From an uncultured Verrucomicrobiota bacterium (GTDB lineage Bacteria; Verrucomicrobiota; Verrucomicrobiia; Opitutales; Opitutaceae): a DNA stretch of 40,077 bases. Where the stretch lies: contig CAJCBL010000004.1 of the NCBI GenBank assembly GCA_903960515.1, positions 1 through 40,077 of the forward strand, given 5' to 3'. Positions within the stretch are counted from its first letter, which is position 1; every line of letters begins with the position of its first letter. The notes beneath the pieces were generated by a model that was not told where the DNA came from, made no database searches, and was given only the letters and a program-made list of their open reading frames with translations. Positions 1 through 40,077 of this stretch are shown here, piece by piece. The translations under genes and the position numbers were made by a program.

Positions 1-31
1 AAAAACCTCTGAACCCTTTCGGATTCAGAGG
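1..31 (-). terminator. Rho-independent terminator of the tRNA-Asn locus
   Basis: Read on the minus strand, an 8-bp perfect stem (CCTCTGAA / TTCAGAGG, arms at 24-31 and 6-13) with two extra inner G-C pairs is followed by five U residues (positions 5-1). It lies 8 nt beyond the CCA end of the tRNA fragment at 40-84 and faces the same way. It is therefore the native terminator of the tRNA gene and marks host chromosome to the left. Confidence 0.85.
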
Positions 32-39
32 CTTGAAAT

Positions 40-84
40 TGGCTGCCCAGGTAGGGATCGAACCTACGACCAAGTGATTAACAG
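40..84 (-). other. 3' fragment of tRNA-Asn(GTT): island attachment site
   Basis: On the minus strand this 45-nt stretch has the anticodon loop CTGTTAA with anticodon GTT, the 3' anticodon-stem strand TCACT, a variable loop, a perfect T stem GTAGG/CCTAC around TTCGATC, the 3' acceptor strand, discriminator G and CCA. The 5' anticodon-stem strand (AGTGA expected) and everything before it are missing, because the plus strand to the right reads tttccg. It is therefore a 3' tRNA remnant, not a whole gene. With the adjacent integrase this is the classic attachment-site duplication. The intact tRNA-Asn should lie at the far end of the island, outside the window. Confidence 0.85.
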
Positions 85-194
85 TTTCCGTTTTTGCGTA
101 TCCGTACTTGTCAACTATTGTCCACTTACGGTCTCCAGTTTTTGAGTTTTCTCATATGAGAACGCGCAGGAATTTAACAGACAGAAAGGAAAAC

Positions 195-1634
195 GTGAAG
201 ACTCACGAGGACAAGAAAAGTGGCCCAGAAATGGCCCAGACAATGGCCCAGACAACTCCACCGGCCGAATTGCGTAGGCCCAAGACCCATCAGGACTATT
301 GGAAGGGCCGGCTGATCCACCGCTCCTTCCGCGACCGAGATGGTCGCATGATCGAGATGCCCGAATGGCACGTTCGACTGGCGCACCTTGGGCGGCGGGG
401 ATGGTTCAATCTCGACACCGCCAACCAGGCCGCCGCAGTGGCGAAAGCTCGCGACATCCATCTTTCGCTCATCGCCAACGGCTGGGCAGCGACGCTGGCC
501 AAATACAAACCGGCTACCGCAACCAAGACCACGGTCTGCTCGTTGGGCGAGTTCCTGACCGACGTGGCCAAGCGGAGCCACTTGAAGCCCGCCACGGTCC
601 GCCAGTATGGCATGAGGCTGCGGAAACTGGTTGGCGACATCGCCGAGCTCGAAAAAGGACTGAGTGCCAAAGCGCGCAGAAGGAAACACGATTACGTGAA
701 CGGCGGGCACTCGGCATGGATCGCCAAAGTGGACAGCCAGGCGCTCTCACGGCTGTCTCCAGAATCCGTCAGCGCATGGCGGAACGACTACGTTGCAAAA
801 GCCGGAGCAGACCCGCTGAAACGAAAATCGGCGGAACGATCCGCAGCCACCGTCCTGCGATGCTCCCGCGCCCTCTTCTCCCCGGACATTCTCTCCATGC
901 TCAAGGTCGTCCTCCCTCCAAGTCCCTTTGCAGGCGTGAAGTTGAAGGATCCCGGTCCTCAGCGGTACCACTCGGCTGTCAATCCAGAGTGGTTGCTGAC
1001 CTGCGCCGAAAGCGAACTGCGGGAACAGCACGCCCAGCAATACCTCGCGTTGGTTCTGTGCCTCTGGGGTGGGCTCCGTCGCAAAGAAGCCGACACACTG
1101 ACTTGGACACAGATCGATTTCGCCGCCGGCCAAATCCACATCCGCCGCACCGAGTTCTTCGAGCCGAAGACAGAGGAGAGCCAGCGCGTCGTCGACCTTG
1201 CACCCGCGGTCCTCGACATCCTGCGCGGTTTCAAGGAAGGCAGCCAATCGGAGTTCGCTCTGGATGGCGGCGACGCCAACCCAGCCGCAACCTACGACTA
1301 CTACCGGGCCGACTGCACTTGGCGGGATCTACACGCATGGCTCAAGGGCCATGGCGTCCTGCAACAGAAGGCGATCCACGCCCTACGCAAAGAGAGCGGT
1401 TCACTCGTGGCCACATCCTTCGGGATCGAAGCTGCCCGCCAACACCTCGGGCACCGCGACATTCGCACGACCTCGGCCCACTACGTCCAAAAGGTGCGCC
1501 GGATTGAGGTGCAGCTGCCCGCCACTAACACCGATCAACTTCGGACCAAGGCGAAGGAGGAGGGACAAACTTCCAAAAGACCCGAGCCCCCGGCTACTCA
1601 AGGCGGAATTCTGCGTCGAGGCCGGCCGGAGTGA
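195..1634 (+). CDS. Tyrosine recombinase / integrase
   Basis: Site-specific recombinase expected to integrate and excise the island at tRNA-Asn. The C-terminal half has the family's catalytic residues: the first Arg in GGLRRKEADTL, the HALR box (HxxR), the QHLGHR box, and the nucleophile Tyr in SAHYVQ near the end. An N-terminal arm/SAM-like DNA-binding region precedes it. I prefer GTG at 195, which has AGAAAGGA four bases upstream; the frame also offers ATG at 108 and 156, but those residues lie in attachment-site DNA and do not look conserved. The gene runs away from the tRNA fragment and its 3' end overlaps the convergent SRAP gene by 41 nt. Near the start, three ~12-bp TGGCCCAGA repeats encode MAQT. 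It appears intact. Confidence 0.85.
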   Translation: MKTHEDKKSGPEMAQTMAQTTPPAELRRPKTHQDYWKGRLIHRSFRDRDGRMIEMPEWHVRLAHLGRRGWFNLDTANQAAAVAKARDIHLSLIANGWAATLAKYKPATATKTTVCSLGEFLTDVAKRSHLKPATVRQYGMRLRKLVGDIAELEKGLSAKARRRKHDYVNGGHSAWIAKVDSQALSRLSPESVSAWRNDYVAKAGADPLKRKSAERSAATVLRCSRALFSPDILSMLKVVLPPSPFAGVKLKDPGPQRYHSAVNPEWLLTCAESELREQHAQQYLALVLCLWGGLRRKEADTLTWTQIDFAAGQIHIRRTEFFEPKTEESQRVVDLAPAVLDILRGFKEGSQSEFALDGGDANPAATYDYYRADCTWRDLHAWLKGHGVLQQKAIHALRKESGSLVATSFGIEAARQHLGHRDIRTTSAHYVQKVRRIEVQLPATNTDQLRTKAKEEGQTSKRPEPPATQGGILRRGRPE

Positions 1635-2286
1635 GCACGGCCGGGGAATCGTTGCGCGGACTGTTCACGAGCGAGCCGATGGCGTTGGCTATCATTTCCT
1701 GCCGCGGATAGGGCTCGGCGAACACGGCCAATTGGTCCGCTGTGATTGGCCGGTCAACCAGCCACTCGCCCGCACGATCACTGGTCAGAATCACCGGCAT
1801 ACGATCGTGAATGGGCGTCATCAGGGAATTCGGACGCGTGGTCATAACGAGGAACGTGTCGGGCCGGGCCGAGGTCGCCACCTCGTAAATACCGGCCAGA
1901 CAGAACGGTTGCCCGTCCCGCAGCTGGATATCAAAGGGTTGCTTACGGTCGCCGGCGAGGCGCTTCCACTCGTAGAAACCGTCAACTGGAATCAGGCAGC
2001 GGCGCCGCTGGATGGCCTGCCGGAACATCGGTTTTGTGAAGGCTTCCTCGGCCCGAGCGTTGATCGGAGCCAGCCGCGGCTTTTCCGACTTGTCCCAGTA
2101 AGGAACGAATCCCCAGCGCATGGTGGCCATCCTCGCTTTGCCGGCACCGTCGTTGACCACAACGGGCACTTCCTGGCTTGGGGCTACGTTGTATCGCGGC
2201 TTCAATGTCCACGGGGGAACGCCAAACACCTTGAGCAGATGGGCGGTGATCTGATCGGTGTCCTTGATGCGGTAACGACCACACAT
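1594..2286 (-). CDS. SRAP domain protein (YedK/HMCES family)
   Basis: A 230-residue protein of the SOS-response-associated peptidase family, whose members bind abasic sites in single-stranded DNA and form a covalent crosslink through Cys2. The start is fixed at 2286 because this gives Met-Cys-Gly-Arg-Tyr with the catalytic cysteine at position 2; the frame is open further upstream but that would bury Cys2. Other family signatures are visible: RYNVAPSQ, PINARAE, the LIPVDGFYEW segment with its conserved Glu, and HDRMPVIL with the active-site His. The length is normal for bacterial members. It is convergent with the integrase. A role in tolerating abasic sites during base exchange by DpdA is conceivable but only inference; SRAP genes are common in many contexts. 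Confidence 0.9.
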   Translation of the reverse strand: MCGRYRIKDTDQITAHLLKVFGVPPWTLKPRYNVAPSQEVPVVVNDGAGKARMATMRWGFVPYWDKSEKPRLAPINARAEEAFTKPMFRQAIQRRRCLIPVDGFYEWKRLAGDRKQPFDIQLRDGQPFCLAGIYEVATSARPDTFLVMTTRPNSLMTPIHDRMPVILTSDRAGEWLVDRPITADQLAVFAEPYPRQEMIANAIGSLVNSPRNDSPAVLTPAGLDAEFRLE

Positions 2287-2412
2287 GCCCGCATGATACC
2301 GATTTTCACCGACCCGCAAGCAGCGGCCCAGTCGAGGCGCCACGGGCGATCCATCGTTTCGCCGGTTAGCACCGCAGGTCGTCAACATGATGGCCATCCC
2401 ACCGCCGGCAGC

Positions 2413-2922
2413 CTAGCCCTCCCCCGGCCCTCCGATCATCCCGGGATGAGTCTCGGACCAAAAGAAAGCGTCCTCGAGAATCTTCACTACGTTGAGATAC
2501 AGCCCCGGCTCCTTGCTTTCGCGGGAGCCGGCGACATTGAGCACGCGTATGCGGTACTGCTTGACGAAACGCTGGAGTTGCACCGCAGGGTCTTCGTAGT
2601 CCCGGACCTGCCGCAAAGGGAGATGCAAGCTGGGTTTTCGGTGTACCCGAGCGAAGGTCAGGGTTTTGCGCGACCCGCCGGTGACCGTGGCGGCGAAAGT
2701 GAACACCACCGTCGCGTCGGTATCGCGCACATTCCACTCGGTGCGCTGGAGATAATCGGCGCTGGGCGTTTCGCGCAATTGATACTGGCCACCGAGGACG
2801 CCATCCAGGGCGATGCGCCCCTTCGGGCACCAACCGCCGTGGGAGAAGCCGTGACGGATTGCGACATCGAGGGCGGCGCGGTCGGCGCCAGTTTGCCCGC
2901 CGGAAACAAGTTTCTCGATCAT
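2413..2922 (-). CDS. YpsA-like / putative molybdenum carrier family protein
   Basis: A 169-residue Rossmann-like protein. The N terminus MIEKLVSGGQTGADRAAL is the hallmark of the family annotated as putative molybdenum carrier / YpsA-like, related to the LOG and SLOG nucleotide-binding folds. A second conserved stretch, HGGWCPKGR, follows. The start at 2922 places the glycine-rich loop about seven residues in, as in relatives; an upstream extension to 2967 is possible but not family-like. It lies upstream of the SRAP gene on the same strand with a 126-nt gap, so the two may be cotranscribed. Its biochemical role is unproven; SLOG-type proteins are often seen in mobile or defence regions. Confidence 0.75.
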   Translation of the reverse strand: MIEKLVSGGQTGADRAALDVAIRHGFSHGGWCPKGRIALDGVLGGQYQLRETPSADYLQRTEWNVRDTDATVVFTFAATVTGGSRKTLTFARVHRKPSLHLPLRQVRDYEDPAVQLQRFVKQYRIRVLNVAGSRESKEPGLYLNVVKILEDAFFWSETHPGMIGGPGEG

Positions 2923-3835
2923 AGTGGTGCGATTGATACCACAGGGGGTCAGACATCTGCGGTACATCCCCAGAAACTGCGATGCGATTTTTTGGGCGCA
3001 GACATCGCCCTTCCCGGCGCAGGTGTTTCACGCCGCCGGAGTGACTGCAGAACTCCGCTGTCCCCGCGCCAGAAACGGCAAGGCTGGCTGTCGGCTCTTC
3101 ACAGTGGGCTACAATTGCCCACAGCGCCGACAACCAACTTGCCGCAAACCCTGCGCGTTGATGCCGGTTGGAGCCAAATCCCGCCACTTCCGTCGCGCAC
3201 CCCAATCCCATCGGATACAAGGAGGACGGTGTCGTAGCCACCTGATGACATCGGCGGGACCGCTCCCGGTTTCACCCAGAACCCGCCGCCAGCAGCGCCG
3301 ACAGCGGGTTCCCAGGTTTCCCCAGCGGAAGTCGTCCCTACCGAGCCAGCTGCAGCGGGCTTAGGGGTGCCTCCGGTAGTCGAGGAGCTAGCGCACCCCG
3401 CGCCCCGGTGGCGACCGAAAAGCAGAAAGCCTGCGTCTTTTAGGGGGGACGCGAACACCGGAGGAGACCGGCTCGATTTCCCTCCCGCCCGCAGGCTTCG
3501 AGATGAAGTTTGCCGCGCCGGCCCTGCGCAGCTCAACCAACCGCCAACTGACGCGCATGAGCGGGTTCCGCCTCGGAGCGAGCGCTCCCAACCTCCGTGC
3601 AGTGCCATTTATGACACACACGGCGCTTGCGCGCCGATGGGCATCACGCCAATGTCGTGACGTTCCTTTCAAGAACTTCTGCATCAAGAGTGATCCCGCG
3701 CTGGCGGGGTCTGCCAACCGGGCGTGGAGAACGCCGCGGTGGATCTCCGGAGCCGACTGCTCCGAAGGATGTGGGCCGGGCGCGTCGCTCAGCCAACCAC
3801 CCTCTCCCTTGAGGCAGATGCATGACATCTGACCC
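2923..3835. other. Non-coding stretch holding repeat copy 1
   Basis: About 900 bp between the divergent YpsA-like gene and the small ORF at 3836. It contains the 208-bp repeat copy (3062-3269). It also has a 9-bp perfect inverted repeat (AAGCCTGCG at 3427-3435 with CGCAGGCTT at 3490-3498, 54 nt apart) and a hairpin CGGAGC-CGACT-GCTCCG at 3748-3764. Several short open frames occur on both strands, but none has a recognisable product or a convincing ribosome site. I see no known SAM riboswitch signature ahead of the SAM synthetase operon. The promoter of that operon is presumably in the right part of this stretch. Confidence 0.5.
3062..3269 (+). repeat. Direct repeat, copy 1 (~208 bp)
   Basis: Aligned by eye with 9849-10057: same orientation and roughly four-fifths identical over the whole length, with identical starts (CCCCGCGCCAGAAACGGCAA). 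Both copies contain the hairpin arms GTCGGC...GCCGAC enclosing a smaller stem, GTGGGC/GCCCAC here. The two copies bracket the metK-MoxR-VWA module. I do not recognise the repeat as a named element, and it has no transposase. Confidence 0.8.
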
Positions 3836-4081
3836 ATGATCCCCTCCCTGTCGCTTCGCATCGATCCGAAGAACCCGGATCACCACCTCTGGAATAACAA
3901 CGGCACCTGGTGGCTGCACCTCTCGCTACGCGAGCAGCCCTGGCTCAAGGCCCGCCGACTCCGCCAGTCGCTTGCCACCGCCTGCCGGCGCACCGCCCGG
4001 CAACGGCGCGATGCGATCATCGCGCAGCTTGAGATTCAGGCGGCCGCCGTGGTTTCGGCCGCTGAAAGGAGCGCCGCTTGA
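3836..4081 (+). CDS. Small protein preceding the SAM synthetase, integrase-arm-like
   Basis: An 81-residue basic protein. Its N-terminal half (NPDHHLWNNNGTWWLHLSLR) followed by an Arg-rich helix (LKARRLRQSLATACRRTARQRRDAIIAQL) resembles the three-strand-plus-helix arm-binding domain at the N terminus of tyrosine recombinases. No catalytic domain follows. Its stop codon overlaps the ATG of the SAM synthetase by one base (TGATG), so the two are translationally coupled and the frame is probably genuine. No strong Shine-Dalgarno is seen at a good distance from 3836. Function is unknown: it could bind DNA and autoregulate the operon, or be a remnant domain. Confidence 0.6.
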   Translation: MIPSLSLRIDPKNPDHHLWNNNGTWWLHLSLREQPWLKARRLRQSLATACRRTARQRRDAIIAQLEIQAAAVVSAAERSAA

Positions 4082-5193
4082 TGAGCTCCGCCGGCAACTT
4101 CCTTTTCACCTCCGAGTCGGTCTCGGAAGGGCATCCCGACAAGATCGCCGACGGCATCTCCGACGCGCTGCTCGACGCGTATCTAACCCGCGATCCCAGG
4201 GCGCGCGTCGCCATCGAGACCCTCTGCAAGGACAGCCTGGTCGTCGTAGCCGGAGAGGTCGCAACAGACGCGCCTCTCACCCGGGCAGAGATCGAGCACG
4301 TGGTTCGCGAAACCATCCGCGCAGTGGGCTATGTGGACCCGACCGAGAAGTTCAGCGCTGATCGCGTCGTGATTACCAACGCCATCGGCCAGCAGGCGCG
4401 GGCGATCGCACAGGGAATCGGATACGGTCTCGACCAGGGCGCGGGAGACCAGGGCCTCATGTTCGGCTTCGCAACCCGGGAGACCCCCGAGTTGCTCCCG
4501 CTGCCGATCTCCCTCGCACATGCCCTCACCCGCGAGTTGGCGCGGGCCCGCAAGTCCGCCGAGGTTCCTTGGCTTCGTCCCGATGCCAAGGCCCAGGTCA
4601 CCGTGCGCTACGAGCATCACCGGCCGGTGCAGGTGACCGATGTCGTCGTCTCCACCCAGCACTGCCGCGGCAAGGACCAGGCCGAGCTGAAGGCCTGGGT
4701 GTCCGGTACCCTGCTGCCCCGGGCGCTGGGGGCATGGCACCATTGCGGGCTGAACACCTTCATCAATCCCACCGGCGTCTTCGATACCGGCGGGCCCGAG
4801 GGCGACTGCGGCGTCACCGGGCGCAAGATCATCGTCGACACCTATGGTGGTTTCGCCCGCCACGGCGGCGGCGCGTTCTCCGGCAAGGACCCCTCCAAGG
4901 TCGACCGCTCCGGCGCCTACTTCGCACGCCATGTGGCGCGGCAGATCGTGCTGCGCGGTCTGGCGCAGTCCGCGGAGATCCAGGTGTCCTATGCCATCGG
5001 CGTCGCCAAGCCCGTGTCCATCGCCGTCGACACCCGCGGCACCGGCGACGATGCCCTGGCCGCCCAATATGCGGCGCAGTTCGATTTCCGGCCCGGGGCG
5101 ATCATCGAGCAACTCGATCTCCTTCGTCCCATTTACTCGGGTACGACCAACTACGGGCACTTCGGGAAACCCGGTCTGCCGTGGGAAACCTGA
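4081..5193 (+). CDS. metK: S-adenosylmethionine synthetase (accessory copy)
   Basis: Makes S-adenosylmethionine from methionine and ATP. The 370-residue sequence has the family signatures in order: SESVSEGHPDK with the catalytic His at the N terminus, GAGDQGLMFGFATRE in the middle, and GGGAFSGKDPSKVDRSGAY, the second P-loop-like signature, towards the C terminus. It is slightly shorter than E. coli MetK. The ATG at 4081 has an AAAGGAG site about nine bases upstream and overlaps the preceding small gene; an in-frame TTG just before it is less likely. It heads a compact operon with a MoxR ATPase, an unknown protein and a metallopeptidase-like VWA protein. A housekeeping gene inside an island is unusual. 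Most probably it is an extra copy serving the module, though the reason for extra SAM is not visible. Confidence 0.9.
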   Translation: MSSAGNFLFTSESVSEGHPDKIADGISDALLDAYLTRDPRARVAIETLCKDSLVVVAGEVATDAPLTRAEIEHVVRETIRAVGYVDPTEKFSADRVVITNAIGQQARAIAQGIGYGLDQGAGDQGLMFGFATRETPELLPLPISLAHALTRELARARKSAEVPWLRPDAKAQVTVRYEHHRPVQVTDVVVSTQHCRGKDQAELKAWVSGTLLPRALGAWHHCGLNTFINPTGVFDTGGPEGDCGVTGRKIIVDTYGGFARHGGGAFSGKDPSKVDRSGAYFARHVARQIVLRGLAQSAEIQVSYAIGVAKPVSIAVDTRGTGDDALAAQYAAQFDFRPGAIIEQLDLLRPIYSGTTNYGHFGKPGLPWET

Positions 5194-5221
5194 CCCGGGG
5201 CCCCTCTGACCAACTCAGACC

Positions 5222-6670
5222 ATGAGCTCTCGCACCCGCTTCCTGCGCCAAATCGGCGTCTATGGCTACGACCAGGTCGAGCCTATCATCCTCGCCGCGC
5301 TCCTCTCCGAGGACCCGCTCCTCCTCATCGGCCGGCACGGCACCGGCAAAACCTATCTCCTCAACTCGCTCTCCGAAGCCCTCGCGCTCGAGCACCGTCA
5401 CTACAACGCCAGTCTCGTCTCCTTCGACGACCTCGTCGGGTTTCCGTATCCGGATAAGGACGGTCTCTCGATCCGCTTCATTGAAACGCCCGCCACTGTC
5501 TGGGGCGCTGAGTCTGTGTTGGTTGATGAGCTCAACCGTTGTAAGCCTGAGCACCAAAACCGGTTCTTCTCACTGGTGTATGAGCGCCGGGTCCAAGGCA
5601 TGCCGCTCACCAAGCTGCGCTACCGTTGGGCAGCAATGAACCCCGCCGGCGAAGACAACGGATACCTCGGGGCCGAGCCACTCGACCCCGCGCTCGCCGA
5701 TCGATTCTCCTTCATCGTGACCGTGGCAGATTGGTCTGATTTGTCTGCCGAGGAAAAGGCGGCCGTGACGGACCCTCGCGGTGACGGTGCAATCTCGCGC
5801 GACGGCGGAGAGTTGCGCCAATTCCTAAGCGAGCGGCTCACCCGTTTCAAAAACAGCCTGCAGTCCCCTCCGTCGCACCTGCTTGGTTACGCCTCCACTG
5901 TTTCCACAACGCTTGGCCAGGCAGGGCTGCGGCTGTCCCCTCGGCGAACCCGGCAACTCGCGCGCAATCTGCTGGCGGCTTGCTGTGTCTCGGATCTCCC
6001 GCAGGAGCGGCTCTTCCGGTTGGTTTTGCGCGCAAGCGTTCCGCAGATCGCCACCGGTGAAGCGGCGCCCCGCGAAACCATAGATGGAGCACACAGAGTC
6101 GCGTGGGAGGCCGTGGCACTGACAGGGCGCGAAAAATGGCTTCATGATTTCGCCATTGAGGCGGACCTCGCCAAAAAGGCGGGGCTCTTGCTCACCCGTT
6201 GCCCGGACCCGGATACCGGCAGCGTGGCCGTTTCGCAGTTGATCGCCGGAGAGTCCCTCGAACGGGTGGCCGCCTTCGCTTTGGCTGTGCAACCACATCT
6301 GCTGGAGTCTGAAGCCCCTCCGGTCGGGCCCGACGGCCTGAGTGATCTGGGACGCATCTTCGCCGAGGCCAGCGAGGTGAACGTCGAGGTGGAATGGCGG
6401 GATGCACACCGTAACCCCCTAAACCCGCCGGCGGGAGGAAAATGGGATGCGGCTGTGCCGGGCCACGAAGCTGCGATCAAGTGCATGGCAGCTTGGCCCA
6501 AGAAGCGCCGACTGCGGGCAACGCACTACCTCAACCACCTCGTGGGCAAGACCAGGAAAGTGCCTGAGAACTGGGCAGACCTCCTGCGTGATTTCGAGCG
6601 CTGCGTAACAACGGCGGGGAAACTGGGGAAAAACGAGGACATCAAATCTCATGGGACCACCACCGAATAA
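5222..6670 (+). CDS. MoxR-type AAA+ ATPase
   Basis: A 482-residue AAA+ ATPase of the MoxR/BchI class. Walker A is GRHGTGKT (residues 37-44), Walker B is VLVDELNR (99-106), and the sensor stretch AAMNPAGEDNGYLGAEPLD with ALADRFSF follows near residues 138-160. Such ATPases typically remodel protein targets together with a VWA-domain partner, and that partner is encoded two genes downstream (7118-8530). The gene starts 28 nt after the SAM synthetase, and its last 20 nt overlap the next gene. The C-terminal third has no motif I can name. Cellular substrate unknown; MoxR-VWA pairs occur both in enzyme-maturation and in proposed conflict systems. Confidence 0.85.
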   Translation: MSSRTRFLRQIGVYGYDQVEPIILAALLSEDPLLLIGRHGTGKTYLLNSLSEALALEHRHYNASLVSFDDLVGFPYPDKDGLSIRFIETPATVWGAESVLVDELNRCKPEHQNRFFSLVYERRVQGMPLTKLRYRWAAMNPAGEDNGYLGAEPLDPALADRFSFIVTVADWSDLSAEEKAAVTDPRGDGAISRDGGELRQFLSERLTRFKNSLQSPPSHLLGYASTVSTTLGQAGLRLSPRRTRQLARNLLAACCVSDLPQERLFRLVLRASVPQIATGEAAPRETIDGAHRVAWEAVALTGREKWLHDFAIEADLAKKAGLLLTRCPDPDTGSVAVSQLIAGESLERVAAFALAVQPHLLESEAPPVGPDGLSDLGRIFAEASEVNVEVEWRDAHRNPLNPPAGGKWDAAVPGHEAAIKCMAAWPKKRRLRATHYLNHLVGKTRKVPENWADLLRDFERCVTTAGKLGKNEDIKSHGTTTE

Positions 6671-7121
6671 CTGCGTCCACCGCCTGCGCAGCTCCCTGCT
6701 GAAACCGGCCGAGGCCGAACAATTCTTCACGCCCGGCCTCGTTCTGACCTTCGAGCTCAAGGAAGCTCGCTCCCGGGTGGAGCGAGCGCGGTCCCTGCTC
6801 TCGGGCGAAGGCTTGTCCGCAGCGACAGCTCGGTCCCGCTTCCCCTTGCCTGCCGGCCGCTGGCTTTGTCGGCCCTATCTCGATGGGCAGGTGCATGACG
6901 ATACCCCGGAGGAGGAAATCGGTATTCTCGGGGGATTCGCCTTCACCAAGGACGACGGTTTTCGCCCGCCAGAGATGCATCCCCTGCACAGCGCCCTGCT
7001 CCTCGGTTTCTGCGGGCCTTCATTCTATTCGGCGGACCGGCCACTGATCTGGAGTGAGGCCCGCCTCTCGCGACGCCTGGTTCTCTATCGGGCGACAAAC
7101 TTCTACGACGAACTCCCATGA
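6651..7121 (+). CDS. Unknown protein between MoxR ATPase and VWA protein
   Basis: A 156-residue protein without a motif I recognise. It has a charged helical stretch (FELKEARSRVERARSLLSGE, about residues 35-54) and a C-terminal hydrophobic patch, MHPLHSALLLGFCGPSF. Neither a signal peptide nor a transmembrane segment is evident. It overlaps the ATPase gene by 20 nt and shares ATGA with the VWA gene, so translation of all three is probably coupled. The placement suggests an adaptor or third subunit of the ATPase/VWA complex, which is inference from context. Confidence 0.65.
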   Translation: MGPPPNNCVHRLRSSLLKPAEAEQFFTPGLVLTFELKEARSRVERARSLLSGEGLSAATARSRFPLPAGRWLCRPYLDGQVHDDTPEEEIGILGGFAFTKDDGFRPPEMHPLHSALLLGFCGPSFYSADRPLIWSEARLSRRLVLYRATNFYDELP

Positions 7122-8530
7122 AAATTGACGAAGCCGGATTTCGTGCCCTCCTCGACGAGCTCACCGATGAGAATACCCTGGCCTGCCGCGGCCTGCTGGG
7201 GATTTCCCATCTGGAGTTCACCTCCAAGGTACCGACGGCCGCCGTTTCGGTGGAAGCTCGGCCGGTTCTGCGCGTAAATCTGGAGTTCGTCCGGGCCCAT
7301 TGTCAGCGCGACTCCCACATCAAGGCCCTCCTGGTCCACGAGTTCCTGCACATCCTGCTACGGCACACTTTTGAGATCCGCCACATGACCCCAGCGATCA
7401 ATATCGCGCTGGATGCCGTCATAAACGCCATCATCCACCGGAAGCTGGGAGCAGATTATAGCAGCTTTATGAGCCGGTATTATGCTGCAGCCGAGGGTCC
7501 CGCGGTCTTGCTGCGCATGCGCGACAGCGCCGACCATGAGCATCATCTGCTCTCCCGGGGTGAACCGGTGCGCTTTGGCTTCGAGCCTGATCGAGCGCGA
7601 CTGGCCTCCATGAACTGGCTCGGGCAGGAGGGCTATGATCTCTGGAATGCGATCTACGCCGGCAGAGCCCTCCACGAGGATGTGCTGGAGTTCCTGAAGT
7701 CCAAGCGCATCGAGCAGTGGCAGACCACGCTGGCTAACGGCATTCCCATTTTCCTCGGCAATCACGCCGATGATGTCGTGTTTGATACAGACGATGTTCC
7801 CGACTATCTCGCCTCGCGATTGAAGGCTTCCGCCATGGAGTTGGCTGGTTCGGGTGTTCTGCCGGGGCACGCTATATGCAAGCCCGGCGACCGGTCGGTG
7901 CCTCCCGCACAAGGCCCGGCGGCCGCCGCCTGGGAACGCCTGACGCTCCAATTGCTGCGGCGCCTCGTGGTTCCCGATCGCCTCTCCAGCACCCGTGAAT
8001 TCCAGCCTGCCTGGGCCCACCTGCCGGTCCTGCACGCAGGCGACCGGCGGGGCTTGCTGCGGAGTCTTTGGAATCCGCTGGTCAGCGAGATGGTCTGGTC
8101 CACGCATCGATCACAGCCCCGCGGCAGTGTGGCGGTCTATCTAGATGTGAGCGGGTCGATGACCGAGGAACTCAAGGCTCTCGTAGCGCTGCTCCACCGC
8201 TTCGAACGACACCTCAGGCGCCCGTTTTGGGCCTTTGCAAACACGGTCGAACCCGCCCGCATCACAGGTGGCAGGCTGATCACCCGCTCCACGGGAGGCA
8301 CTTCAGTTGCTTGCGTCCTCGATCACCTGCGCCGAAGCCGCCCCGCCAAGGCCCTCATTATCACTGATGGCTTTGTGGAATCTCTTCGCTCCAACGACTA
8401 CGCCGTCCCCGGCACAAAAATCGAGGTATTGCTCACCGCCAAGGGAACCGAGACCGCGTTGCGTCCCTCGGGTTGGCCGGTCCACCGGCTGCCGTCCGTA
8501 TCCCGCGAGTCCACACGGGCAGTCCGATGA
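7118..8530 (+). CDS. DUF2201-type metallopeptidase-like / VWA domain protein
   Basis: A 470-residue two-domain protein. The N-terminal part carries the zinc-protease-like motif HEFLH (residues 74-78) in ALLVHEFLHILLRH, as in the putative metallopeptidase domain of the DUF2201 family. The C-terminal part is a VWA-like domain with the MIDAS motif DVSGSM (from residue 343) and a later STGGTS loop. Members of this family are regularly encoded beside MoxR ATPases, as here. The ATG at 7118 overlaps the stop of the preceding gene (ATGA). Whether it acts as a peptidase is not established. The ATPase probably acts on, or through, this protein. Confidence 0.85.
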   Translation: MKIDEAGFRALLDELTDENTLACRGLLGISHLEFTSKVPTAAVSVEARPVLRVNLEFVRAHCQRDSHIKALLVHEFLHILLRHTFEIRHMTPAINIALDAVINAIIHRKLGADYSSFMSRYYAAAEGPAVLLRMRDSADHEHHLLSRGEPVRFGFEPDRARLASMNWLGQEGYDLWNAIYAGRALHEDVLEFLKSKRIEQWQTTLANGIPIFLGNHADDVVFDTDDVPDYLASRLKASAMELAGSGVLPGHAICKPGDRSVPPAQGPAAAAWERLTLQLLRRLVVPDRLSSTREFQPAWAHLPVLHAGDRRGLLRSLWNPLVSEMVWSTHRSQPRGSVAVYLDVSGSMTEELKALVALLHRFERHLRRPFWAFANTVEPARITGGRLITRSTGGTSVACVLDHLRRSRPAKALIITDGFVESLRSNDYAVPGTKIEVLLTAKGTETALRPSGWPVHRLPSVSRESTRAVR

Positions 8531-8642
8531 TTGCGGTCCGCCAGGAACGGCGAACGACCAACCATGAACCCGAAATCGAATGCACTTGGCCGCCCCACCG
8601 TGTTTACCTATCAACTACCAGCCATTGCCCCAAGAACCTGAC

Positions 8643-9023
8643 ATGAAAAACACCGGCACAAAATCCGCAGCGCGCCGCCCGAATCCAGCCCGCAAATGGA
8701 CCGAGGTCTTCAGGCCGACTCGTGAGAAACAGCACTTTCTCCTGAAAGGGTCGCGAAGGCTCTGCTGCCATGCCTCCTGCTTCTGCGAGGAGAACCCCGA
8801 TTGGCTGCACACGGTGCGCGCCCTCAAGGAAGCCGGAGTGGTGGAGGATAGCTCCGAAACATCCTCTCCGATCAATGCCACCAGCTACGTATTCACCTAC
8901 TCGTTTCTGGGGGGCAAATTCACCACGGTCGGCGGCAACTATTGGGGTCTCCACGGAATCGTGTGGGTAGCCACGGTTATCGAACCCCGGAAGCCTCGAA
9001 ATGAGAACGACATGCGACACTAG
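8643..9023 (+). CDS. Unknown small protein
   Basis: A 126-residue protein if started at ATG 8643; the frame is open back to 8580, but the sequence after MKNTGTK looks more natural, with a basic N-terminal tail followed by a compact domain. It has three cysteines close together (LCCHASCFC), which might bind metal, and an aromatic/glycine-rich C-terminal half (YVFTYSFLGG, NYWGLHGIVWV). Not recognised. It follows the VWA gene by about 110 nt and its 3' end overlaps the next frame by 23 nt, so it could belong to the same transcript. Confidence 0.45.
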   Translation: MKNTGTKSAARRPNPARKWTEVFRPTREKQHFLLKGSRRLCCHASCFCEENPDWLHTVRALKEAGVVEDSSETSSPINATSYVFTYSFLGGKFTTVGGNYWGLHGIVWVATVIEPRKPRNENDMRH

Positions 9024-9711
9024 GGGGCACCACAACGCACAGGCCGGGCCAGTTTCACCCTTAGCTGCTCCGATTGAGGATGTTGCGACACATTCGAGAG
9101 AATCTACCCACAGCAAACCGGGAAGACCCAACTATTGGGGAGGGAAGCACGGAGCCTATGTGGAGGGAATCAAACCGCTGCGGCTCCTTTGCCATCTGCT
9201 TGGGCTGACACAACCGCGCCGGCTTCAAGGGGAGCTGCGCATTCCTACCCTTGAGGAGCTGAGGCTGGAGTTACTGGGCAGGAACACCGAGGAACCAGTC
9301 GCCCCGCAAGCTCCCTCTCGCTTGGGCGGTGAAAAGGCGGCCGCGGAATCCTCCAATGAGGATCAAGCTCCCGCTCCTGAAGATGAAGCACCGGTTTGCC
9401 CCTATTGCGGCCCCAAGCGCAACAACTGCGGGCATTTGTTTGCCCTCATTGATGAGACTTTTGCCACGGTGACCGGGCCTGCGGAGGAACTTTTCAATGA
9501 CCTGGCCTGCAGCGATGAGGACGAGGGAATCACCTCGGATGATGTCGACGACTTCATCAATGCCTGCGAAGCGTCCTGCGGGTGTTGCCTCCCCTACTAC
9601 AGCGAAGGCGGTCCCGGCATGTCCTCGCATGAGTATTGGTGCTGGTCCGATGACATTCCCAGAGATTTGGCCAAGCTTCGCGCCGAACTCGGCAAACGCC
9701 GCCGCAAATAG
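9001..9711 (+). CDS. Unknown Cys-rich zinc-ribbon-like protein
   Basis: A 236-residue acidic protein of unknown function. It has a zinc-ribbon-like knuckle, CPYCGPKRNNCGH (about residues 132-144), followed by LFALIDETF. A second Cys/His group lies near the C terminus (CEASCGCC, then HEYWCW). The first ~50 residues are low-complexity and may not be translated; a start further downstream is possible. The start at 9001 lies inside the end of the preceding gene. It is the last gene before repeat copy 2. Metal binding is inferred only from cysteine spacing. Confidence 0.5.
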   Translation: MRTTCDTRGHHNAQAGPVSPLAAPIEDVATHSRESTHSKPGRPNYWGGKHGAYVEGIKPLRLLCHLLGLTQPRRLQGELRIPTLEELRLELLGRNTEEPVAPQAPSRLGGEKAAAESSNEDQAPAPEDEAPVCPYCGPKRNNCGHLFALIDETFATVTGPAEELFNDLACSDEDEGITSDDVDDFINACEASCGCCLPYYSEGGPGMSSHEYWCWSDDIPRDLAKLRAELGKRRRK

Positions 9712-10326
9712 CCTTTGACGCTGGTCTCGCCGTAGGGCCGTCCGGACGACGGCCGATGGAGTGCGAGCCTCGCCGGCTGGCTCGACACCGCCTACCATCA
9801 ATCCGGTGAGTCGGGAACCGCCCCCGAGTGATGACAAACGTCCCAACGCCCCGCGCCAGAAACGGCAAGGCTAGCTGTCGGCTCTTCACAGCGGGCGCTT
9901 ATTGCCCACAGCGCCGACAACCAGCTTGCCGCAGACCCTACGCTCCGATGCGGGTTGGCGTCAAATCCCGCGATTCCCGCCGCTCACACTCAATCCCATC
10001 GGATACGAGAAGGTCGGTGTCGTAGTCATCTGATTGCATCGGCGGAACCGCTTCCGGCACCAACCGGTGTGCACCCCGCGACCCCATCATTGCTTGGGAC
10101 TCCCGATTCCCTGCGAGCCGCGCACCGGCGCGCCTCGCAGGCCCGACGGAACTGCGGCCCAAAACACCGGCACTCCTTCGCATGGAGCCCCGCAGGTAAG
10201 AATCCCTGTTCCGATCGCCGGTGCCCAATGATACTGCGCAAATTCTTCCAAAAGTAATTGGAAATTTGTTGCACAGCGAAACGACTTACCCCGACAATCA
10301 ACTACGTCCCACCACGCGGGTGAGAT
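9712..10326. other. Non-coding stretch holding repeat copy 2
   Basis: About 615 bp with no convincing gene. It carries repeat copy 2 (9849-10057) and the leader of the WYL regulator gene. Short frames on both strands lack recognisable products. Just before the WYL start the sequence GGGTGAG provides a plausible ribosome site. I see no clear promoter hexamers. Confidence 0.5.
9849..10057 (+). repeat. Direct repeat, copy 2 (~209 bp)
   Basis: Second copy of the repeat at 3062-3269, same orientation. The internal stem here is GCGGGC/GCCCAC with loop GCTTATT, weaker than the perfect stem of copy 1. The first ~24 bases and the block TTGCCCACAGCGCCGACAAC are identical or nearly so in both copies. 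Divergence between copies suggests an old duplication or independent acquisition. Confidence 0.8.
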
Positions 10327-11385
10327 ATGGTGCATTCCCCAAACACAGCCTCCTCACGGCGATCGTCAGGGCCCGCAGCCCTGCGCCGGATTCTGCACAT
10401 CAACTCCAGGCTTGCCGACGGCGGCCAGGTGTCGGCTGCAAAGCTGGCCGAGGAGCTTGAAGTCAGCGTTCGCACCATCAAGCGCGACATCGAAATCCTC
10501 CGTCATGAGCATGGTGCGGAGATCCTCTGGGAACCGGCTGCCGGCTCCTACTCCTGCACCAATGCAAGCGAACACCTCCCGCTCTTGCGCATTAGTGCGG
10601 ATGAAGCAATCGCGGTGGCGCTGGCTGGTCGCACCTTCTCGGCGTGGGGCGGCTCTCCTCTCGGCCGCGCCTTGAAAACGGCTCTTGGGAAAGTAGCCCA
10701 GGTTGTGGGCAATACGGTATCCATCCCAGCCACCACCGTCGCCGACTGCATCTTCCAGCCCGACGACCCCGCCGCCGATGCCACCGGGCGTCACCTCGGC
10801 CGACTGGTGGGAGCGATTCACCGGCGTCTTGCGGTGCGCATCGCCTATCGCAAGCCCGGCAGTGCTGCCGCCAAGGAGCGGCTGATCCATCCGCTGCACA
10901 TGGCGTACCTCGACCATGATTGGATGCTGGTGGCATTCGACCCCACCCACAACGATCTGCGCAACTTCCTCCTCACCAGGATCGAGGAACTGCACCACAC
11001 TGGCCGCCCGTTTCAGCCTCCTGCGAATTTTGATCCTAAGCAGCATCTCGCGGGAGCATTTGGTCGGCATGTCGGCGGCGGCCCATTGCGCGAGGTCCGA
11101 CTCCGCTTCGACGCCTACGCCGCCCCGTTCATCCGCGAGCGCCGCTGGCACCCCTCCCAGACCATCGAGGACGCCGCCAATAGCGAAATCGTGGTCTCGC
11201 TGCGGATCAGTCACCTGCTCGACGTTCAGCGCTGGGTGCTCTCCTGGGGAAGCCATGCAGAGGCTTTGGCTCCAAAGGAGTTACGCGACTCCATCGCCCA
11301 TGAAATTGTTGCCTTGAGCCCGCGTTACGCAACAGAGCCGTCCAGGCCGCAGCCGGTGGGACACTCCGTGGCGCACCCGTTGTAG
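10327..11385 (+). CDS. WYL-domain transcriptional regulator
   Basis: A 352-residue regulator with an N-terminal winged helix-turn-helix (about residues 18-75, with LAEELEVSVRTIKRDIEIL as recognition region), a central WYL domain (about 150-230, containing HPLHMAYLDHDWMLVAFD) and a C-terminal WCX-type dimerisation domain. WYL proteins bind small ligands or nucleic acid and frequently control phage-defence genes. A GGGTGAG site precedes the ATG. It lies upstream of the preQ0 and Dpd operons on the same strand, separated by one unknown gene, and could regulate them; no operator could be identified. It might equally belong to the preceding metK-MoxR module. Confidence 0.85.
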   Translation: MVHSPNTASSRRSSGPAALRRILHINSRLADGGQVSAAKLAEELEVSVRTIKRDIEILRHEHGAEILWEPAAGSYSCTNASEHLPLLRISADEAIAVALAGRTFSAWGGSPLGRALKTALGKVAQVVGNTVSIPATTVADCIFQPDDPAADATGRHLGRLVGAIHRRLAVRIAYRKPGSAAAKERLIHPLHMAYLDHDWMLVAFDPTHNDLRNFLLTRIEELHHTGRPFQPPANFDPKQHLAGAFGRHVGGGPLREVRLRFDAYAAPFIRERRWHPSQTIEDAANSEIVVSLRISHLLDVQRWVLSWGSHAEALAPKELRDSIAHEIVALSPRYATEPSRPQPVGHSVAHPL

Positions 11386-11404
11386 TATTCTTCCTACCAT
11401 AACT

Positions 11405-11962
11405 ATGCACGTTCCCCAAAACAATCGCTACGAGTTCATGGTCTGGAATCAGACACGCTTCACGAAGGGCGCCTTCGCCAAGGCGATGAATGCCGCCCCG
11501 ATCAAGGATCAAGCGTTGCTCACGGAGTCCTACATGATGACTACTGGGGACAGGGGATCCCTCATCGTTGATGAAGTCATGAACGATGGCGACGCGTACA
11601 AGCGGAAGAAAGAGGGCGACCTCTGGATCTACGGGCGCCTCTCGGTGCTCCGGGAGTTTTCGCTCAAAGGTACTTTTCTGACGGTGGCTGCGGTCGCACG
11701 TCTCGCACTCGCCCAGAAGACATACCTACGGATTTCGCGCAAATTGGACGGGAAGGTCTTCGAAGTCGCTTTGCTTAGCGATTGGCCGGAGGGATCGCGC
11801 AAGTTCTGTGCCGCAGTCCACCGCGTCGGTTCCTGCATCGCGCCGCTGAATCCTGAACCCCCGGCGGCCTACAATATGCCGAAGGATCAATTCACGATCG
11901 TCAGTCAATCGCGCTCGACCGAACTCAAGGATCTCTTGAATGCCTTGGCCTCCACCGGCTAG
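11405..11962 (+). CDS. Unknown protein downstream of WYL regulator
   Basis: A 185-residue soluble protein without a motif I recognise. It is mixed alpha/beta in character, with a basic region (AYKRKKEGD) near residue 60 and a hydrophobic helix-like stretch (GTFLTVAAVARLALAQ) around residues 80-95 that is too short and polar to be a clear membrane segment. It starts 19 nt after the WYL gene on the same strand and is probably cotranscribed with it. No function is assigned. Confidence 0.55.
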   Translation: MHVPQNNRYEFMVWNQTRFTKGAFAKAMNAAPIKDQALLTESYMMTTGDRGSLIVDEVMNDGDAYKRKKEGDLWIYGRLSVLREFSLKGTFLTVAAVARLALAQKTYLRISRKLDGKVFEVALLSDWPEGSRKFCAAVHRVGSCIAPLNPEPPAAYNMPKDQFTIVSQSRSTELKDLLNALASTG

Positions 11963-12259
11963 CCCTTCATCCCGCGTGCGGCCAAAACCCGTCGCAGCAC
12001 CCCACAGATCTGGATGGTTTGATCTCTAGTCCCGAAGAAAGCTGAATACTACATGTACAACAATCCGCTCCGGAGAAGAATCCCCGTCACCCGATGCCCT
12101 CCAAATGGGAGCAGAGGACCAGGAACGTCGGTGCCAAAGTCGAGGTCGAGAGGAATGCGTCTGCTGCGCTGGAGCATCGGGTCGGGGTTGGCGTGTTTCG
12201 AAATGACGCAGAATTGACCTGTCACAAACCAGGGAAATCTGCATAGAATTTGCGATCCG

Positions 12260-12967
12260 ATGAACGTCGTCCTGATCTACTCTGGAGGCCTCGACAGCAC
12301 GGTCCTCCTCTATCACCTTCGAAATGAGGGACATGAGGTGAGAACACTTACTGTGGACTATGGCCAGCGCCATGTCCGTGAAATCGAGAGTGCTGGGCGA
12401 ATCGCCGAACGTCTCGGGTGCGAACATCGACTCGCGGACCTCCGTTCCATAACCTCGCTTCTCGGCGGCAGTAGTCTTACGTCGACCGAAGTTCAGGTTC
12501 CAGATGGGCACTACGCTGAGGAGACCATGAAAGCGACAGTCGTTCCAAATCGGAACATGATCATGCTGTCCGTGGCTGCCGGTTGGGCGATCGCGTCGAA
12601 GTGTGACGCCGTTGCCTTCGCGGCGCACAGCGGAGACCATGCAATTTACCCTGACTGTCGATCGGAGTTTGCCGATGCTCTCGCGGCGGCGATACGCTTG
12701 GCAGACTGGCATGAGGTCACACTGATCCGGCCTTTCGTGGCTCTGACCAAAGCTGAGATTGTGAAGAAGGGGGCGGCACTAGGAGTACAATTTGCGGACA
12801 CCTGGTCCTGCTACAAGGGGGGGGCGCTGCATTGTGGAAGGTGTGGTACGTGCATCGAGCGCCGGGAAGCCTTCCAATTGGCAGGAGTCGATGACCCAAC
12901 AGCCTATGCGCCCACGGCGCCAGGACTTGACGAACTCATTCTCAACAATTGGAGACTCCAGCCGTGA
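12260..12967 (+). CDS. queC: 7-cyano-7-deazaguanine synthase QueC
   Basis: Last step of preQ0 synthesis: converts 7-carboxy-7-deazaguanine with ATP and ammonia to preQ0. The 235-residue protein has the PP-loop ATP pyrophosphatase motif SGGLDST (residues 8-14), VPNRNM, a [10 protein letters not shown] substrate segment and the C-terminal zinc site [15 protein letters not shown] (C, then CxxCxxC). It is the first gene of a four-gene preQ0 operon and overlaps queD by four bases (GTGA). Upstream, TAGAAT at 12244-12249 could be a -10 element, but no good -35 is visible at normal spacing. No preQ1 riboswitch is seen. Being inside a Dpd island, it probably supplies preQ0 for DNA rather than only for tRNA queuosine. 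Confidence 0.95.
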
Positions 12968-13416
12968 TCACGTGCAGAAAGACTTACGCTGACATCCCCT
13001 TCGCCCACCGACAGAACCATCATGACGGCCATTGCGCCCTGATCCACGGTCACAATTGGGGGATTACGGTCACATTCGGATGTATCCGACCTGACGATAA
13101 CGGTTTTGTGATCGATTTCGGGAAGCTGAAATTCCTTCGGCAGTGGATTGAGAAAAACCTTGATCACGCCTGCCTTTTCAATGCCGACGATCCGATTCGC
13201 GAGCAATTGGTCGCCGCAGAGCCAACTGTTTGGAAATGCTATATAGTTGAGAACTGCTCATGTGAAGGGTTGGCTCAACACCTCTTCTCTATATTCGATC
13301 CAATGGTCCGAGAGCACAGTGGCGGCCGGGTTTGGGTTCTCTCCGTTGAGGTTCACGAAGACGCAAGAAACTCCGCCCTGTTCGCGCCTCCCTCTTCTTC
13401 CGTGACATTGGAATGA
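12964..13416 (+). CDS. queD: 6-carboxy-5,6,7,8-tetrahydropterin synthase QueD
   Basis: Converts dihydroneopterin triphosphate to 6-carboxytetrahydropterin in the second step of preQ0 synthesis. The 150-residue protein has the zinc/catalytic cluster in [20 protein letters not shown] (zinc histidines, the catalytic Cys of GHC, and HGH), followed by VIDFGKLK and LDHACLFN, typical of the QueD/PTPS family. GTG at 12964 is chosen: it overlaps the queC stop (GTGA) and has GGAG nine bases upstream; a TTG at 12949 is the alternative. The 3' end overlaps queE by ATGA. The usual C-terminal PTSENLA-like box appears as ENCSCEGLA, a small deviation. Confidence 0.92.
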
Positions 13417-14093
13417 CTAGCCTAGCCATCTACGAATCGTTTTTTTCGTGGCAGGGGGAAGGTTACCACATGGGGAAGGCTGCGTTCTTCATCCGAACAT
13501 TCGGTTGCCCGCTGCAATGTCCCTGGTGCGACTCTGCTGGCACTTGGCATCCGGACTGGGTGCCCGATAGTGTCGAGCGAATGCCTGTGGGCGAGTTGGC
13601 TGCCCGTGCCAAAATGACAAAGGCTGAATTCGTTGTGGTTACTGGTGGGGAACCGACCATTCACGATCTTCGTCCGCTCACCAAGGCCATTGCCCTCATC
13701 GGGTTGCCGACACATCTTGAAACTGCTGGGTCGTTTGAAATCCGAGGCGACTTTCAGTGGGTAACGGTGAGCCCAAAATGGGCAAAACCACCTCTGCCCG
13801 AGAACCTGCAAAGTGCAAACGAGATCAAACTCATCATTGAGAACGAACACTCGATTGACTGCTGGCTTCCTAAAATCGAGCCATACCTTTCTGGGCAGCC
13901 GGTGTGGCTTCATCCTGAGTGGTCGCAGCGCGCTAATCCCCGAGTCCTTTCCGCAATCTCCATTGCCGTTAAACAACGCGGATCGCCGTTCCGAGCAGGT
14001 TACCAATTGCATCGGATCTTCAACGTCGACGCCTTGGATACAGGGGCCCGCCCCACCGTACCTATCGGCGGCCACCAACGCCTAGGGTTCTGA
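13413..14093 (+). CDS. queE: 7-carboxy-7-deazaguanine synthase QueE
   Basis: Radical-SAM enzyme that rearranges 6-carboxytetrahydropterin to 7-carboxy-7-deazaguanine, the third step to preQ0. The 226-residue protein begins with the QueE-type N terminus ([20 protein letters not shown]) and has the cluster-binding motif [10 protein letters not shown], with spacing CxxxCxxC, near residues 32-39, then [13 protein letters not shown] with the GGEP motif of radical-SAM proteins. It starts on ATGA overlapping queD, and its stop TGA shares one base with the folE2 ATG. Translation of the four genes is thus coupled. The enzyme needs SAM; the island also carries a SAM synthetase, though in a separate module. 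Confidence 0.92.
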
Positions 14094-14962
14094 TGTTCGA
14101 AATAGATCGCAAGCTTGCTCCAGAACATCTCGACAGCGAGCACACTGACATTGATCCTCAATTTCTCCCCTTCCCTATGAAAGACGTTCAACGCAAAACG
14201 GATAGCCGCGGCATACACATCGATCAGGTTGGCGTAAGCGGATTGCGCTACCCTATTACGGTTCTCGACCGGGAGAACAAGGCCCAGCACACTGTCGGGC
14301 GGTTCAGTTTCTCGGTGGATTTGCCCCATAATTTCAAAGGCACCCACATGAGCCGTTTCGTCGAGGTGCTCAACAAACACCACGGCGAGATTACCCTGCG
14401 CACGATGCCTGAAATTCTCGTGGAGTTGCAGGCAAAGCTCGAATCGGAACGAACCCACATCGTTGTCGAATTCCCTTACTTCATCACTAAAGCTGCCCCC
14501 GTATCCGGATCGAAGGCGTTGGTCGACCTCAACTGCGCATTCATTGCCGAATCGAATGGCAAAGAGCAGGACTTTCTCCTGCGGGTCGAGGTTCCGGTTA
14601 CGAGCCTCTGCCCTTGCTCCAAAGAAATCAGCGATTACGGCGCTCACAACCAGCGCGGCTTTGTGACCATTACAGTACGGACCAAGAAGGACCGAGATGG
14701 ATGGCAGTTCGTGTGGATTGAGGAGTTAGTTGAAATCGCAGAGAAATCAGCTTCCGCCCCCATCTATGCACTTTTGAAACGGACTGATGAGCGCCATGTG
14801 ACCATGCAGGCATACGATAATCCCGTCTTTGTCGAAGACATCGTCCGGAATGCCGCGGGTTTCCTCAAGGAGGACAAGCGTATTGCTTGGTTCGAAGTTC
14901 GGGCGGTGAACCAGGAAAGCATCCATAACCACGAGGCATTCGCTGTCGTGCGAAGCCATTGA
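14093..14962 (+). CDS. folE2: GTP cyclohydrolase FolE2 (type IB)
   Basis: Catalyses the first step, GTP to dihydroneopterin triphosphate. The 289-residue protein has the FolE2 signature VPVTSLCPCSKEIS followed by DYGAHNQRG, plus the N-terminal segment PMKDVQRKTDSRGIHIDQVG and a C-terminal ESIHNHEAF. These distinguish it from QueF, another T-fold enzyme, and from the zinc-dependent FolE (GCH1) that dpd clusters can carry. It completes a self-contained GTP-to-preQ0 pathway with queC, queD and queE. Members of the IB family can use metals other than zinc, so supply could continue under zinc limitation. The 210 bp downstream, before dpdE, hold no gene. Confidence 0.93.
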   Translation: MFEIDRKLAPEHLDSEHTDIDPQFLPFPMKDVQRKTDSRGIHIDQVGVSGLRYPITVLDRENKAQHTVGRFSFSVDLPHNFKGTHMSRFVEVLNKHHGEITLRTMPEILVELQAKLESERTHIVVEFPYFITKAAPVSGSKALVDLNCAFIAESNGKEQDFLLRVEVPVTSLCPCSKEISDYGAHNQRGFVTITVRTKKDRDGWQFVWIEELVEIAEKSASAPIYALLKRTDERHVTMQAYDNPVFVEDIVRNAAGFLKEDKRIAWFEVRAVNQESIHNHEAFAVVRSH

Positions 14963-15172
14963 GTTGTCGCTCCAGCTTTTCCTCCGACAGGTTGGTTATA
15001 GTATCTAAAGTGAGCGCATCCGATCAGCCTGTACGCCCGTTGCCGATGGACAGAGACGGTCGTTTGCAGCCGGTCGGCAACCGGGCACTGCGTGCAGGCC
15101 TCAGGTTTTTATTGCGAGCATCTCCTGCATCAACTCCGGCGGTAGCGTTTTCGTGGTCGATCCCACCATCCA

Positions 15173-18100
15173 ATGAATAATCCTCACCTTGGCAAATTCG
15201 TCCGTTGTAAGGATAACGCCTGGGGCGTCGGCAAGTTGATCGATTCGAACCGCGAGAGCGTCCTGATCGAGTACTTCGATTCCCCGGTCGCGGCCGACCG
15301 CGAAACCATTCGAGTCCCGTGGACTCAAGTGGGCCGGGTGAAGCAACTCGGGGAGCAAATCCGGGTGTATTTCCACGACCGGACCGCAGGATTCTGGCGG
15401 ATCGGTCGCGTCCAATTGCACGTACCCGACGGAGAGATCTTCGTCCAGTTGCCCAACGGCGACCAAGCTAGGGTGGCGGAAAAAGACCTGTATGTGCGTT
15501 GGGACCGTCCTCTTCCGGAACCGTGGCAACATCTCGCAGGCCGTTTGACGGAAACGCCGTATTTTCACGAACGCCGTCGCCAGTTACTCGGCCATCTGGT
15601 GGGCCAGCGAGCTGCCACCGGCGGAATGGACGCCTTGCTCTCGGCCCCGGTTGAACTGGAACCTCACCAGATTGAGGTCGTGCGGCGAGTTCTCCGCGAT
15701 CCAGTCCAGCGCTATTTCCTGGCCGATGAAGTCGGTCTGGGTAAGACCATCGAAGCCGGTATTATCGCCCGTCAACACGTGCTCGATCGTCCCGCGGATC
15801 ATCGGGTGCTGGTGATCGTCCCGGCGAGCCTGGTTGATCAATGGAAATCAGAACTCCGCCTGCGTTGCTCGCTTGCGCCGGATTTCGGGCATCGCGTCGA
15901 AATTGTATCCTCTGACGCCTTCGACGTATGGACCGGGGAACAACCGACGCTGCTCATCATCGACGAAGCGCACCAGATCGCCGCTGGGTGGACCGACCTT
16001 CCGTCCAGTCCGCGCTATGAACGTTTCGCAAAAGTCCGGCGGCTTTCTGCTCCGACCGTATGCCCGAGCATTCTGTTGCTTTCGGCGACTCCAATACGCC
16101 GCAACGCGGCGGGCTTCCTGGCCTTGCTGCATCTGCTCGATCCGGCGGTGTACGACCTGAAGAATCGTAGCGGATTTGAAGATCGGGTGACGAAGCGACA
16201 GGAACTCGCAGATATTTTCGCGGCCTTCACCGAGGATCAGCAACCGTTCTTCCTGACCTCCACGGCGGAGCAAATTGCCACGATGTTTCCCGAGGACTCT
16301 CGCCTGAATGAAATGCTGAACGAACTGCGGGCGGGCATTGATCGGGACGAGCCGGCCGGCGATCGGGCATTGCGAGTTCGGGGGATCCGGGCGCACATGA
16401 GCGAAACCTATCGCCTGCATCGCCGGTTGCTGCGCAATCGCCGGAACGAGAATCTTCAGGGATTGCTCCCGGGTCGGCAGGGACTCGTGCGGTTGCCTTC
16501 TGAAAACGGTGCCATCGCCAACGCCGAGAAATTTGTGGAGGCGTGGCGCCGGCGCGCGGCGAACGAAGCGGCGGCCGGCTCCGCCGCATCGGTAACTGCA
16601 CTGGTTGACATCCACCAGTTGCTCCTCGAGGCGGCGTGGAGCGATATCGAGACGCTCGCGTCGTATTTTGCCGCCCGGCGGCCAGCGAAGAAAGGCCAGA
16701 CGCCTCAACGTCCAAACGCTCACTTGGACTCCGAGCGTTTGCGCCAACTCGGCGCCGTGCCGGCATTTCCCGGCGAACTGGAGATCATCGAGGAATTCGA
16801 AAGCGGTCTCCCGGTGTTTCGCGATCAGCAGCGGGCCCGATTGAAGGAACTGCTGGGGAATCTCCAGCAAATGCGGACACAAAAGCTGCGCGTGGTCTGC
16901 ATGACGGTAAGCCGTAACTTCGCCGATGAACTCTTCAAGTTGCTGACTGGTGCCTTGCCCGGCGTGGTGGCACGCCATGATCCGTCTGCACCCGGATGGC
17001 GGAAAACCTGGGATACGGTACCCGAGGCCATTCTCGTCTGCGATGCCCGGGCCGAGGAAGGCGTGAACCTCCAAGGCAAGCATTCGGCAATCCTGCATCT
17101 TGACCTGCCATTTGCGCCGAACCGCATTGAGCAGCGCATGGGGCGACTGGACCGCTACGGGGTCGGCACTCCGGTTGCCTCGTTCGTATTGGCTAGCGGG
17201 GAAGCGGCCTATCAAAACGAGTGGATCACCTGTCTCGACACAGGATGGAACGTATTCCGGCAGTCCATCGCTTCATTACAGTATCTGGTTGAGGACCTGA
17301 CCGGGAATGCGGCTACCAAACTTTTCGAAGAAGGCGTAACGGCGCTGCCGGCGTGGACGGAGGAGTTGAAGGCTTCCGGCGGCATCCGGGATCGGGAGCT
17401 GAAATCCATCCAGAATCAGGATGAATTGGACGCGTTTGATCTTCCCGCGGCCGAGTCCGGTGCGGACTGGCTGGCCCGGTTGGAGCATGCTGATAAGAAG
17501 GGCGACGATTTCCGGCACGCTTTCGATGAGTGGCTGGTGGAAGCCTTGCACTTCATCCGCGTAGGGGAACGCGAGCGCAACGACACCGTTGTTCGTTATC
17601 ATTTTCGCTATCCGGCAAAAGGTGAGCAATGCCTGATGAGCGCAGCGGACATCGCGCAGTGGATGGGAACGGCATTCGATCCATTGGCCCGGCACACAGA
17701 TTTCAGTCCGCCGTTGACAAGGCCGATGGCGTTCAATCGGCAAACGGCGCTCCACCGTGGCGCAAGTCTGGCCCGTCTGGGTCACCCCATGGTCGACGGA
17801 TTGCATGGGTACCTCGGATGTGATGATCGCGGGACCTGTTTCGCCTTTTGGAGGGAAAGCCCGGCGCTTAAAGCCTCGGAGGTTAAGGTATATTTCTGCT
17901 TCGATTTCGTGGTGGAGGCGGATCTCGCCAGCGAAGCGAGTGATCCTCAGAGCGCGGTGGTGAGAACTTTGCGCCGGCGAGCGGACGCGGCGCTGCCGCC
18001 CTTCGCCGAGACGGTCTGGATCGATCAGGAATTTTCGGTGCCTTCGCCCGAGGTCATCGCCGAACTAAGCAAACCCTTTGTCCGAAATCCTGACATCAAC

Positions 18101-18457
18101 ATCAATCCGTCCCGCTGGTCGCAGGCACTCGCCCGCTTAGGGGACAGCGTATGGGCCGAGTTGTGCGCGGAAGCGCGCGCTTCCGCCGAAAAGACGCTCC
18201 GTGGACTTCGCAATCTGGATGACATTGCCAAAGCGGCCCACGCAGAATTCGAAACAGCGACGGTCCTGACGAAGGAGCAGATGGAGAGCCGTGTGGCCGC
18301 CTTGGCGATGATTCCGGTCGAACGCGACCAGTTGAAACGCGAGCTGGTCGCCGAGAAGAAGCGCGTGGCGGAAATATCCGCCGGGTTGATCCGGCCCCGC
18401 CTGCGGTTGGATGCGGCAGGAGTGGTATTTCTGGCCGGCGGCCCCCTCGAGCCATGA
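15173..18457 (+). CDS. dpdE: DpdE, SNF2-family helicase
   Basis: A 1094-residue SNF2-type superfamily 2 helicase/translocase, assigned as DpdE by family and by position at the head of a dpd operon. An N-terminal SH3-like segment (residues 1-110) precedes the motor. Motif I is ADEVGLGKT (184-192), motif II is DEAH (264-267), motif III is LLSATPIRR. The C-terminal lobe has DARAEEGVNLQGKHS and IEQRMGRLDRYG (motifs V-VI). The C-terminal ~350 residues are family-specific. In S. Montevideo, dpdE is linked to the restriction-like phenotype. Its stop overlaps dpdF in ATGA. No clear ribosome site precedes the ATG; the 210-bp leader probably carries the operon promoter, but I could not define it. Confidence 0.88.
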   Translation: MNNPHLGKFVRCKDNAWGVGKLIDSNRESVLIEYFDSPVAADRETIRVPWTQVGRVKQLGEQIRVYFHDRTAGFWRIGRVQLHVPDGEIFVQLPNGDQARVAEKDLYVRWDRPLPEPWQHLAGRLTETPYFHERRRQLLGHLVGQRAATGGMDALLSAPVELEPHQIEVVRRVLRDPVQRYFLADEVGLGKTIEAGIIARQHVLDRPADHRVLVIVPASLVDQWKSELRLRCSLAPDFGHRVEIVSSDAFDVWTGEQPTLLIIDEAHQIAAGWTDLPSSPRYERFAKVRRLSAPTVCPSILLLSATPIRRNAAGFLALLHLLDPAVYDLKNRSGFEDRVTKRQELADIFAAFTEDQQPFFLTSTAEQIATMFPEDSRLNEMLNELRAGIDRDEPAGDRALRVRGIRAHMSETYRLHRRLLRNRRNENLQGLLPGRQGLVRLPSENGAIANAEKFVEAWRRRAANEAAAGSAASVTALVDIHQLLLEAAWSDIETLASYFAARRPAKKGQTPQRPNAHLDSERLRQLGAVPAFPGELEIIEEFESGLPVFRDQQRARLKELLGNLQQMRTQKLRVVCMTVSRNFADELFKLLTGALPGVVARHDPSAPGWRKTWDTVPEAILVCDARAEEGVNLQGKHSAILHLDLPFAPNRIEQRMGRLDRYGVGTPVASFVLASGEAAYQNEWITCLDTGWNVFRQSIASLQYLVEDLTGNAATKLFEEGVTALPAWTEELKASGGIRDRELKSIQNQDELDAFDLPAAESGADWLARLEHADKKGDDFRHAFDEWLVEALHFIRVGERERNDTVVRYHFRYPAKGEQCLMSAADIAQWMGTAFDPLARHTDFSPPLTRPMAFNRQTALHRGASLARLGHPMVDGLHGYLGCDDRGTCFAFWRESPALKASEVKVYFCFDFVVEADLASEASDPQSAVVRTLRRRADAALPPFAETVWIDQEFSVPSPEVIAELSKPFVRNPDININPSRWSQALARLGDSVWAELCAEARASAEKTLRGLRNLDDIAKAAHAEFETATVLTKEQMESRVAALAMIPVERDQLKRELVAEKKRVAEISAGLIRPRLRLDAAGVVFLAGGPLEP

Positions 18458-20976
18458 GCGAATTTGCGGACCTCAAGCGTTGGCTGCGAGCATGGCCCAA
18501 AGAGGCATTGCCGACGGTCGCCTACGAGAATTCCGTTTATGAACGGGTGCGTTTGGCGCTGCTGCGCGACCCTTCGCAGAATCTGGGTTGGGCGGACATT
18601 GCGGTGTTGATTCGGCAGGTCTTGCGCTGGGAAGCGACCAACCATCCGGGGATCCCGCAACTCACCGTGCCGGCCACGGCGCCTTGGCCGAGCAAATCCG
18701 AATGGCGGAAATGCGGCTGCCAGGCTTTCGGTGACGGCGCCACCTTCGAACTCGAGGCTGCGCCGTGGCAACCGAGTTGGCTGCCCGGTGAACCAGTCAG
18801 CGATGCCGAACAACGCCCGGTCCGTCGCACTAATCGACCGGTGCCGGCCGATCCCAACCTCGTCACCCGATTCGAGCATGGGGAGTACCTTTCGACGAAT
18901 CAGGCGGAAGCGGTTCGAGCGGTGATGTTGTCGCCGCCAGGGGCGATTCGCCTGGTCGTGCTTCCGACCGGAGCAGGCAAGAGCCTGGTGGGCATGGCGG
19001 CAGCGCTCCTCGGTACCGCTGAATCCGGCGGTACATCCGTAGTCGTTGTTCCGACCATCGCCCTCGCGTTCGACCAAGTCCGGCAAGCCCGCGCGTTGGT
19101 TTCCGGTGTGTCGATCGACGCCTGGCACTCTGGTCTCACGCAATTGGAGCGTAAGGCAATTTGGCAACGCTTGCGCGATGGCCAGCAGCGGGTCGTTTTC
19201 TGCGCGCCCGAGAGTATCGTCACGGGTCTCGCAGATAGTATCGAAGCATTGGCCAAATCGGGCCAATTGCGGGCGTTCATCGTGGACGAGGCCCACCTGA
19301 TCGGCCAGTGGGGTACTTCGTTTCGCCCGGAATTCCAGTCCATGAGCGCGCTATGGCGAAAGCTACGGCGCATTTGTCCGCCGGACCTTGCCTTCCGGAC
19401 GCTGCTGATGACCGCGACTTTGACGGAGGACAGTTTCGCCGACATCAACCACTTCTTCGGCGATCCGAATGATTTTGAGATTTTGGCGGCGGTCTACCTT
19501 AGACAGGAACCGGTCTATTCCCAAGTCCGCTGCGATTCACTTGATTCGCGCAATCGCGCCATCCTCGAAGCCTTGCGTCACGCGCCGCGTCCGGCCGTGC
19601 TCTATGTTACCCGGGTCGAGGATGCGAAAGCGTGGTACCAGCGCTGTCGTGAAGAATCATGGGGGAGGGTGGGCATTCTCCACGGCGAATGCGGAGCGAC
19701 GGAACGGGCGCGAACGCTCCAAGCCTGGAACGCCAACGAACTTGACCTCATGATCGGCACATCGGCCTTCGGCCTCGGCATGGACAAATCTGATGTGCGG
19801 GCCGTGATCCATGCTTGTGTGCCTGAGACGGTAGACCGGTTCTATCAGGAAGTCGGTCGCGGAGGTCGCGACGGCCACGCCTGTGCCTCGCTCCTGATTT
19901 GGACCGAGGCCGACGTCCACGATGCGGAGCTCTTGAGTTCACCGCAGATTGTCAGTTCGGAAATCGGATTCCAGCGCTGGCAAAGCATGTGGGCTTCCCG
20001 GATCGATGACGCTGAATCGCCTTACGTGAATCTCAACGCAAAGCGCCCCGGGGTGACTTGGGATGGAGAGCGCAACCGTGAGTGGAACCTCAAAACGCTT
20101 CTCCTGTTGGCGCGCTCCGGCGTGTTGGAGATCCAGAGCGGAGTTCGCCCGGGGTCTCCGCAGCGAGCGGGTGAATCAGTCCAGGACTATGAGGCGAGAC
20201 GCGAAGAGGAGCGCGCGACCTTGGAGGCGTACGTGCCGGTACGACTCCTTCAATCCAATCCAACGACCGCCCGTTCGTGGGATCAGCAGGTGGAGGTGAA
20301 GCGTGGGGCAAGCAAAGTCAGCGCGGCGCGGAATTGGTCCAGAATGGAGGACCTGGTGCGCAATCGGCGTCGGCGAGAAGATATCCTGCGGGAAGTGTAC
20401 GCAGTACCCGTGGCGGGCATTCATCACGTGGGGGAGGGCCCAGACGACGTAATGTTGAACCCGGCGCGCAAGGTGCAGAACGAGGTCAGCGCTAGGTTGG
20501 GGCAACTTCTGTCGGCTCGGGATAGCAAAGTGTTGTTCGTAACCTATGAGGCCAACACGCCCCGACGCGAATTGTTCACCCGACTGGTGGAGTCGCTCAA
20601 GCAGTTAGCCAAGAATGGTATCCGCGAGATTGCCTTGCCTCCCCAATGGCGTGCTGAGACTATGTGGCCGGGCGCGTTGCCGAATCCGCTCAAAGCAATG
20701 ACCAAGAATACCCCGGAAAACTTCCTAATTGTGCGAGGCATCGATGACCCGGACCCGGTATTCGAAGGCTTTTTGGGTGTGCCCAGGGTGTCCGTGTTGC
20801 CACCTGAGCATGCTCCCCGGTCGATTCCCGAACACCTCTACGCGTTGAATCGCCCGCTGCACCTCGTGATTGCGCCGGAGGAATGCGAGGATCGGTATCA
20901 CAAAGGACGTCGCATCGGCGATGGGTCGCCGGGTTCGATCCAATTGGGAACGCTGCTCAACGTTTTGCGCCAATGA
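18454..20976 (+). CDS. dpdF: DpdF, RecQ-like DEAH helicase
   Basis: An 840-residue ATP-dependent helicase with RecQ-like organisation: motif I PTGAGKS (171-177), motif II DEAH (278-281) in FIVDEAHLIGQWG, motif III LMTATLTE, then GTSAFGLGMDKSDVRAVIH and the arginine-finger motif QEVGRGGRDG in the second RecA domain. N-terminal residues 1-140 and the C-terminal ~300 residues are family-specific. A CGC pair near residue 87 may be part of a metal knuckle. Position between dpdE and dpdG with ATGA overlaps on both sides supports the DpdF call. It is expected to act on DNA in the restriction arm; the exact activity is not known. Confidence 0.87.
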   Translation: MSEFADLKRWLRAWPKEALPTVAYENSVYERVRLALLRDPSQNLGWADIAVLIRQVLRWEATNHPGIPQLTVPATAPWPSKSEWRKCGCQAFGDGATFELEAAPWQPSWLPGEPVSDAEQRPVRRTNRPVPADPNLVTRFEHGEYLSTNQAEAVRAVMLSPPGAIRLVVLPTGAGKSLVGMAAALLGTAESGGTSVVVVPTIALAFDQVRQARALVSGVSIDAWHSGLTQLERKAIWQRLRDGQQRVVFCAPESIVTGLADSIEALAKSGQLRAFIVDEAHLIGQWGTSFRPEFQSMSALWRKLRRICPPDLAFRTLLMTATLTEDSFADINHFFGDPNDFEILAAVYLRQEPVYSQVRCDSLDSRNRAILEALRHAPRPAVLYVTRVEDAKAWYQRCREESWGRVGILHGECGATERARTLQAWNANELDLMIGTSAFGLGMDKSDVRAVIHACVPETVDRFYQEVGRGGRDGHACASLLIWTEADVHDAELLSSPQIVSSEIGFQRWQSMWASRIDDAESPYVNLNAKRPGVTWDGERNREWNLKTLLLLARSGVLEIQSGVRPGSPQRAGESVQDYEARREEERATLEAYVPVRLLQSNPTTARSWDQQVEVKRGASKVSAARNWSRMEDLVRNRRRREDILREVYAVPVAGIHHVGEGPDDVMLNPARKVQNEVSARLGQLLSARDSKVLFVTYEANTPRRELFTRLVESLKQLAKNGIREIALPPQWRAETMWPGALPNPLKAMTKNTPENFLIVRGIDDPDPVFEGFLGVPRVSVLPPEHAPRSIPEHLYALNRPLHLVIAPEECEDRYHKGRRIGDGSPGSIQLGTLLNVLRQ

Positions 20977-21926
20977 GTTTGTTGAACCGCGCTTCAGATG
21001 GAATGCACAGCGTATTGATTGTGCTGTTCGAACTGCTGTTGGCTGAAAAGACCGTCGCCCGCGAAAGGGTGATTGGCCTTTGTTCGCCTCCGCATGCCGT
21101 CGATTCCAAGCAGGTCGCCCAGACGCTCGGGACTTGGATCAAACTCGGTCTGTTCGACGAGGACGACAAGGGGAACATCATGATCCACGCCGACGTCCGC
21201 CGGGAAGAGAAGAATATCGAGGGGCTGGCCCGGCTCACGCGGCGGTTGGTCCTGCAGGAAAAGAATAACCGCAACTTGTACGCCGTCGAAGATTCGAAGG
21301 CGGCTGATTTCACGCGGGCGCTCTGCTGGATGCTGGCGCAGGATGTTTATTCGGTGTCGTTCGTCGGCTGGGACGATGTGCAGCGACGGATGATGCAGCA
21401 ATTGCCCGCGGACCTTTTGGGCGACGATGAGCAAAACCTCCGATTCATAACGAACAAGGAGCGGTGGGCTCCTATTAAGGCATGGATGGTCTGGTTCGGT
21501 TTCGCGTGGAACGGTTCGCACCCAGGCAAGGTGCTGGTGATGGACCCCACGGTCGCGATTCGCGATTCCCTGTCGGATATTTTTCCTCGCGTAGGGGCGA
21601 CCATTACCGGGAAGCAACTCATCTCCAGCTTGGCCGAGGCCATCCCGGTGCTCGATAGAGGTTGCTATCGCGTGGACATCGAATCGCGCTTAAAAGAGCA
21701 AACCGGTCCAGACGCTTGGGTCGCGCCGCCAAACAACCAACTGTCAACGAGCCTGAGTCGGGCGCTACTGCGCTTGGACGACGATGGAATCTTGAAGGCC
21801 ACGCGGAAGGACGATGCGCCCGATGACATCCGCGTTCTGCTCACCGGTCGGAACGGAGCGGTGCTGCACCAGTATTCCCATTTCAGTTTCCAACCGAAGG
21901 ACCGGAAATACTACAGTCATGGCTAA
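20973..21926 (+). CDS. dpdG: DpdG
   Basis: A 317-residue protein assigned as DpdG from its place between dpdF and dpdH and its general character. The N-terminal ~110 residues look like winged helix-turn-helix units (VLIVLFELLLAEKTVARERV; QTLGTWIKLGLFDEDDKGNI), suggesting DNA or protein binding. No catalytic motif is visible. The start at 20973 is fixed by the ATGA overlap with dpdF; upstream in-frame codons are inside dpdF. It overlaps dpdH by eight bases. Genetic work in S. Montevideo links dpdG to the restriction-like phenotype. The assignment depends partly on gene order. Confidence 0.75.
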   Translation: MSLLNRASDGMHSVLIVLFELLLAEKTVARERVIGLCSPPHAVDSKQVAQTLGTWIKLGLFDEDDKGNIMIHADVRREEKNIEGLARLTRRLVLQEKNNRNLYAVEDSKAADFTRALCWMLAQDVYSVSFVGWDDVQRRMMQQLPADLLGDDEQNLRFITNKERWAPIKAWMVWFGFAWNGSHPGKVLVMDPTVAIRDSLSDIFPRVGATITGKQLISSLAEAIPVLDRGCYRVDIESRLKEQTGPDAWVAPPNNQLSTSLSRALLRLDDDGILKATRKDDAPDDIRVLLTGRNGAVLHQYSHFSFQPKDRKYYSHG

Positions 21927-24900
21927 AATGGATCTCACTGGGTTCTGGCCCACGGTGGAGAACTGTGAGAACTGCCTCTTCACCGAGGCGGAGGTTGCCG
22001 ATGACGCCGTTTTCTTGGCGGTGCATCAGCCGATGCGGATTCTCTACAAGCTCCATAACGTAAACGCGCCAGGTGAAATCCGCGATGAGCATGAAGTGCT
22101 GAAGGCCTTCCTCGCCGCCAATCCGGCGAGTGCCACACTCGTTCTCCCAGTCATCGGAGGGTCGGGTGTCGGCAAATCCCATTTGATCCGTTGGCTTCAC
22201 GCAAACCTTCGTTTGCGGAGCGACCATGCCAAGCGCCATGTAGTTCGGATCCCGAAGAGCACCAGCCTGCGCGGTGTCCTCGACCTGATCCTGAATGATT
22301 TACCGGGGAGGGATTACAGCGCGTTACGCCAGAAATTTGCTGAGGCGCAGTTGCCTCCTTCGCTGTTGGAAGCTACCCGGCGCCTGCAGGCGAGTTTGCT
22401 GGTGTCGCTCGAACTTGCCGGAAAGGAAGTCCAAGAGCGGCGGCGCGAAAAGCGGCCGGAAAAAGACGACGACTTGCGCTCGGCGCACTGCTCCGAAAAA
22501 GGGTTGATCGCACTGCTGCAAGATCCGCAACTAGGGGCGCACTTCGCCGCCCAGGAGGGAAAGAACAAGGGTGTGCTCACCCGCATTGCAGACCGCTGTC
22601 TCAACGGCAGTAAGGAAAGCGATCAGGGGCCGCAGAACCAGTTTTTCGAATCGGACATCACTTCGGTTCTGTTGGAAACCAATACCGCGACGGTTACGCG
22701 GGCCTATCTGGCGATTCTCAAGCAACCGAAGCATTTAAAGGCGGCCGTTGGCTTCCTTAACGAAGTGGTCGACCGGGCCGTCGCCCAACTGGTCGATTTT
22801 CGCGGGGTATCCCTCTCGGAACTGTTCGTAGAGATTCGACGCAAACTCTTCGAGGACAACCGGGAGTTGGTCCTCCTCGTCGAGGACTTTGCGGTGCTCG
22901 CGGGCATACAGGAGCATTTGCTGGCCGCCATGGTTAAAGAGGGCATACGTGACGGGAAGCAGGAGCTTTGCACGATGCGGACTGCCTTGGCCGTAACGGA
23001 AGGACGGTTGCCGGAAAGCGTCATGACCCGTGCAAAGGCCACGTGGGAGATCGAACAGAAGCCGTTTCAAAACGAAACCGAAGCGGTCAATTGCTTTACT
23101 GATTTCGTTGGCGGCTATCTTAACGCCGCCCGCTGGGGGGCGGACAAGTTGCTCAAGGCATACAACGATGCTGGAGCCGACGAAAAGAGGAAGGCGGAAT
23201 GGATCCCGAATTTCTACGACGAGAACAATGCGCAGCTTTCAGAGGAAAATCGCAAGGTTCTCGAATCATTCGGGAAATCCCAGCGCGGCGACTGGTTGCT
23301 TTTCCCCTTCAATCGGGACGCAGTCCAGCAACTGGCCCGCAAGTTTTTACGCTCCGGCGACGCATTCAAGTACGAACCGCGGTTGCTCATCAACCAAATC
23401 CTCCGTGAGACACTGATGCCCTACCGGGATTCCTTCAGCCGGGGCGATTTTCCTGCCGCCGGTCTTTACCAATTTGCCGAAAACCAACTGGCGGTGGATG
23501 TGGGACGTGAGATCAAGGCCAAGGCCGGTTCGGCCGCTGCGCGCGTGGCGGTCGTCGTCCATTTCTGGGGTGGCGATCCGCGCAATTTAGGACAGGCCGC
23601 CGCTATTCCACCGCAGATCCTTCGGGCCTTCGGTCTCCCGGCGATCAATTGGGATGCCAAAGCCGAGCGCCGTCGGCCCGACACCTCGCCAACTCCGGCG
23701 CCCCAGCGTCCCAAGGAAGAACCCGAAGGAGATCCCGAAGGTCCTTGGCGTAAAACGCTCGATGAATGGCGCAGCACCGGTCGCATTGGCCAGAGTCACG
23801 CCGGCAAATTGCGCGAGTACCTAGACGACGCGATTCAGGAATGGCTCGATTGGGAAGCGCTGATGCTTCGCCCCGTCACCGTTCGTAACAAACGACTTTA
23901 TATCCCGGGAGCGCAACAATCCAATCCGGAACAGGGCGATGCGTTGGCGGTGGTCGCCACCGAAGCAGACCTGGAGGATCCCGAGCGGTCACTGCACTTC
24001 TTCACCGCGATGCGAGCTGTCGTCCGTTACCACATTCAGAAGGGTTGGGCTTACCCAGGTGGCGAACTCGACGCGGTAATCTACGCCAACCACATCGAGC
24101 ACTTGGCGACACAGGCGGCGGCATATTACCGGAACAACGGTAACGAATTGCGGCCGGAAGCTATCGTTCCTCTTTCTCAAGCATTGTTGCTGGGCGCACG
24201 TGTACTCAATTTGCCCGGCGGTTCGGCCAACACTGACGTGGAAAACATCGCGGCTATGTTTGCGCCCGTGGAGAAATTCCAGCCCAGCACCTTGGGCGAT
24301 GACTGGGCCGGTCTCTTGGCTTCAGCCAACCAAACCCGAACCGACCTACAGACACTACTGTTGAAGCTAGTGGGGGCTCGTCAGGGCGAGGGCCGCAACT
24401 GCCAAGCTGTCAATGGAGCCAAACTGACCGCGGCCATTGTCCAATTGCGCAAATCCGATTGGCAATTCGCCGAGGGCGTCGACCTGAAGCTGTTTCGTGA
24501 TCAGAGCCCGTCCATCACCGAGCACCTGCGGGAACTCAAGAAGATCAAGTCACTTGCTGAGCAACGAAAGCGCTGGCTGCACGATTGGCGCGAATTGGTG
24601 ACCGGTGCGTTCGGAGAGAACTTCGATCCCATCCAAGTGGGTGAACAGCTTCGGGAGATCATCAAAGCTGCGAACGATGAGGGCGTTTTCCGTCCGAAAG
24701 AACCGAGTCATGATCTCCTGCGCACCCGTCTTCGCGATATGGGGCCGATCAAGGAAAACCTTCTGTTGGCCGGAAAAGCGACCGAGGCAGATGCTAGTCT
24801 CGGTGTCGTTCTGTCATCCGTCGCGCAATCCGATGAGAAGACAATCGAGAAGGTGCGCACGCTCATCGAGGATTGCCGGCGGTTCCTGAAGGACACCGCA

Positions 24901-25023
24901 AGCGAAGTGAACGGTCGCTTGGAGGATACACCCGCCAGTCTGGATGATGTCTCCGACAAGATCGACGGCCTCTTCAAGGACTACGATGACTTGCTCAGCA
25001 AAGCGGAGGAGGAGTCCAAATGA
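21919..25023 (+). CDS. dpdH: DpdH, large P-loop ATPase
   Basis: A 1034-residue ATPase. Walker A is GGSGVGKS (residues 80-87) and a Walker B-like strand is LVLLVEDFA (317-325). The rest is mostly helical, with a charged, possibly coiled-coil C terminus (residues ~880-1034) and a proline-rich linker around residues 590-615. The start is ATG 21919, overlapping the end of dpdG by eight bases; ATG 21928 is an alternative. It overlaps dpdI by ATGA. The size, the N-terminal ATPase and the position between dpdG and dpdI support DpdH. Its partner is probably the adjacent DpdI or the helicases, as part of a restriction complex; this is inference. Confidence 0.8.
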   Translation: MAKMDLTGFWPTVENCENCLFTEAEVADDAVFLAVHQPMRILYKLHNVNAPGEIRDEHEVLKAFLAANPASATLVLPVIGGSGVGKSHLIRWLHANLRLRSDHAKRHVVRIPKSTSLRGVLDLILNDLPGRDYSALRQKFAEAQLPPSLLEATRRLQASLLVSLELAGKEVQERRREKRPEKDDDLRSAHCSEKGLIALLQDPQLGAHFAAQEGKNKGVLTRIADRCLNGSKESDQGPQNQFFESDITSVLLETNTATVTRAYLAILKQPKHLKAAVGFLNEVVDRAVAQLVDFRGVSLSELFVEIRRKLFEDNRELVLLVEDFAVLAGIQEHLLAAMVKEGIRDGKQELCTMRTALAVTEGRLPESVMTRAKATWEIEQKPFQNETEAVNCFTDFVGGYLNAARWGADKLLKAYNDAGADEKRKAEWIPNFYDENNAQLSEENRKVLESFGKSQRGDWLLFPFNRDAVQQLARKFLRSGDAFKYEPRLLINQILRETLMPYRDSFSRGDFPAAGLYQFAENQLAVDVGREIKAKAGSAAARVAVVVHFWGGDPRNLGQAAAIPPQILRAFGLPAINWDAKAERRRPDTSPTPAPQRPKEEPEGDPEGPWRKTLDEWRSTGRIGQSHAGKLREYLDDAIQEWLDWEALMLRPVTVRNKRLYIPGAQQSNPEQGDALAVVATEADLEDPERSLHFFTAMRAVVRYHIQKGWAYPGGELDAVIYANHIEHLATQAAAYYRNNGNELRPEAIVPLSQALLLGARVLNLPGGSANTDVENIAAMFAPVEKFQPSTLGDDWAGLLASANQTRTDLQTLLLKLVGARQGEGRNCQAVNGAKLTAAIVQLRKSDWQFAEGVDLKLFRDQSPSITEHLRELKKIKSLAEQRKRWLHDWRELVTGAFGENFDPIQVGEQLREIIKAANDEGVFRPKEPSHDLLRTRLRDMGPIKENLLLAGKATEADASLGVVLSSVAQSDEKTIEKVRTLIEDCRRFLKDTASEVNGRLEDTPASLDDVSDKIDGLFKDYDDLLSKAEEESK

Positions 25024-25757
25024 GCACTCCGAAATCTACTTTCCTGGCCCAGGCTACCGACCTTCAGGTCAAGATCGTTAAGATCGGATCTGCGGAGAAG
25101 AATAAGGAGTTGCTGAGTCATTTCAAAGGAGTGCATGAGGCGTTGGAGCAGCACGTGGCAAATGCGAAGAATCTGTTCGGCACCGGAAAACTTCTCCAGG
25201 ACCATGACTTGGTCCCGAAGGATTTTCTGCCACGGGGCAAGGTTGCCAGCGTAAGAAGGAAGATTGGAACCCTCCGCAAGCGCCTGAAGGAAAATCGCAG
25301 CGAGTTGATGACCCAAAATACCTGGGCCAGTTGTGAGAAGGAGGCCGGCGAAGTGGGCGACATCCTGAATACCAAACTCGGGGCGATCTGGGCCCAATAC
25401 ATTCGTGAACGGACCGAGAAAGCCGAACCGTTTGCACCCTTCCGCCAGATGGAAAGTTGTGCCGAGGTTCTCGGTGAGGTCGAGCGCGTCGCCCAGGAGC
25501 TTAATCAAGCGCTGGCAGACTTGCCGCGTTCGGAAGCGGATTTCGCCAAGGTCAAAAAAGCGGAAGCTAGGATCAGCAGCCTGATCGCCAAGCTTGATCT
25601 CGGTGACGTACCTAAACCCGTCGAACAATTTCTTAAACGGGCCAGCCAGTCCGGCGTGTCTCTGTCCGAACTTTCCGAAGACGTGCTCGAATGGCTTAAG
25701 AAGAAGAAGTTGACCGCCAACTTGCGTGTCAGCACGGCGACGCGTCCCCGCCCTTAA
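25020..25757 (+). CDS. dpdI: DpdI
   Basis: A 245-residue, strongly charged, helix-rich protein with no enzymatic motif. Stretches such as VASVRRKIGTLRKRLKENRS and KVKKAEARISSLIAKLD are likely coiled coil. The assignment as DpdI rests on its place after dpdH (ATGA overlap) and before dpdJ (one-base gap). It could bridge the DpdH ATPase and the DpdJ helicase. In S. Montevideo, dpdI is linked to the restriction-like phenotype. Identity as DpdI is likely, but I recognise it by context more than by sequence. Confidence 0.7.
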   Translation: MSTPKSTFLAQATDLQVKIVKIGSAEKNKELLSHFKGVHEALEQHVANAKNLFGTGKLLQDHDLVPKDFLPRGKVASVRRKIGTLRKRLKENRSELMTQNTWASCEKEAGEVGDILNTKLGAIWAQYIRERTEKAEPFAPFRQMESCAEVLGEVERVAQELNQALADLPRSEADFAKVKKAEARISSLIAKLDLGDVPKPVEQFLKRASQSGVSLSELSEDVLEWLKKKKLTANLRVSTATRPRP

Positions 25758-25758
25758 G

Positions 25759-28700
25759 ATGAGCAACCTGGTGGTCGATTTTCTCGGGCGAATCGAGCGA
25801 CAGGAAGCGGCCTTGCTTTCATGGGGTCTGGTGGACGGCGCGCTGGCCGAGAACGAATTGAGTCAGTTGGCGGACGACTTCCTGAGCGAGAACGACGACG
25901 ATAACGAGTTCTCCAGTCCATATCTTTTGCTCGAAGCGATGGTCAGCCGAGGATTGCTCTTCCGTTGGGACGAAGGCGGCAGCTACCGCTACCGGAGTCG
26001 TATGGCGGAGACGCTTCGATTGCTGGCGCGTCTCCGCCAGATGTTCCCACGGCACATGCGTCGCCCCGGTGACTGGGCATTGAGTCCAACCCTGGTCGCT
26101 GATTTCCGCTTTGTTCTTCGCCCTCGCGAGTACCCAAACCGCAATCTTCCTGCTGCCGCATGCGTTGACCGCTGGATCGCGGAGGGCATTCGTTTGTCGC
26201 CCCTGCAGCGTTCCGCCTTGAGCGCCATGCTCGGCCTCGGCAATAACCCGAATCCGCTCGCTGGGTTTCAGGACCGTGCAGCGGTTCGCATCCTAAGCGA
26301 GGTCGGTACCGGTCGAGCCACCGGTACGATGATCTGCGCCGGCACAGGTAGCGGCAAAACGCTCGCATTCTATACTCCCGCTCTGACTCATCTCGTGGGA
26401 ACCGTCGAACGCGACCCGGCCCACTTCGTCCGGGCGATTGCCCTCTATCCCCGCAATGCGCTTTTGATGGATCAATTCACGGAGGTCTTTCGCCAAACCA
26501 AGCGATTGAAGCCCGTCTTGGCGGCAGCGGGCCGCCGTCCCATTTGCGTCGCAGCCTATTTCGGTCCGACACCACGGCGCGCGACGGAAGTGGAGAATCC
26601 CGGCAAACGGGAATGGGCCCAGCATACCGAGGGCAGGGTATGTCCTTTTTTGGTTTGTCCCGAACGCGACTGCGGCGGGGCCATGATTTGGCGCAATGAT
26701 GACCGGGCCCAGAACCGGGAGCGTCTCGTTTGTGAATCCTGTTCGGTGTCGATTGAAGCGGAGGATATCATTCTCACCCGCGACCGCATGCTTCGTACTC
26801 CGCCTGATGTAATCTTCACCACAACGGAGATGATGAATCAGCGGATCACCGATTCGCGTTCCTATCACTTGTTCGGCATTGGCACCCCGATTAATCGCAA
26901 GCCATCACTTGTGTTGCTGGATGAAGCGCACACCTACCGGGGAGTATCTGGCGCCCAAGCCGCCTACTTGCTGCGACGCTGGCGATATTTCAGCCACGCG
27001 AAATGCCACTACGCGGGGCTGTCGGCGACGTTGATGGAAGCCGCATCGTTCTTTGCGCAACTGAGCGGGTTGGTTGCGGACGACGTGGAAGAGATTTCTC
27101 CGGAAACCGCGGAGATGATCAAGGAGGGCATGGAATACATGGTGGCGCTTCGGGGAGATCCCGTCTCAGGCGCTAGCCTGCTTTCCACGACGATCCAAAC
27201 TGCGATGCTCCTGCGGCGCGTCCTCGACCTGAACTCCTCCCAGCCTTCTGCCGGGATATTCGGGCGCAAAGTCTTCCTCTTCACCGATGATCTCGACGTG
27301 AAAAACCGCATGTATTTCACGTTGCTCGATGCGGAAGGCCAGGACGCCTACGGCCGTCCGGACCCAGCAAAAGCCGGTGGCTCGCTCGCGAATCTGCGTG
27401 CCACCACTTGGCCCGAGGATGATCGGCGCTTCGCCTTCGGCCAATCTTGGCGGTTAGCGGAGGACATCGGCCATGCCCTGCGGCCACAGAACTATATCCG
27501 CCTTGGCCGGGTGAGTTCGCAGGACGAAGGAGTGGATATTGAAGCAGAGGTGATCGTGGCGACCGCCTCGCTCGAGGTGGGCTTTAATGACCCCGCCGTC
27601 GGTGCGGTTCTCCAACACAAGGCTCCGCGCGATCCCGCTGCTTTCCTCCAGCGCAAGGGTCGCGCCGGCCGTCAGCGCGAGATGCGCCCGTGGACGGCTA
27701 TTGTTCTTTCTGACTTCGGACGGGATCGGCTGGCGTACCAGGCCTACGATCTTCTGTTCGACCCCGAACTGCGGCCGGGCGATTTGCCCCTGGGGAACCG
27801 GCACGTGCTCAAAATGCAGGCGGCGGGGGCCACCATGGATTGGATGGCGAACCAGTTGCGGTCACAAGGCGGGCATGTGTGGCGTGACGCAAGCTCGCCG
27901 ACTGGCTCGGGCACTGAAGCGTGGAGGGCAGCAAAACTTGCCCGCCAAAATGCGGCCGCCGCTATCATAGAGCGAGTCCTGCAGGGCAACGATGACCTGG
28001 ACAGCTTGTCGGACTGGTTGCGCCGCGCTCTGGGCCTCAGGACGGCCGCCGAGGTTCAACCTCTGTTGTGGGAGTCTCCCCGGGCTTTGATGACGGAAGT
28101 GTTGCCGACGTGGCTCCGTCGGTTGCGCACTCAGTGGCAGCGTGGTGCCGAAGTGGGGCAGGAATATCACTTGGGCAATCATCCCCTCCCTGAGTTCGTG
28201 CCGGGCACGCTTTTCAACGAACTCAATCTGCCGGAAGTGATGATCATGGCCTCACCCCGGCCTGGTCGTCCGGAAGACGAGTATCCCATGGCAATTTCCG
28301 CCGCTCTACGGGAATTCGCCCCGGGCCGCATCTCCCGCCGATTCGGCATCACTCATGGCATGTCCCGTCATTGGCTCCCCGTGGATCTCGCAGCCAACGG
28401 GGTACAGACGATTGATATCAACTCATTCTGCGCCGAATCGGAGCGAGATGATCTCGGACTGATGACGGTGCCCGCCACCGGCCAGTCAGTTCGCGTCATT
28501 CGCCCTTTCGTGATGCATGTCCGGTCTGATGCGCCGCGCGACCGAGTGAAGGATTCCTCTAACGCGTTTCTCGACTGGCAGAGTCGTTTTTTCCCACCCG
28601 ATGACCCGACCGCCGGCATGCGCTTTGATCTCCCGGTGGCGTCGCCATTGAGCGAAGTGGTCGACGAGATTCGCTTCTTCACCCATCGTCACTATCAACC

Positions 28701-30879
28701 GATCACCGTGTGGCGTTTCGCCGCCGGCGCCCACGCCACCATCAATTCTTCCGGCGGTGCAACGCTGGATCTGGCAAGCCGCTTTGTGTTGCGCGCCGGT
28801 GACCAAACTGAATCGGCGGCTCTCGGATTCTGTTTCGAGGTGGATGGAATTCGCATTCGGTTGCGCATTCCTTCCAATTGGAAACTCGGCGGCGACAGTC
28901 AATTTTCTGGTAAACTCCCCGCTTTGCGGGTTGCACGTTTCCGCTGGCGGTTGCTCAACGAACCTCGCTTTGACGGCCAACTCAATCACTTCGAGCGTAA
29001 CTGGCTCGGCGAAATCGCGGTCTCGGCAATCAGCGCCATTGCGGTTCGCGACCAATGGGATCTGCCGGCCGCTTGGGCGGCCATTCGTACCGGTAGCAGC
29101 AACCTGAATCTCTCCACAGTGCTGGACGTCATGTTCCAGACGTTGCCGACCGAAGAGGACGACCCCACCGCCCGAGTTGAACAGGCTCGGCTTCAGGAAT
29201 TGCGGCTGATGATCTCCAACGCCGCGCTCCTGGCGATCCTCGATGATTTGGTACCCGTCTTGTGGAATGCCCCCGATCCCTCCTGGGAACTGTGGTTGCG
29301 GGAAAGATATTCGGCGACCTTTGCGGCCGCATTTCGCGAAGCGGTGCAGCAAAGCTGCCCGGAGGTCGACGCGGGAGATTTGCTGATCGACCTCCAGACT
29401 GACGCGAATGACTTCACCTACGTCTGGGTGACGGAAGATGCGCCCGGTGGGGGCGGTATCATCGAGCGATTGTTCCCCACGCTTGCGGAGGCGCCTCGAC
29501 GTTTCCAGGACCTCGTGCACGCGGCCCTCGAGGAATCGGACTACGAGATTACCGACTCCGAACTCCAGCGGATCCTCCGTCTGGCCGCGAACGAGCCATC
29601 GTTGGCCCAAATGATGCGGGTCATCCGAGACGCTCCGAGTTTGGCTGAGCTTACGACTCAATTCCAAGCCTTCCGGGCAACGTTGAACGAACGGGGCATT
29701 CGCACCACGCATGGAGTGCTGGCCGGGTTGGCTGCTCGCGTTTTGCGACCGGGCAGCAACGACCAGACTGACCGCATCGCGCTCGGTCTCGCTGATCGCT
29801 GGACGCGGGAAGAGTCTCGCTTGGGACTCGAGATCGATCAGCGCCCGTTGGTCTACGCCATGAGTCACTCCGATGAACTGGATTCGGCGCTGAACAACGG
29901 CACCTTGCCAATCGGCCCCGACCAGGATCGCCGGATCTGGCGATTCAATGCCCTTTCCAGTATTGCCTGGGCACGTGGTTCGCATGCCCGCAACCAAGGT
30001 TTGGGGTTGTGGAGTCCTTATTCGTCGTCGCCGCTGCCCGAGCGATGGCTGCTGCTTGATTTGTTGGGAGCAAGAGAGCCAAGCGTTCAGTTCGGTGCTC
30101 CTGATTGGCGACGGCAGTGTGAGAACCTCCTTATTGAGAACGGCCGGGTGGCAGTAGTGGCTGATCGAGGTGATCTGGCCGCCCTGCGTCCCGCGTTGGT
30201 TGGATTGCTGGTCAACGCCCTCGATCTCGGATCACTGCTGGTGTATCCTCGACTGCGTGGCATCGAGCGGACTGCAACCGGCCTTGCTGTGTTACTTGAA
30301 CTCGTGACCGCAGGGCAGGTTAGTCCCGACGACGAGCCCGTGCCTGCATCGACGGCCCGGTTGATCGTGAAAACCGCCAAGGGGGAGCGGGATGAAGTCC
30401 GCGATCTTCTGGAGAGCTTGGTCGCCGTCGAGTTGCTGGCCCCGGGCGATGAACTGTGGCTTGTCTCCCCCTGGGTTTCCGATTTGGCGCTCTTGGACAA
30501 TCGGTCCGGCGGTTACGATGGTCTCGAACCGGTCTGGCCGAAGCGTCATCTATCGCTGGCGGAACTGATCGTCTTCGCGCTGCGCCGCAATCCGGCGCTT
30601 CGGGTTAAAGTCGTAACACGTCCCGTTGAGCACAACCAACGATTCTGCTCCCGACTCCGCAATCTCGCCGACTTGGAAGGTTGCTCGGACCGACTCGTGA
30701 TCGATAGCACCCGCGAAGAACTCCATACGAAAGGGCTCATCGCTACCACGTTTGCGCTGAACGGCTCGATGAACTTCACTCGTAGCGGTGTGGAGGTGCT
30801 CGAAGAAACGGTCCAACTGGAAACCGAATCCTCCCGGATCGGGCAGTTCCGGATTAACATGCACGGGCATTATCCATGA
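25759..30879 (+). CDS. dpdJ: DpdJ helicase fused to a C-terminal PLD (DpdK-like) domain
   Basis: A 1706-residue protein. The N-terminal part is a DEAH superfamily 2 helicase: Walker A GTGSGKT (195-201), a four- or five-cysteine insert (C295, C300, C305, C325, C328) likely to bind zinc, DEAH (388-391), GLSATLMEA, and the arginine-finger motif KGRAGRQRE around residue 633. A long middle part (about 700-1450) has no motif I can name. The last ~250 residues look like a phospholipase D-type nuclease unit: ELWLVSPWVSDLALLDN, then HTKGLIATTFALNGSMN with His1656, Lys1658 and Asn1672; the usual Asp of HxKxxxxD is Thr. In S. Montevideo, dpdJ and the PLD gene dpdK are separate. The ATG is one base after dpdI, and the 3' end overlaps dpdD by ATGA. 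Confidence 0.82.
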   Translation: MSNLVVDFLGRIERQEAALLSWGLVDGALAENELSQLADDFLSENDDDNEFSSPYLLLEAMVSRGLLFRWDEGGSYRYRSRMAETLRLLARLRQMFPRHMRRPGDWALSPTLVADFRFVLRPREYPNRNLPAAACVDRWIAEGIRLSPLQRSALSAMLGLGNNPNPLAGFQDRAAVRILSEVGTGRATGTMICAGTGSGKTLAFYTPALTHLVGTVERDPAHFVRAIALYPRNALLMDQFTEVFRQTKRLKPVLAAAGRRPICVAAYFGPTPRRATEVENPGKREWAQHTEGRVCPFLVCPERDCGGAMIWRNDDRAQNRERLVCESCSVSIEAEDIILTRDRMLRTPPDVIFTTTEMMNQRITDSRSYHLFGIGTPINRKPSLVLLDEAHTYRGVSGAQAAYLLRRWRYFSHAKCHYAGLSATLMEAASFFAQLSGLVADDVEEISPETAEMIKEGMEYMVALRGDPVSGASLLSTTIQTAMLLRRVLDLNSSQPSAGIFGRKVFLFTDDLDVKNRMYFTLLDAEGQDAYGRPDPAKAGGSLANLRATTWPEDDRRFAFGQSWRLAEDIGHALRPQNYIRLGRVSSQDEGVDIEAEVIVATASLEVGFNDPAVGAVLQHKAPRDPAAFLQRKGRAGRQREMRPWTAIVLSDFGRDRLAYQAYDLLFDPELRPGDLPLGNRHVLKMQAAGATMDWMANQLRSQGGHVWRDASSPTGSGTEAWRAAKLARQNAAAAIIERVLQGNDDLDSLSDWLRRALGLRTAAEVQPLLWESPRALMTEVLPTWLRRLRTQWQRGAEVGQEYHLGNHPLPEFVPGTLFNELNLPEVMIMASPRPGRPEDEYPMAISAALREFAPGRISRRFGITHGMSRHWLPVDLAANGVQTIDINSFCAESERDDLGLMTVPATGQSVRVIRPFVMHVRSDAPRDRVKDSSNAFLDWQSRFFPPDDPTAGMRFDLPVASPLSEVVDEIRFFTHRHYQPITVWRFAAGAHATINSSGGATLDLASRFVLRAGDQTESAALGFCFEVDGIRIRLRIPSNWKLGGDSQFSGKLPALRVARFRWRLLNEPRFDGQLNHFERNWLGEIAVSAISAIAVRDQWDLPAAWAAIRTGSSNLNLSTVLDVMFQTLPTEEDDPTARVEQARLQELRLMISNAALLAILDDLVPVLWNAPDPSWELWLRERYSATFAAAFREAVQQSCPEVDAGDLLIDLQTDANDFTYVWVTEDAPGGGGIIERLFPTLAEAPRRFQDLVHAALEESDYEITDSELQRILRLAANEPSLAQMMRVIRDAPSLAELTTQFQAFRATLNERGIRTTHGVLAGLAARVLRPGSNDQTDRIALGLADRWTREESRLGLEIDQRPLVYAMSHSDELDSALNNGTLPIGPDQDRRIWRFNALSSIAWARGSHARNQGLGLWSPYSSSPLPERWLLLDLLGAREPSVQFGAPDWRRQCENLLIENGRVAVVADRGDLAALRPALVGLLVNALDLGSLLVYPRLRGIERTATGLAVLLELVTAGQVSPDDEPVPASTARLIVKTAKGERDEVRDLLESLVAVELLAPGDELWLVSPWVSDLALLDNRSGGYDGLEPVWPKRHLSLAELIVFALRRNPALRVKVVTRPVEHNQRFCSRLRNLADLEGCSDRLVIDSTREELHTKGLIATTFALNGSMNFTRSGVEVLEETVQLETESSRIGQFRINMHGHYP

Positions 30880-33134
30880 ACCTTGCGCGATGGTCAGAGG
30901 AGGACTTGCAAGCACTGCGGGCGTTTTACGACGCCGGCCAGGCATTCACCTTCGCGGACATCGAGGCAGGCAGTTCGGAATTGCTCCAAGATGTACAGGA
31001 CTGGTTGGTGACCAGTCCGCCGCCCAAGCGTTTCCCGGTTGTGCTGCCGGCCTGTCCGGTGTCGGTCCGGGAACCCTGTTGGTACGCCATAGCCTTTAGT
31101 TCCAGCCAAGCAGAACAACTCCGCCGCGAATTGATCGCCTTCGTCGGGATGGCCGGAACCGACTTTACCGGTCACCGGGTTGCATCCGACCCAACTGACC
31201 GAGTTTTGCAGGCGGCCGCGAACTGGGCTGGAGGCGAGTTCGTTTTCCGGTTCAGCGTCCATCTGCCGGCTTCGCGATCGGGCGTACGCACCGCGCTAGA
31301 TCGACTCCGCCAGATTTGGCGGATGCGGCCTGATCTCGGGGCCTCCTCATTTCGCACTTCCGATGCGCTGTTGCGCGAGTTCACCGCGGCATTGGCGGCT
31401 CAGGATGCTTCGGGTTCGGAACGGTGGCTGCAGGCCATTCGGCAATCGGGCCGTCTCAGCGTTGAGAACCTCCGTTTCCTGGAGATCGAACGACTCGGCT
31501 CGCTCGGATATTGGGATCAACTGGCGCTGCATCCCCAGTTGTCGCTGCTGCTCACGATCCGGCGTCCTCGCCGGATCAATGCGTGGTTGATCGAAGCGTT
31601 TTGGCGCTCCGAATTCGTCCGCTTTCTGGATTCGAATCAGCCGAGCGCGGCGCTCGCCCATATGCGGGATAACTTCCTGAAGAAGTACGAACCGCTTTTC
31701 AGGACTCGGGCGGGTTTGAACGGACCGAATGTGGTTCTGAGCTTTCTGCTGGTAGCGGCGGTCTCGGATCCGCCCCGCCACGAGCAAATACCGCAGTTGC
31801 TGGCCGCGTTGTCCCCAGGAACCCCTGAGCGCGCATTTGCGGAACGCATCGCAGCAACGGTGACGGCGCCGGCGGGCACAACTGAGGTCACGCTCGCCGA
31901 TGTAGAGCAACTCATCGACCGGGAGGACTACGACACCGCCTGGCCCCACCTGATTCGGCTCACTCCTTCAGTCGAAGTTGTCCAAATCTGTTTCATTTGC
32001 GCGACTGAACTTAACACGCCGGAAGCCGCTCGAACTGCCCTCGGAATCTTCGGTTCACTTTCGGCCGCGGATCAGGCCCGTATCCTTCGCCAGCGCCGCT
32101 ATCTGAATCAGCGCGATGACTTGGTGAATGCCAGCGCCGCTGCTAACCTGGTCGGTAGTTGGGAGCAATGGTTGGACAAGCTGCAGTCTGATCCTGCTTG
32201 GAGTCAGGCGGCGGAAATCGCTCGTGCCGGCGCCACCGATTGGTCGTGGGACGATTTTCAACACGACCCCGCCCGCATTATCCGTCTCGCGGCCCGTTTG
32301 CAGGAGGTCGCGCCCTCCAATACCCTCACGGTACGGTTTGTCCTGCCCAGCATTGCAGCCTTTTTCCTTCGCGCAGATGAACCGACGCCCGCGTTCATGC
32401 CGCTATGGGAGTCAGTGTTGTTCATGCTGGCAGTTGATCGCCAGTTTGGCGGCGCTGATTGGGCTCTCACCCAAGCGTTGACGGCTGCCATCCTGGAAAC
32501 CGGCCCAACGGCTGCGTCCTATGCGGACATGGTAGAGGGGCTCCGTACAATTTGGGACACCCGGGGGGAGCCTGCCCGATTAGACTGGGCGCTAGATCAC
32601 CTTGATGTGCTGGCTACTTCGCCGGTGCTCGATGCTGCTGCCCGTGAGTCGTTTTTCCACAGTGTGCGGGGCACGTTTGTTCACTCCGCCCGACGTATTG
32701 CGCCGGCTCAACGCGAACTCTTCCGCCTGCTTTGCGCTGACCTTGGTCACCAGGATGATTTCGCGGCGTTGCCGGCGCCCCCGCGCGTTGCCGGCGGCGC
32801 AGCAGATGAAGGGGGTATGCCCAGCCTGAGGGACAAGATCGTTGCCATATACACGCTTACTGCATCGGCGGCAGCGCGAGCCAAGGTCCTCATTGAGCAA
32901 CAATTTCCCGGAGTAGACGTTCGCCTCAACCACGAGCACGTGGGGAGTCCTCGACTCGCAACCTTGGCCCGCGAGGCAGACTATTTTCTGGTGGTGGCGA
33001 AGAGCGCGAAACACGCAGCGACGGATTTCCTGAAGGCCAATCGGCCTGGCCGCTCGGAGTTGATCTACCCCAGCGGTCGGGGGTCATCGAGCATTGTCAG
33101 CGCACTGCTCGAGACGGTTCGGGCGGGCCAGTGA
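30876..33134 (+). CDS. dpdD: DpdD
   Basis: A 752-residue protein, last gene of the plus-strand dpd operon, starting on ATGA shared with dpdJ. Most of it is helical without recognised motifs. The C-terminal ~95 residues (from LRDKIVAIYTLTASAAARAK) look like a small Rossmann-type domain resembling DUF2325, with ADYFLVVAKSAKHAATDFL and a final GRGSSSIVSAL. I assign DpdD because the other dpd proteins are accounted for and because dpdD belongs to the restriction-linked set. The gene ends 199 bp before the convergent dpdA-dpdB fusion; I see no clear terminator in that gap. Confidence 0.7.
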   Translation: MNLARWSEEDLQALRAFYDAGQAFTFADIEAGSSELLQDVQDWLVTSPPPKRFPVVLPACPVSVREPCWYAIAFSSSQAEQLRRELIAFVGMAGTDFTGHRVASDPTDRVLQAAANWAGGEFVFRFSVHLPASRSGVRTALDRLRQIWRMRPDLGASSFRTSDALLREFTAALAAQDASGSERWLQAIRQSGRLSVENLRFLEIERLGSLGYWDQLALHPQLSLLLTIRRPRRINAWLIEAFWRSEFVRFLDSNQPSAALAHMRDNFLKKYEPLFRTRAGLNGPNVVLSFLLVAAVSDPPRHEQIPQLLAALSPGTPERAFAERIAATVTAPAGTTEVTLADVEQLIDREDYDTAWPHLIRLTPSVEVVQICFICATELNTPEAARTALGIFGSLSAADQARILRQRRYLNQRDDLVNASAAANLVGSWEQWLDKLQSDPAWSQAAEIARAGATDWSWDDFQHDPARIIRLAARLQEVAPSNTLTVRFVLPSIAAFFLRADEPTPAFMPLWESVLFMLAVDRQFGGADWALTQALTAAILETGPTAASYADMVEGLRTIWDTRGEPARLDWALDHLDVLATSPVLDAAARESFFHSVRGTFVHSARRIAPAQRELFRLLCADLGHQDDFAALPAPPRVAGGAADEGGMPSLRDKIVAIYTLTASAAARAKVLIEQQFPGVDVRLNHEHVGSPRLATLAREADYFLVVAKSAKHAATDFLKANRPGRSELIYPSGRGSSSIVSALLETVRAGQ

Positions 33135-33333
33135 GGAGTTCGCAGTTGATTAGGTCGACTTGAACATGGAAACTGTGGGATGTCGTCAAAACGCCCCCCT
33201 GCAGTTTGTGTACATTTCCTGCTCGCTGACCAAGCGGGCCGGGGCAGAGGAGCGCTTGGAGTCGGCGATGTCTGTGGAGCCATCCCGGGCGGCGGGCAGT
33301 GCCCCAAAGTTCCTCCCGACCTGTTCCGGAAGG

Positions 33334-35712
33334 TTAGTTTTCATCGACCGATTGTTCGGATCCGCTCCCGTCCCCTGGCCCGCCCGCGTCATCTCGCTTC
33401 GGGTCGACTCTCCCGAGATATGCGCGGATCAAGTGGTTCGTCAGGTGATCGATGTCTCGATTGGTGTTCTGCAGGCCATCCCAAGGCAGAACCACGTTTT
33501 TCCCAAAGCGCCATATGCCCGAGGTCCATGCCGTGTATGGCGCGATCCTCTCCAACTCCTGCCTGAATTCATATATGTTCCAGTCTCGCCCAGCGCGTTT
33601 GATTCGAAATGCCACCGTGTCCATAAGGAAACCTAGGCTCACGATTCCCACTCCATGAGTGAGCCGACTCTCCCGTGGAGGCAGCAACCAAGCATCCGGA
33701 AACACATCCCGAGTCGCGCTCCAAAATGCGACAAGAAGGTTGGCTCGTTTCCGATCTGATTCAGGAAATTGGCCAAGCAAACCGTTGCTTGTGCTGTTTT
33801 CGATCATCCGCAATACCGACACATCTTTAATATTCGCGGTTTCGTGGTGGATAGATGTTGTTGTCCGGATTCTTTGGAAGAATGGGGACGCGGGATCCGA
33901 CTCCAGTATCCCGAGGATGCGATAGGCCGCCTGTCTGGTCCTCAAGCGAGGCGGCACCATGTCGCCAATAGACGGGAGCAACTCGTAGACGAGGCTCTTG
34001 GGCAATGGCCGGGTGTTGTTTATCAGAACGAATAGTTGCCGTTCGTCATTTTCTCCGGCAGATTCGATAGCGGTTATTGGCACCACGATGTCGGAACGTT
34101 GCGAGCGTCGGAGAGCTGCAAACCTTTGTTGCCCATCAACCACAAACCCGGCTTTATCCACATCATCAACAGGAACCTCGAGTGTCCCGGCAGCGACAGT
34201 TGCATTATCGTTACTATCCGGCACGAAATTAAGTGGTCGGTTGAATGCGATAATCAACGCATTGGCTAGAACCGAGCCCCGCCCATCAAGATACTCACGG
34301 ATTTCCTCGATGTGATTCTCGATCTCCGGTCGTTGATAACCAACGAGATCACCATTACTGCTCCTCGATACGCGCGAGACTGTTGCGAACTTGGCAATTT
34401 CTTTGCCGTTGACTGCAAATGTGTAGATCGAGCGCCCATCGGTTTGTTTGATTCGGATGCATGGAGTTTTCATAAACCTTCTTTCTCGCACAGATTTCAG
34501 ACGTTGATAGAATGCCCAAAGATTGTGAATGCCTCGGCGTTTGTGTCGGTTTAGTCCGCGATGCAGCAGAACCTCGACACCCAACTCCCGGCAGATCGAA
34601 CACGGACAGCGTTCCCACGGTCGATCCCGCAATGTCCGCTCGTATTCCGTCCCAAATGCAGTATCCCTTCCTAATAATTCATCATAGGCACGGACTGCCT
34701 CCAGCGCATCATTGACAGACTGGGTGCCTTCCCCTACGGCGCGTATCCGATCTAACGCTTGCCGCTCGGTTACCCGAGCTTGATCTCCATCCAGCACGCC
34801 GCTCTTTATCAGCCTACCTACCGCCGCTTCAGCGAGTCCCGTCACGCGGATCGCAGTGTACGATAGCCCTTCCGGTGTGATGTAGTTTCCACTATCATTT
34901 TTGAAGGACCGCAGAATGGGCGCGGTGCTGTCAAGGGACGAAACTCCCAACGCATGAAAATCATCCAGATGATCTGTGCGATTAAAGCCGAACAGGTGTA
35001 GCTTGGCTTCAGGAGGAATCGCGGTCCGAATTTCTGTCACCAAGCGCAAAATGTCCTCGGTCCGTGAGCCAACAATCCCGCCCAGGCCGATGTATTCGTA
35101 TCCATAACTGATCAAAAGTCTTGCCGCGTCGATCGCCGATTTCCGACTCCAGCACTGAATTGCGCCAAGCGGTGTAAAGGACACCCGCTTCTCCCGACAG
35201 AGTGCGATGAACTGCTTCGCTAATGAGAGCGTGACTGCAAAGCGCGTACTTACTCCTGCTGGTCTGAGGTTTCGCCTGTCCCAGTCTTCGTTCAGTCCCG
35301 AGATTATGTGGTCGGGGGCAACCCCGATCTGCACTTTGCAGGACTCGTAAAATGCGATCAGTTCCTCCGGTTCGACAGGGGGAACTTCTTCTCGAATATA
35401 TGAAAACGCACCACAATCCCCCATGATCGGGAACTCGCTCGGATCGCCCTTGAACCCCGGCTTTGGGTACCGGATATAGTCCCGAATCCCTTCTCGTAAG
35501 ACCGCGAATTTCTGGGATTGCGAGTATCGCCCCTGCGTCGCTCCGTCTGCAAATAGCGCCCTGGAAACTAGCACCCCGTCGTAGGGCGGCGTTTCAAGCA
35601 CCTCATGGGGCAATAGATCATAACGCCGGTTCCTACCAACGTTTGGTCGGTCGGACTGGAAGTTGTAGTCCGGATCTACGCTGTCGCAGTTGTCTGCAAA
35701 GAAGAATTTCAC
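33334..35712 (-). CDS. dpdA-dpdB: DpdA-DpdB fusion: DNA transglycosylase plus DGQQR protein
   Basis: A 792-residue in-frame fusion. Residues 1-~410 are a DpdA (TGT-fold) domain that should exchange guanine in DNA for preQ0. It has GDCGAFSY with Asp99, PDH with Asp134, GAIQCW with Gln186, SLDST with the expected nucleophile Asp261, and a zinc site Cys369, Cys371, Cys374, His396. Residues 414-792 are a DpdB module with DGQQR at 526-530, similar throughout to the separate DpdB next door. The start is GTG at 35712: it overlaps the dpdB stop (TAGTG) and gives an N terminus (KFFFADN) matching the other DpdA (QFFLPES); an ATG at 35841 would lie deep within dpdB. Met414, at 34473, is preceded by AGAAAGAAGG and could be an internal start for free DpdB. 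Confidence 0.88.
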   Translation of the reverse strand: MKFFFADNCDSVDPDYNFQSDRPNVGRNRRYDLLPHEVLETPPYDGVLVSRALFADGATQGRYSQSQKFAVLREGIRDYIRYPKPGFKGDPSEFPIMGDCGAFSYIREEVPPVEPEELIAFYESCKVQIGVAPDHIISGLNEDWDRRNLRPAGVSTRFAVTLSLAKQFIALCREKRVSFTPLGAIQCWSRKSAIDAARLLISYGYEYIGLGGIVGSRTEDILRLVTEIRTAIPPEAKLHLFGFNRTDHLDDFHALGVSSLDSTAPILRSFKNDSGNYITPEGLSYTAIRVTGLAEAAVGRLIKSGVLDGDQARVTERQALDRIRAVGEGTQSVNDALEAVRAYDELLGRDTAFGTEYERTLRDRPWERCPCSICRELGVEVLLHRGLNRHKRRGIHNLWAFYQRLKSVRERRFMKTPCIRIKQTDGRSIYTFAVNGKEIAKFATVSRVSRSSNGDLVGYQRPEIENHIEEIREYLDGRGSVLANALIIAFNRPLNFVPDSNDNATVAAGTLEVPVDDVDKAGFVVDGQQRFAALRRSQRSDIVVPITAIESAGENDERQLFVLINNTRPLPKSLVYELLPSIGDMVPPRLRTRQAAYRILGILESDPASPFFQRIRTTTSIHHETANIKDVSVLRMIENSTSNGLLGQFPESDRKRANLLVAFWSATRDVFPDAWLLPPRESRLTHGVGIVSLGFLMDTVAFRIKRAGRDWNIYEFRQELERIAPYTAWTSGIWRFGKNVVLPWDGLQNTNRDIDHLTNHLIRAYLGRVDPKRDDAGGPGDGSGSEQSVDEN

Positions 35713-36833
35713 TAGGGGGGCGGGAATTGTCCGGTATATACTGCGATCAAAGCACGCGTTAGGTCGCGGATATTGGTCGGATTGTTCTGCGGTGCATTCC
35801 AGGGTATCCCGGCCAGTATCTCCCAGTTGCCTTCCGTCCACGCACAGTGAGGCTTCAACCTTTCAAGATACCGGCGGATTTCGTGCGGTGTTTCTGGATC
35901 GCTTGGGTGCAGGTTTGCCATGATTCGGTCCATCAGAACGCCCATCGATCTAATGCCTACGCCATTCATCAGACGACTCTCTGAAGGTGACCGCCCCCAC
36001 GCCTCTGGGAAACATTCCTTCACCTCAGACCAAAATAGGTTCATCACCTTGCGGATCGCATCGATATCAGTCTCTCCACTTGCGCTGTTGCGATACTGGT
36101 AAAGGCATCCGTGGGGATCGTTCATACTTTTCCGAATCACGAGCAGCAGACTGGTGTCGGTGATAACCGCCGCCTTGTTCTCCTTTAGGTCAGTGGTTTC
36201 CCGAATGAGCAGCCCTTTGAATGGCGATTCGGGGTCTTGGTTGAGGATGTCACACAAAGCCGATGGGATTCGGTTCTTTGCGAAACTCTGTGGCAGGGTT
36301 GTGTTTACGGCCGGGAGTAATTCGTTGATCAACCCGATCGGCAGTGGTTTCACTTTGTTGACTAAAAGAAACTGAGTCCTCTGAACCTGGAAGTCGTCCG
36401 TAACGAACGCCGTCACTGGAACGAGAAGCCTTTGCTTTGACGAACGGGAGAGAGCTAGAGTCCGCTGCTGGCCGTCTACGATCCATGCCGCCCTCTTTCC
36501 TCCGATAGGGGTAGGAATGGCTAGAGTCCCAGCCTGGCATCCCTCGTTTCCCACTTTCGGACCGCGACTCTGCTTGAATCGGACGTCCGATGAGAGCGCG
36601 AGCAGAATGGCATTCGGAAACAGCACCTCGCCGGAATTCAAATAGTCAGTGATTTCGGCAACGTGCTGACGGACTTCGCCGCGTTGATAGCCGAGCAACT
36701 CGCCCCCGCCGTCTTTCTTGACCCTTGAGATTTCAGCGATTCCGAGAATCTCTTCACCGGTCAAAAAGAACGAGAAAACCGGGATGTCCGGAATCTGATT
36801 GATTTTGAGCGCACGAACTTCGATAGTATTCAT
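35712..36833 (-). CDS. dpdB: DpdB (separate copy), DGQQR protein
   Basis: A 373-residue protein of the DpdB family, ParB/DndB-like with a DGQxR motif (DGQQR at residues 120-124 in WIVDGQQRTLALSR). In S. Montevideo, DpdA and DpdB together are necessary and sufficient to put preQ0 in DNA, with DpdB thought to assist through ATP-related or DNA-binding activity. The ATG overlaps the stop of the upstream gene (ATGA), and its stop overlaps the GTG of the fusion gene. Its N terminus (FFLTGEEILGIAEISRV) and QRGEVRQHVAEITDYL align with the DpdB half of the fusion, but the two are clearly divergent, so this is not a recent tandem duplicate. Confidence 0.85.
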   Translation of the reverse strand: MNTIEVRALKINQIPDIPVFSFFLTGEEILGIAEISRVKKDGGGELLGYQRGEVRQHVAEITDYLNSGEVLFPNAILLALSSDVRFKQSRGPKVGNEGCQAGTLAIPTPIGGKRAAWIVDGQQRTLALSRSSKQRLLVPVTAFVTDDFQVQRTQFLLVNKVKPLPIGLINELLPAVNTTLPQSFAKNRIPSALCDILNQDPESPFKGLLIRETTDLKENKAAVITDTSLLLVIRKSMNDPHGCLYQYRNSASGETDIDAIRKVMNLFWSEVKECFPEAWGRSPSESRLMNGVGIRSMGVLMDRIMANLHPSDPETPHEIRRYLERLKPHCAWTEGNWEILAGIPWNAPQNNPTNIRDLTRALIAVYTGQFPPP

Positions 36834-37819
36834 TTTGGGTCGAACAGTCGTCCTTGATTGGATTCAACGAAGCGCCGGAACAGCGCTCCGAATCGCTTTT
36901 GCTCACAAGAGAGCCCTTTGGAATCCCTTAGATGGCGAAGCAGTGCCGAAGCTGAGGTACCGAACGTGGAAAAGTGTGCCTGAATATAGTGCATGACCTC
37001 TTCGTCGGTCATTGGCGCGACCGGTTTCCTCACTGGATCGGGGAGCCCTTCGCCTATCCTTTTCATTACTTCGAAGACCTTTCCGTTCCCCTCCGCCAAC
37101 GCGTCGGCGTGCGCGGTGATCAGCCAGTTGGCCAGTCTTGCGTTAAGGCTCACGTTAGTTTTGTCGAGATACGGATCCACAGCCTTGAACCTGTCATTGA
37201 ACGGAAGCACTCGCGCTCGCACTACTGGCGAGATAGCCGAAAGGTTCGCAAAGACGCCGGCACTGACAATGTAGATCCGCTTCCCGGCAGCTATGAGTTC
37301 CGCCACCTCACGCTCTACAGCTCCGAAATACTCGCGTGAGAGAATCAGCACGATCACCTCCTCCCCTCCGCATCCTCCGAATCGCTCTGCAAGATTGGTC
37401 CGACCCCATGCGTTGTTGAGCAACCGCCACCATTCCGCCTGATTCTCGCGGACTGAGTTCTCTCTAGGCCACTTGAGATTCAGCATGCTGTCGGGTCCCG
37501 CGGCAAAAGACGCCGCGTAGTTCGCAATTGGCGTTCGATCGTCGATAAGCCCGTATCCAGCTGAAAGCACAAGAAGCTCAGGCGAGTCGAACTTCTCCCG
37601 CGCTGACGCTACGCAATTCAACGATTCCCGCCAATGCGACCCTAGGTAGACGTCCGATGCCGGTGCGGTAGCTTCAGAGCCTCCAAGGCTTTCGACCCAC
37701 CGTTTCACGGCAAACTTCGGATCCATGCCGTTCTGGCATCTCAAGCACCGGTCCGGCTCAGTCGGACCGCGCTTTTGATTCGTGCATGTGGTGATAATTG
37801 TCAGTTTCCGAGCAGCCAT
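36830..37819 (-). CDS. dpdC: Probable DpdC (preQ0-in-DNA to amide conversion)
   Basis: A 329-residue protein beginning KLTIITTCTNQKRG with a nearby Cys pair (CLRC), then LVLSAGYGLIDD followed by ANYAASF. This order resembles the DUF6884/YaaA-like group. A C-terminal helical part includes MTDEEVMHYIQAHFSTFG, possibly a small winged-helix unit. In S. Montevideo, dpdC is needed after DpdA/DpdB to turn deoxy-preQ0 into dADG. Here it sits between dpdA and dpdB and overlaps dpdB by ATGA, the right place for a modification gene, and no other candidate exists in the window. The DpdC assignment is therefore by context plus a loose family resemblance. A different nucleotide-processing role is possible. 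Confidence 0.62.
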   Translation of the reverse strand: MAARKLTIITTCTNQKRGPTEPDRCLRCQNGMDPKFAVKRWVESLGGSEATAPASDVYLGSHWRESLNCVASAREKFDSPELLVLSAGYGLIDDRTPIANYAASFAAGPDSMLNLKWPRENSVRENQAEWWRLLNNAWGRTNLAERFGGCGGEEVIVLILSREYFGAVEREVAELIAAGKRIYIVSAGVFANLSAISPVVRARVLPFNDRFKAVDPYLDKTNVSLNARLANWLITAHADALAEGNGKVFEVMKRIGEGLPDPVRKPVAPMTDEEVMHYIQAHFSTFGTSASALLRHLRDSKGLSCEQKRFGALFRRFVESNQGRLFDPK

Positions 37820-37846
37820 TTCTGCTAGACTGTGCAGTTTCTCGAC

Positions 37847-37864
37847 ATTTTTAAAGCTAAAAAT
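37847..37864. repeat. AT-only palindrome upstream of dpdC
   Basis: ATTTTTA-AAGC-TAAAAAT, a perfect 7-bp inverted repeat with a 4-nt loop, lies 28 nt upstream of the dpdC start in the 153-nt gap after dpdA. It could be an operator, part of a promoter or a weak terminator. The surrounding gap is unusually AT-rich for this window. Confidence 0.4.
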
Positions 37865-37972
37865 TCACCAACGTGCGTAATTACTAAAATTCCATATTTC
37901 GCGCAGCTTGCAGTTAATCCGGAAACCACGAACGCAACTGCCGACAAAACGCCACCTATCGGCCTGGCAGGC

Positions 37973-39262
37973 CTACCCCTTGCGCTGAAGTTCAAATCGC
38001 TTCTGCTTGAAAGCCTCGTAGAAAACCCAGGTGTTGTGGAAACCGCGGCGGCGGTTGCGATCATTGCCCCGGAGGATCACTACCTCTACTCCTATCTCCC
38101 GGCAGATTGCACATGGGCAAGATTCCCACGGGCGGTCTCGCAGTGTTTCCTCGAAGTCACGGTAGGCCTTTCGACTTTCCCCAAACTCGTCGTCATAGGC
38201 GACCAACGCTTTCATCGCCTCCGTGAGATCAATTTCCCGGCGGGCGTAACTACGGACCCGCGCGAGGGCCTCTTGCTCGAGTCTACTCAATCGCTCTAGC
38301 ACTTTTTGGGCGGCAATCCGCTTCAATTCTTTTTCGGCGTCATCTTCGTCGCCATTTTCTAACCACGGTTTCAGAATTTTCCGAACCTTGGGAGACCGAT
38401 GCTGCCCCCCTGCAGTCGATGGAATTCGAACTGCGGTGTAGTTCTTTGCCGGCGAGTGGTAGTTCTCCTTGTCGCTCTTGAACGCCTGAAAAATTGTCGA
38501 TGCACTGTCGCACGAAACGACGCCTGCGGCCAGATAATCATCCATCAGCGAGAGTCGTGCGACTCCAAATAGGTGGAACTGCGCAATCCTGTGCAGTCCA
38601 CCGCGCACCAACTCCGCCAACACCAACCTGATATCCTTGTCCGATGCTCGAGCTAGCCCCCCAATGGCGATGTACCTGTACCCGATCGCAGCAAGTCGCT
38701 CGACGCAGGAACGATAGGACTTCGGGCTCCATCCCTGAGCCGCTCCGATCAACTCGTACCGGTACCCGCCCCGTTGATGGATCGCCCACATTTCCTCCGC
38801 GCCAGAGATCGTGATATCCATTCGGCGCCTCGCCTCAACTGGAACCTCGCGCGCCAGAAGCGCTGATTCAGAATCGAAGTCGGGGTCAAACTCGACAATT
38901 ACGTGGTCAAGAGTCACGCCATAGTTGACTCCGATCTTGGCGTAGAATTCACAGGTATCGACCGGCGAATAGGGCGGTCGTTCCAAACCAACATACTGGA
39001 ACGCGCCTGAGTCGCTGATAACCGGTATAGATATCGGGATTGAGAGGAATTGATGAATTCCGCCAACATTCGCGATCTCGGCCAGCTTTTTTTCATCTAC
39101 GGTCGAACGACTTACAAGCACGCCATCGCAGGGTAATCCGCCAAGCAATTGATGCGCGTACACGTCGTGTCTGGTAGATTTCCCGCACCCATATCGGTCC
39201 GCAAGAAAGTCAAAATGCCGATCGACCAGGTCGTCTGACTCAGGGAGAAAGAATTGCATCAC
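37973..39262 (-). CDS. dpdA: DpdA (separate copy), DNA guanine transglycosylase
   Basis: A 429-residue TGT-family protein of the DpdA type, predicted to cleave guanine from DNA and insert preQ0. Key residues are present: SDSGAFQY with Asp84, LDH with Asp119, GAAQGW with Gln176, CDS with the expected nucleophile Asp252, and zinc ligands Cys382, Cys384, Cys387 and His409. Gene order and the short zinc-to-end tail separate it from tRNA TGT. ATG 39262 is followed by a second ATG at 39259, and a GAGAGAG stretch lies upstream. It is the first gene of the minus-strand modification operon, and a TATAAT box precedes it. It resembles the DpdA half of the fusion in layout but is strongly divergent. Confidence 0.88.
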   Translation of the reverse strand: MMQFFLPESDDLVDRHFDFLADRYGCGKSTRHDVYAHQLLGGLPCDGVLVSRSTVDEKKLAEIANVGGIHQFLSIPISIPVISDSGAFQYVGLERPPYSPVDTCEFYAKIGVNYGVTLDHVIVEFDPDFDSESALLAREVPVEARRRMDITISGAEEMWAIHQRGGYRYELIGAAQGWSPKSYRSCVERLAAIGYRYIAIGGLARASDKDIRLVLAELVRGGLHRIAQFHLFGVARLSLMDDYLAAGVVSCDSASTIFQAFKSDKENYHSPAKNYTAVRIPSTAGGQHRSPKVRKILKPWLENGDEDDAEKELKRIAAQKVLERLSRLEQEALARVRSYARREIDLTEAMKALVAYDDEFGESRKAYRDFEETLRDRPWESCPCAICREIGVEVVILRGNDRNRRRGFHNTWVFYEAFKQKRFELQRKG

Positions 39263-39307
39263 TGGCTACTCTCTCTTTCCAAGACAATCAGCACGGCGAC
39301 TAGTACG

Positions 39308-39313
39308 ATTATA
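39308..39313 (-). promoter_or_regulatory. Candidate -10 box for the dpdA operon
   Basis: A perfect TATAAT on the minus strand, about 46 nt upstream of the dpdA start. At 17-nt spacing the would-be -35 is GTCGGA, a poor match, so the promoter may need an activator, or the match may be chance. Confidence 0.4.
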
Positions 39314-39698
39314 GAGTAAATCAGCGCCGATCCGACATTTTGGACGACTCTCAATTCTCATTGCGTGGCGTCACGATCCCAAAGCTTGTACTTCTGCTTC
39401 ACCTCGAAGCGGCATAGAGAATACTTGCTGTCTTGTCGCCACCAATTCCGCAATGCGGACGGTTCTGAACCATGCGCCCCCCTCCAATCTAGGGACGCGA
39501 TTGCAACTCGCGCGCGTTGCAACTACCGCGAATGCTTTTGGGGGTCGGGTCATGAAGAATGATGCCACAAAACGCTAAGTGAAGTCGCTAAAGGTCCCAC
39601 TCATCGAGGCGCCCTCTTTGCGTGGCAACCACAAAATTGCCGCCTCCCTGTCCAATAGGGACCGAAGGCGTTTGTAATTGGTGAAACATCGCCGAATT

Positions 39699-39735
39699 CG
39701 GGGCAAGATCGCCACCCGCTTACGATCTTGCCCCG
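39699..39735. repeat. Perfect 13-bp inverted repeat
   Basis: CGGGGCAAGATCG and CGATCTTGCCCCG are separated by 11 nt (ccacccgctta). A 13-bp perfect stem is far beyond chance at this size. No T-run follows on either strand, so it is not a standard terminator. It might be a protein-binding palindrome or part of an element end. Confidence 0.75.
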
Positions 39736-39967
39736 TGTTGCACTCGGCCGCGGTCGAACCGCGACTCGCGACTCCTTAGAAAACCTGCTCGGTCTCTATT
39801 GCCTGGTTGCCTTCGGTTCCCCGCGCCAACGGACTGCTACGTCGCTGCAATTCGGCGTGAAAATGGCTCAATGAAATCACTTGGACCACGCAATTTTTCT
39901 CGTCAGGCTTCGACAATACGTTAGTCACGCCGTAGTATTCGCGCAAGTGGACGTTTTGGTTGGTCAA

Positions 39968-40010
39968 CGACAATTAGAATTCGCCATCAGCGACAATTAG
40001 ATTCCGCCAT
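39968..40010. mobile_element. Tandem 20-bp repeats, probable insertion sequence end (IS21-like)
   Basis: CGACAATTAGAATTCGCCAT (39968-39987) is repeated as CGACAATTAGATTCCGCCAT (39991-40010), period 23, two mismatches. A 7-bp hairpin GGGGAGC-GCA-GCTCCCC follows at 40026-40042. Multiple ~20-bp terminal repeats with a TTGTCG-type core on the minus strand are typical of IS21-family ends. The transposase would lie beyond the window. The family call is from memory of such ends and is uncertain. Confidence 0.45.
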
Positions 40011-40077
40011 GACGGCAGGGGTCTTGGGGAGCGCAGCTCCCCCTCCGTTCCGACTCCGAAATAGATTCTTATAGAAT

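Follow-up and report, generated by a model that had tools for sequence, protein, structure and literature searches.

We propose that the island at positions 12260-39262 of the window, by which we mean the whole 40,077-nucleotide stretch of DNA analysed here, is a complete Dpd island with two DpdA lineages and with modules of different ancestry. This is the best explanation overall, with a probability of about 0.8. The gene content, the fusions, the intact catalytic residues, the two DpdA clades and the discordant ancestry of the modules are directly observed, and the island can be read as a Dpd variant in which the modification module appears to have been swapped while the restriction module was conserved. 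The assembly comprises 379 contigs, of which the window is one in its entirety, and the assignment of the window to a host therefore rests on binning. Neither a tRNA nor an Rfam element was found anywhere in the window.

Gene content and preQ0 supply

The preQ0 genes, dpdE-K and dpdD lie on the forward strand and the modification operon, ordered dpdA1-dpdC-dpdB'-dpdA2=dpdB, on the reverse strand, in the convergent layout (dpdD forward, dpdA/B/C reverse) that an earlier note on this DNA had described. The features are as follows, with = marking a fusion.

12260..12967, +, queC, 7-cyano-7-deazaguanine (preQ0) synthase (PF06508, 5e-64; TIGR00364 above cut-off)
12949..13416, +, queD, 6-carboxytetrahydropterin synthase (PF01242, 3e-22; TIGR03367 59 bits, below cut-off)
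13413..14093, +, queE, radical-SAM 7-carboxy-7-deazaguanine synthase (TIGR04322 1e-28, below cut-off)
14093..14962, +, folE2, GTP cyclohydrolase (PF02649, 4e-94; NF010200 above cut-off)
15173..18457, +, dpdE, SNF2-like helicase (NF041062, 2e-277)
18454..20976, +, dpdF, RecQ-like helicase (NF041063, 6e-236)
20973..21926, +, dpdG, likely start, ORF reaching 20883 (NF041064, 2e-68)
21928..25023, +, dpdH, P-loop ATPase, likely start, ORF reaching 21814 (NF041065, 6e-211; GGSGVGKS)
25020..25757, +, dpdI, weak match (NF041066, 1e-16)
25726..30879, +, dpdJ=dpdK fusion of 1717 aa in one ORF (NF041067, E=0; NF041068, 2e-48)
30876..33134, +, dpdD (NF041061, 1e-151)
33334..35712, -, dpdA2=dpdB fusion of 792 aa in one ORF (NF041059, 7e-127; NF041060, 7e-114)
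35712..36833, -, dpdB', upstream-type DpdB subfamily (NF041060, 1e-123)
36830..37819, -, dpdC, predicted preQ0-nitrile hydrolase giving dADG (PADLOC DpdC, 4e-41)
37973..39262, -, dpdA1, second DNA transglycosylase from a different clade (NF041059, 2e-114)

Profile searches of the island ORFs matched all eleven Dpd families, and every gene named earlier sits where it had been placed, with matches well past chance level overall. The scores of DpdE, F, G, H, J, K and D exceed the NCBIfam cut-offs, as do both DpdB matches to NF041060 and both DpdA matches to NF041059, the latter at full length. DpdC was matched through PADLOC only, with no NCBIfam match in this search. The DpdI match is full length and weak (61.6 bits, where the cut-off is 150), and its counterpart in G318 (loci L143-L145), a genome from the host's family, is 78% identical and occupies the same place between dpdH and dpdJ. 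For dpdG, the longest ORF is matched by the profile from residue 31 onward. The proposal that K is present as a domain is borne out by the NF041068 match inside the dpdJ ORF, where a YprA-like helicase (about residues 1-1535) is joined to a PLD-like nuclease (about 1545-1716), a fusion likewise found in G318, G424 and L055. The claim that eleven dpd functions are accounted for holds in that every family is present, but not as eleven single functions, since DpdA and DpdB are each present twice. That reading overlooked the second DpdA, the second DpdB and the in-frame DpdA=DpdB fusion, as well as the differing histories of the modification and restriction halves. As described without these features, the island is an ordinary Dpd island, because most sampled islands also have queC nearby.

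The island does carry its own gene set from GTP to preQ0, as had been proposed: queC, queD, queE and folE2 are all matched far beyond chance where they had been placed, with intact catalytic motifs. Those read directly are C-x3-HGHNW and LDH in QueD, CxxxCxxC (as CPLQCPWC) in QueE, and SGGLDS and CxxCxxC in QueC. QueD and QueE fall under the NCBIfam equivalog cut-offs and over those of Pfam, the radical-SAM Pfam match of QueE being weak (2e-7). Together, FolE2, QueD, QueE and QueC would convert GTP to preQ0. Within about 10 kb of the 80 sampled Dpd loci, queC occurs in 59, a detectable queE in 26 and folE2 in 9; a published survey reports QueD in 78% of Dpd islands and QueC and QueE in more than 20% (PMC11888242). 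From the gene content of the present island it is fair to suppose that the island could function in a host lacking a queuosine pathway. The absence of chromosomal queuosine genes was looked for in the present host and not found, the assembly having a second QueC on C301, QueF on C82 and a tRNA-TGT on C158.

Two DpdA lineages and the DpdA=DpdB fusion

DpdA1 and DpdA2 share 33% identity. In the phylogenetic tree, DpdA1 of the window and of L033 (G424, the uncultured Verrucomicrobiales MAG CAJXQE010000070.1) form one clade (100/100) whose sister group consists of plasmid DpdC=DpdA fusion proteins, and DpdA2 of the window, L033 and L034 forms a separate clade (100/98); the DpdC=DpdA protein of G981 was left out of this tree. 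The low identity and the separate clades rule out a recent tandem duplication of dpdA. Three aspartates, a CxCxxC motif and a histidine are invariant in 92 of 92 DpdAs, including both window copies, and align with the catalytic Asp, nucleophile Asp and Zn ligands of tRNA-TGT; the predicted nucleophile is D252 in DpdA1 and D261 in DpdA2. DpdA1 has a lineage-specific change beside the nucleophile, from FDSTSP to CDSAST. Its AF2 model (pLDDT 90) finds its best PDB match in 7UI4 (TM 0.83), the solved structure of the DNA preQ0 insertase DpdA, which is also matched by the DpdA part of the DpdA2=DpdB model (pLDDT 91). Unusually, one island here holds two different predicted base-swapping enzymes. 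Among the viral contigs searched we found three relatives of DpdA1, at 30-38% identity, and no relatives of the DpdA=DpdB fusion.

We consider DpdA1 to be probably an active second transglycosylase from another DpdA lineage, which most likely would mark a second set of sites beside DpdA2=DpdB. TGT-family enzymes act as dimers, and the dimer partner often lacks catalytic residues or Zn ligands. DpdA1 might thus be the partner subunit of DpdA2=DpdB in a heterodimer like that of eukaryotic TGT, in which case the island would write a single mark at a single set of sites; its occurrence together with DpdA2 in both islands that have it and its altered nucleophile neighbourhood are consistent with this. 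We nevertheless hold the heterodimer to be unlikely, as all catalytic and zinc residues are conserved in both copies and the nearest relatives of DpdA1 each consist of one DpdA domain fused to DpdC, with no DpdB detected in the stretches read. Equally doubtful is the reading that the additional dpdA is redundant and that this otherwise ordinary Dpd island does nothing functionally new. The published survey (PMC11888242) commonly encountered additional dpd copies, but this one is no recent duplicate, and its neighbours and intact residues are kept in a second, distant genome.

In DpdA2=DpdB, the DpdA part (about residues 1-409) is joined in frame to a downstream-type DpdB, and its GTG start codon, read directly, overlaps the TAG of dpdB'. 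The DpdA=DpdB fusion occurs in three genomes, and none of 80 other dpdA-dpdB pairs is fused; the full A1-C-B'-A2=B arrangement was seen in 1 of 80 sampled islands (L033). In the tree, upstream and downstream DpdBs separate into two subfamilies, with dpdB' in the upstream clade, and they are ancient paralogues; for DpdB' and the fused DpdB, 36% identity and separate clades likewise rule out a recent tandem duplication. The eleven-gene list may well understate the usual Dpd parts, because most sampled islands (67 of 80) have two DpdBs.

Much less probable is that DpdA1 and DpdC constitute one unit making dADG while DpdA2=DpdB and DpdB' make dPreQ0, so that host DNA would contain both bases by separate routes. 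The position of dpdA1 directly upstream of dpdC in both A1-bearing islands would suit such a unit, as would the fusion of its sister clade to a DpdC-like domain in cyanobacteria and Paenibacillus. However, the window DpdC groups with the DpdCs of L033 and L034, apart from the fused DpdC domains, and no DpdA1 is present on the L034 contig; we therefore place DpdC with the B'-A=B operon. Its grouping leaves DpdC as part of an unfused DpdC=DpdA unit with DpdA1 unsupported.

That the DpdA=DpdB fusion or the discordance of the modules is an assembly or binning artefact is very improbable: the host assembly has 379 contigs, the window being one of them, and the fusion junction holds the ATGA by which dpdA and dpdB usually overlap, here out of frame by one base, but the orthologous fusions of L033 and L034 can be aligned across the junction with no gap, the boundary between dpdD and the modification genes lies inside one contig, and the operon order recurs in L033.

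Ancestry of the two modules and target choice

Gene comparisons demonstrate that the modification module (dpdA1-dpdC-dpdB'-dpdA2=dpdB) and the restriction module (dpdE-K and dpdD) differ in ancestry. Between the window and G318, the restriction genes share 74-87% identity and the shared modification genes (B', A and B) 35-44%, and DNA similarity spans 15169-33027, ending at the end of dpdD. Against G424/L033, identities are 32-58% for restriction and 46-61% for modification. Nine gene comparisons show restriction identity of at least 65%; in five of them, all between the window and G318, DpdA is at 35%, and in the other four pairs at 81-99%. One module was thus probably exchanged and the other kept. 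GC content fails as a pointer to the direction of exchange, since in the window and in G318 alike the modification genes are poorer in GC than the restriction genes.

We infer all chemical and defence steps of the island. DpdA2=DpdB with DpdB' would replace guanine in DNA with preQ0 in a reaction that depends on ATP, and hydrolysis of the nitrile by DpdC would give the amide (dADG). DpdE-K and DpdD are predicted to attack unmarked DNA, with the DpdK nuclease riding on the DpdJ helicase, and judging from its genes the island probably destroys such DNA.

To our knowledge, how Dpd systems choose guanines and which feature the large restriction complex recognises are not settled. We tentatively suggest, as a possibility slightly ahead of the heterodimer, that target choice resides in the exchangeable modification module, with DpdA1 and DpdA2=DpdB/B' marking different contexts and one restriction module serving differing modification modules. 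If so, the restriction module would either read the mark itself or owe its specificity to the DpdA/DpdB complex that happens to accompany it. The window and G318 amount to a natural experiment, with nearly the same restriction machinery beside two distantly related modification modules in one family, and their comparison would tell whether specificity lies with DpdA/DpdB or with the restriction proteins. The co-occurrence of two DpdA lineages within a single island, together with the strict DpdB split, also suggests a longer usual parts list.

Likeness to known and sampled islands

The Salmonella enterica serovar Montevideo type (dpdA-K) shares all eleven families with the window, its DpdA structure 7UI4 is the one matched by both models, and in both the modification and restriction operons are separate. 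Sampled enteric-type islands have one DpdA, only the downstream DpdB, and unfused dpdJ and dpdK, whereas the window has two copies each of DpdA and DpdB, the A=B and J=K fusions and its own preQ0 genes. G318 resembles the window in its dpdJ=dpdK fusion and in having the same preQ0 genes (60-78% identity), but its modification operon (C-B'-A-B) has one DpdA, unfused, and is oriented like dpdD. L033 has the same A1-C-B'-A2=B operon; unlike in the window, this is not convergent with the neighbouring dpdD, and there is an extra DGQHR protein. The DpdC=DpdA islands (Nostoc, Scytonema, Paenibacillus plasmids and G981), whose DpdA domain is sister to DpdA1, differ from the window in their fused, N-terminal DpdC-like domain, and no clear DpdB was seen in the stretches of them that were read; those of Nostoc, Paenibacillus and G981 also encode a short second TGT-like protein.

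Gene content of the Dpd island

The stretch at 12260-39262 contains four preQ0 genes, the restriction genes of Dpd (7-deazapurine-in-DNA restriction-modification) and a convergent modification operon. Following the established pathway, FolE2 would convert GTP to dihydroneopterin triphosphate, from which QueD would make carboxytetrahydropterin, QueE carboxydeazaguanine and QueC preQ0. DpdA and the ATPase DpdB would put preQ0 into DNA, DpdC would turn the inserted preQ0 into an amide, and DpdD-K would attack DNA without the mark. In a profile search of the window, DpdE, F, G, H, J, K, D, A and B were found above the NCBIfam cut-offs and DpdC was matched by PADLOC (4e-41), while QueC, QueD, QueE and FolE2 all matched with catalytic motifs intact in each. 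The matches across families therefore confirm the coordinates that an earlier note had assigned to a self-sufficient island, as well as its description of DpdK as a domain, comprising the C-terminal 172 residues of a 1717-residue DpdJ open reading frame. Every Dpd family was matched, although DpdI (1e-16) lies below its NCBIfam cut-off. All dpd functions listed in that note were thus recovered, but a second DpdA and a second DpdB had been overlooked. This gene set is far beyond chance.

The window is the entire contig C4 (40,077 bases) of a 5.5 Mb assembly in 379 contigs. The contig's assignment to this host rests on binning (estimated contamination 2.2%), and the close match to G318, a single-contig genome of the same family with its own Dpd island, fits this assignment. 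The island could plausibly function in a host lacking queuosine genes, though this host has a further QueC on contig C301 (48% identical to island QueC), QueF on C82 and a normal tRNA-guanine transglycosylase (TGT) on C158.

A full dpd set and co-localised preQ0 genes are both common, ordinary features. Among 80 Dpd loci from GTDB genomes, picked by DpdA alignment, 59 have queC no further than about 10 kb away, 26 a detectable queE and 9 folE2, counts that are lower bounds because the queries were single sequences and contigs end early. A published survey describes more than 2,000 unique Dpd islands, of which over half have complete operons and 78% contain QueD; many dpd genes, dpdB foremost, occur in extra copies (PMC11888242).

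Two DpdA lineages in the modification operon

The modification genes are transcribed from the minus strand in the order dpdA1, dpdC, dpdB' (an upstream-type dpdB) and a dpdA2=dpdB fusion ("=" marks fusion):

37973-39262, minus strand: dpdA1
33334-35712, minus strand: dpdA2=dpdB fusion

dpdC and dpdB' overlap by 4 bases, and the last base of the dpdB' TAG is the first base of the GTG start of the fusion. Given these overlaps, the genes probably form a single operon, the 153-base gap behind dpdA1 excepted. DpdA1 and DpdA2 are 33% identical and the two DpdBs 36%, which rules out recent duplication of either.

The fusion could be the product of a one-base error, since its junction (...AGGTTTATGAAAACT...) retains the ATGA of the usual dpdA-dpdB overlap, through which the DpdA frame reads. 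However, the same fusion, aligned without gaps across the junction, is carried by L033 (an uncultured Verrucomicrobiales MAG, CAJXQE010000070.1) and L034 (a Nitrospinaceae MAG), and the three form one clade (support 100/98). The two genes are unfused in the remaining 80 pairs examined.

Phylogenetic analysis of 92 DpdAs places DpdA1 with the first DpdA of L033 (100/100). The sister group of this clade (100/99) consists of long DpdAs encoded on plasmids of Scytonema, Nostoc and Paenibacillus. The long DpdAs have an N-terminal DpdC-like domain, matched by the DpdC profile at 37-50 bits over the first 110-155 residues in all four examined, one of which comes from a genome in the same order as that of L033. 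The window DpdC clusters with those of L033 and L034, apart from the fused DpdC-like domains, and on this grouping dpdA1 looks like an addition ahead of a normal C-B'-A=B operon. Four sampled loci (L011, L030, L031 and L128) encode long DpdAs of this DpdC=DpdA fusion type, 689-714 aa in length. A second, short TGT-like protein (about 310-350 residues) is encoded in the L011, L031 and G981 islands, and the stretches of these three islands that were read showed no clear DpdB.

Both window DpdAs retain the residues aligned with the catalytic Asp, nucleophile Asp and zinc ligands of tRNA-TGT, which are invariant in 92/92 DpdAs. DpdA1 of the window and of L033 share changes beside the nucleophile (FDSTSP to CDSAST) and at a few further positions that are invariant elsewhere. 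The AlphaFold2 models of DpdA1 (pLDDT 90) and the fusion (pLDDT 91) both best match the solved structure of the DNA preQ0 insertase DpdA (7UI4); the TM score is 0.83 for DpdA1 (by query) and 0.91 for the fusion (by target). With these residues and folds, both are predicted to be active enzymes, and we infer separate roles for them: the fusion would fix one DpdA to one DpdB, and the second DpdA would most likely widen or alter the range of marked sites.

Besides the window, the double-DpdA operon occurs in 1 of the 80 GTDB loci (L033, making the nearest such island Verrucomicrobiales), a sample drawn by DpdA2-like patterns that may under-represent DpdA1. True DpdA is present in 2 of 252 genomes of the host family (two copies in the host only), 2 of 387 in a phylum sample and 3 of 386 genomes from the order to which L033 belongs. 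Adjoining the L033 operon is a distant DGQHR protein (3948-5462), which reaches only 28 bits with the DpdB profile.

Divergence of the restriction and modification halves

Between the window and G318, the restriction genes are 74-87% identical and the preQ0 genes 60-78%, whereas DpdA2, DpdB' and DpdB are only 35-44% identical. DNA similarity spans 15169-33027 at 75% and ends where dpdD ends; past that point it is confined to two short stretches. The G318 island has a C-B'-A-B operon behind dpdD and co-directional with it, whereas the window operon is convergent. Compared with L033 (genome G424), by contrast, the window modification genes are 46-61% identical and the restriction genes 32-58%. 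Among sampled islands, restriction identity is 65% or higher in nine gene comparisons. The window and G318 account for five of these, with DpdA at 35%; the remaining four come from four other island pairs, with DpdA at 81-99%. The simplest reading of these identities is that the modification module was exchanged and the restriction and preQ0 genes were retained. GC is lower in modification than in restriction genes in both the window and G318, which fits either direction of exchange.

DpdB subfamilies, the DpdJ=DpdK fusion and flanking genes

When DpdBs were labelled by their place upstream or downstream of dpdA, the labels parted on one fully supported branch of a 60-sequence tree (28 vs 32). 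Two DpdBs are present in 67/80 sampled loci; the enteric islands sampled (Cedecea, Tolumonas and an Enterobacter plasmid) have the downstream type only. No mention of this split was found in the Dpd papers searched, the founding ones aside.

DpdJ=DpdK, which would couple helicase with nuclease, is found in all four islands checked, those of the host (window 25726-30879), G318, G424 and L055 (L137, L138, L139). Among the sampled loci, 22 contain both genes, and 21 of these encode J and K separately.

Immediately upstream of queC, a WYL-domain regulator and a 185-residue protein of unknown function (10327-11962) possibly regulate the island. A tyrosine integrase (PF00589; 108-1634) close to the left contig end suggests a mobile island; a search of the window found no tRNA. 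The genes at 5222-8530 encode a MoxR-like AAA ATPase, a small protein of unknown function and a protein of 470 residues that contains HEFLH and a stretch resembling VWA; for these, PADLOC matched no system and gave weak AAA matches only. A second metK (S-adenosylmethionine synthetase; 4078-5193), 54% identical to the host copy on contig C65, shares the contig with the radical-SAM QueE of the island. Imperfect direct repeats (3036-3269 and 9823-10057; 165 and 67 bases at 81-87%, 6.8 kb apart) bracket metK and the genes for the ATPase and the VWA/HExxH protein, as if this segment were a separate insert.

Follow-up and report, generated by a model that had tools for sequence, protein, structure and literature searches.

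In-frame fusion of dpdA and dpdB2 in a Dpd DNA-modification/restriction island of an uncultured Opitutaceae bacterium

In TGT chemistry, a nucleophilic aspartate displaces guanine, and the resulting covalent DNA intermediate is resolved by preQ0. DpdB is described as a ParB-like ATPase needed for the insertion of preQ0 into DNA (PMC12839542), and the remark in the preliminary description of the locus that the role of DpdB was unclear is therefore out of date. In the window, i.e., the whole analyzed stretch of DNA (40,077 nucleotides), the gene at 35712–33334 is very likely a genuine in-frame fusion of dpdA and dpdB2 lying within a complete Dpd DNA-modification/restriction island, as represented in one assembly.

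The fused gene and its two halves

The gene was a single open frame of 792 codons running from 35712 to 33334 on the minus strand, with a GTG start and a TAA stop. Since the raw ORF was open upstream of the GTG, residue numbers in the raw ORF equal the protein numbering used here plus 43. The start at 35712 fits both the DpdA profile, which begins at residue 1, and the overlap with the preceding gene, as the GTG shares one base with the dpdB1 stop codon (TAGTG). The following parts were distinguished:

34492–35712, minus strand: DpdA half, residues 1–407, a TGT-fold DNA-guanine transglycosylase (NF041059, 7ui4, conserved residues)
34474–34491, minus strand: junction, residues 408–413 (VRERRF), predicted helix 387–410 leading into strand 412–424
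33430–34473, minus strand: DpdB half of the B2 type, residues 414–761 (NF041060, tree, ParB fold), with a helical domain after the NTPase fold
33334–33429, minus strand: C-terminal tail, residues 762–792 and stop, of low confidence (pLDDT < 50 from residue 775)

A DpdA–DpdB fusion in one polypeptide had been proposed from the letters of the sequence, and the separate profile search of the two halves bore this out. Residues 1–407 covered positions 1–405 of 406 of the DpdA family NF041059 (423.6 bits; curated NCBIfam cut-off 200 bits), and residues 414–761 covered positions 1–352 of 352 of the DpdB family NF041060 (380.4 bits; cut-off 300 bits). PADLOC assigned residues 1–410 to DpdA and 413–767 to DpdB, in agreement with NCBIfam. 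The continuity of the frame over 792 codons, together with two complete adjacent family matches, rules out chance. All of the functional residues named in the preliminary description were in place in the alignments: D99, D134, D261, C369, C371, C374, and H396 were invariant and Q186 nearly invariant among 11 DpdAs, so that the TGT-type catalytic Asp pair and the CxCxxC...H zinc site are present in the DpdA half, while DGQQR (residues 526–530), a form of the DGQ(Q/H)R motif, was invariant among 35 DpdBs.

The predicted DpdA half superposed on the crystal structure of S. Montevideo DpdA (7ui4; Z = 45.7, 1.9 Å, 401 residues). The DpdB half modelled alone (pLDDT 84.9) had an N-terminal domain with a ParB-type NTPase fold; in a second look, its 13 best structure matches were ParB, Noc, KorB, or PadC (best Z = 8.3, approximately 95 residues), and sulfiredoxin was also among the fold matches of the N-terminal domain. 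Foldseek alone gave weak matches for this half (best E = 0.08), and no solved structure of a DpdB relative was found by sequence search. The whole fusion was modelled with AlphaFold2 using 20 window, genome, and viral-contig sequences (mean pLDDT 85.6; pTM 0.60, too low for confidence in how the two halves are oriented to each other). According to this model, helix 387–410, which holds part of the zinc site, continues directly into the first strand of DpdB (412–424, pLDDT approximately 86–88), so the structure prediction of the junction suggested earlier gave a continuous helix entering the DpdB fold, and the junction is predicted to lack a flexible linker.

No fused homologues were found among genome contigs, plasmids, phages, and viral contigs, or in samples of the family, order, class, and phylum of the window. 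The DpdA–DpdB fusion is complete, very likely real, and unique within the sequence sets searched here. Every relative examined had separate dpdA and dpdB genes; this architecture is not a strict criterion, and the fused gene is a variant of the Dpd system that remains a member of it. Two other long proteins were considered as related fusions and rejected, namely, those of 778 aa (G118, L049 1773–4109) and 805 aa (G910, L050 1304–3721); both had a weak DpdB/DGQHR-like part from approximately residue 245–260, an N-terminal part without assignment, and no DpdA match.

The Dpd island and the two DpdB types

The fusion was accompanied by the following genes:

37973–39262, minus strand: second, separate DpdA with the catalytic residues kept (NF041059, 382.5 bits; alignment)
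36830–37819, minus strand: DpdC, DUF6884/YaaA-like (PADLOC DpdC, 139 bits)
35712–36833, minus strand: separate DpdB of the B1 type (NF041060, 412.6 bits; B1 group in the tree)
30876–33134, plus strand: DpdD (family match)
25726–30879, plus strand: DpdJ–DpdK fusion of 1717 aa (NF041067 at 20–1528, NF041068 at 1545–1716)
25020–25757, plus strand: DpdI-like protein (NF041066, 61.6 bits, below the cut-off of 150)
21814–25023, plus strand: DpdH (family match)
20883–21926, plus strand: DpdG (family match)
18454–20976, plus strand: DpdF (family match)
15173–18457, plus strand: DpdE (family match)
12260–14962, plus strand: preQ0 supply, namely, QueC, QueD, QueE, and FolE2 (family match)

The plus strand carried an integrase, MetK, the preQ0 genes, DpdE–K, and DpdD, and the convergent minus strand carried the lone DpdA, DpdC, and the lone DpdB, all directly upstream of the fusion. 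Thus, dpdA, dpdB, dpdC, the restriction genes D–K, and the preQ0 genes occurred together as in a Dpd island, with DpdI detected only below the cut-off. That DpdA and DpdB each occur twice in the island is absent from the preliminary description. DpdJ and DpdK were separate genes in Enterobacter, Agrobacterium, and Paenibacillus; in Paenibacillus, where they share a frame, a single stop separates them. It should be noted that the island contained a methionine adenosyltransferase (MetK) gene (4078–5193, plus strand), and that no match to a methyltransferase family was found among the genes scanned. Between MetK and the preQ0 genes, all on the plus strand, were an AAA_5-type ATPase (5222–6670), two proteins without a family match (7118–8530 and 9001–9711), and a WYL/WCX regulator (10327–11385); the genes at 5222–11385 are possibly a second defence module.

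The order dpdB1-dpdA-dpdB2 was found at 15 loci, namely, in Poribacteria (L007), on plasmids (L008–L011, L013–L015, L040, and L041), on a faecal phage-like scaffold (L018), on a viral contig (L019), and in genomes of the class (L044 and L045) and the family (L048) of the window; at one more locus (G700), it was split over two contigs. In these relatives, dpdC usually preceded the three genes and queE-queD-queC often followed them, and all 15 contiguous loci kept both B1 and B2. Phylogenetic analysis of the DpdB sequences separated B2 from B1, with 19 rows in the B2 group (support 92/100). The fused DpdB half fell into the B2 group as sister to the Poribacteria B2 (99/97), and the lone DpdB of the window was of the B1 type, sister to the Poribacteria B1 (100/97). 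Loci with a single DpdB (Enterobacter and Euzebya) carried the B2 type, and no B1-only locus was found among the loci examined, which identifies the fusion partner as the core DpdB. The two-DpdB loci are in line with the GATOR-GC survey, in which dpdB was the gene with the most extra copies (801; PMC11888242).

The position of the fused DpdA in the DpdA tree was weakly supported (81/68). The lone DpdA was 36% identical to it and branched outside the DpdB-associated DpdAs, which were united without the lone DpdA by a fork with support of 99/97; it formed a long branch near DpdC–DpdA fusion proteins whose loci have no adjacent DpdB. To judge from this placement, the lone DpdA may work without DpdB and on a target of its own. 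The DpdC–DpdA fusion proteins (DUF6884 N-terminus followed by DpdA; L043 5077–7221, L051, L053, L054, L055, L021, and L023) were found in cyanobacteria, Paenibacillus, and viral contigs, and a DndB-family gene was located close to those of Allocoleopsis and Scytonema.

Origin and proposed function of the fusion

In 17 relatives, dpdA lay directly before dpdB2, and in none of them were the genes fused: in 15, the two genes were in different frames, mostly overlapping, and in two, they shared a frame and were separated by a single stop. In the genome of the window's family (L048), the TAA of dpdA, three codons, and the ATG of dpdB2 followed one another in one frame. In Poribacteria (L007, 1420–2904), dpdA and dpdB2 shared one frame, interrupted once where the third codon of dpdB2 is TAG, and no usual start codon followed shortly afterwards. 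This locus was considered as a second fusion, as the match extended across the TAG (248–769), and was rejected: the L007 genome encodes a normal release factor 1 (523.8 bits), and the TAG is therefore a stop. The dpdB2 of L007 may start at ATT, or its TAG may reflect an error or decay. The suggestion that two adjacent genes had merged agrees well with these relatives, in which dpdA and dpdB2 are adjacent, overlapping, or parted by one in-frame stop. The fusion would have originated by stop loss or by a one-base shift between the adjacent genes; judging from the same-frame pairs of L048 and L007, one substitution or small indel would be enough.

An assembly or sequencing error, in which a single wrong base (a lost stop or a one-base indel) near 34470–34505 (approximately 36 bases) joins the frames of genes that are separate in the cell, is considered very improbable, although the genome is an assembly of 379 contigs, the relatives are unfused, a single stop alone parts the same-frame genes of L048 and L007, and no conserved residues hold the short stretch that contains the junction. 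Such a mistake would have had to fall within just this stretch, whereas the other genes on the contig are intact and no long homopolymer is present at the junction. Moreover, relatives start DpdB2 approximately six residues before a conserved Pro, and the fusion has Arg at this position instead of a start codon, as expected of a true fusion and of a gene no longer needing its own start. The only Met near the start of the fused DpdB2 lies three residues before the conserved Pro. Internal initiation at this Met414, which would also yield free DpdB2, so that the fusion would be only partly used and its stoichiometry not fixed, is an unlikely reading. Its in-frame ATG (34473) is located exactly at the start of the DpdB profile, three residues downstream of where DpdB2 usually starts, and is preceded by the purine-rich AGAAAGAAGG, a modest Shine–Dalgarno-like site (−5.4 kcal/mol) with a hybridisation energy better than that of several island starts; however, 26% of the background ATGs reach such a score, and the three-base spacing is short.

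As DpdA and DpdB are each present twice in the island, the fused copy can also be regarded as a decayed or regulatory paralogue, with the separate DpdA and DpdB1 performing the modification. The fused DpdA departed at 20 of the 98 columns invariant in nine DpdAs from other organisms, including Gly187, which is replaced by Cys; however, the lone DpdA departed at more columns (28). In addition, the fused protein keeps all catalytic and zinc residues as well as 28 of the 28 columns invariant in other DpdBs, its 792 codons are free of stops, and it is the fused pair, and not the lone DpdA, that occupies the conserved dpdC-B1-A-B2 position. The alignments gave no sign of a dead DpdA or DpdB copy in the island, with the motifs kept in all copies, and such a paralogue is highly unlikely.

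In a genuine fusion, the DpdA half would swap guanine in DNA for preQ0, with Asp261 as the nucleophile, Asp99 as the general acid/base, and a zinc site of C369/C371/C374/H396. The DpdB half, a putative ParB-type NTPase with DGQQR in the nucleotide-binding motif and tethered directly to the C-terminal helix of DpdA, would supply the ATP-dependent insertion step in cis. The separate DpdB1, encoded in the same operon, would probably make up the other part of a B1–B2 NTPase assembly, and DpdC would then convert dPreQ0 to dADG. Catalysis, the use of ATP in cis, and B1–B2 pairing are what we infer for the fusion system. The fusion had been taken to argue for a 1:1 partnership of DpdA and DpdB. The physical partnership is a reasonable conclusion and a 1:1 pairing of A with B2 is plausible, whereas a simple 1:1 complex does not follow from it, given the free B1 and the 15 loci that keep both B1 and B2; as B1 is present and conserved, a B1–B2 assembly is to be expected rather than a bare 1:1 complex, and with B1 and the lone DpdA present, the working complex may hold more than A and B2. 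DpdC reportedly acts independently of DpdA and DpdB in vitro (work of 2023), and DpdA–DpdC fusions nevertheless exist elsewhere, so two proteins may be fused without being partners in catalysis. A rather doubtful extension is that the fusion is an ATP-driven enzyme for DNA base exchange, self-contained in a single chain, joined by B1 in a heteromeric B1–B2 NTPase and accompanied by a DpdB-independent DpdA with a second target specificity.

Comparison with known systems

With both modules in one chain predicted to lack a flexible linker, the natural fusion offers a ready single-protein object for structural work and assays. Of the two DpdB types, the fusion marks B2 as the direct partner of DpdA, and the conserved B1 and B2 pair suggests that the NTPase of many Dpd systems is heteromeric. 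The fusion is of relevance for specialists working on DNA modification and on phage defence. No description of a DpdA–DpdB fusion was found in the literature searched; the primary Dpd papers (2016, 2018, and 2023) may mention one.

The DpdC–DpdA proteins of Nostoc, Allocoleopsis, Picosynechococcus, Scytonema, and Paenibacillus (e.g., WP_015211588.1 and WP_062436786.1) are likewise in-frame fusions of two dpdABC members, but their partner is DpdC at the N-terminus and not DpdB at the C-terminus; thus, dpdABC members fuse in more than one way. ParB-CTPase-fold fusions (PMC12704722) and DndB resemble the window fusion in that a ParB-type NTPase domain is joined to another enzyme. A DndB-like protein binds ATP and GTP. 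In contrast to the window fusion, DndB regulates phosphorothioation, and the main text of the survey does not name any fusion with TGT or DpdA.

The dpdC-dpdB1-dpdA-dpdB2-queE-queD-queC islands of Alphaproteobacteria (Caulobacter, Methylobacterium, Agrobacterium, and Sinorhizobium plasmids) have the same gene order and the same two DpdB types as the window, whereas their four dpd genes are all separate and no second DpdA was seen at the locus. With the known Dpd system, the window shares the DpdA and DpdB families, DpdC–K, and the preQ0 supply, and its modification and restriction operons face each other, as in a related Enterobacter plasmid (L012). It differs in the fused dpdA-dpdB, the two DpdAs, the two DpdBs, and the fused dpdJ-dpdK. 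The Dpd system itself is already known, and the dpdA-dpdB fusion is a variant within it.

What the first reader, a model, noticed from the sequence alone, without database searches (positions are those of the whole stretch)
33334..39262. Two DpdA and two DpdB domains in one modification operon
A separate DpdA (37973-39262) and DpdB (35712-36833) coexist with the DpdA-DpdB fusion, and both sets keep their key residues. The two DpdA sequences differ strongly (SDSGAFQY versus GDCGAFSY in the first pocket motif), so this is not a fresh duplication. Options are two sequence specificities, two strands, two 7-deazaguanine substrates, or a heterodimer in the manner of eukaryotic QTRT1/QTRT2. I do not recall such a double arrangement in the described clusters.
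Basis: partly seen in the sequence, partly recalled or inferred. Interest (0 to 1): 0.9.

Follow-up and report, generated by a model that had tools for sequence, protein, structure and literature searches.

The report
Second DpdA in a dpd island
A bacterial DNA-modification island that swaps guanine for a 7-deazaguanine carries, besides its normal (here fused) base-swapping machinery, a second, anciently diverged and apparently intact copy of the base-swapping enzyme; its two helper DpdB proteins turn out to be ordinary, but the extra enzyme is unusual and easy to test.

Summary
A complete dpd island contains two full-length DpdA and two DpdB domains, each over NCBI's curated cut-offs; both DpdA keep every TGT catalytic and zinc residue. 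The interpretation needs re-cutting. Two DpdB are not special: a DpdC-DpdB1-DpdA-DpdB2 cassette recurs in alphaproteobacterial plasmids (nine records with both DpdB), three genomes of the window's class, a faecal phage-labelled scaffold and two IMG/VR contigs; a Poribacterium shows B1-A-B2. DpdB1 and DpdB2 are ancient paralogs. The "fusion" is the cassette's adjacent DpdA and DpdB2 joined, also seen in a Poribacterium. So the sets are not A1+B1 and A2+B2: DpdA2 is the resident enzyme serving both DpdB, and DpdA1 is the extra piece. DpdA1 is 36% identical to DpdA2, branches outside all cassette DpdA, lies 153 bp upstream of the coupled genes, and no other DpdA-bearing genome or record examined has two full-length DpdA. 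Most likely DpdA1 is a second active DNA-guanine transglycosylase with its own targets, fed by the shared preQ0, DpdB and DpdC; a DpdA1:DpdA2 heteromer or a redundant spare remain open. New variant of a known kind. Specificity, pairing and expression are untested; the contig is from a fragmented assembly.

The parts
37973..39262 (-). DpdA1: stand-alone DNA-guanine transglycosylase homologue, 428-429 aa (ATG start 39259 likelier than GTG 39262); SDSGAFQY motif; the extra enzyme
   Evidence: NCBIfam NF041059 382.5 bits vs cut-off 200; PADLOC DpdA 2.3e-109; predicted fold best match PDB 7ui4 DpdA, TM 0.82/0.85, E 1.2e-29; catalytic and Zn residues kept
37820..37972 (-). 153-bp gap between DpdA1 and the coupled DpdC-DpdB1-fusion genes
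   Evidence: coordinates, sequence; no sigma-70-like site on the minus strand here by a simple scan
36830..37819 (-). DpdC (converts dPreQ0 to dADG in characterised systems); start of the coupled cassette, overlaps DpdB1 by 4 bases
   Evidence: PADLOC DpdC 4.2e-41
35712..36833 (-). DpdB1, DGQHR/ParB-like partner, orthologue of the first DpdB of the cassette
   Evidence: NCBIfam NF041060 412.6 bits; DpdB1 clade of 14 rows, support 100/100
33334..35712 (-). DpdA2~DpdB2 fusion, 792 aa; DpdA2 = residues 1-407 (about 34492-35712), DpdB2 = residues 414-761 (about 33430-34473)
   Evidence: NCBIfam DpdA 425.9 and DpdB 380.5 bits; start GTG overlaps the DpdB1 stop; homologous fusion in Poribacterium L086
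12260..14962 (+). preQ0 supply: QueC 12260-12967, QueD (PTPS) 12949-13416, QueE-like radical SAM 13413-14093, FolE2 14093-14962
   Evidence: Pfam
15173..33134 (+). restriction side: DpdE 15173-18457, DpdF 18454-20976, DpdG 20883-21926, DpdH 21814-25023, DpdI-like 25020-25757, DpdJ~DpdK fusion 25726-30879, DpdD 30876-33134; converges on the modification genes
   Evidence: PADLOC, NCBIfam DpdI sub-threshold

Best explanation
The island is a complete dpd modification-restriction system. Its core insertion machine is the conserved cassette DpdC-DpdB1-DpdA2-DpdB2, with DpdA2 and DpdB2 fused. On top of it sits DpdA1, a second DpdA of an older lineage. Shown by sequence: the gene set, the cassette, the fusion, the deep split of DpdA1 and the intact catalytic residues. 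Inferred: DpdA2 with both DpdB (ATPases) exchanges guanine in DNA for preQ0 and DpdC converts it to dADG; DpdA1 carries out the same base exchange at a different set of sites (another sequence context or strand), drawing on the same preQ0, DpdB and DpdC, so that self-DNA carries marks from two enzymes.
For: Both DpdA keep the TGT-type set D84/D119/Q176/G202/D252 and C382/C384/C387/H409 (DpdA1 numbering), and DpdA1's model fits the solved DpdA 7ui4 best. DpdB1-DpdA-DpdB2 with one DpdA is recurrent, so DpdB1/DpdB2 belong to DpdA2; WIN and Poribacterial rows pair in the DpdB1 (99/97), DpdB2 (100/98) and DpdA (97/92 and 92/84) trees. DpdA1 lies outside the clade of all cassette DpdA (100/96). GC and GC3 of DpdA1 (0.55/0.62) equal those of DpdC, DpdB1 and the fusion (0.54-0.56/0.57-0.62), as for a long-resident gene. 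Intact 429-codon frame.
Against: No data on target sites, expression or activity. No orthologue of DpdA1 was found, so selection on it cannot be measured. DpdA1 is 153 bp away from the coupled genes and may be expressed differently. A separate specificity is inferred only from divergence. Matching of rates between DpdB and either DpdA gave no significant correlation.
Confidence: 0.45

Rival explanations
1. DpdA1 and DpdA2 form one heteromeric enzyme in which one chain catalyses and the other positions the DNA, as TGT dimers do with tRNA.
For: Bacterial TGT act as homodimers and the eukaryotic enzyme is a heterodimer (general knowledge; a murine heterodimer, 7ovo, is in the PDB list). Each copy has departed from 8 of 60 otherwise conserved columns, five private to each and three shared, whereas Poribacterial relatives of DpdA2 without DpdA1 show 0 of 26 and 0 of 24.
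Against: Both chains keep all catalytic residues. When close relatives are left out as references, single-copy alphaproteobacterial DpdA also depart at 8-14% of columns, so the signal is weak. DpdA in all other loci works alone. DpdA1 is not translationally coupled to the cassette.
Confidence: 0.27
2. DpdA1 is a redundant or transitional copy (acquired from another dpd lineage, spare or being replaced) with no separate role.
For: [quoted passage not shown] IS-end-like direct repeats lie at the contig end upstream of DpdA1 (39964-40009). DpdA1 is separated from the coupled genes by 153 bp.
Against: Deep divergence without a broken frame or lost catalytic residue, and composition equal to its neighbours, argue for retention under selection.
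Confidence: 0.22
3. The arrangement is an assembly artefact joining two dpd loci.
For: The source is a fragmented assembly of 379 contigs and the window is one whole contig.
Against: No second dpd cassette or further DpdA exists in the assembly; composition is uniform across the genes.
Confidence: 0.05

Closest known systems
dpd system of Salmonella Montevideo / Enterobacteria (dpdC-dpdA-dpdB plus dpdD-K; here Enterobacter pPOL9A and 161 of 5426 E. coli genomes)
   Same: Same families for modification and restriction genes; DpdA fold as in PDB 7ui4
   Different: One DpdA and one DpdB there; here two DpdA, two DpdB, DpdA~DpdB and DpdJ~DpdK fusions and own preQ0 genes
DpdC-DpdB1-DpdA-DpdB2 cassette of alphaproteobacterial plasmids, G275, G1043, G1210 and others
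   Same: Gene order, both DpdB orthologues, overlapping genes; DpdA2 belongs to this clade
   Different: DpdA and DpdB2 are separate genes there, and there is no DpdA1
Poribacterial B1-A-B2 / A~B2 fusion (G603 L005, G634 L086)
   Same: Closest relatives of DpdB1 (57%), DpdB2 (48%) and DpdA2 (41-45% over the parts present); same fusion junction
   Different: No DpdA1 found in these genomes; in G603 the junction holds an in-frame TAG; in G634 the DpdA part is truncated
Loci with a DpdC-like~DpdA fusion plus a second short TGT-like protein (Nostoc, Picosynechococcus, Paenibacillus plasmids; Natronococcus)
   Same: Two TGT-fold proteins in one locus
   Different: The second protein is about 310-345 aa and far below the DpdA cut-off (70.9 and 58.2 of 200 bits for the two scanned); it is not a full DpdA

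Membership tests
dpd (7-deazapurine in DNA) island | DpdA with DpdB, optionally DpdC | tested here: met
dpd (7-deazapurine in DNA) island | restriction genes dpdD-dpdK nearby | tested here: met
   DpdD, E, F, G, H, J, K by PADLOC; DpdI only below its cut-off
dpd (7-deazapurine in DNA) island | preQ0 biosynthesis available | tested here: met
   QueC, QueD, QueE, FolE2 in the window
dpd (7-deazapurine in DNA) island | dPreQ0 or dADG in genomic DNA | not testable with these tools
   needs nucleoside mass spectrometry
DpdA (DNA-guanine transglycosylase) | curated model score, for DpdA1 and DpdA2 | tested here: met
   382.5 and 425.9 bits, cut-off 200
DpdA (DNA-guanine transglycosylase) | TGT-type catalytic aspartates and CxCxxC...H zinc site | tested here: met
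DpdA (DNA-guanine transglycosylase) | fold of solved DpdA | tested here: met
   DpdA1 model vs 7ui4: TM 0.82/0.85; the fusion model was too poor in its DpdA part to judge
DpdC-DpdB1-DpdA-DpdB2 cassette | one DpdB from each of the two DpdB clades flanking DpdA, DpdC first | tested here: met
   order and tree
QTRT1/QTRT2-type heterodimer | one subunit lacking catalytic residues | tested here: not met
   both DpdA keep them
QTRT1/QTRT2-type heterodimer | physical association of the two chains | not testable with these tools
   no complex prediction or co-purification available

The most novel reading that the evidence does not exclude
DpdA1 and DpdA2 are a functionally divided pair, either an obligate heteromeric DNA transglycosylase or two insertases with different sequence or strand specificity, so that one restriction module reads a two-enzyme self-mark.
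Probability: 0.4. Interest if true: 0.65.

Novelty: new variant of a known kind. Interest (0 to 1): 0.45.

Why it matters
How DpdA picks its targets is the open question of dpd systems, and DpdB's part in it is unclear. A single operon with two deeply diverged, intact DpdA beside one DpdB1/DpdB2 pair would let the two be separated genetically: any site difference between single deletions must come from DpdA, not from DpdB or DpdC. Independently, the recurrent DpdB1-DpdA-DpdB2 cassette suggests that many dpd systems use two non-interchangeable DpdB proteins, which the one-DpdB enterobacterial model does not show.

Tried and rejected
Pairing A1 with B1 and A2 with B2: rejected, because B1-A-B2 with one DpdA is the general arrangement. 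Fresh duplication: disfavoured by tree and AU tests, though an earlier tree without Poribacterial or class relatives did not reject it (p 0.178). DpdA1 as a member of the cyanobacterial/Paenibacillus DpdC~DpdA clade: not the best tree but not rejected (p 0.161). Excess loss of conserved residues in the two window copies (8 of 60 each against a mean of 2.4%): looked like divided labour, but a fairer control brought single-copy alphaproteobacterial DpdA to the same level, so it counts as weak. Rate correlation between DpdB and DpdA copies: no signal. Search for close relatives of DpdA1 in IMG/VR: none. Host taxonomy by 16S: no rRNA found in the held genomes. Structure of the fusion: DpdA part poorly predicted. 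Key papers on DpdB/DpdC function (Thiaville 2016, Yuan 2018, Gedara 2023, review 2024) are not in the library, so statements on their content rest on citing papers or general knowledge.

Full report
What is there. The window is a whole contig (C4, 40077 bases) of a 5.5-Mb assembly in 379 contigs. From 12260 to 39262 it holds a complete dpd island: preQ0 genes QueC, QueD, QueE and FolE2, the restriction side DpdE, F, G, H, a DpdI-like protein, a DpdJ~DpdK fusion and DpdD on the plus strand, and, converging on it on the minus strand, DpdA1, DpdC, DpdB1 and a DpdA2~DpdB2 fusion. The two DpdA and the two DpdB domains all exceed NCBI's curated cut-offs. The fusion starts at the GTG at 35712, overlapping the DpdB1 stop; DpdC overlaps DpdB1 by four bases; DpdA1 stands apart by 153 bp.

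Catalytic state. In an alignment with about 40 DpdA and the genome's own tRNA TGT, both DpdA keep the two aspartates that act as acid/base and nucleophile in TGT, the other pocket residues and the CxCxxC...H zinc ligands (assignment of roles from general knowledge of Zymomonas TGT). DpdA1 has SDSGAF where 30 of 30 references have glycine at the first position and nearly all have GDCGAF; this is the form of ordinary TGT (own TGT: TDSGGF). The predicted structure of DpdA1 (mean pLDDT 83) matches the solved DpdA 7ui4 best, TM 0.82/0.85, far ahead of tRNA TGTs.

The two DpdB are ordinary. Nine alphaproteobacterial plasmid records carry two DpdB around one DpdA (regions read), with a DpdC-like gene in front in the loci examined. 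The same order occurs in G275 of the window's own family and in G1043 and G1210 of its class, in a faecal phage-labelled scaffold and in two IMG/VR contigs; Poribacterium G603 shows B1-A-B2 at a contig edge. In the DpdB tree all first-position DpdB form one clade (14 rows, 100/100) that includes the window's DpdB1; the window's DpdB2 groups with the Poribacterial DpdB2 (100/98). Hence DpdB1/DpdB2 is an old division, and the survey PMC11888242 already reports 801 additional dpdB copies. Inside the window's family only 2 of 252 species have a dpd DpdB at all.

The fusion. It joins the adjacent DpdA and DpdB2 of the cassette. A Poribacterium, G634, has the same fusion with a homologous junction, although its DpdA part is truncated. 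In G603 the two halves are in one frame, separated by a single TAG exactly at the junction where G634 has a CAG codon. So the fusion predates the window's lineage.

DpdA1 is the oddity. DpdA1 and DpdA2 are 36% identical; DpdA1 is nearest to cyanobacterial and Paenibacillus DpdA (40-42%), DpdA2 to the cassette DpdA (up to 42%). In trees DpdA1 branches just outside the clade of all cassette and enterobacterial DpdA (that clade 99/98 and 100/96). A tree that makes DpdA1 and DpdA2 sisters is disfavoured (p 0.030; with the Poribacterial fusion 0.019), while grouping DpdA1 with the cyanobacterial-type clade is not rejected (p 0.161). The branches are long, so the exact place is unsure, but recent duplication is out. 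Among 27 records or genomes searched whole with a DpdA profile, 26 had a match and none had two full-length DpdA; the same held for 13 of 85 Poribacterial-phylum genomes with a match, for the four further genomes of the class, and in E. coli for 161 genomes with one place each. Only the window's genome has two. The sample is small against the thousands of islands in public data, where copy-number variation is reported but the dpdA figure could not be read.

How it works. From the characterised system, DpdA inserts preQ0 into DNA with help from the ATPase DpdB, and DpdC makes dADG (as summarised in PMC12839542, and PMC11888242). I infer that DpdA2~DpdB2 with DpdB1 is the resident machine. DpdA1 is most simply a second active insertase, using the same precursor, DpdB and DpdC but other sites. 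A heteromer of DpdA1 and DpdA2 is the chief rival; the complementary losses of conserved residues point that way, but the fairer control weakens them. A redundant newcomer is the third choice. None of these can be separated by sequence alone; single deletions with site mapping would do it.

Verdict. It is a new variant of a known kind, of moderate interest, with a clean experimental test.

Noticed in passing
L009, L010, L011, L024-L028, L013, L097, L099, L023, L044, L045: Recurrent DpdC-DpdB1-DpdA-DpdB2 cassette with two ancient, non-interchangeable-looking DpdB paralogs; I found no paper in the library that describes the pair as such.
   Followed up: yes
L022:15167-16114, L032:6159-7082, L020:12209-13132, L036:11017-12051: Dpd-like loci of cyanobacteria, Paenibacillus and a haloarchaeon carry a second, short TGT-like protein (about 310-345 aa) beside the DpdA homologue, in the two cyanobacteria between two helicase genes.
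   Followed up: partly
L020, L021, L022, L031, L032, L037, L100: DpdA of about 690-730 aa with an N-terminal extension; the three extensions or proteins scanned or compared (L020, L022, L100 by PADLOC; also L031 and L037 by BLAST) resemble DpdC weakly, i.e. a DpdC-like~DpdA fusion.
   Followed up: partly
L005:1834-1836: In-frame TAG exactly at the DpdA~DpdB2 junction in Poribacterium G603, where G634 reads CAG; no good start codon follows closely. Recent split, sequencing error or readthrough.
   Followed up: partly
25726-30879: DpdJ and DpdK are fused into one 1717-aa protein.
   Followed up: no
39964-40009: Two adjacent 23-bp direct repeats close to the contig end upstream of DpdA1, of the kind found at insertion-sequence ends; may explain the assembly break.
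   Followed up: no
L078-L085: Several Poribacterial-phylum genomes carry a distinct DpdA of about 570-640 aa with an N-terminal extension, in a separate deep clade of the DpdA tree.
   Followed up: partly
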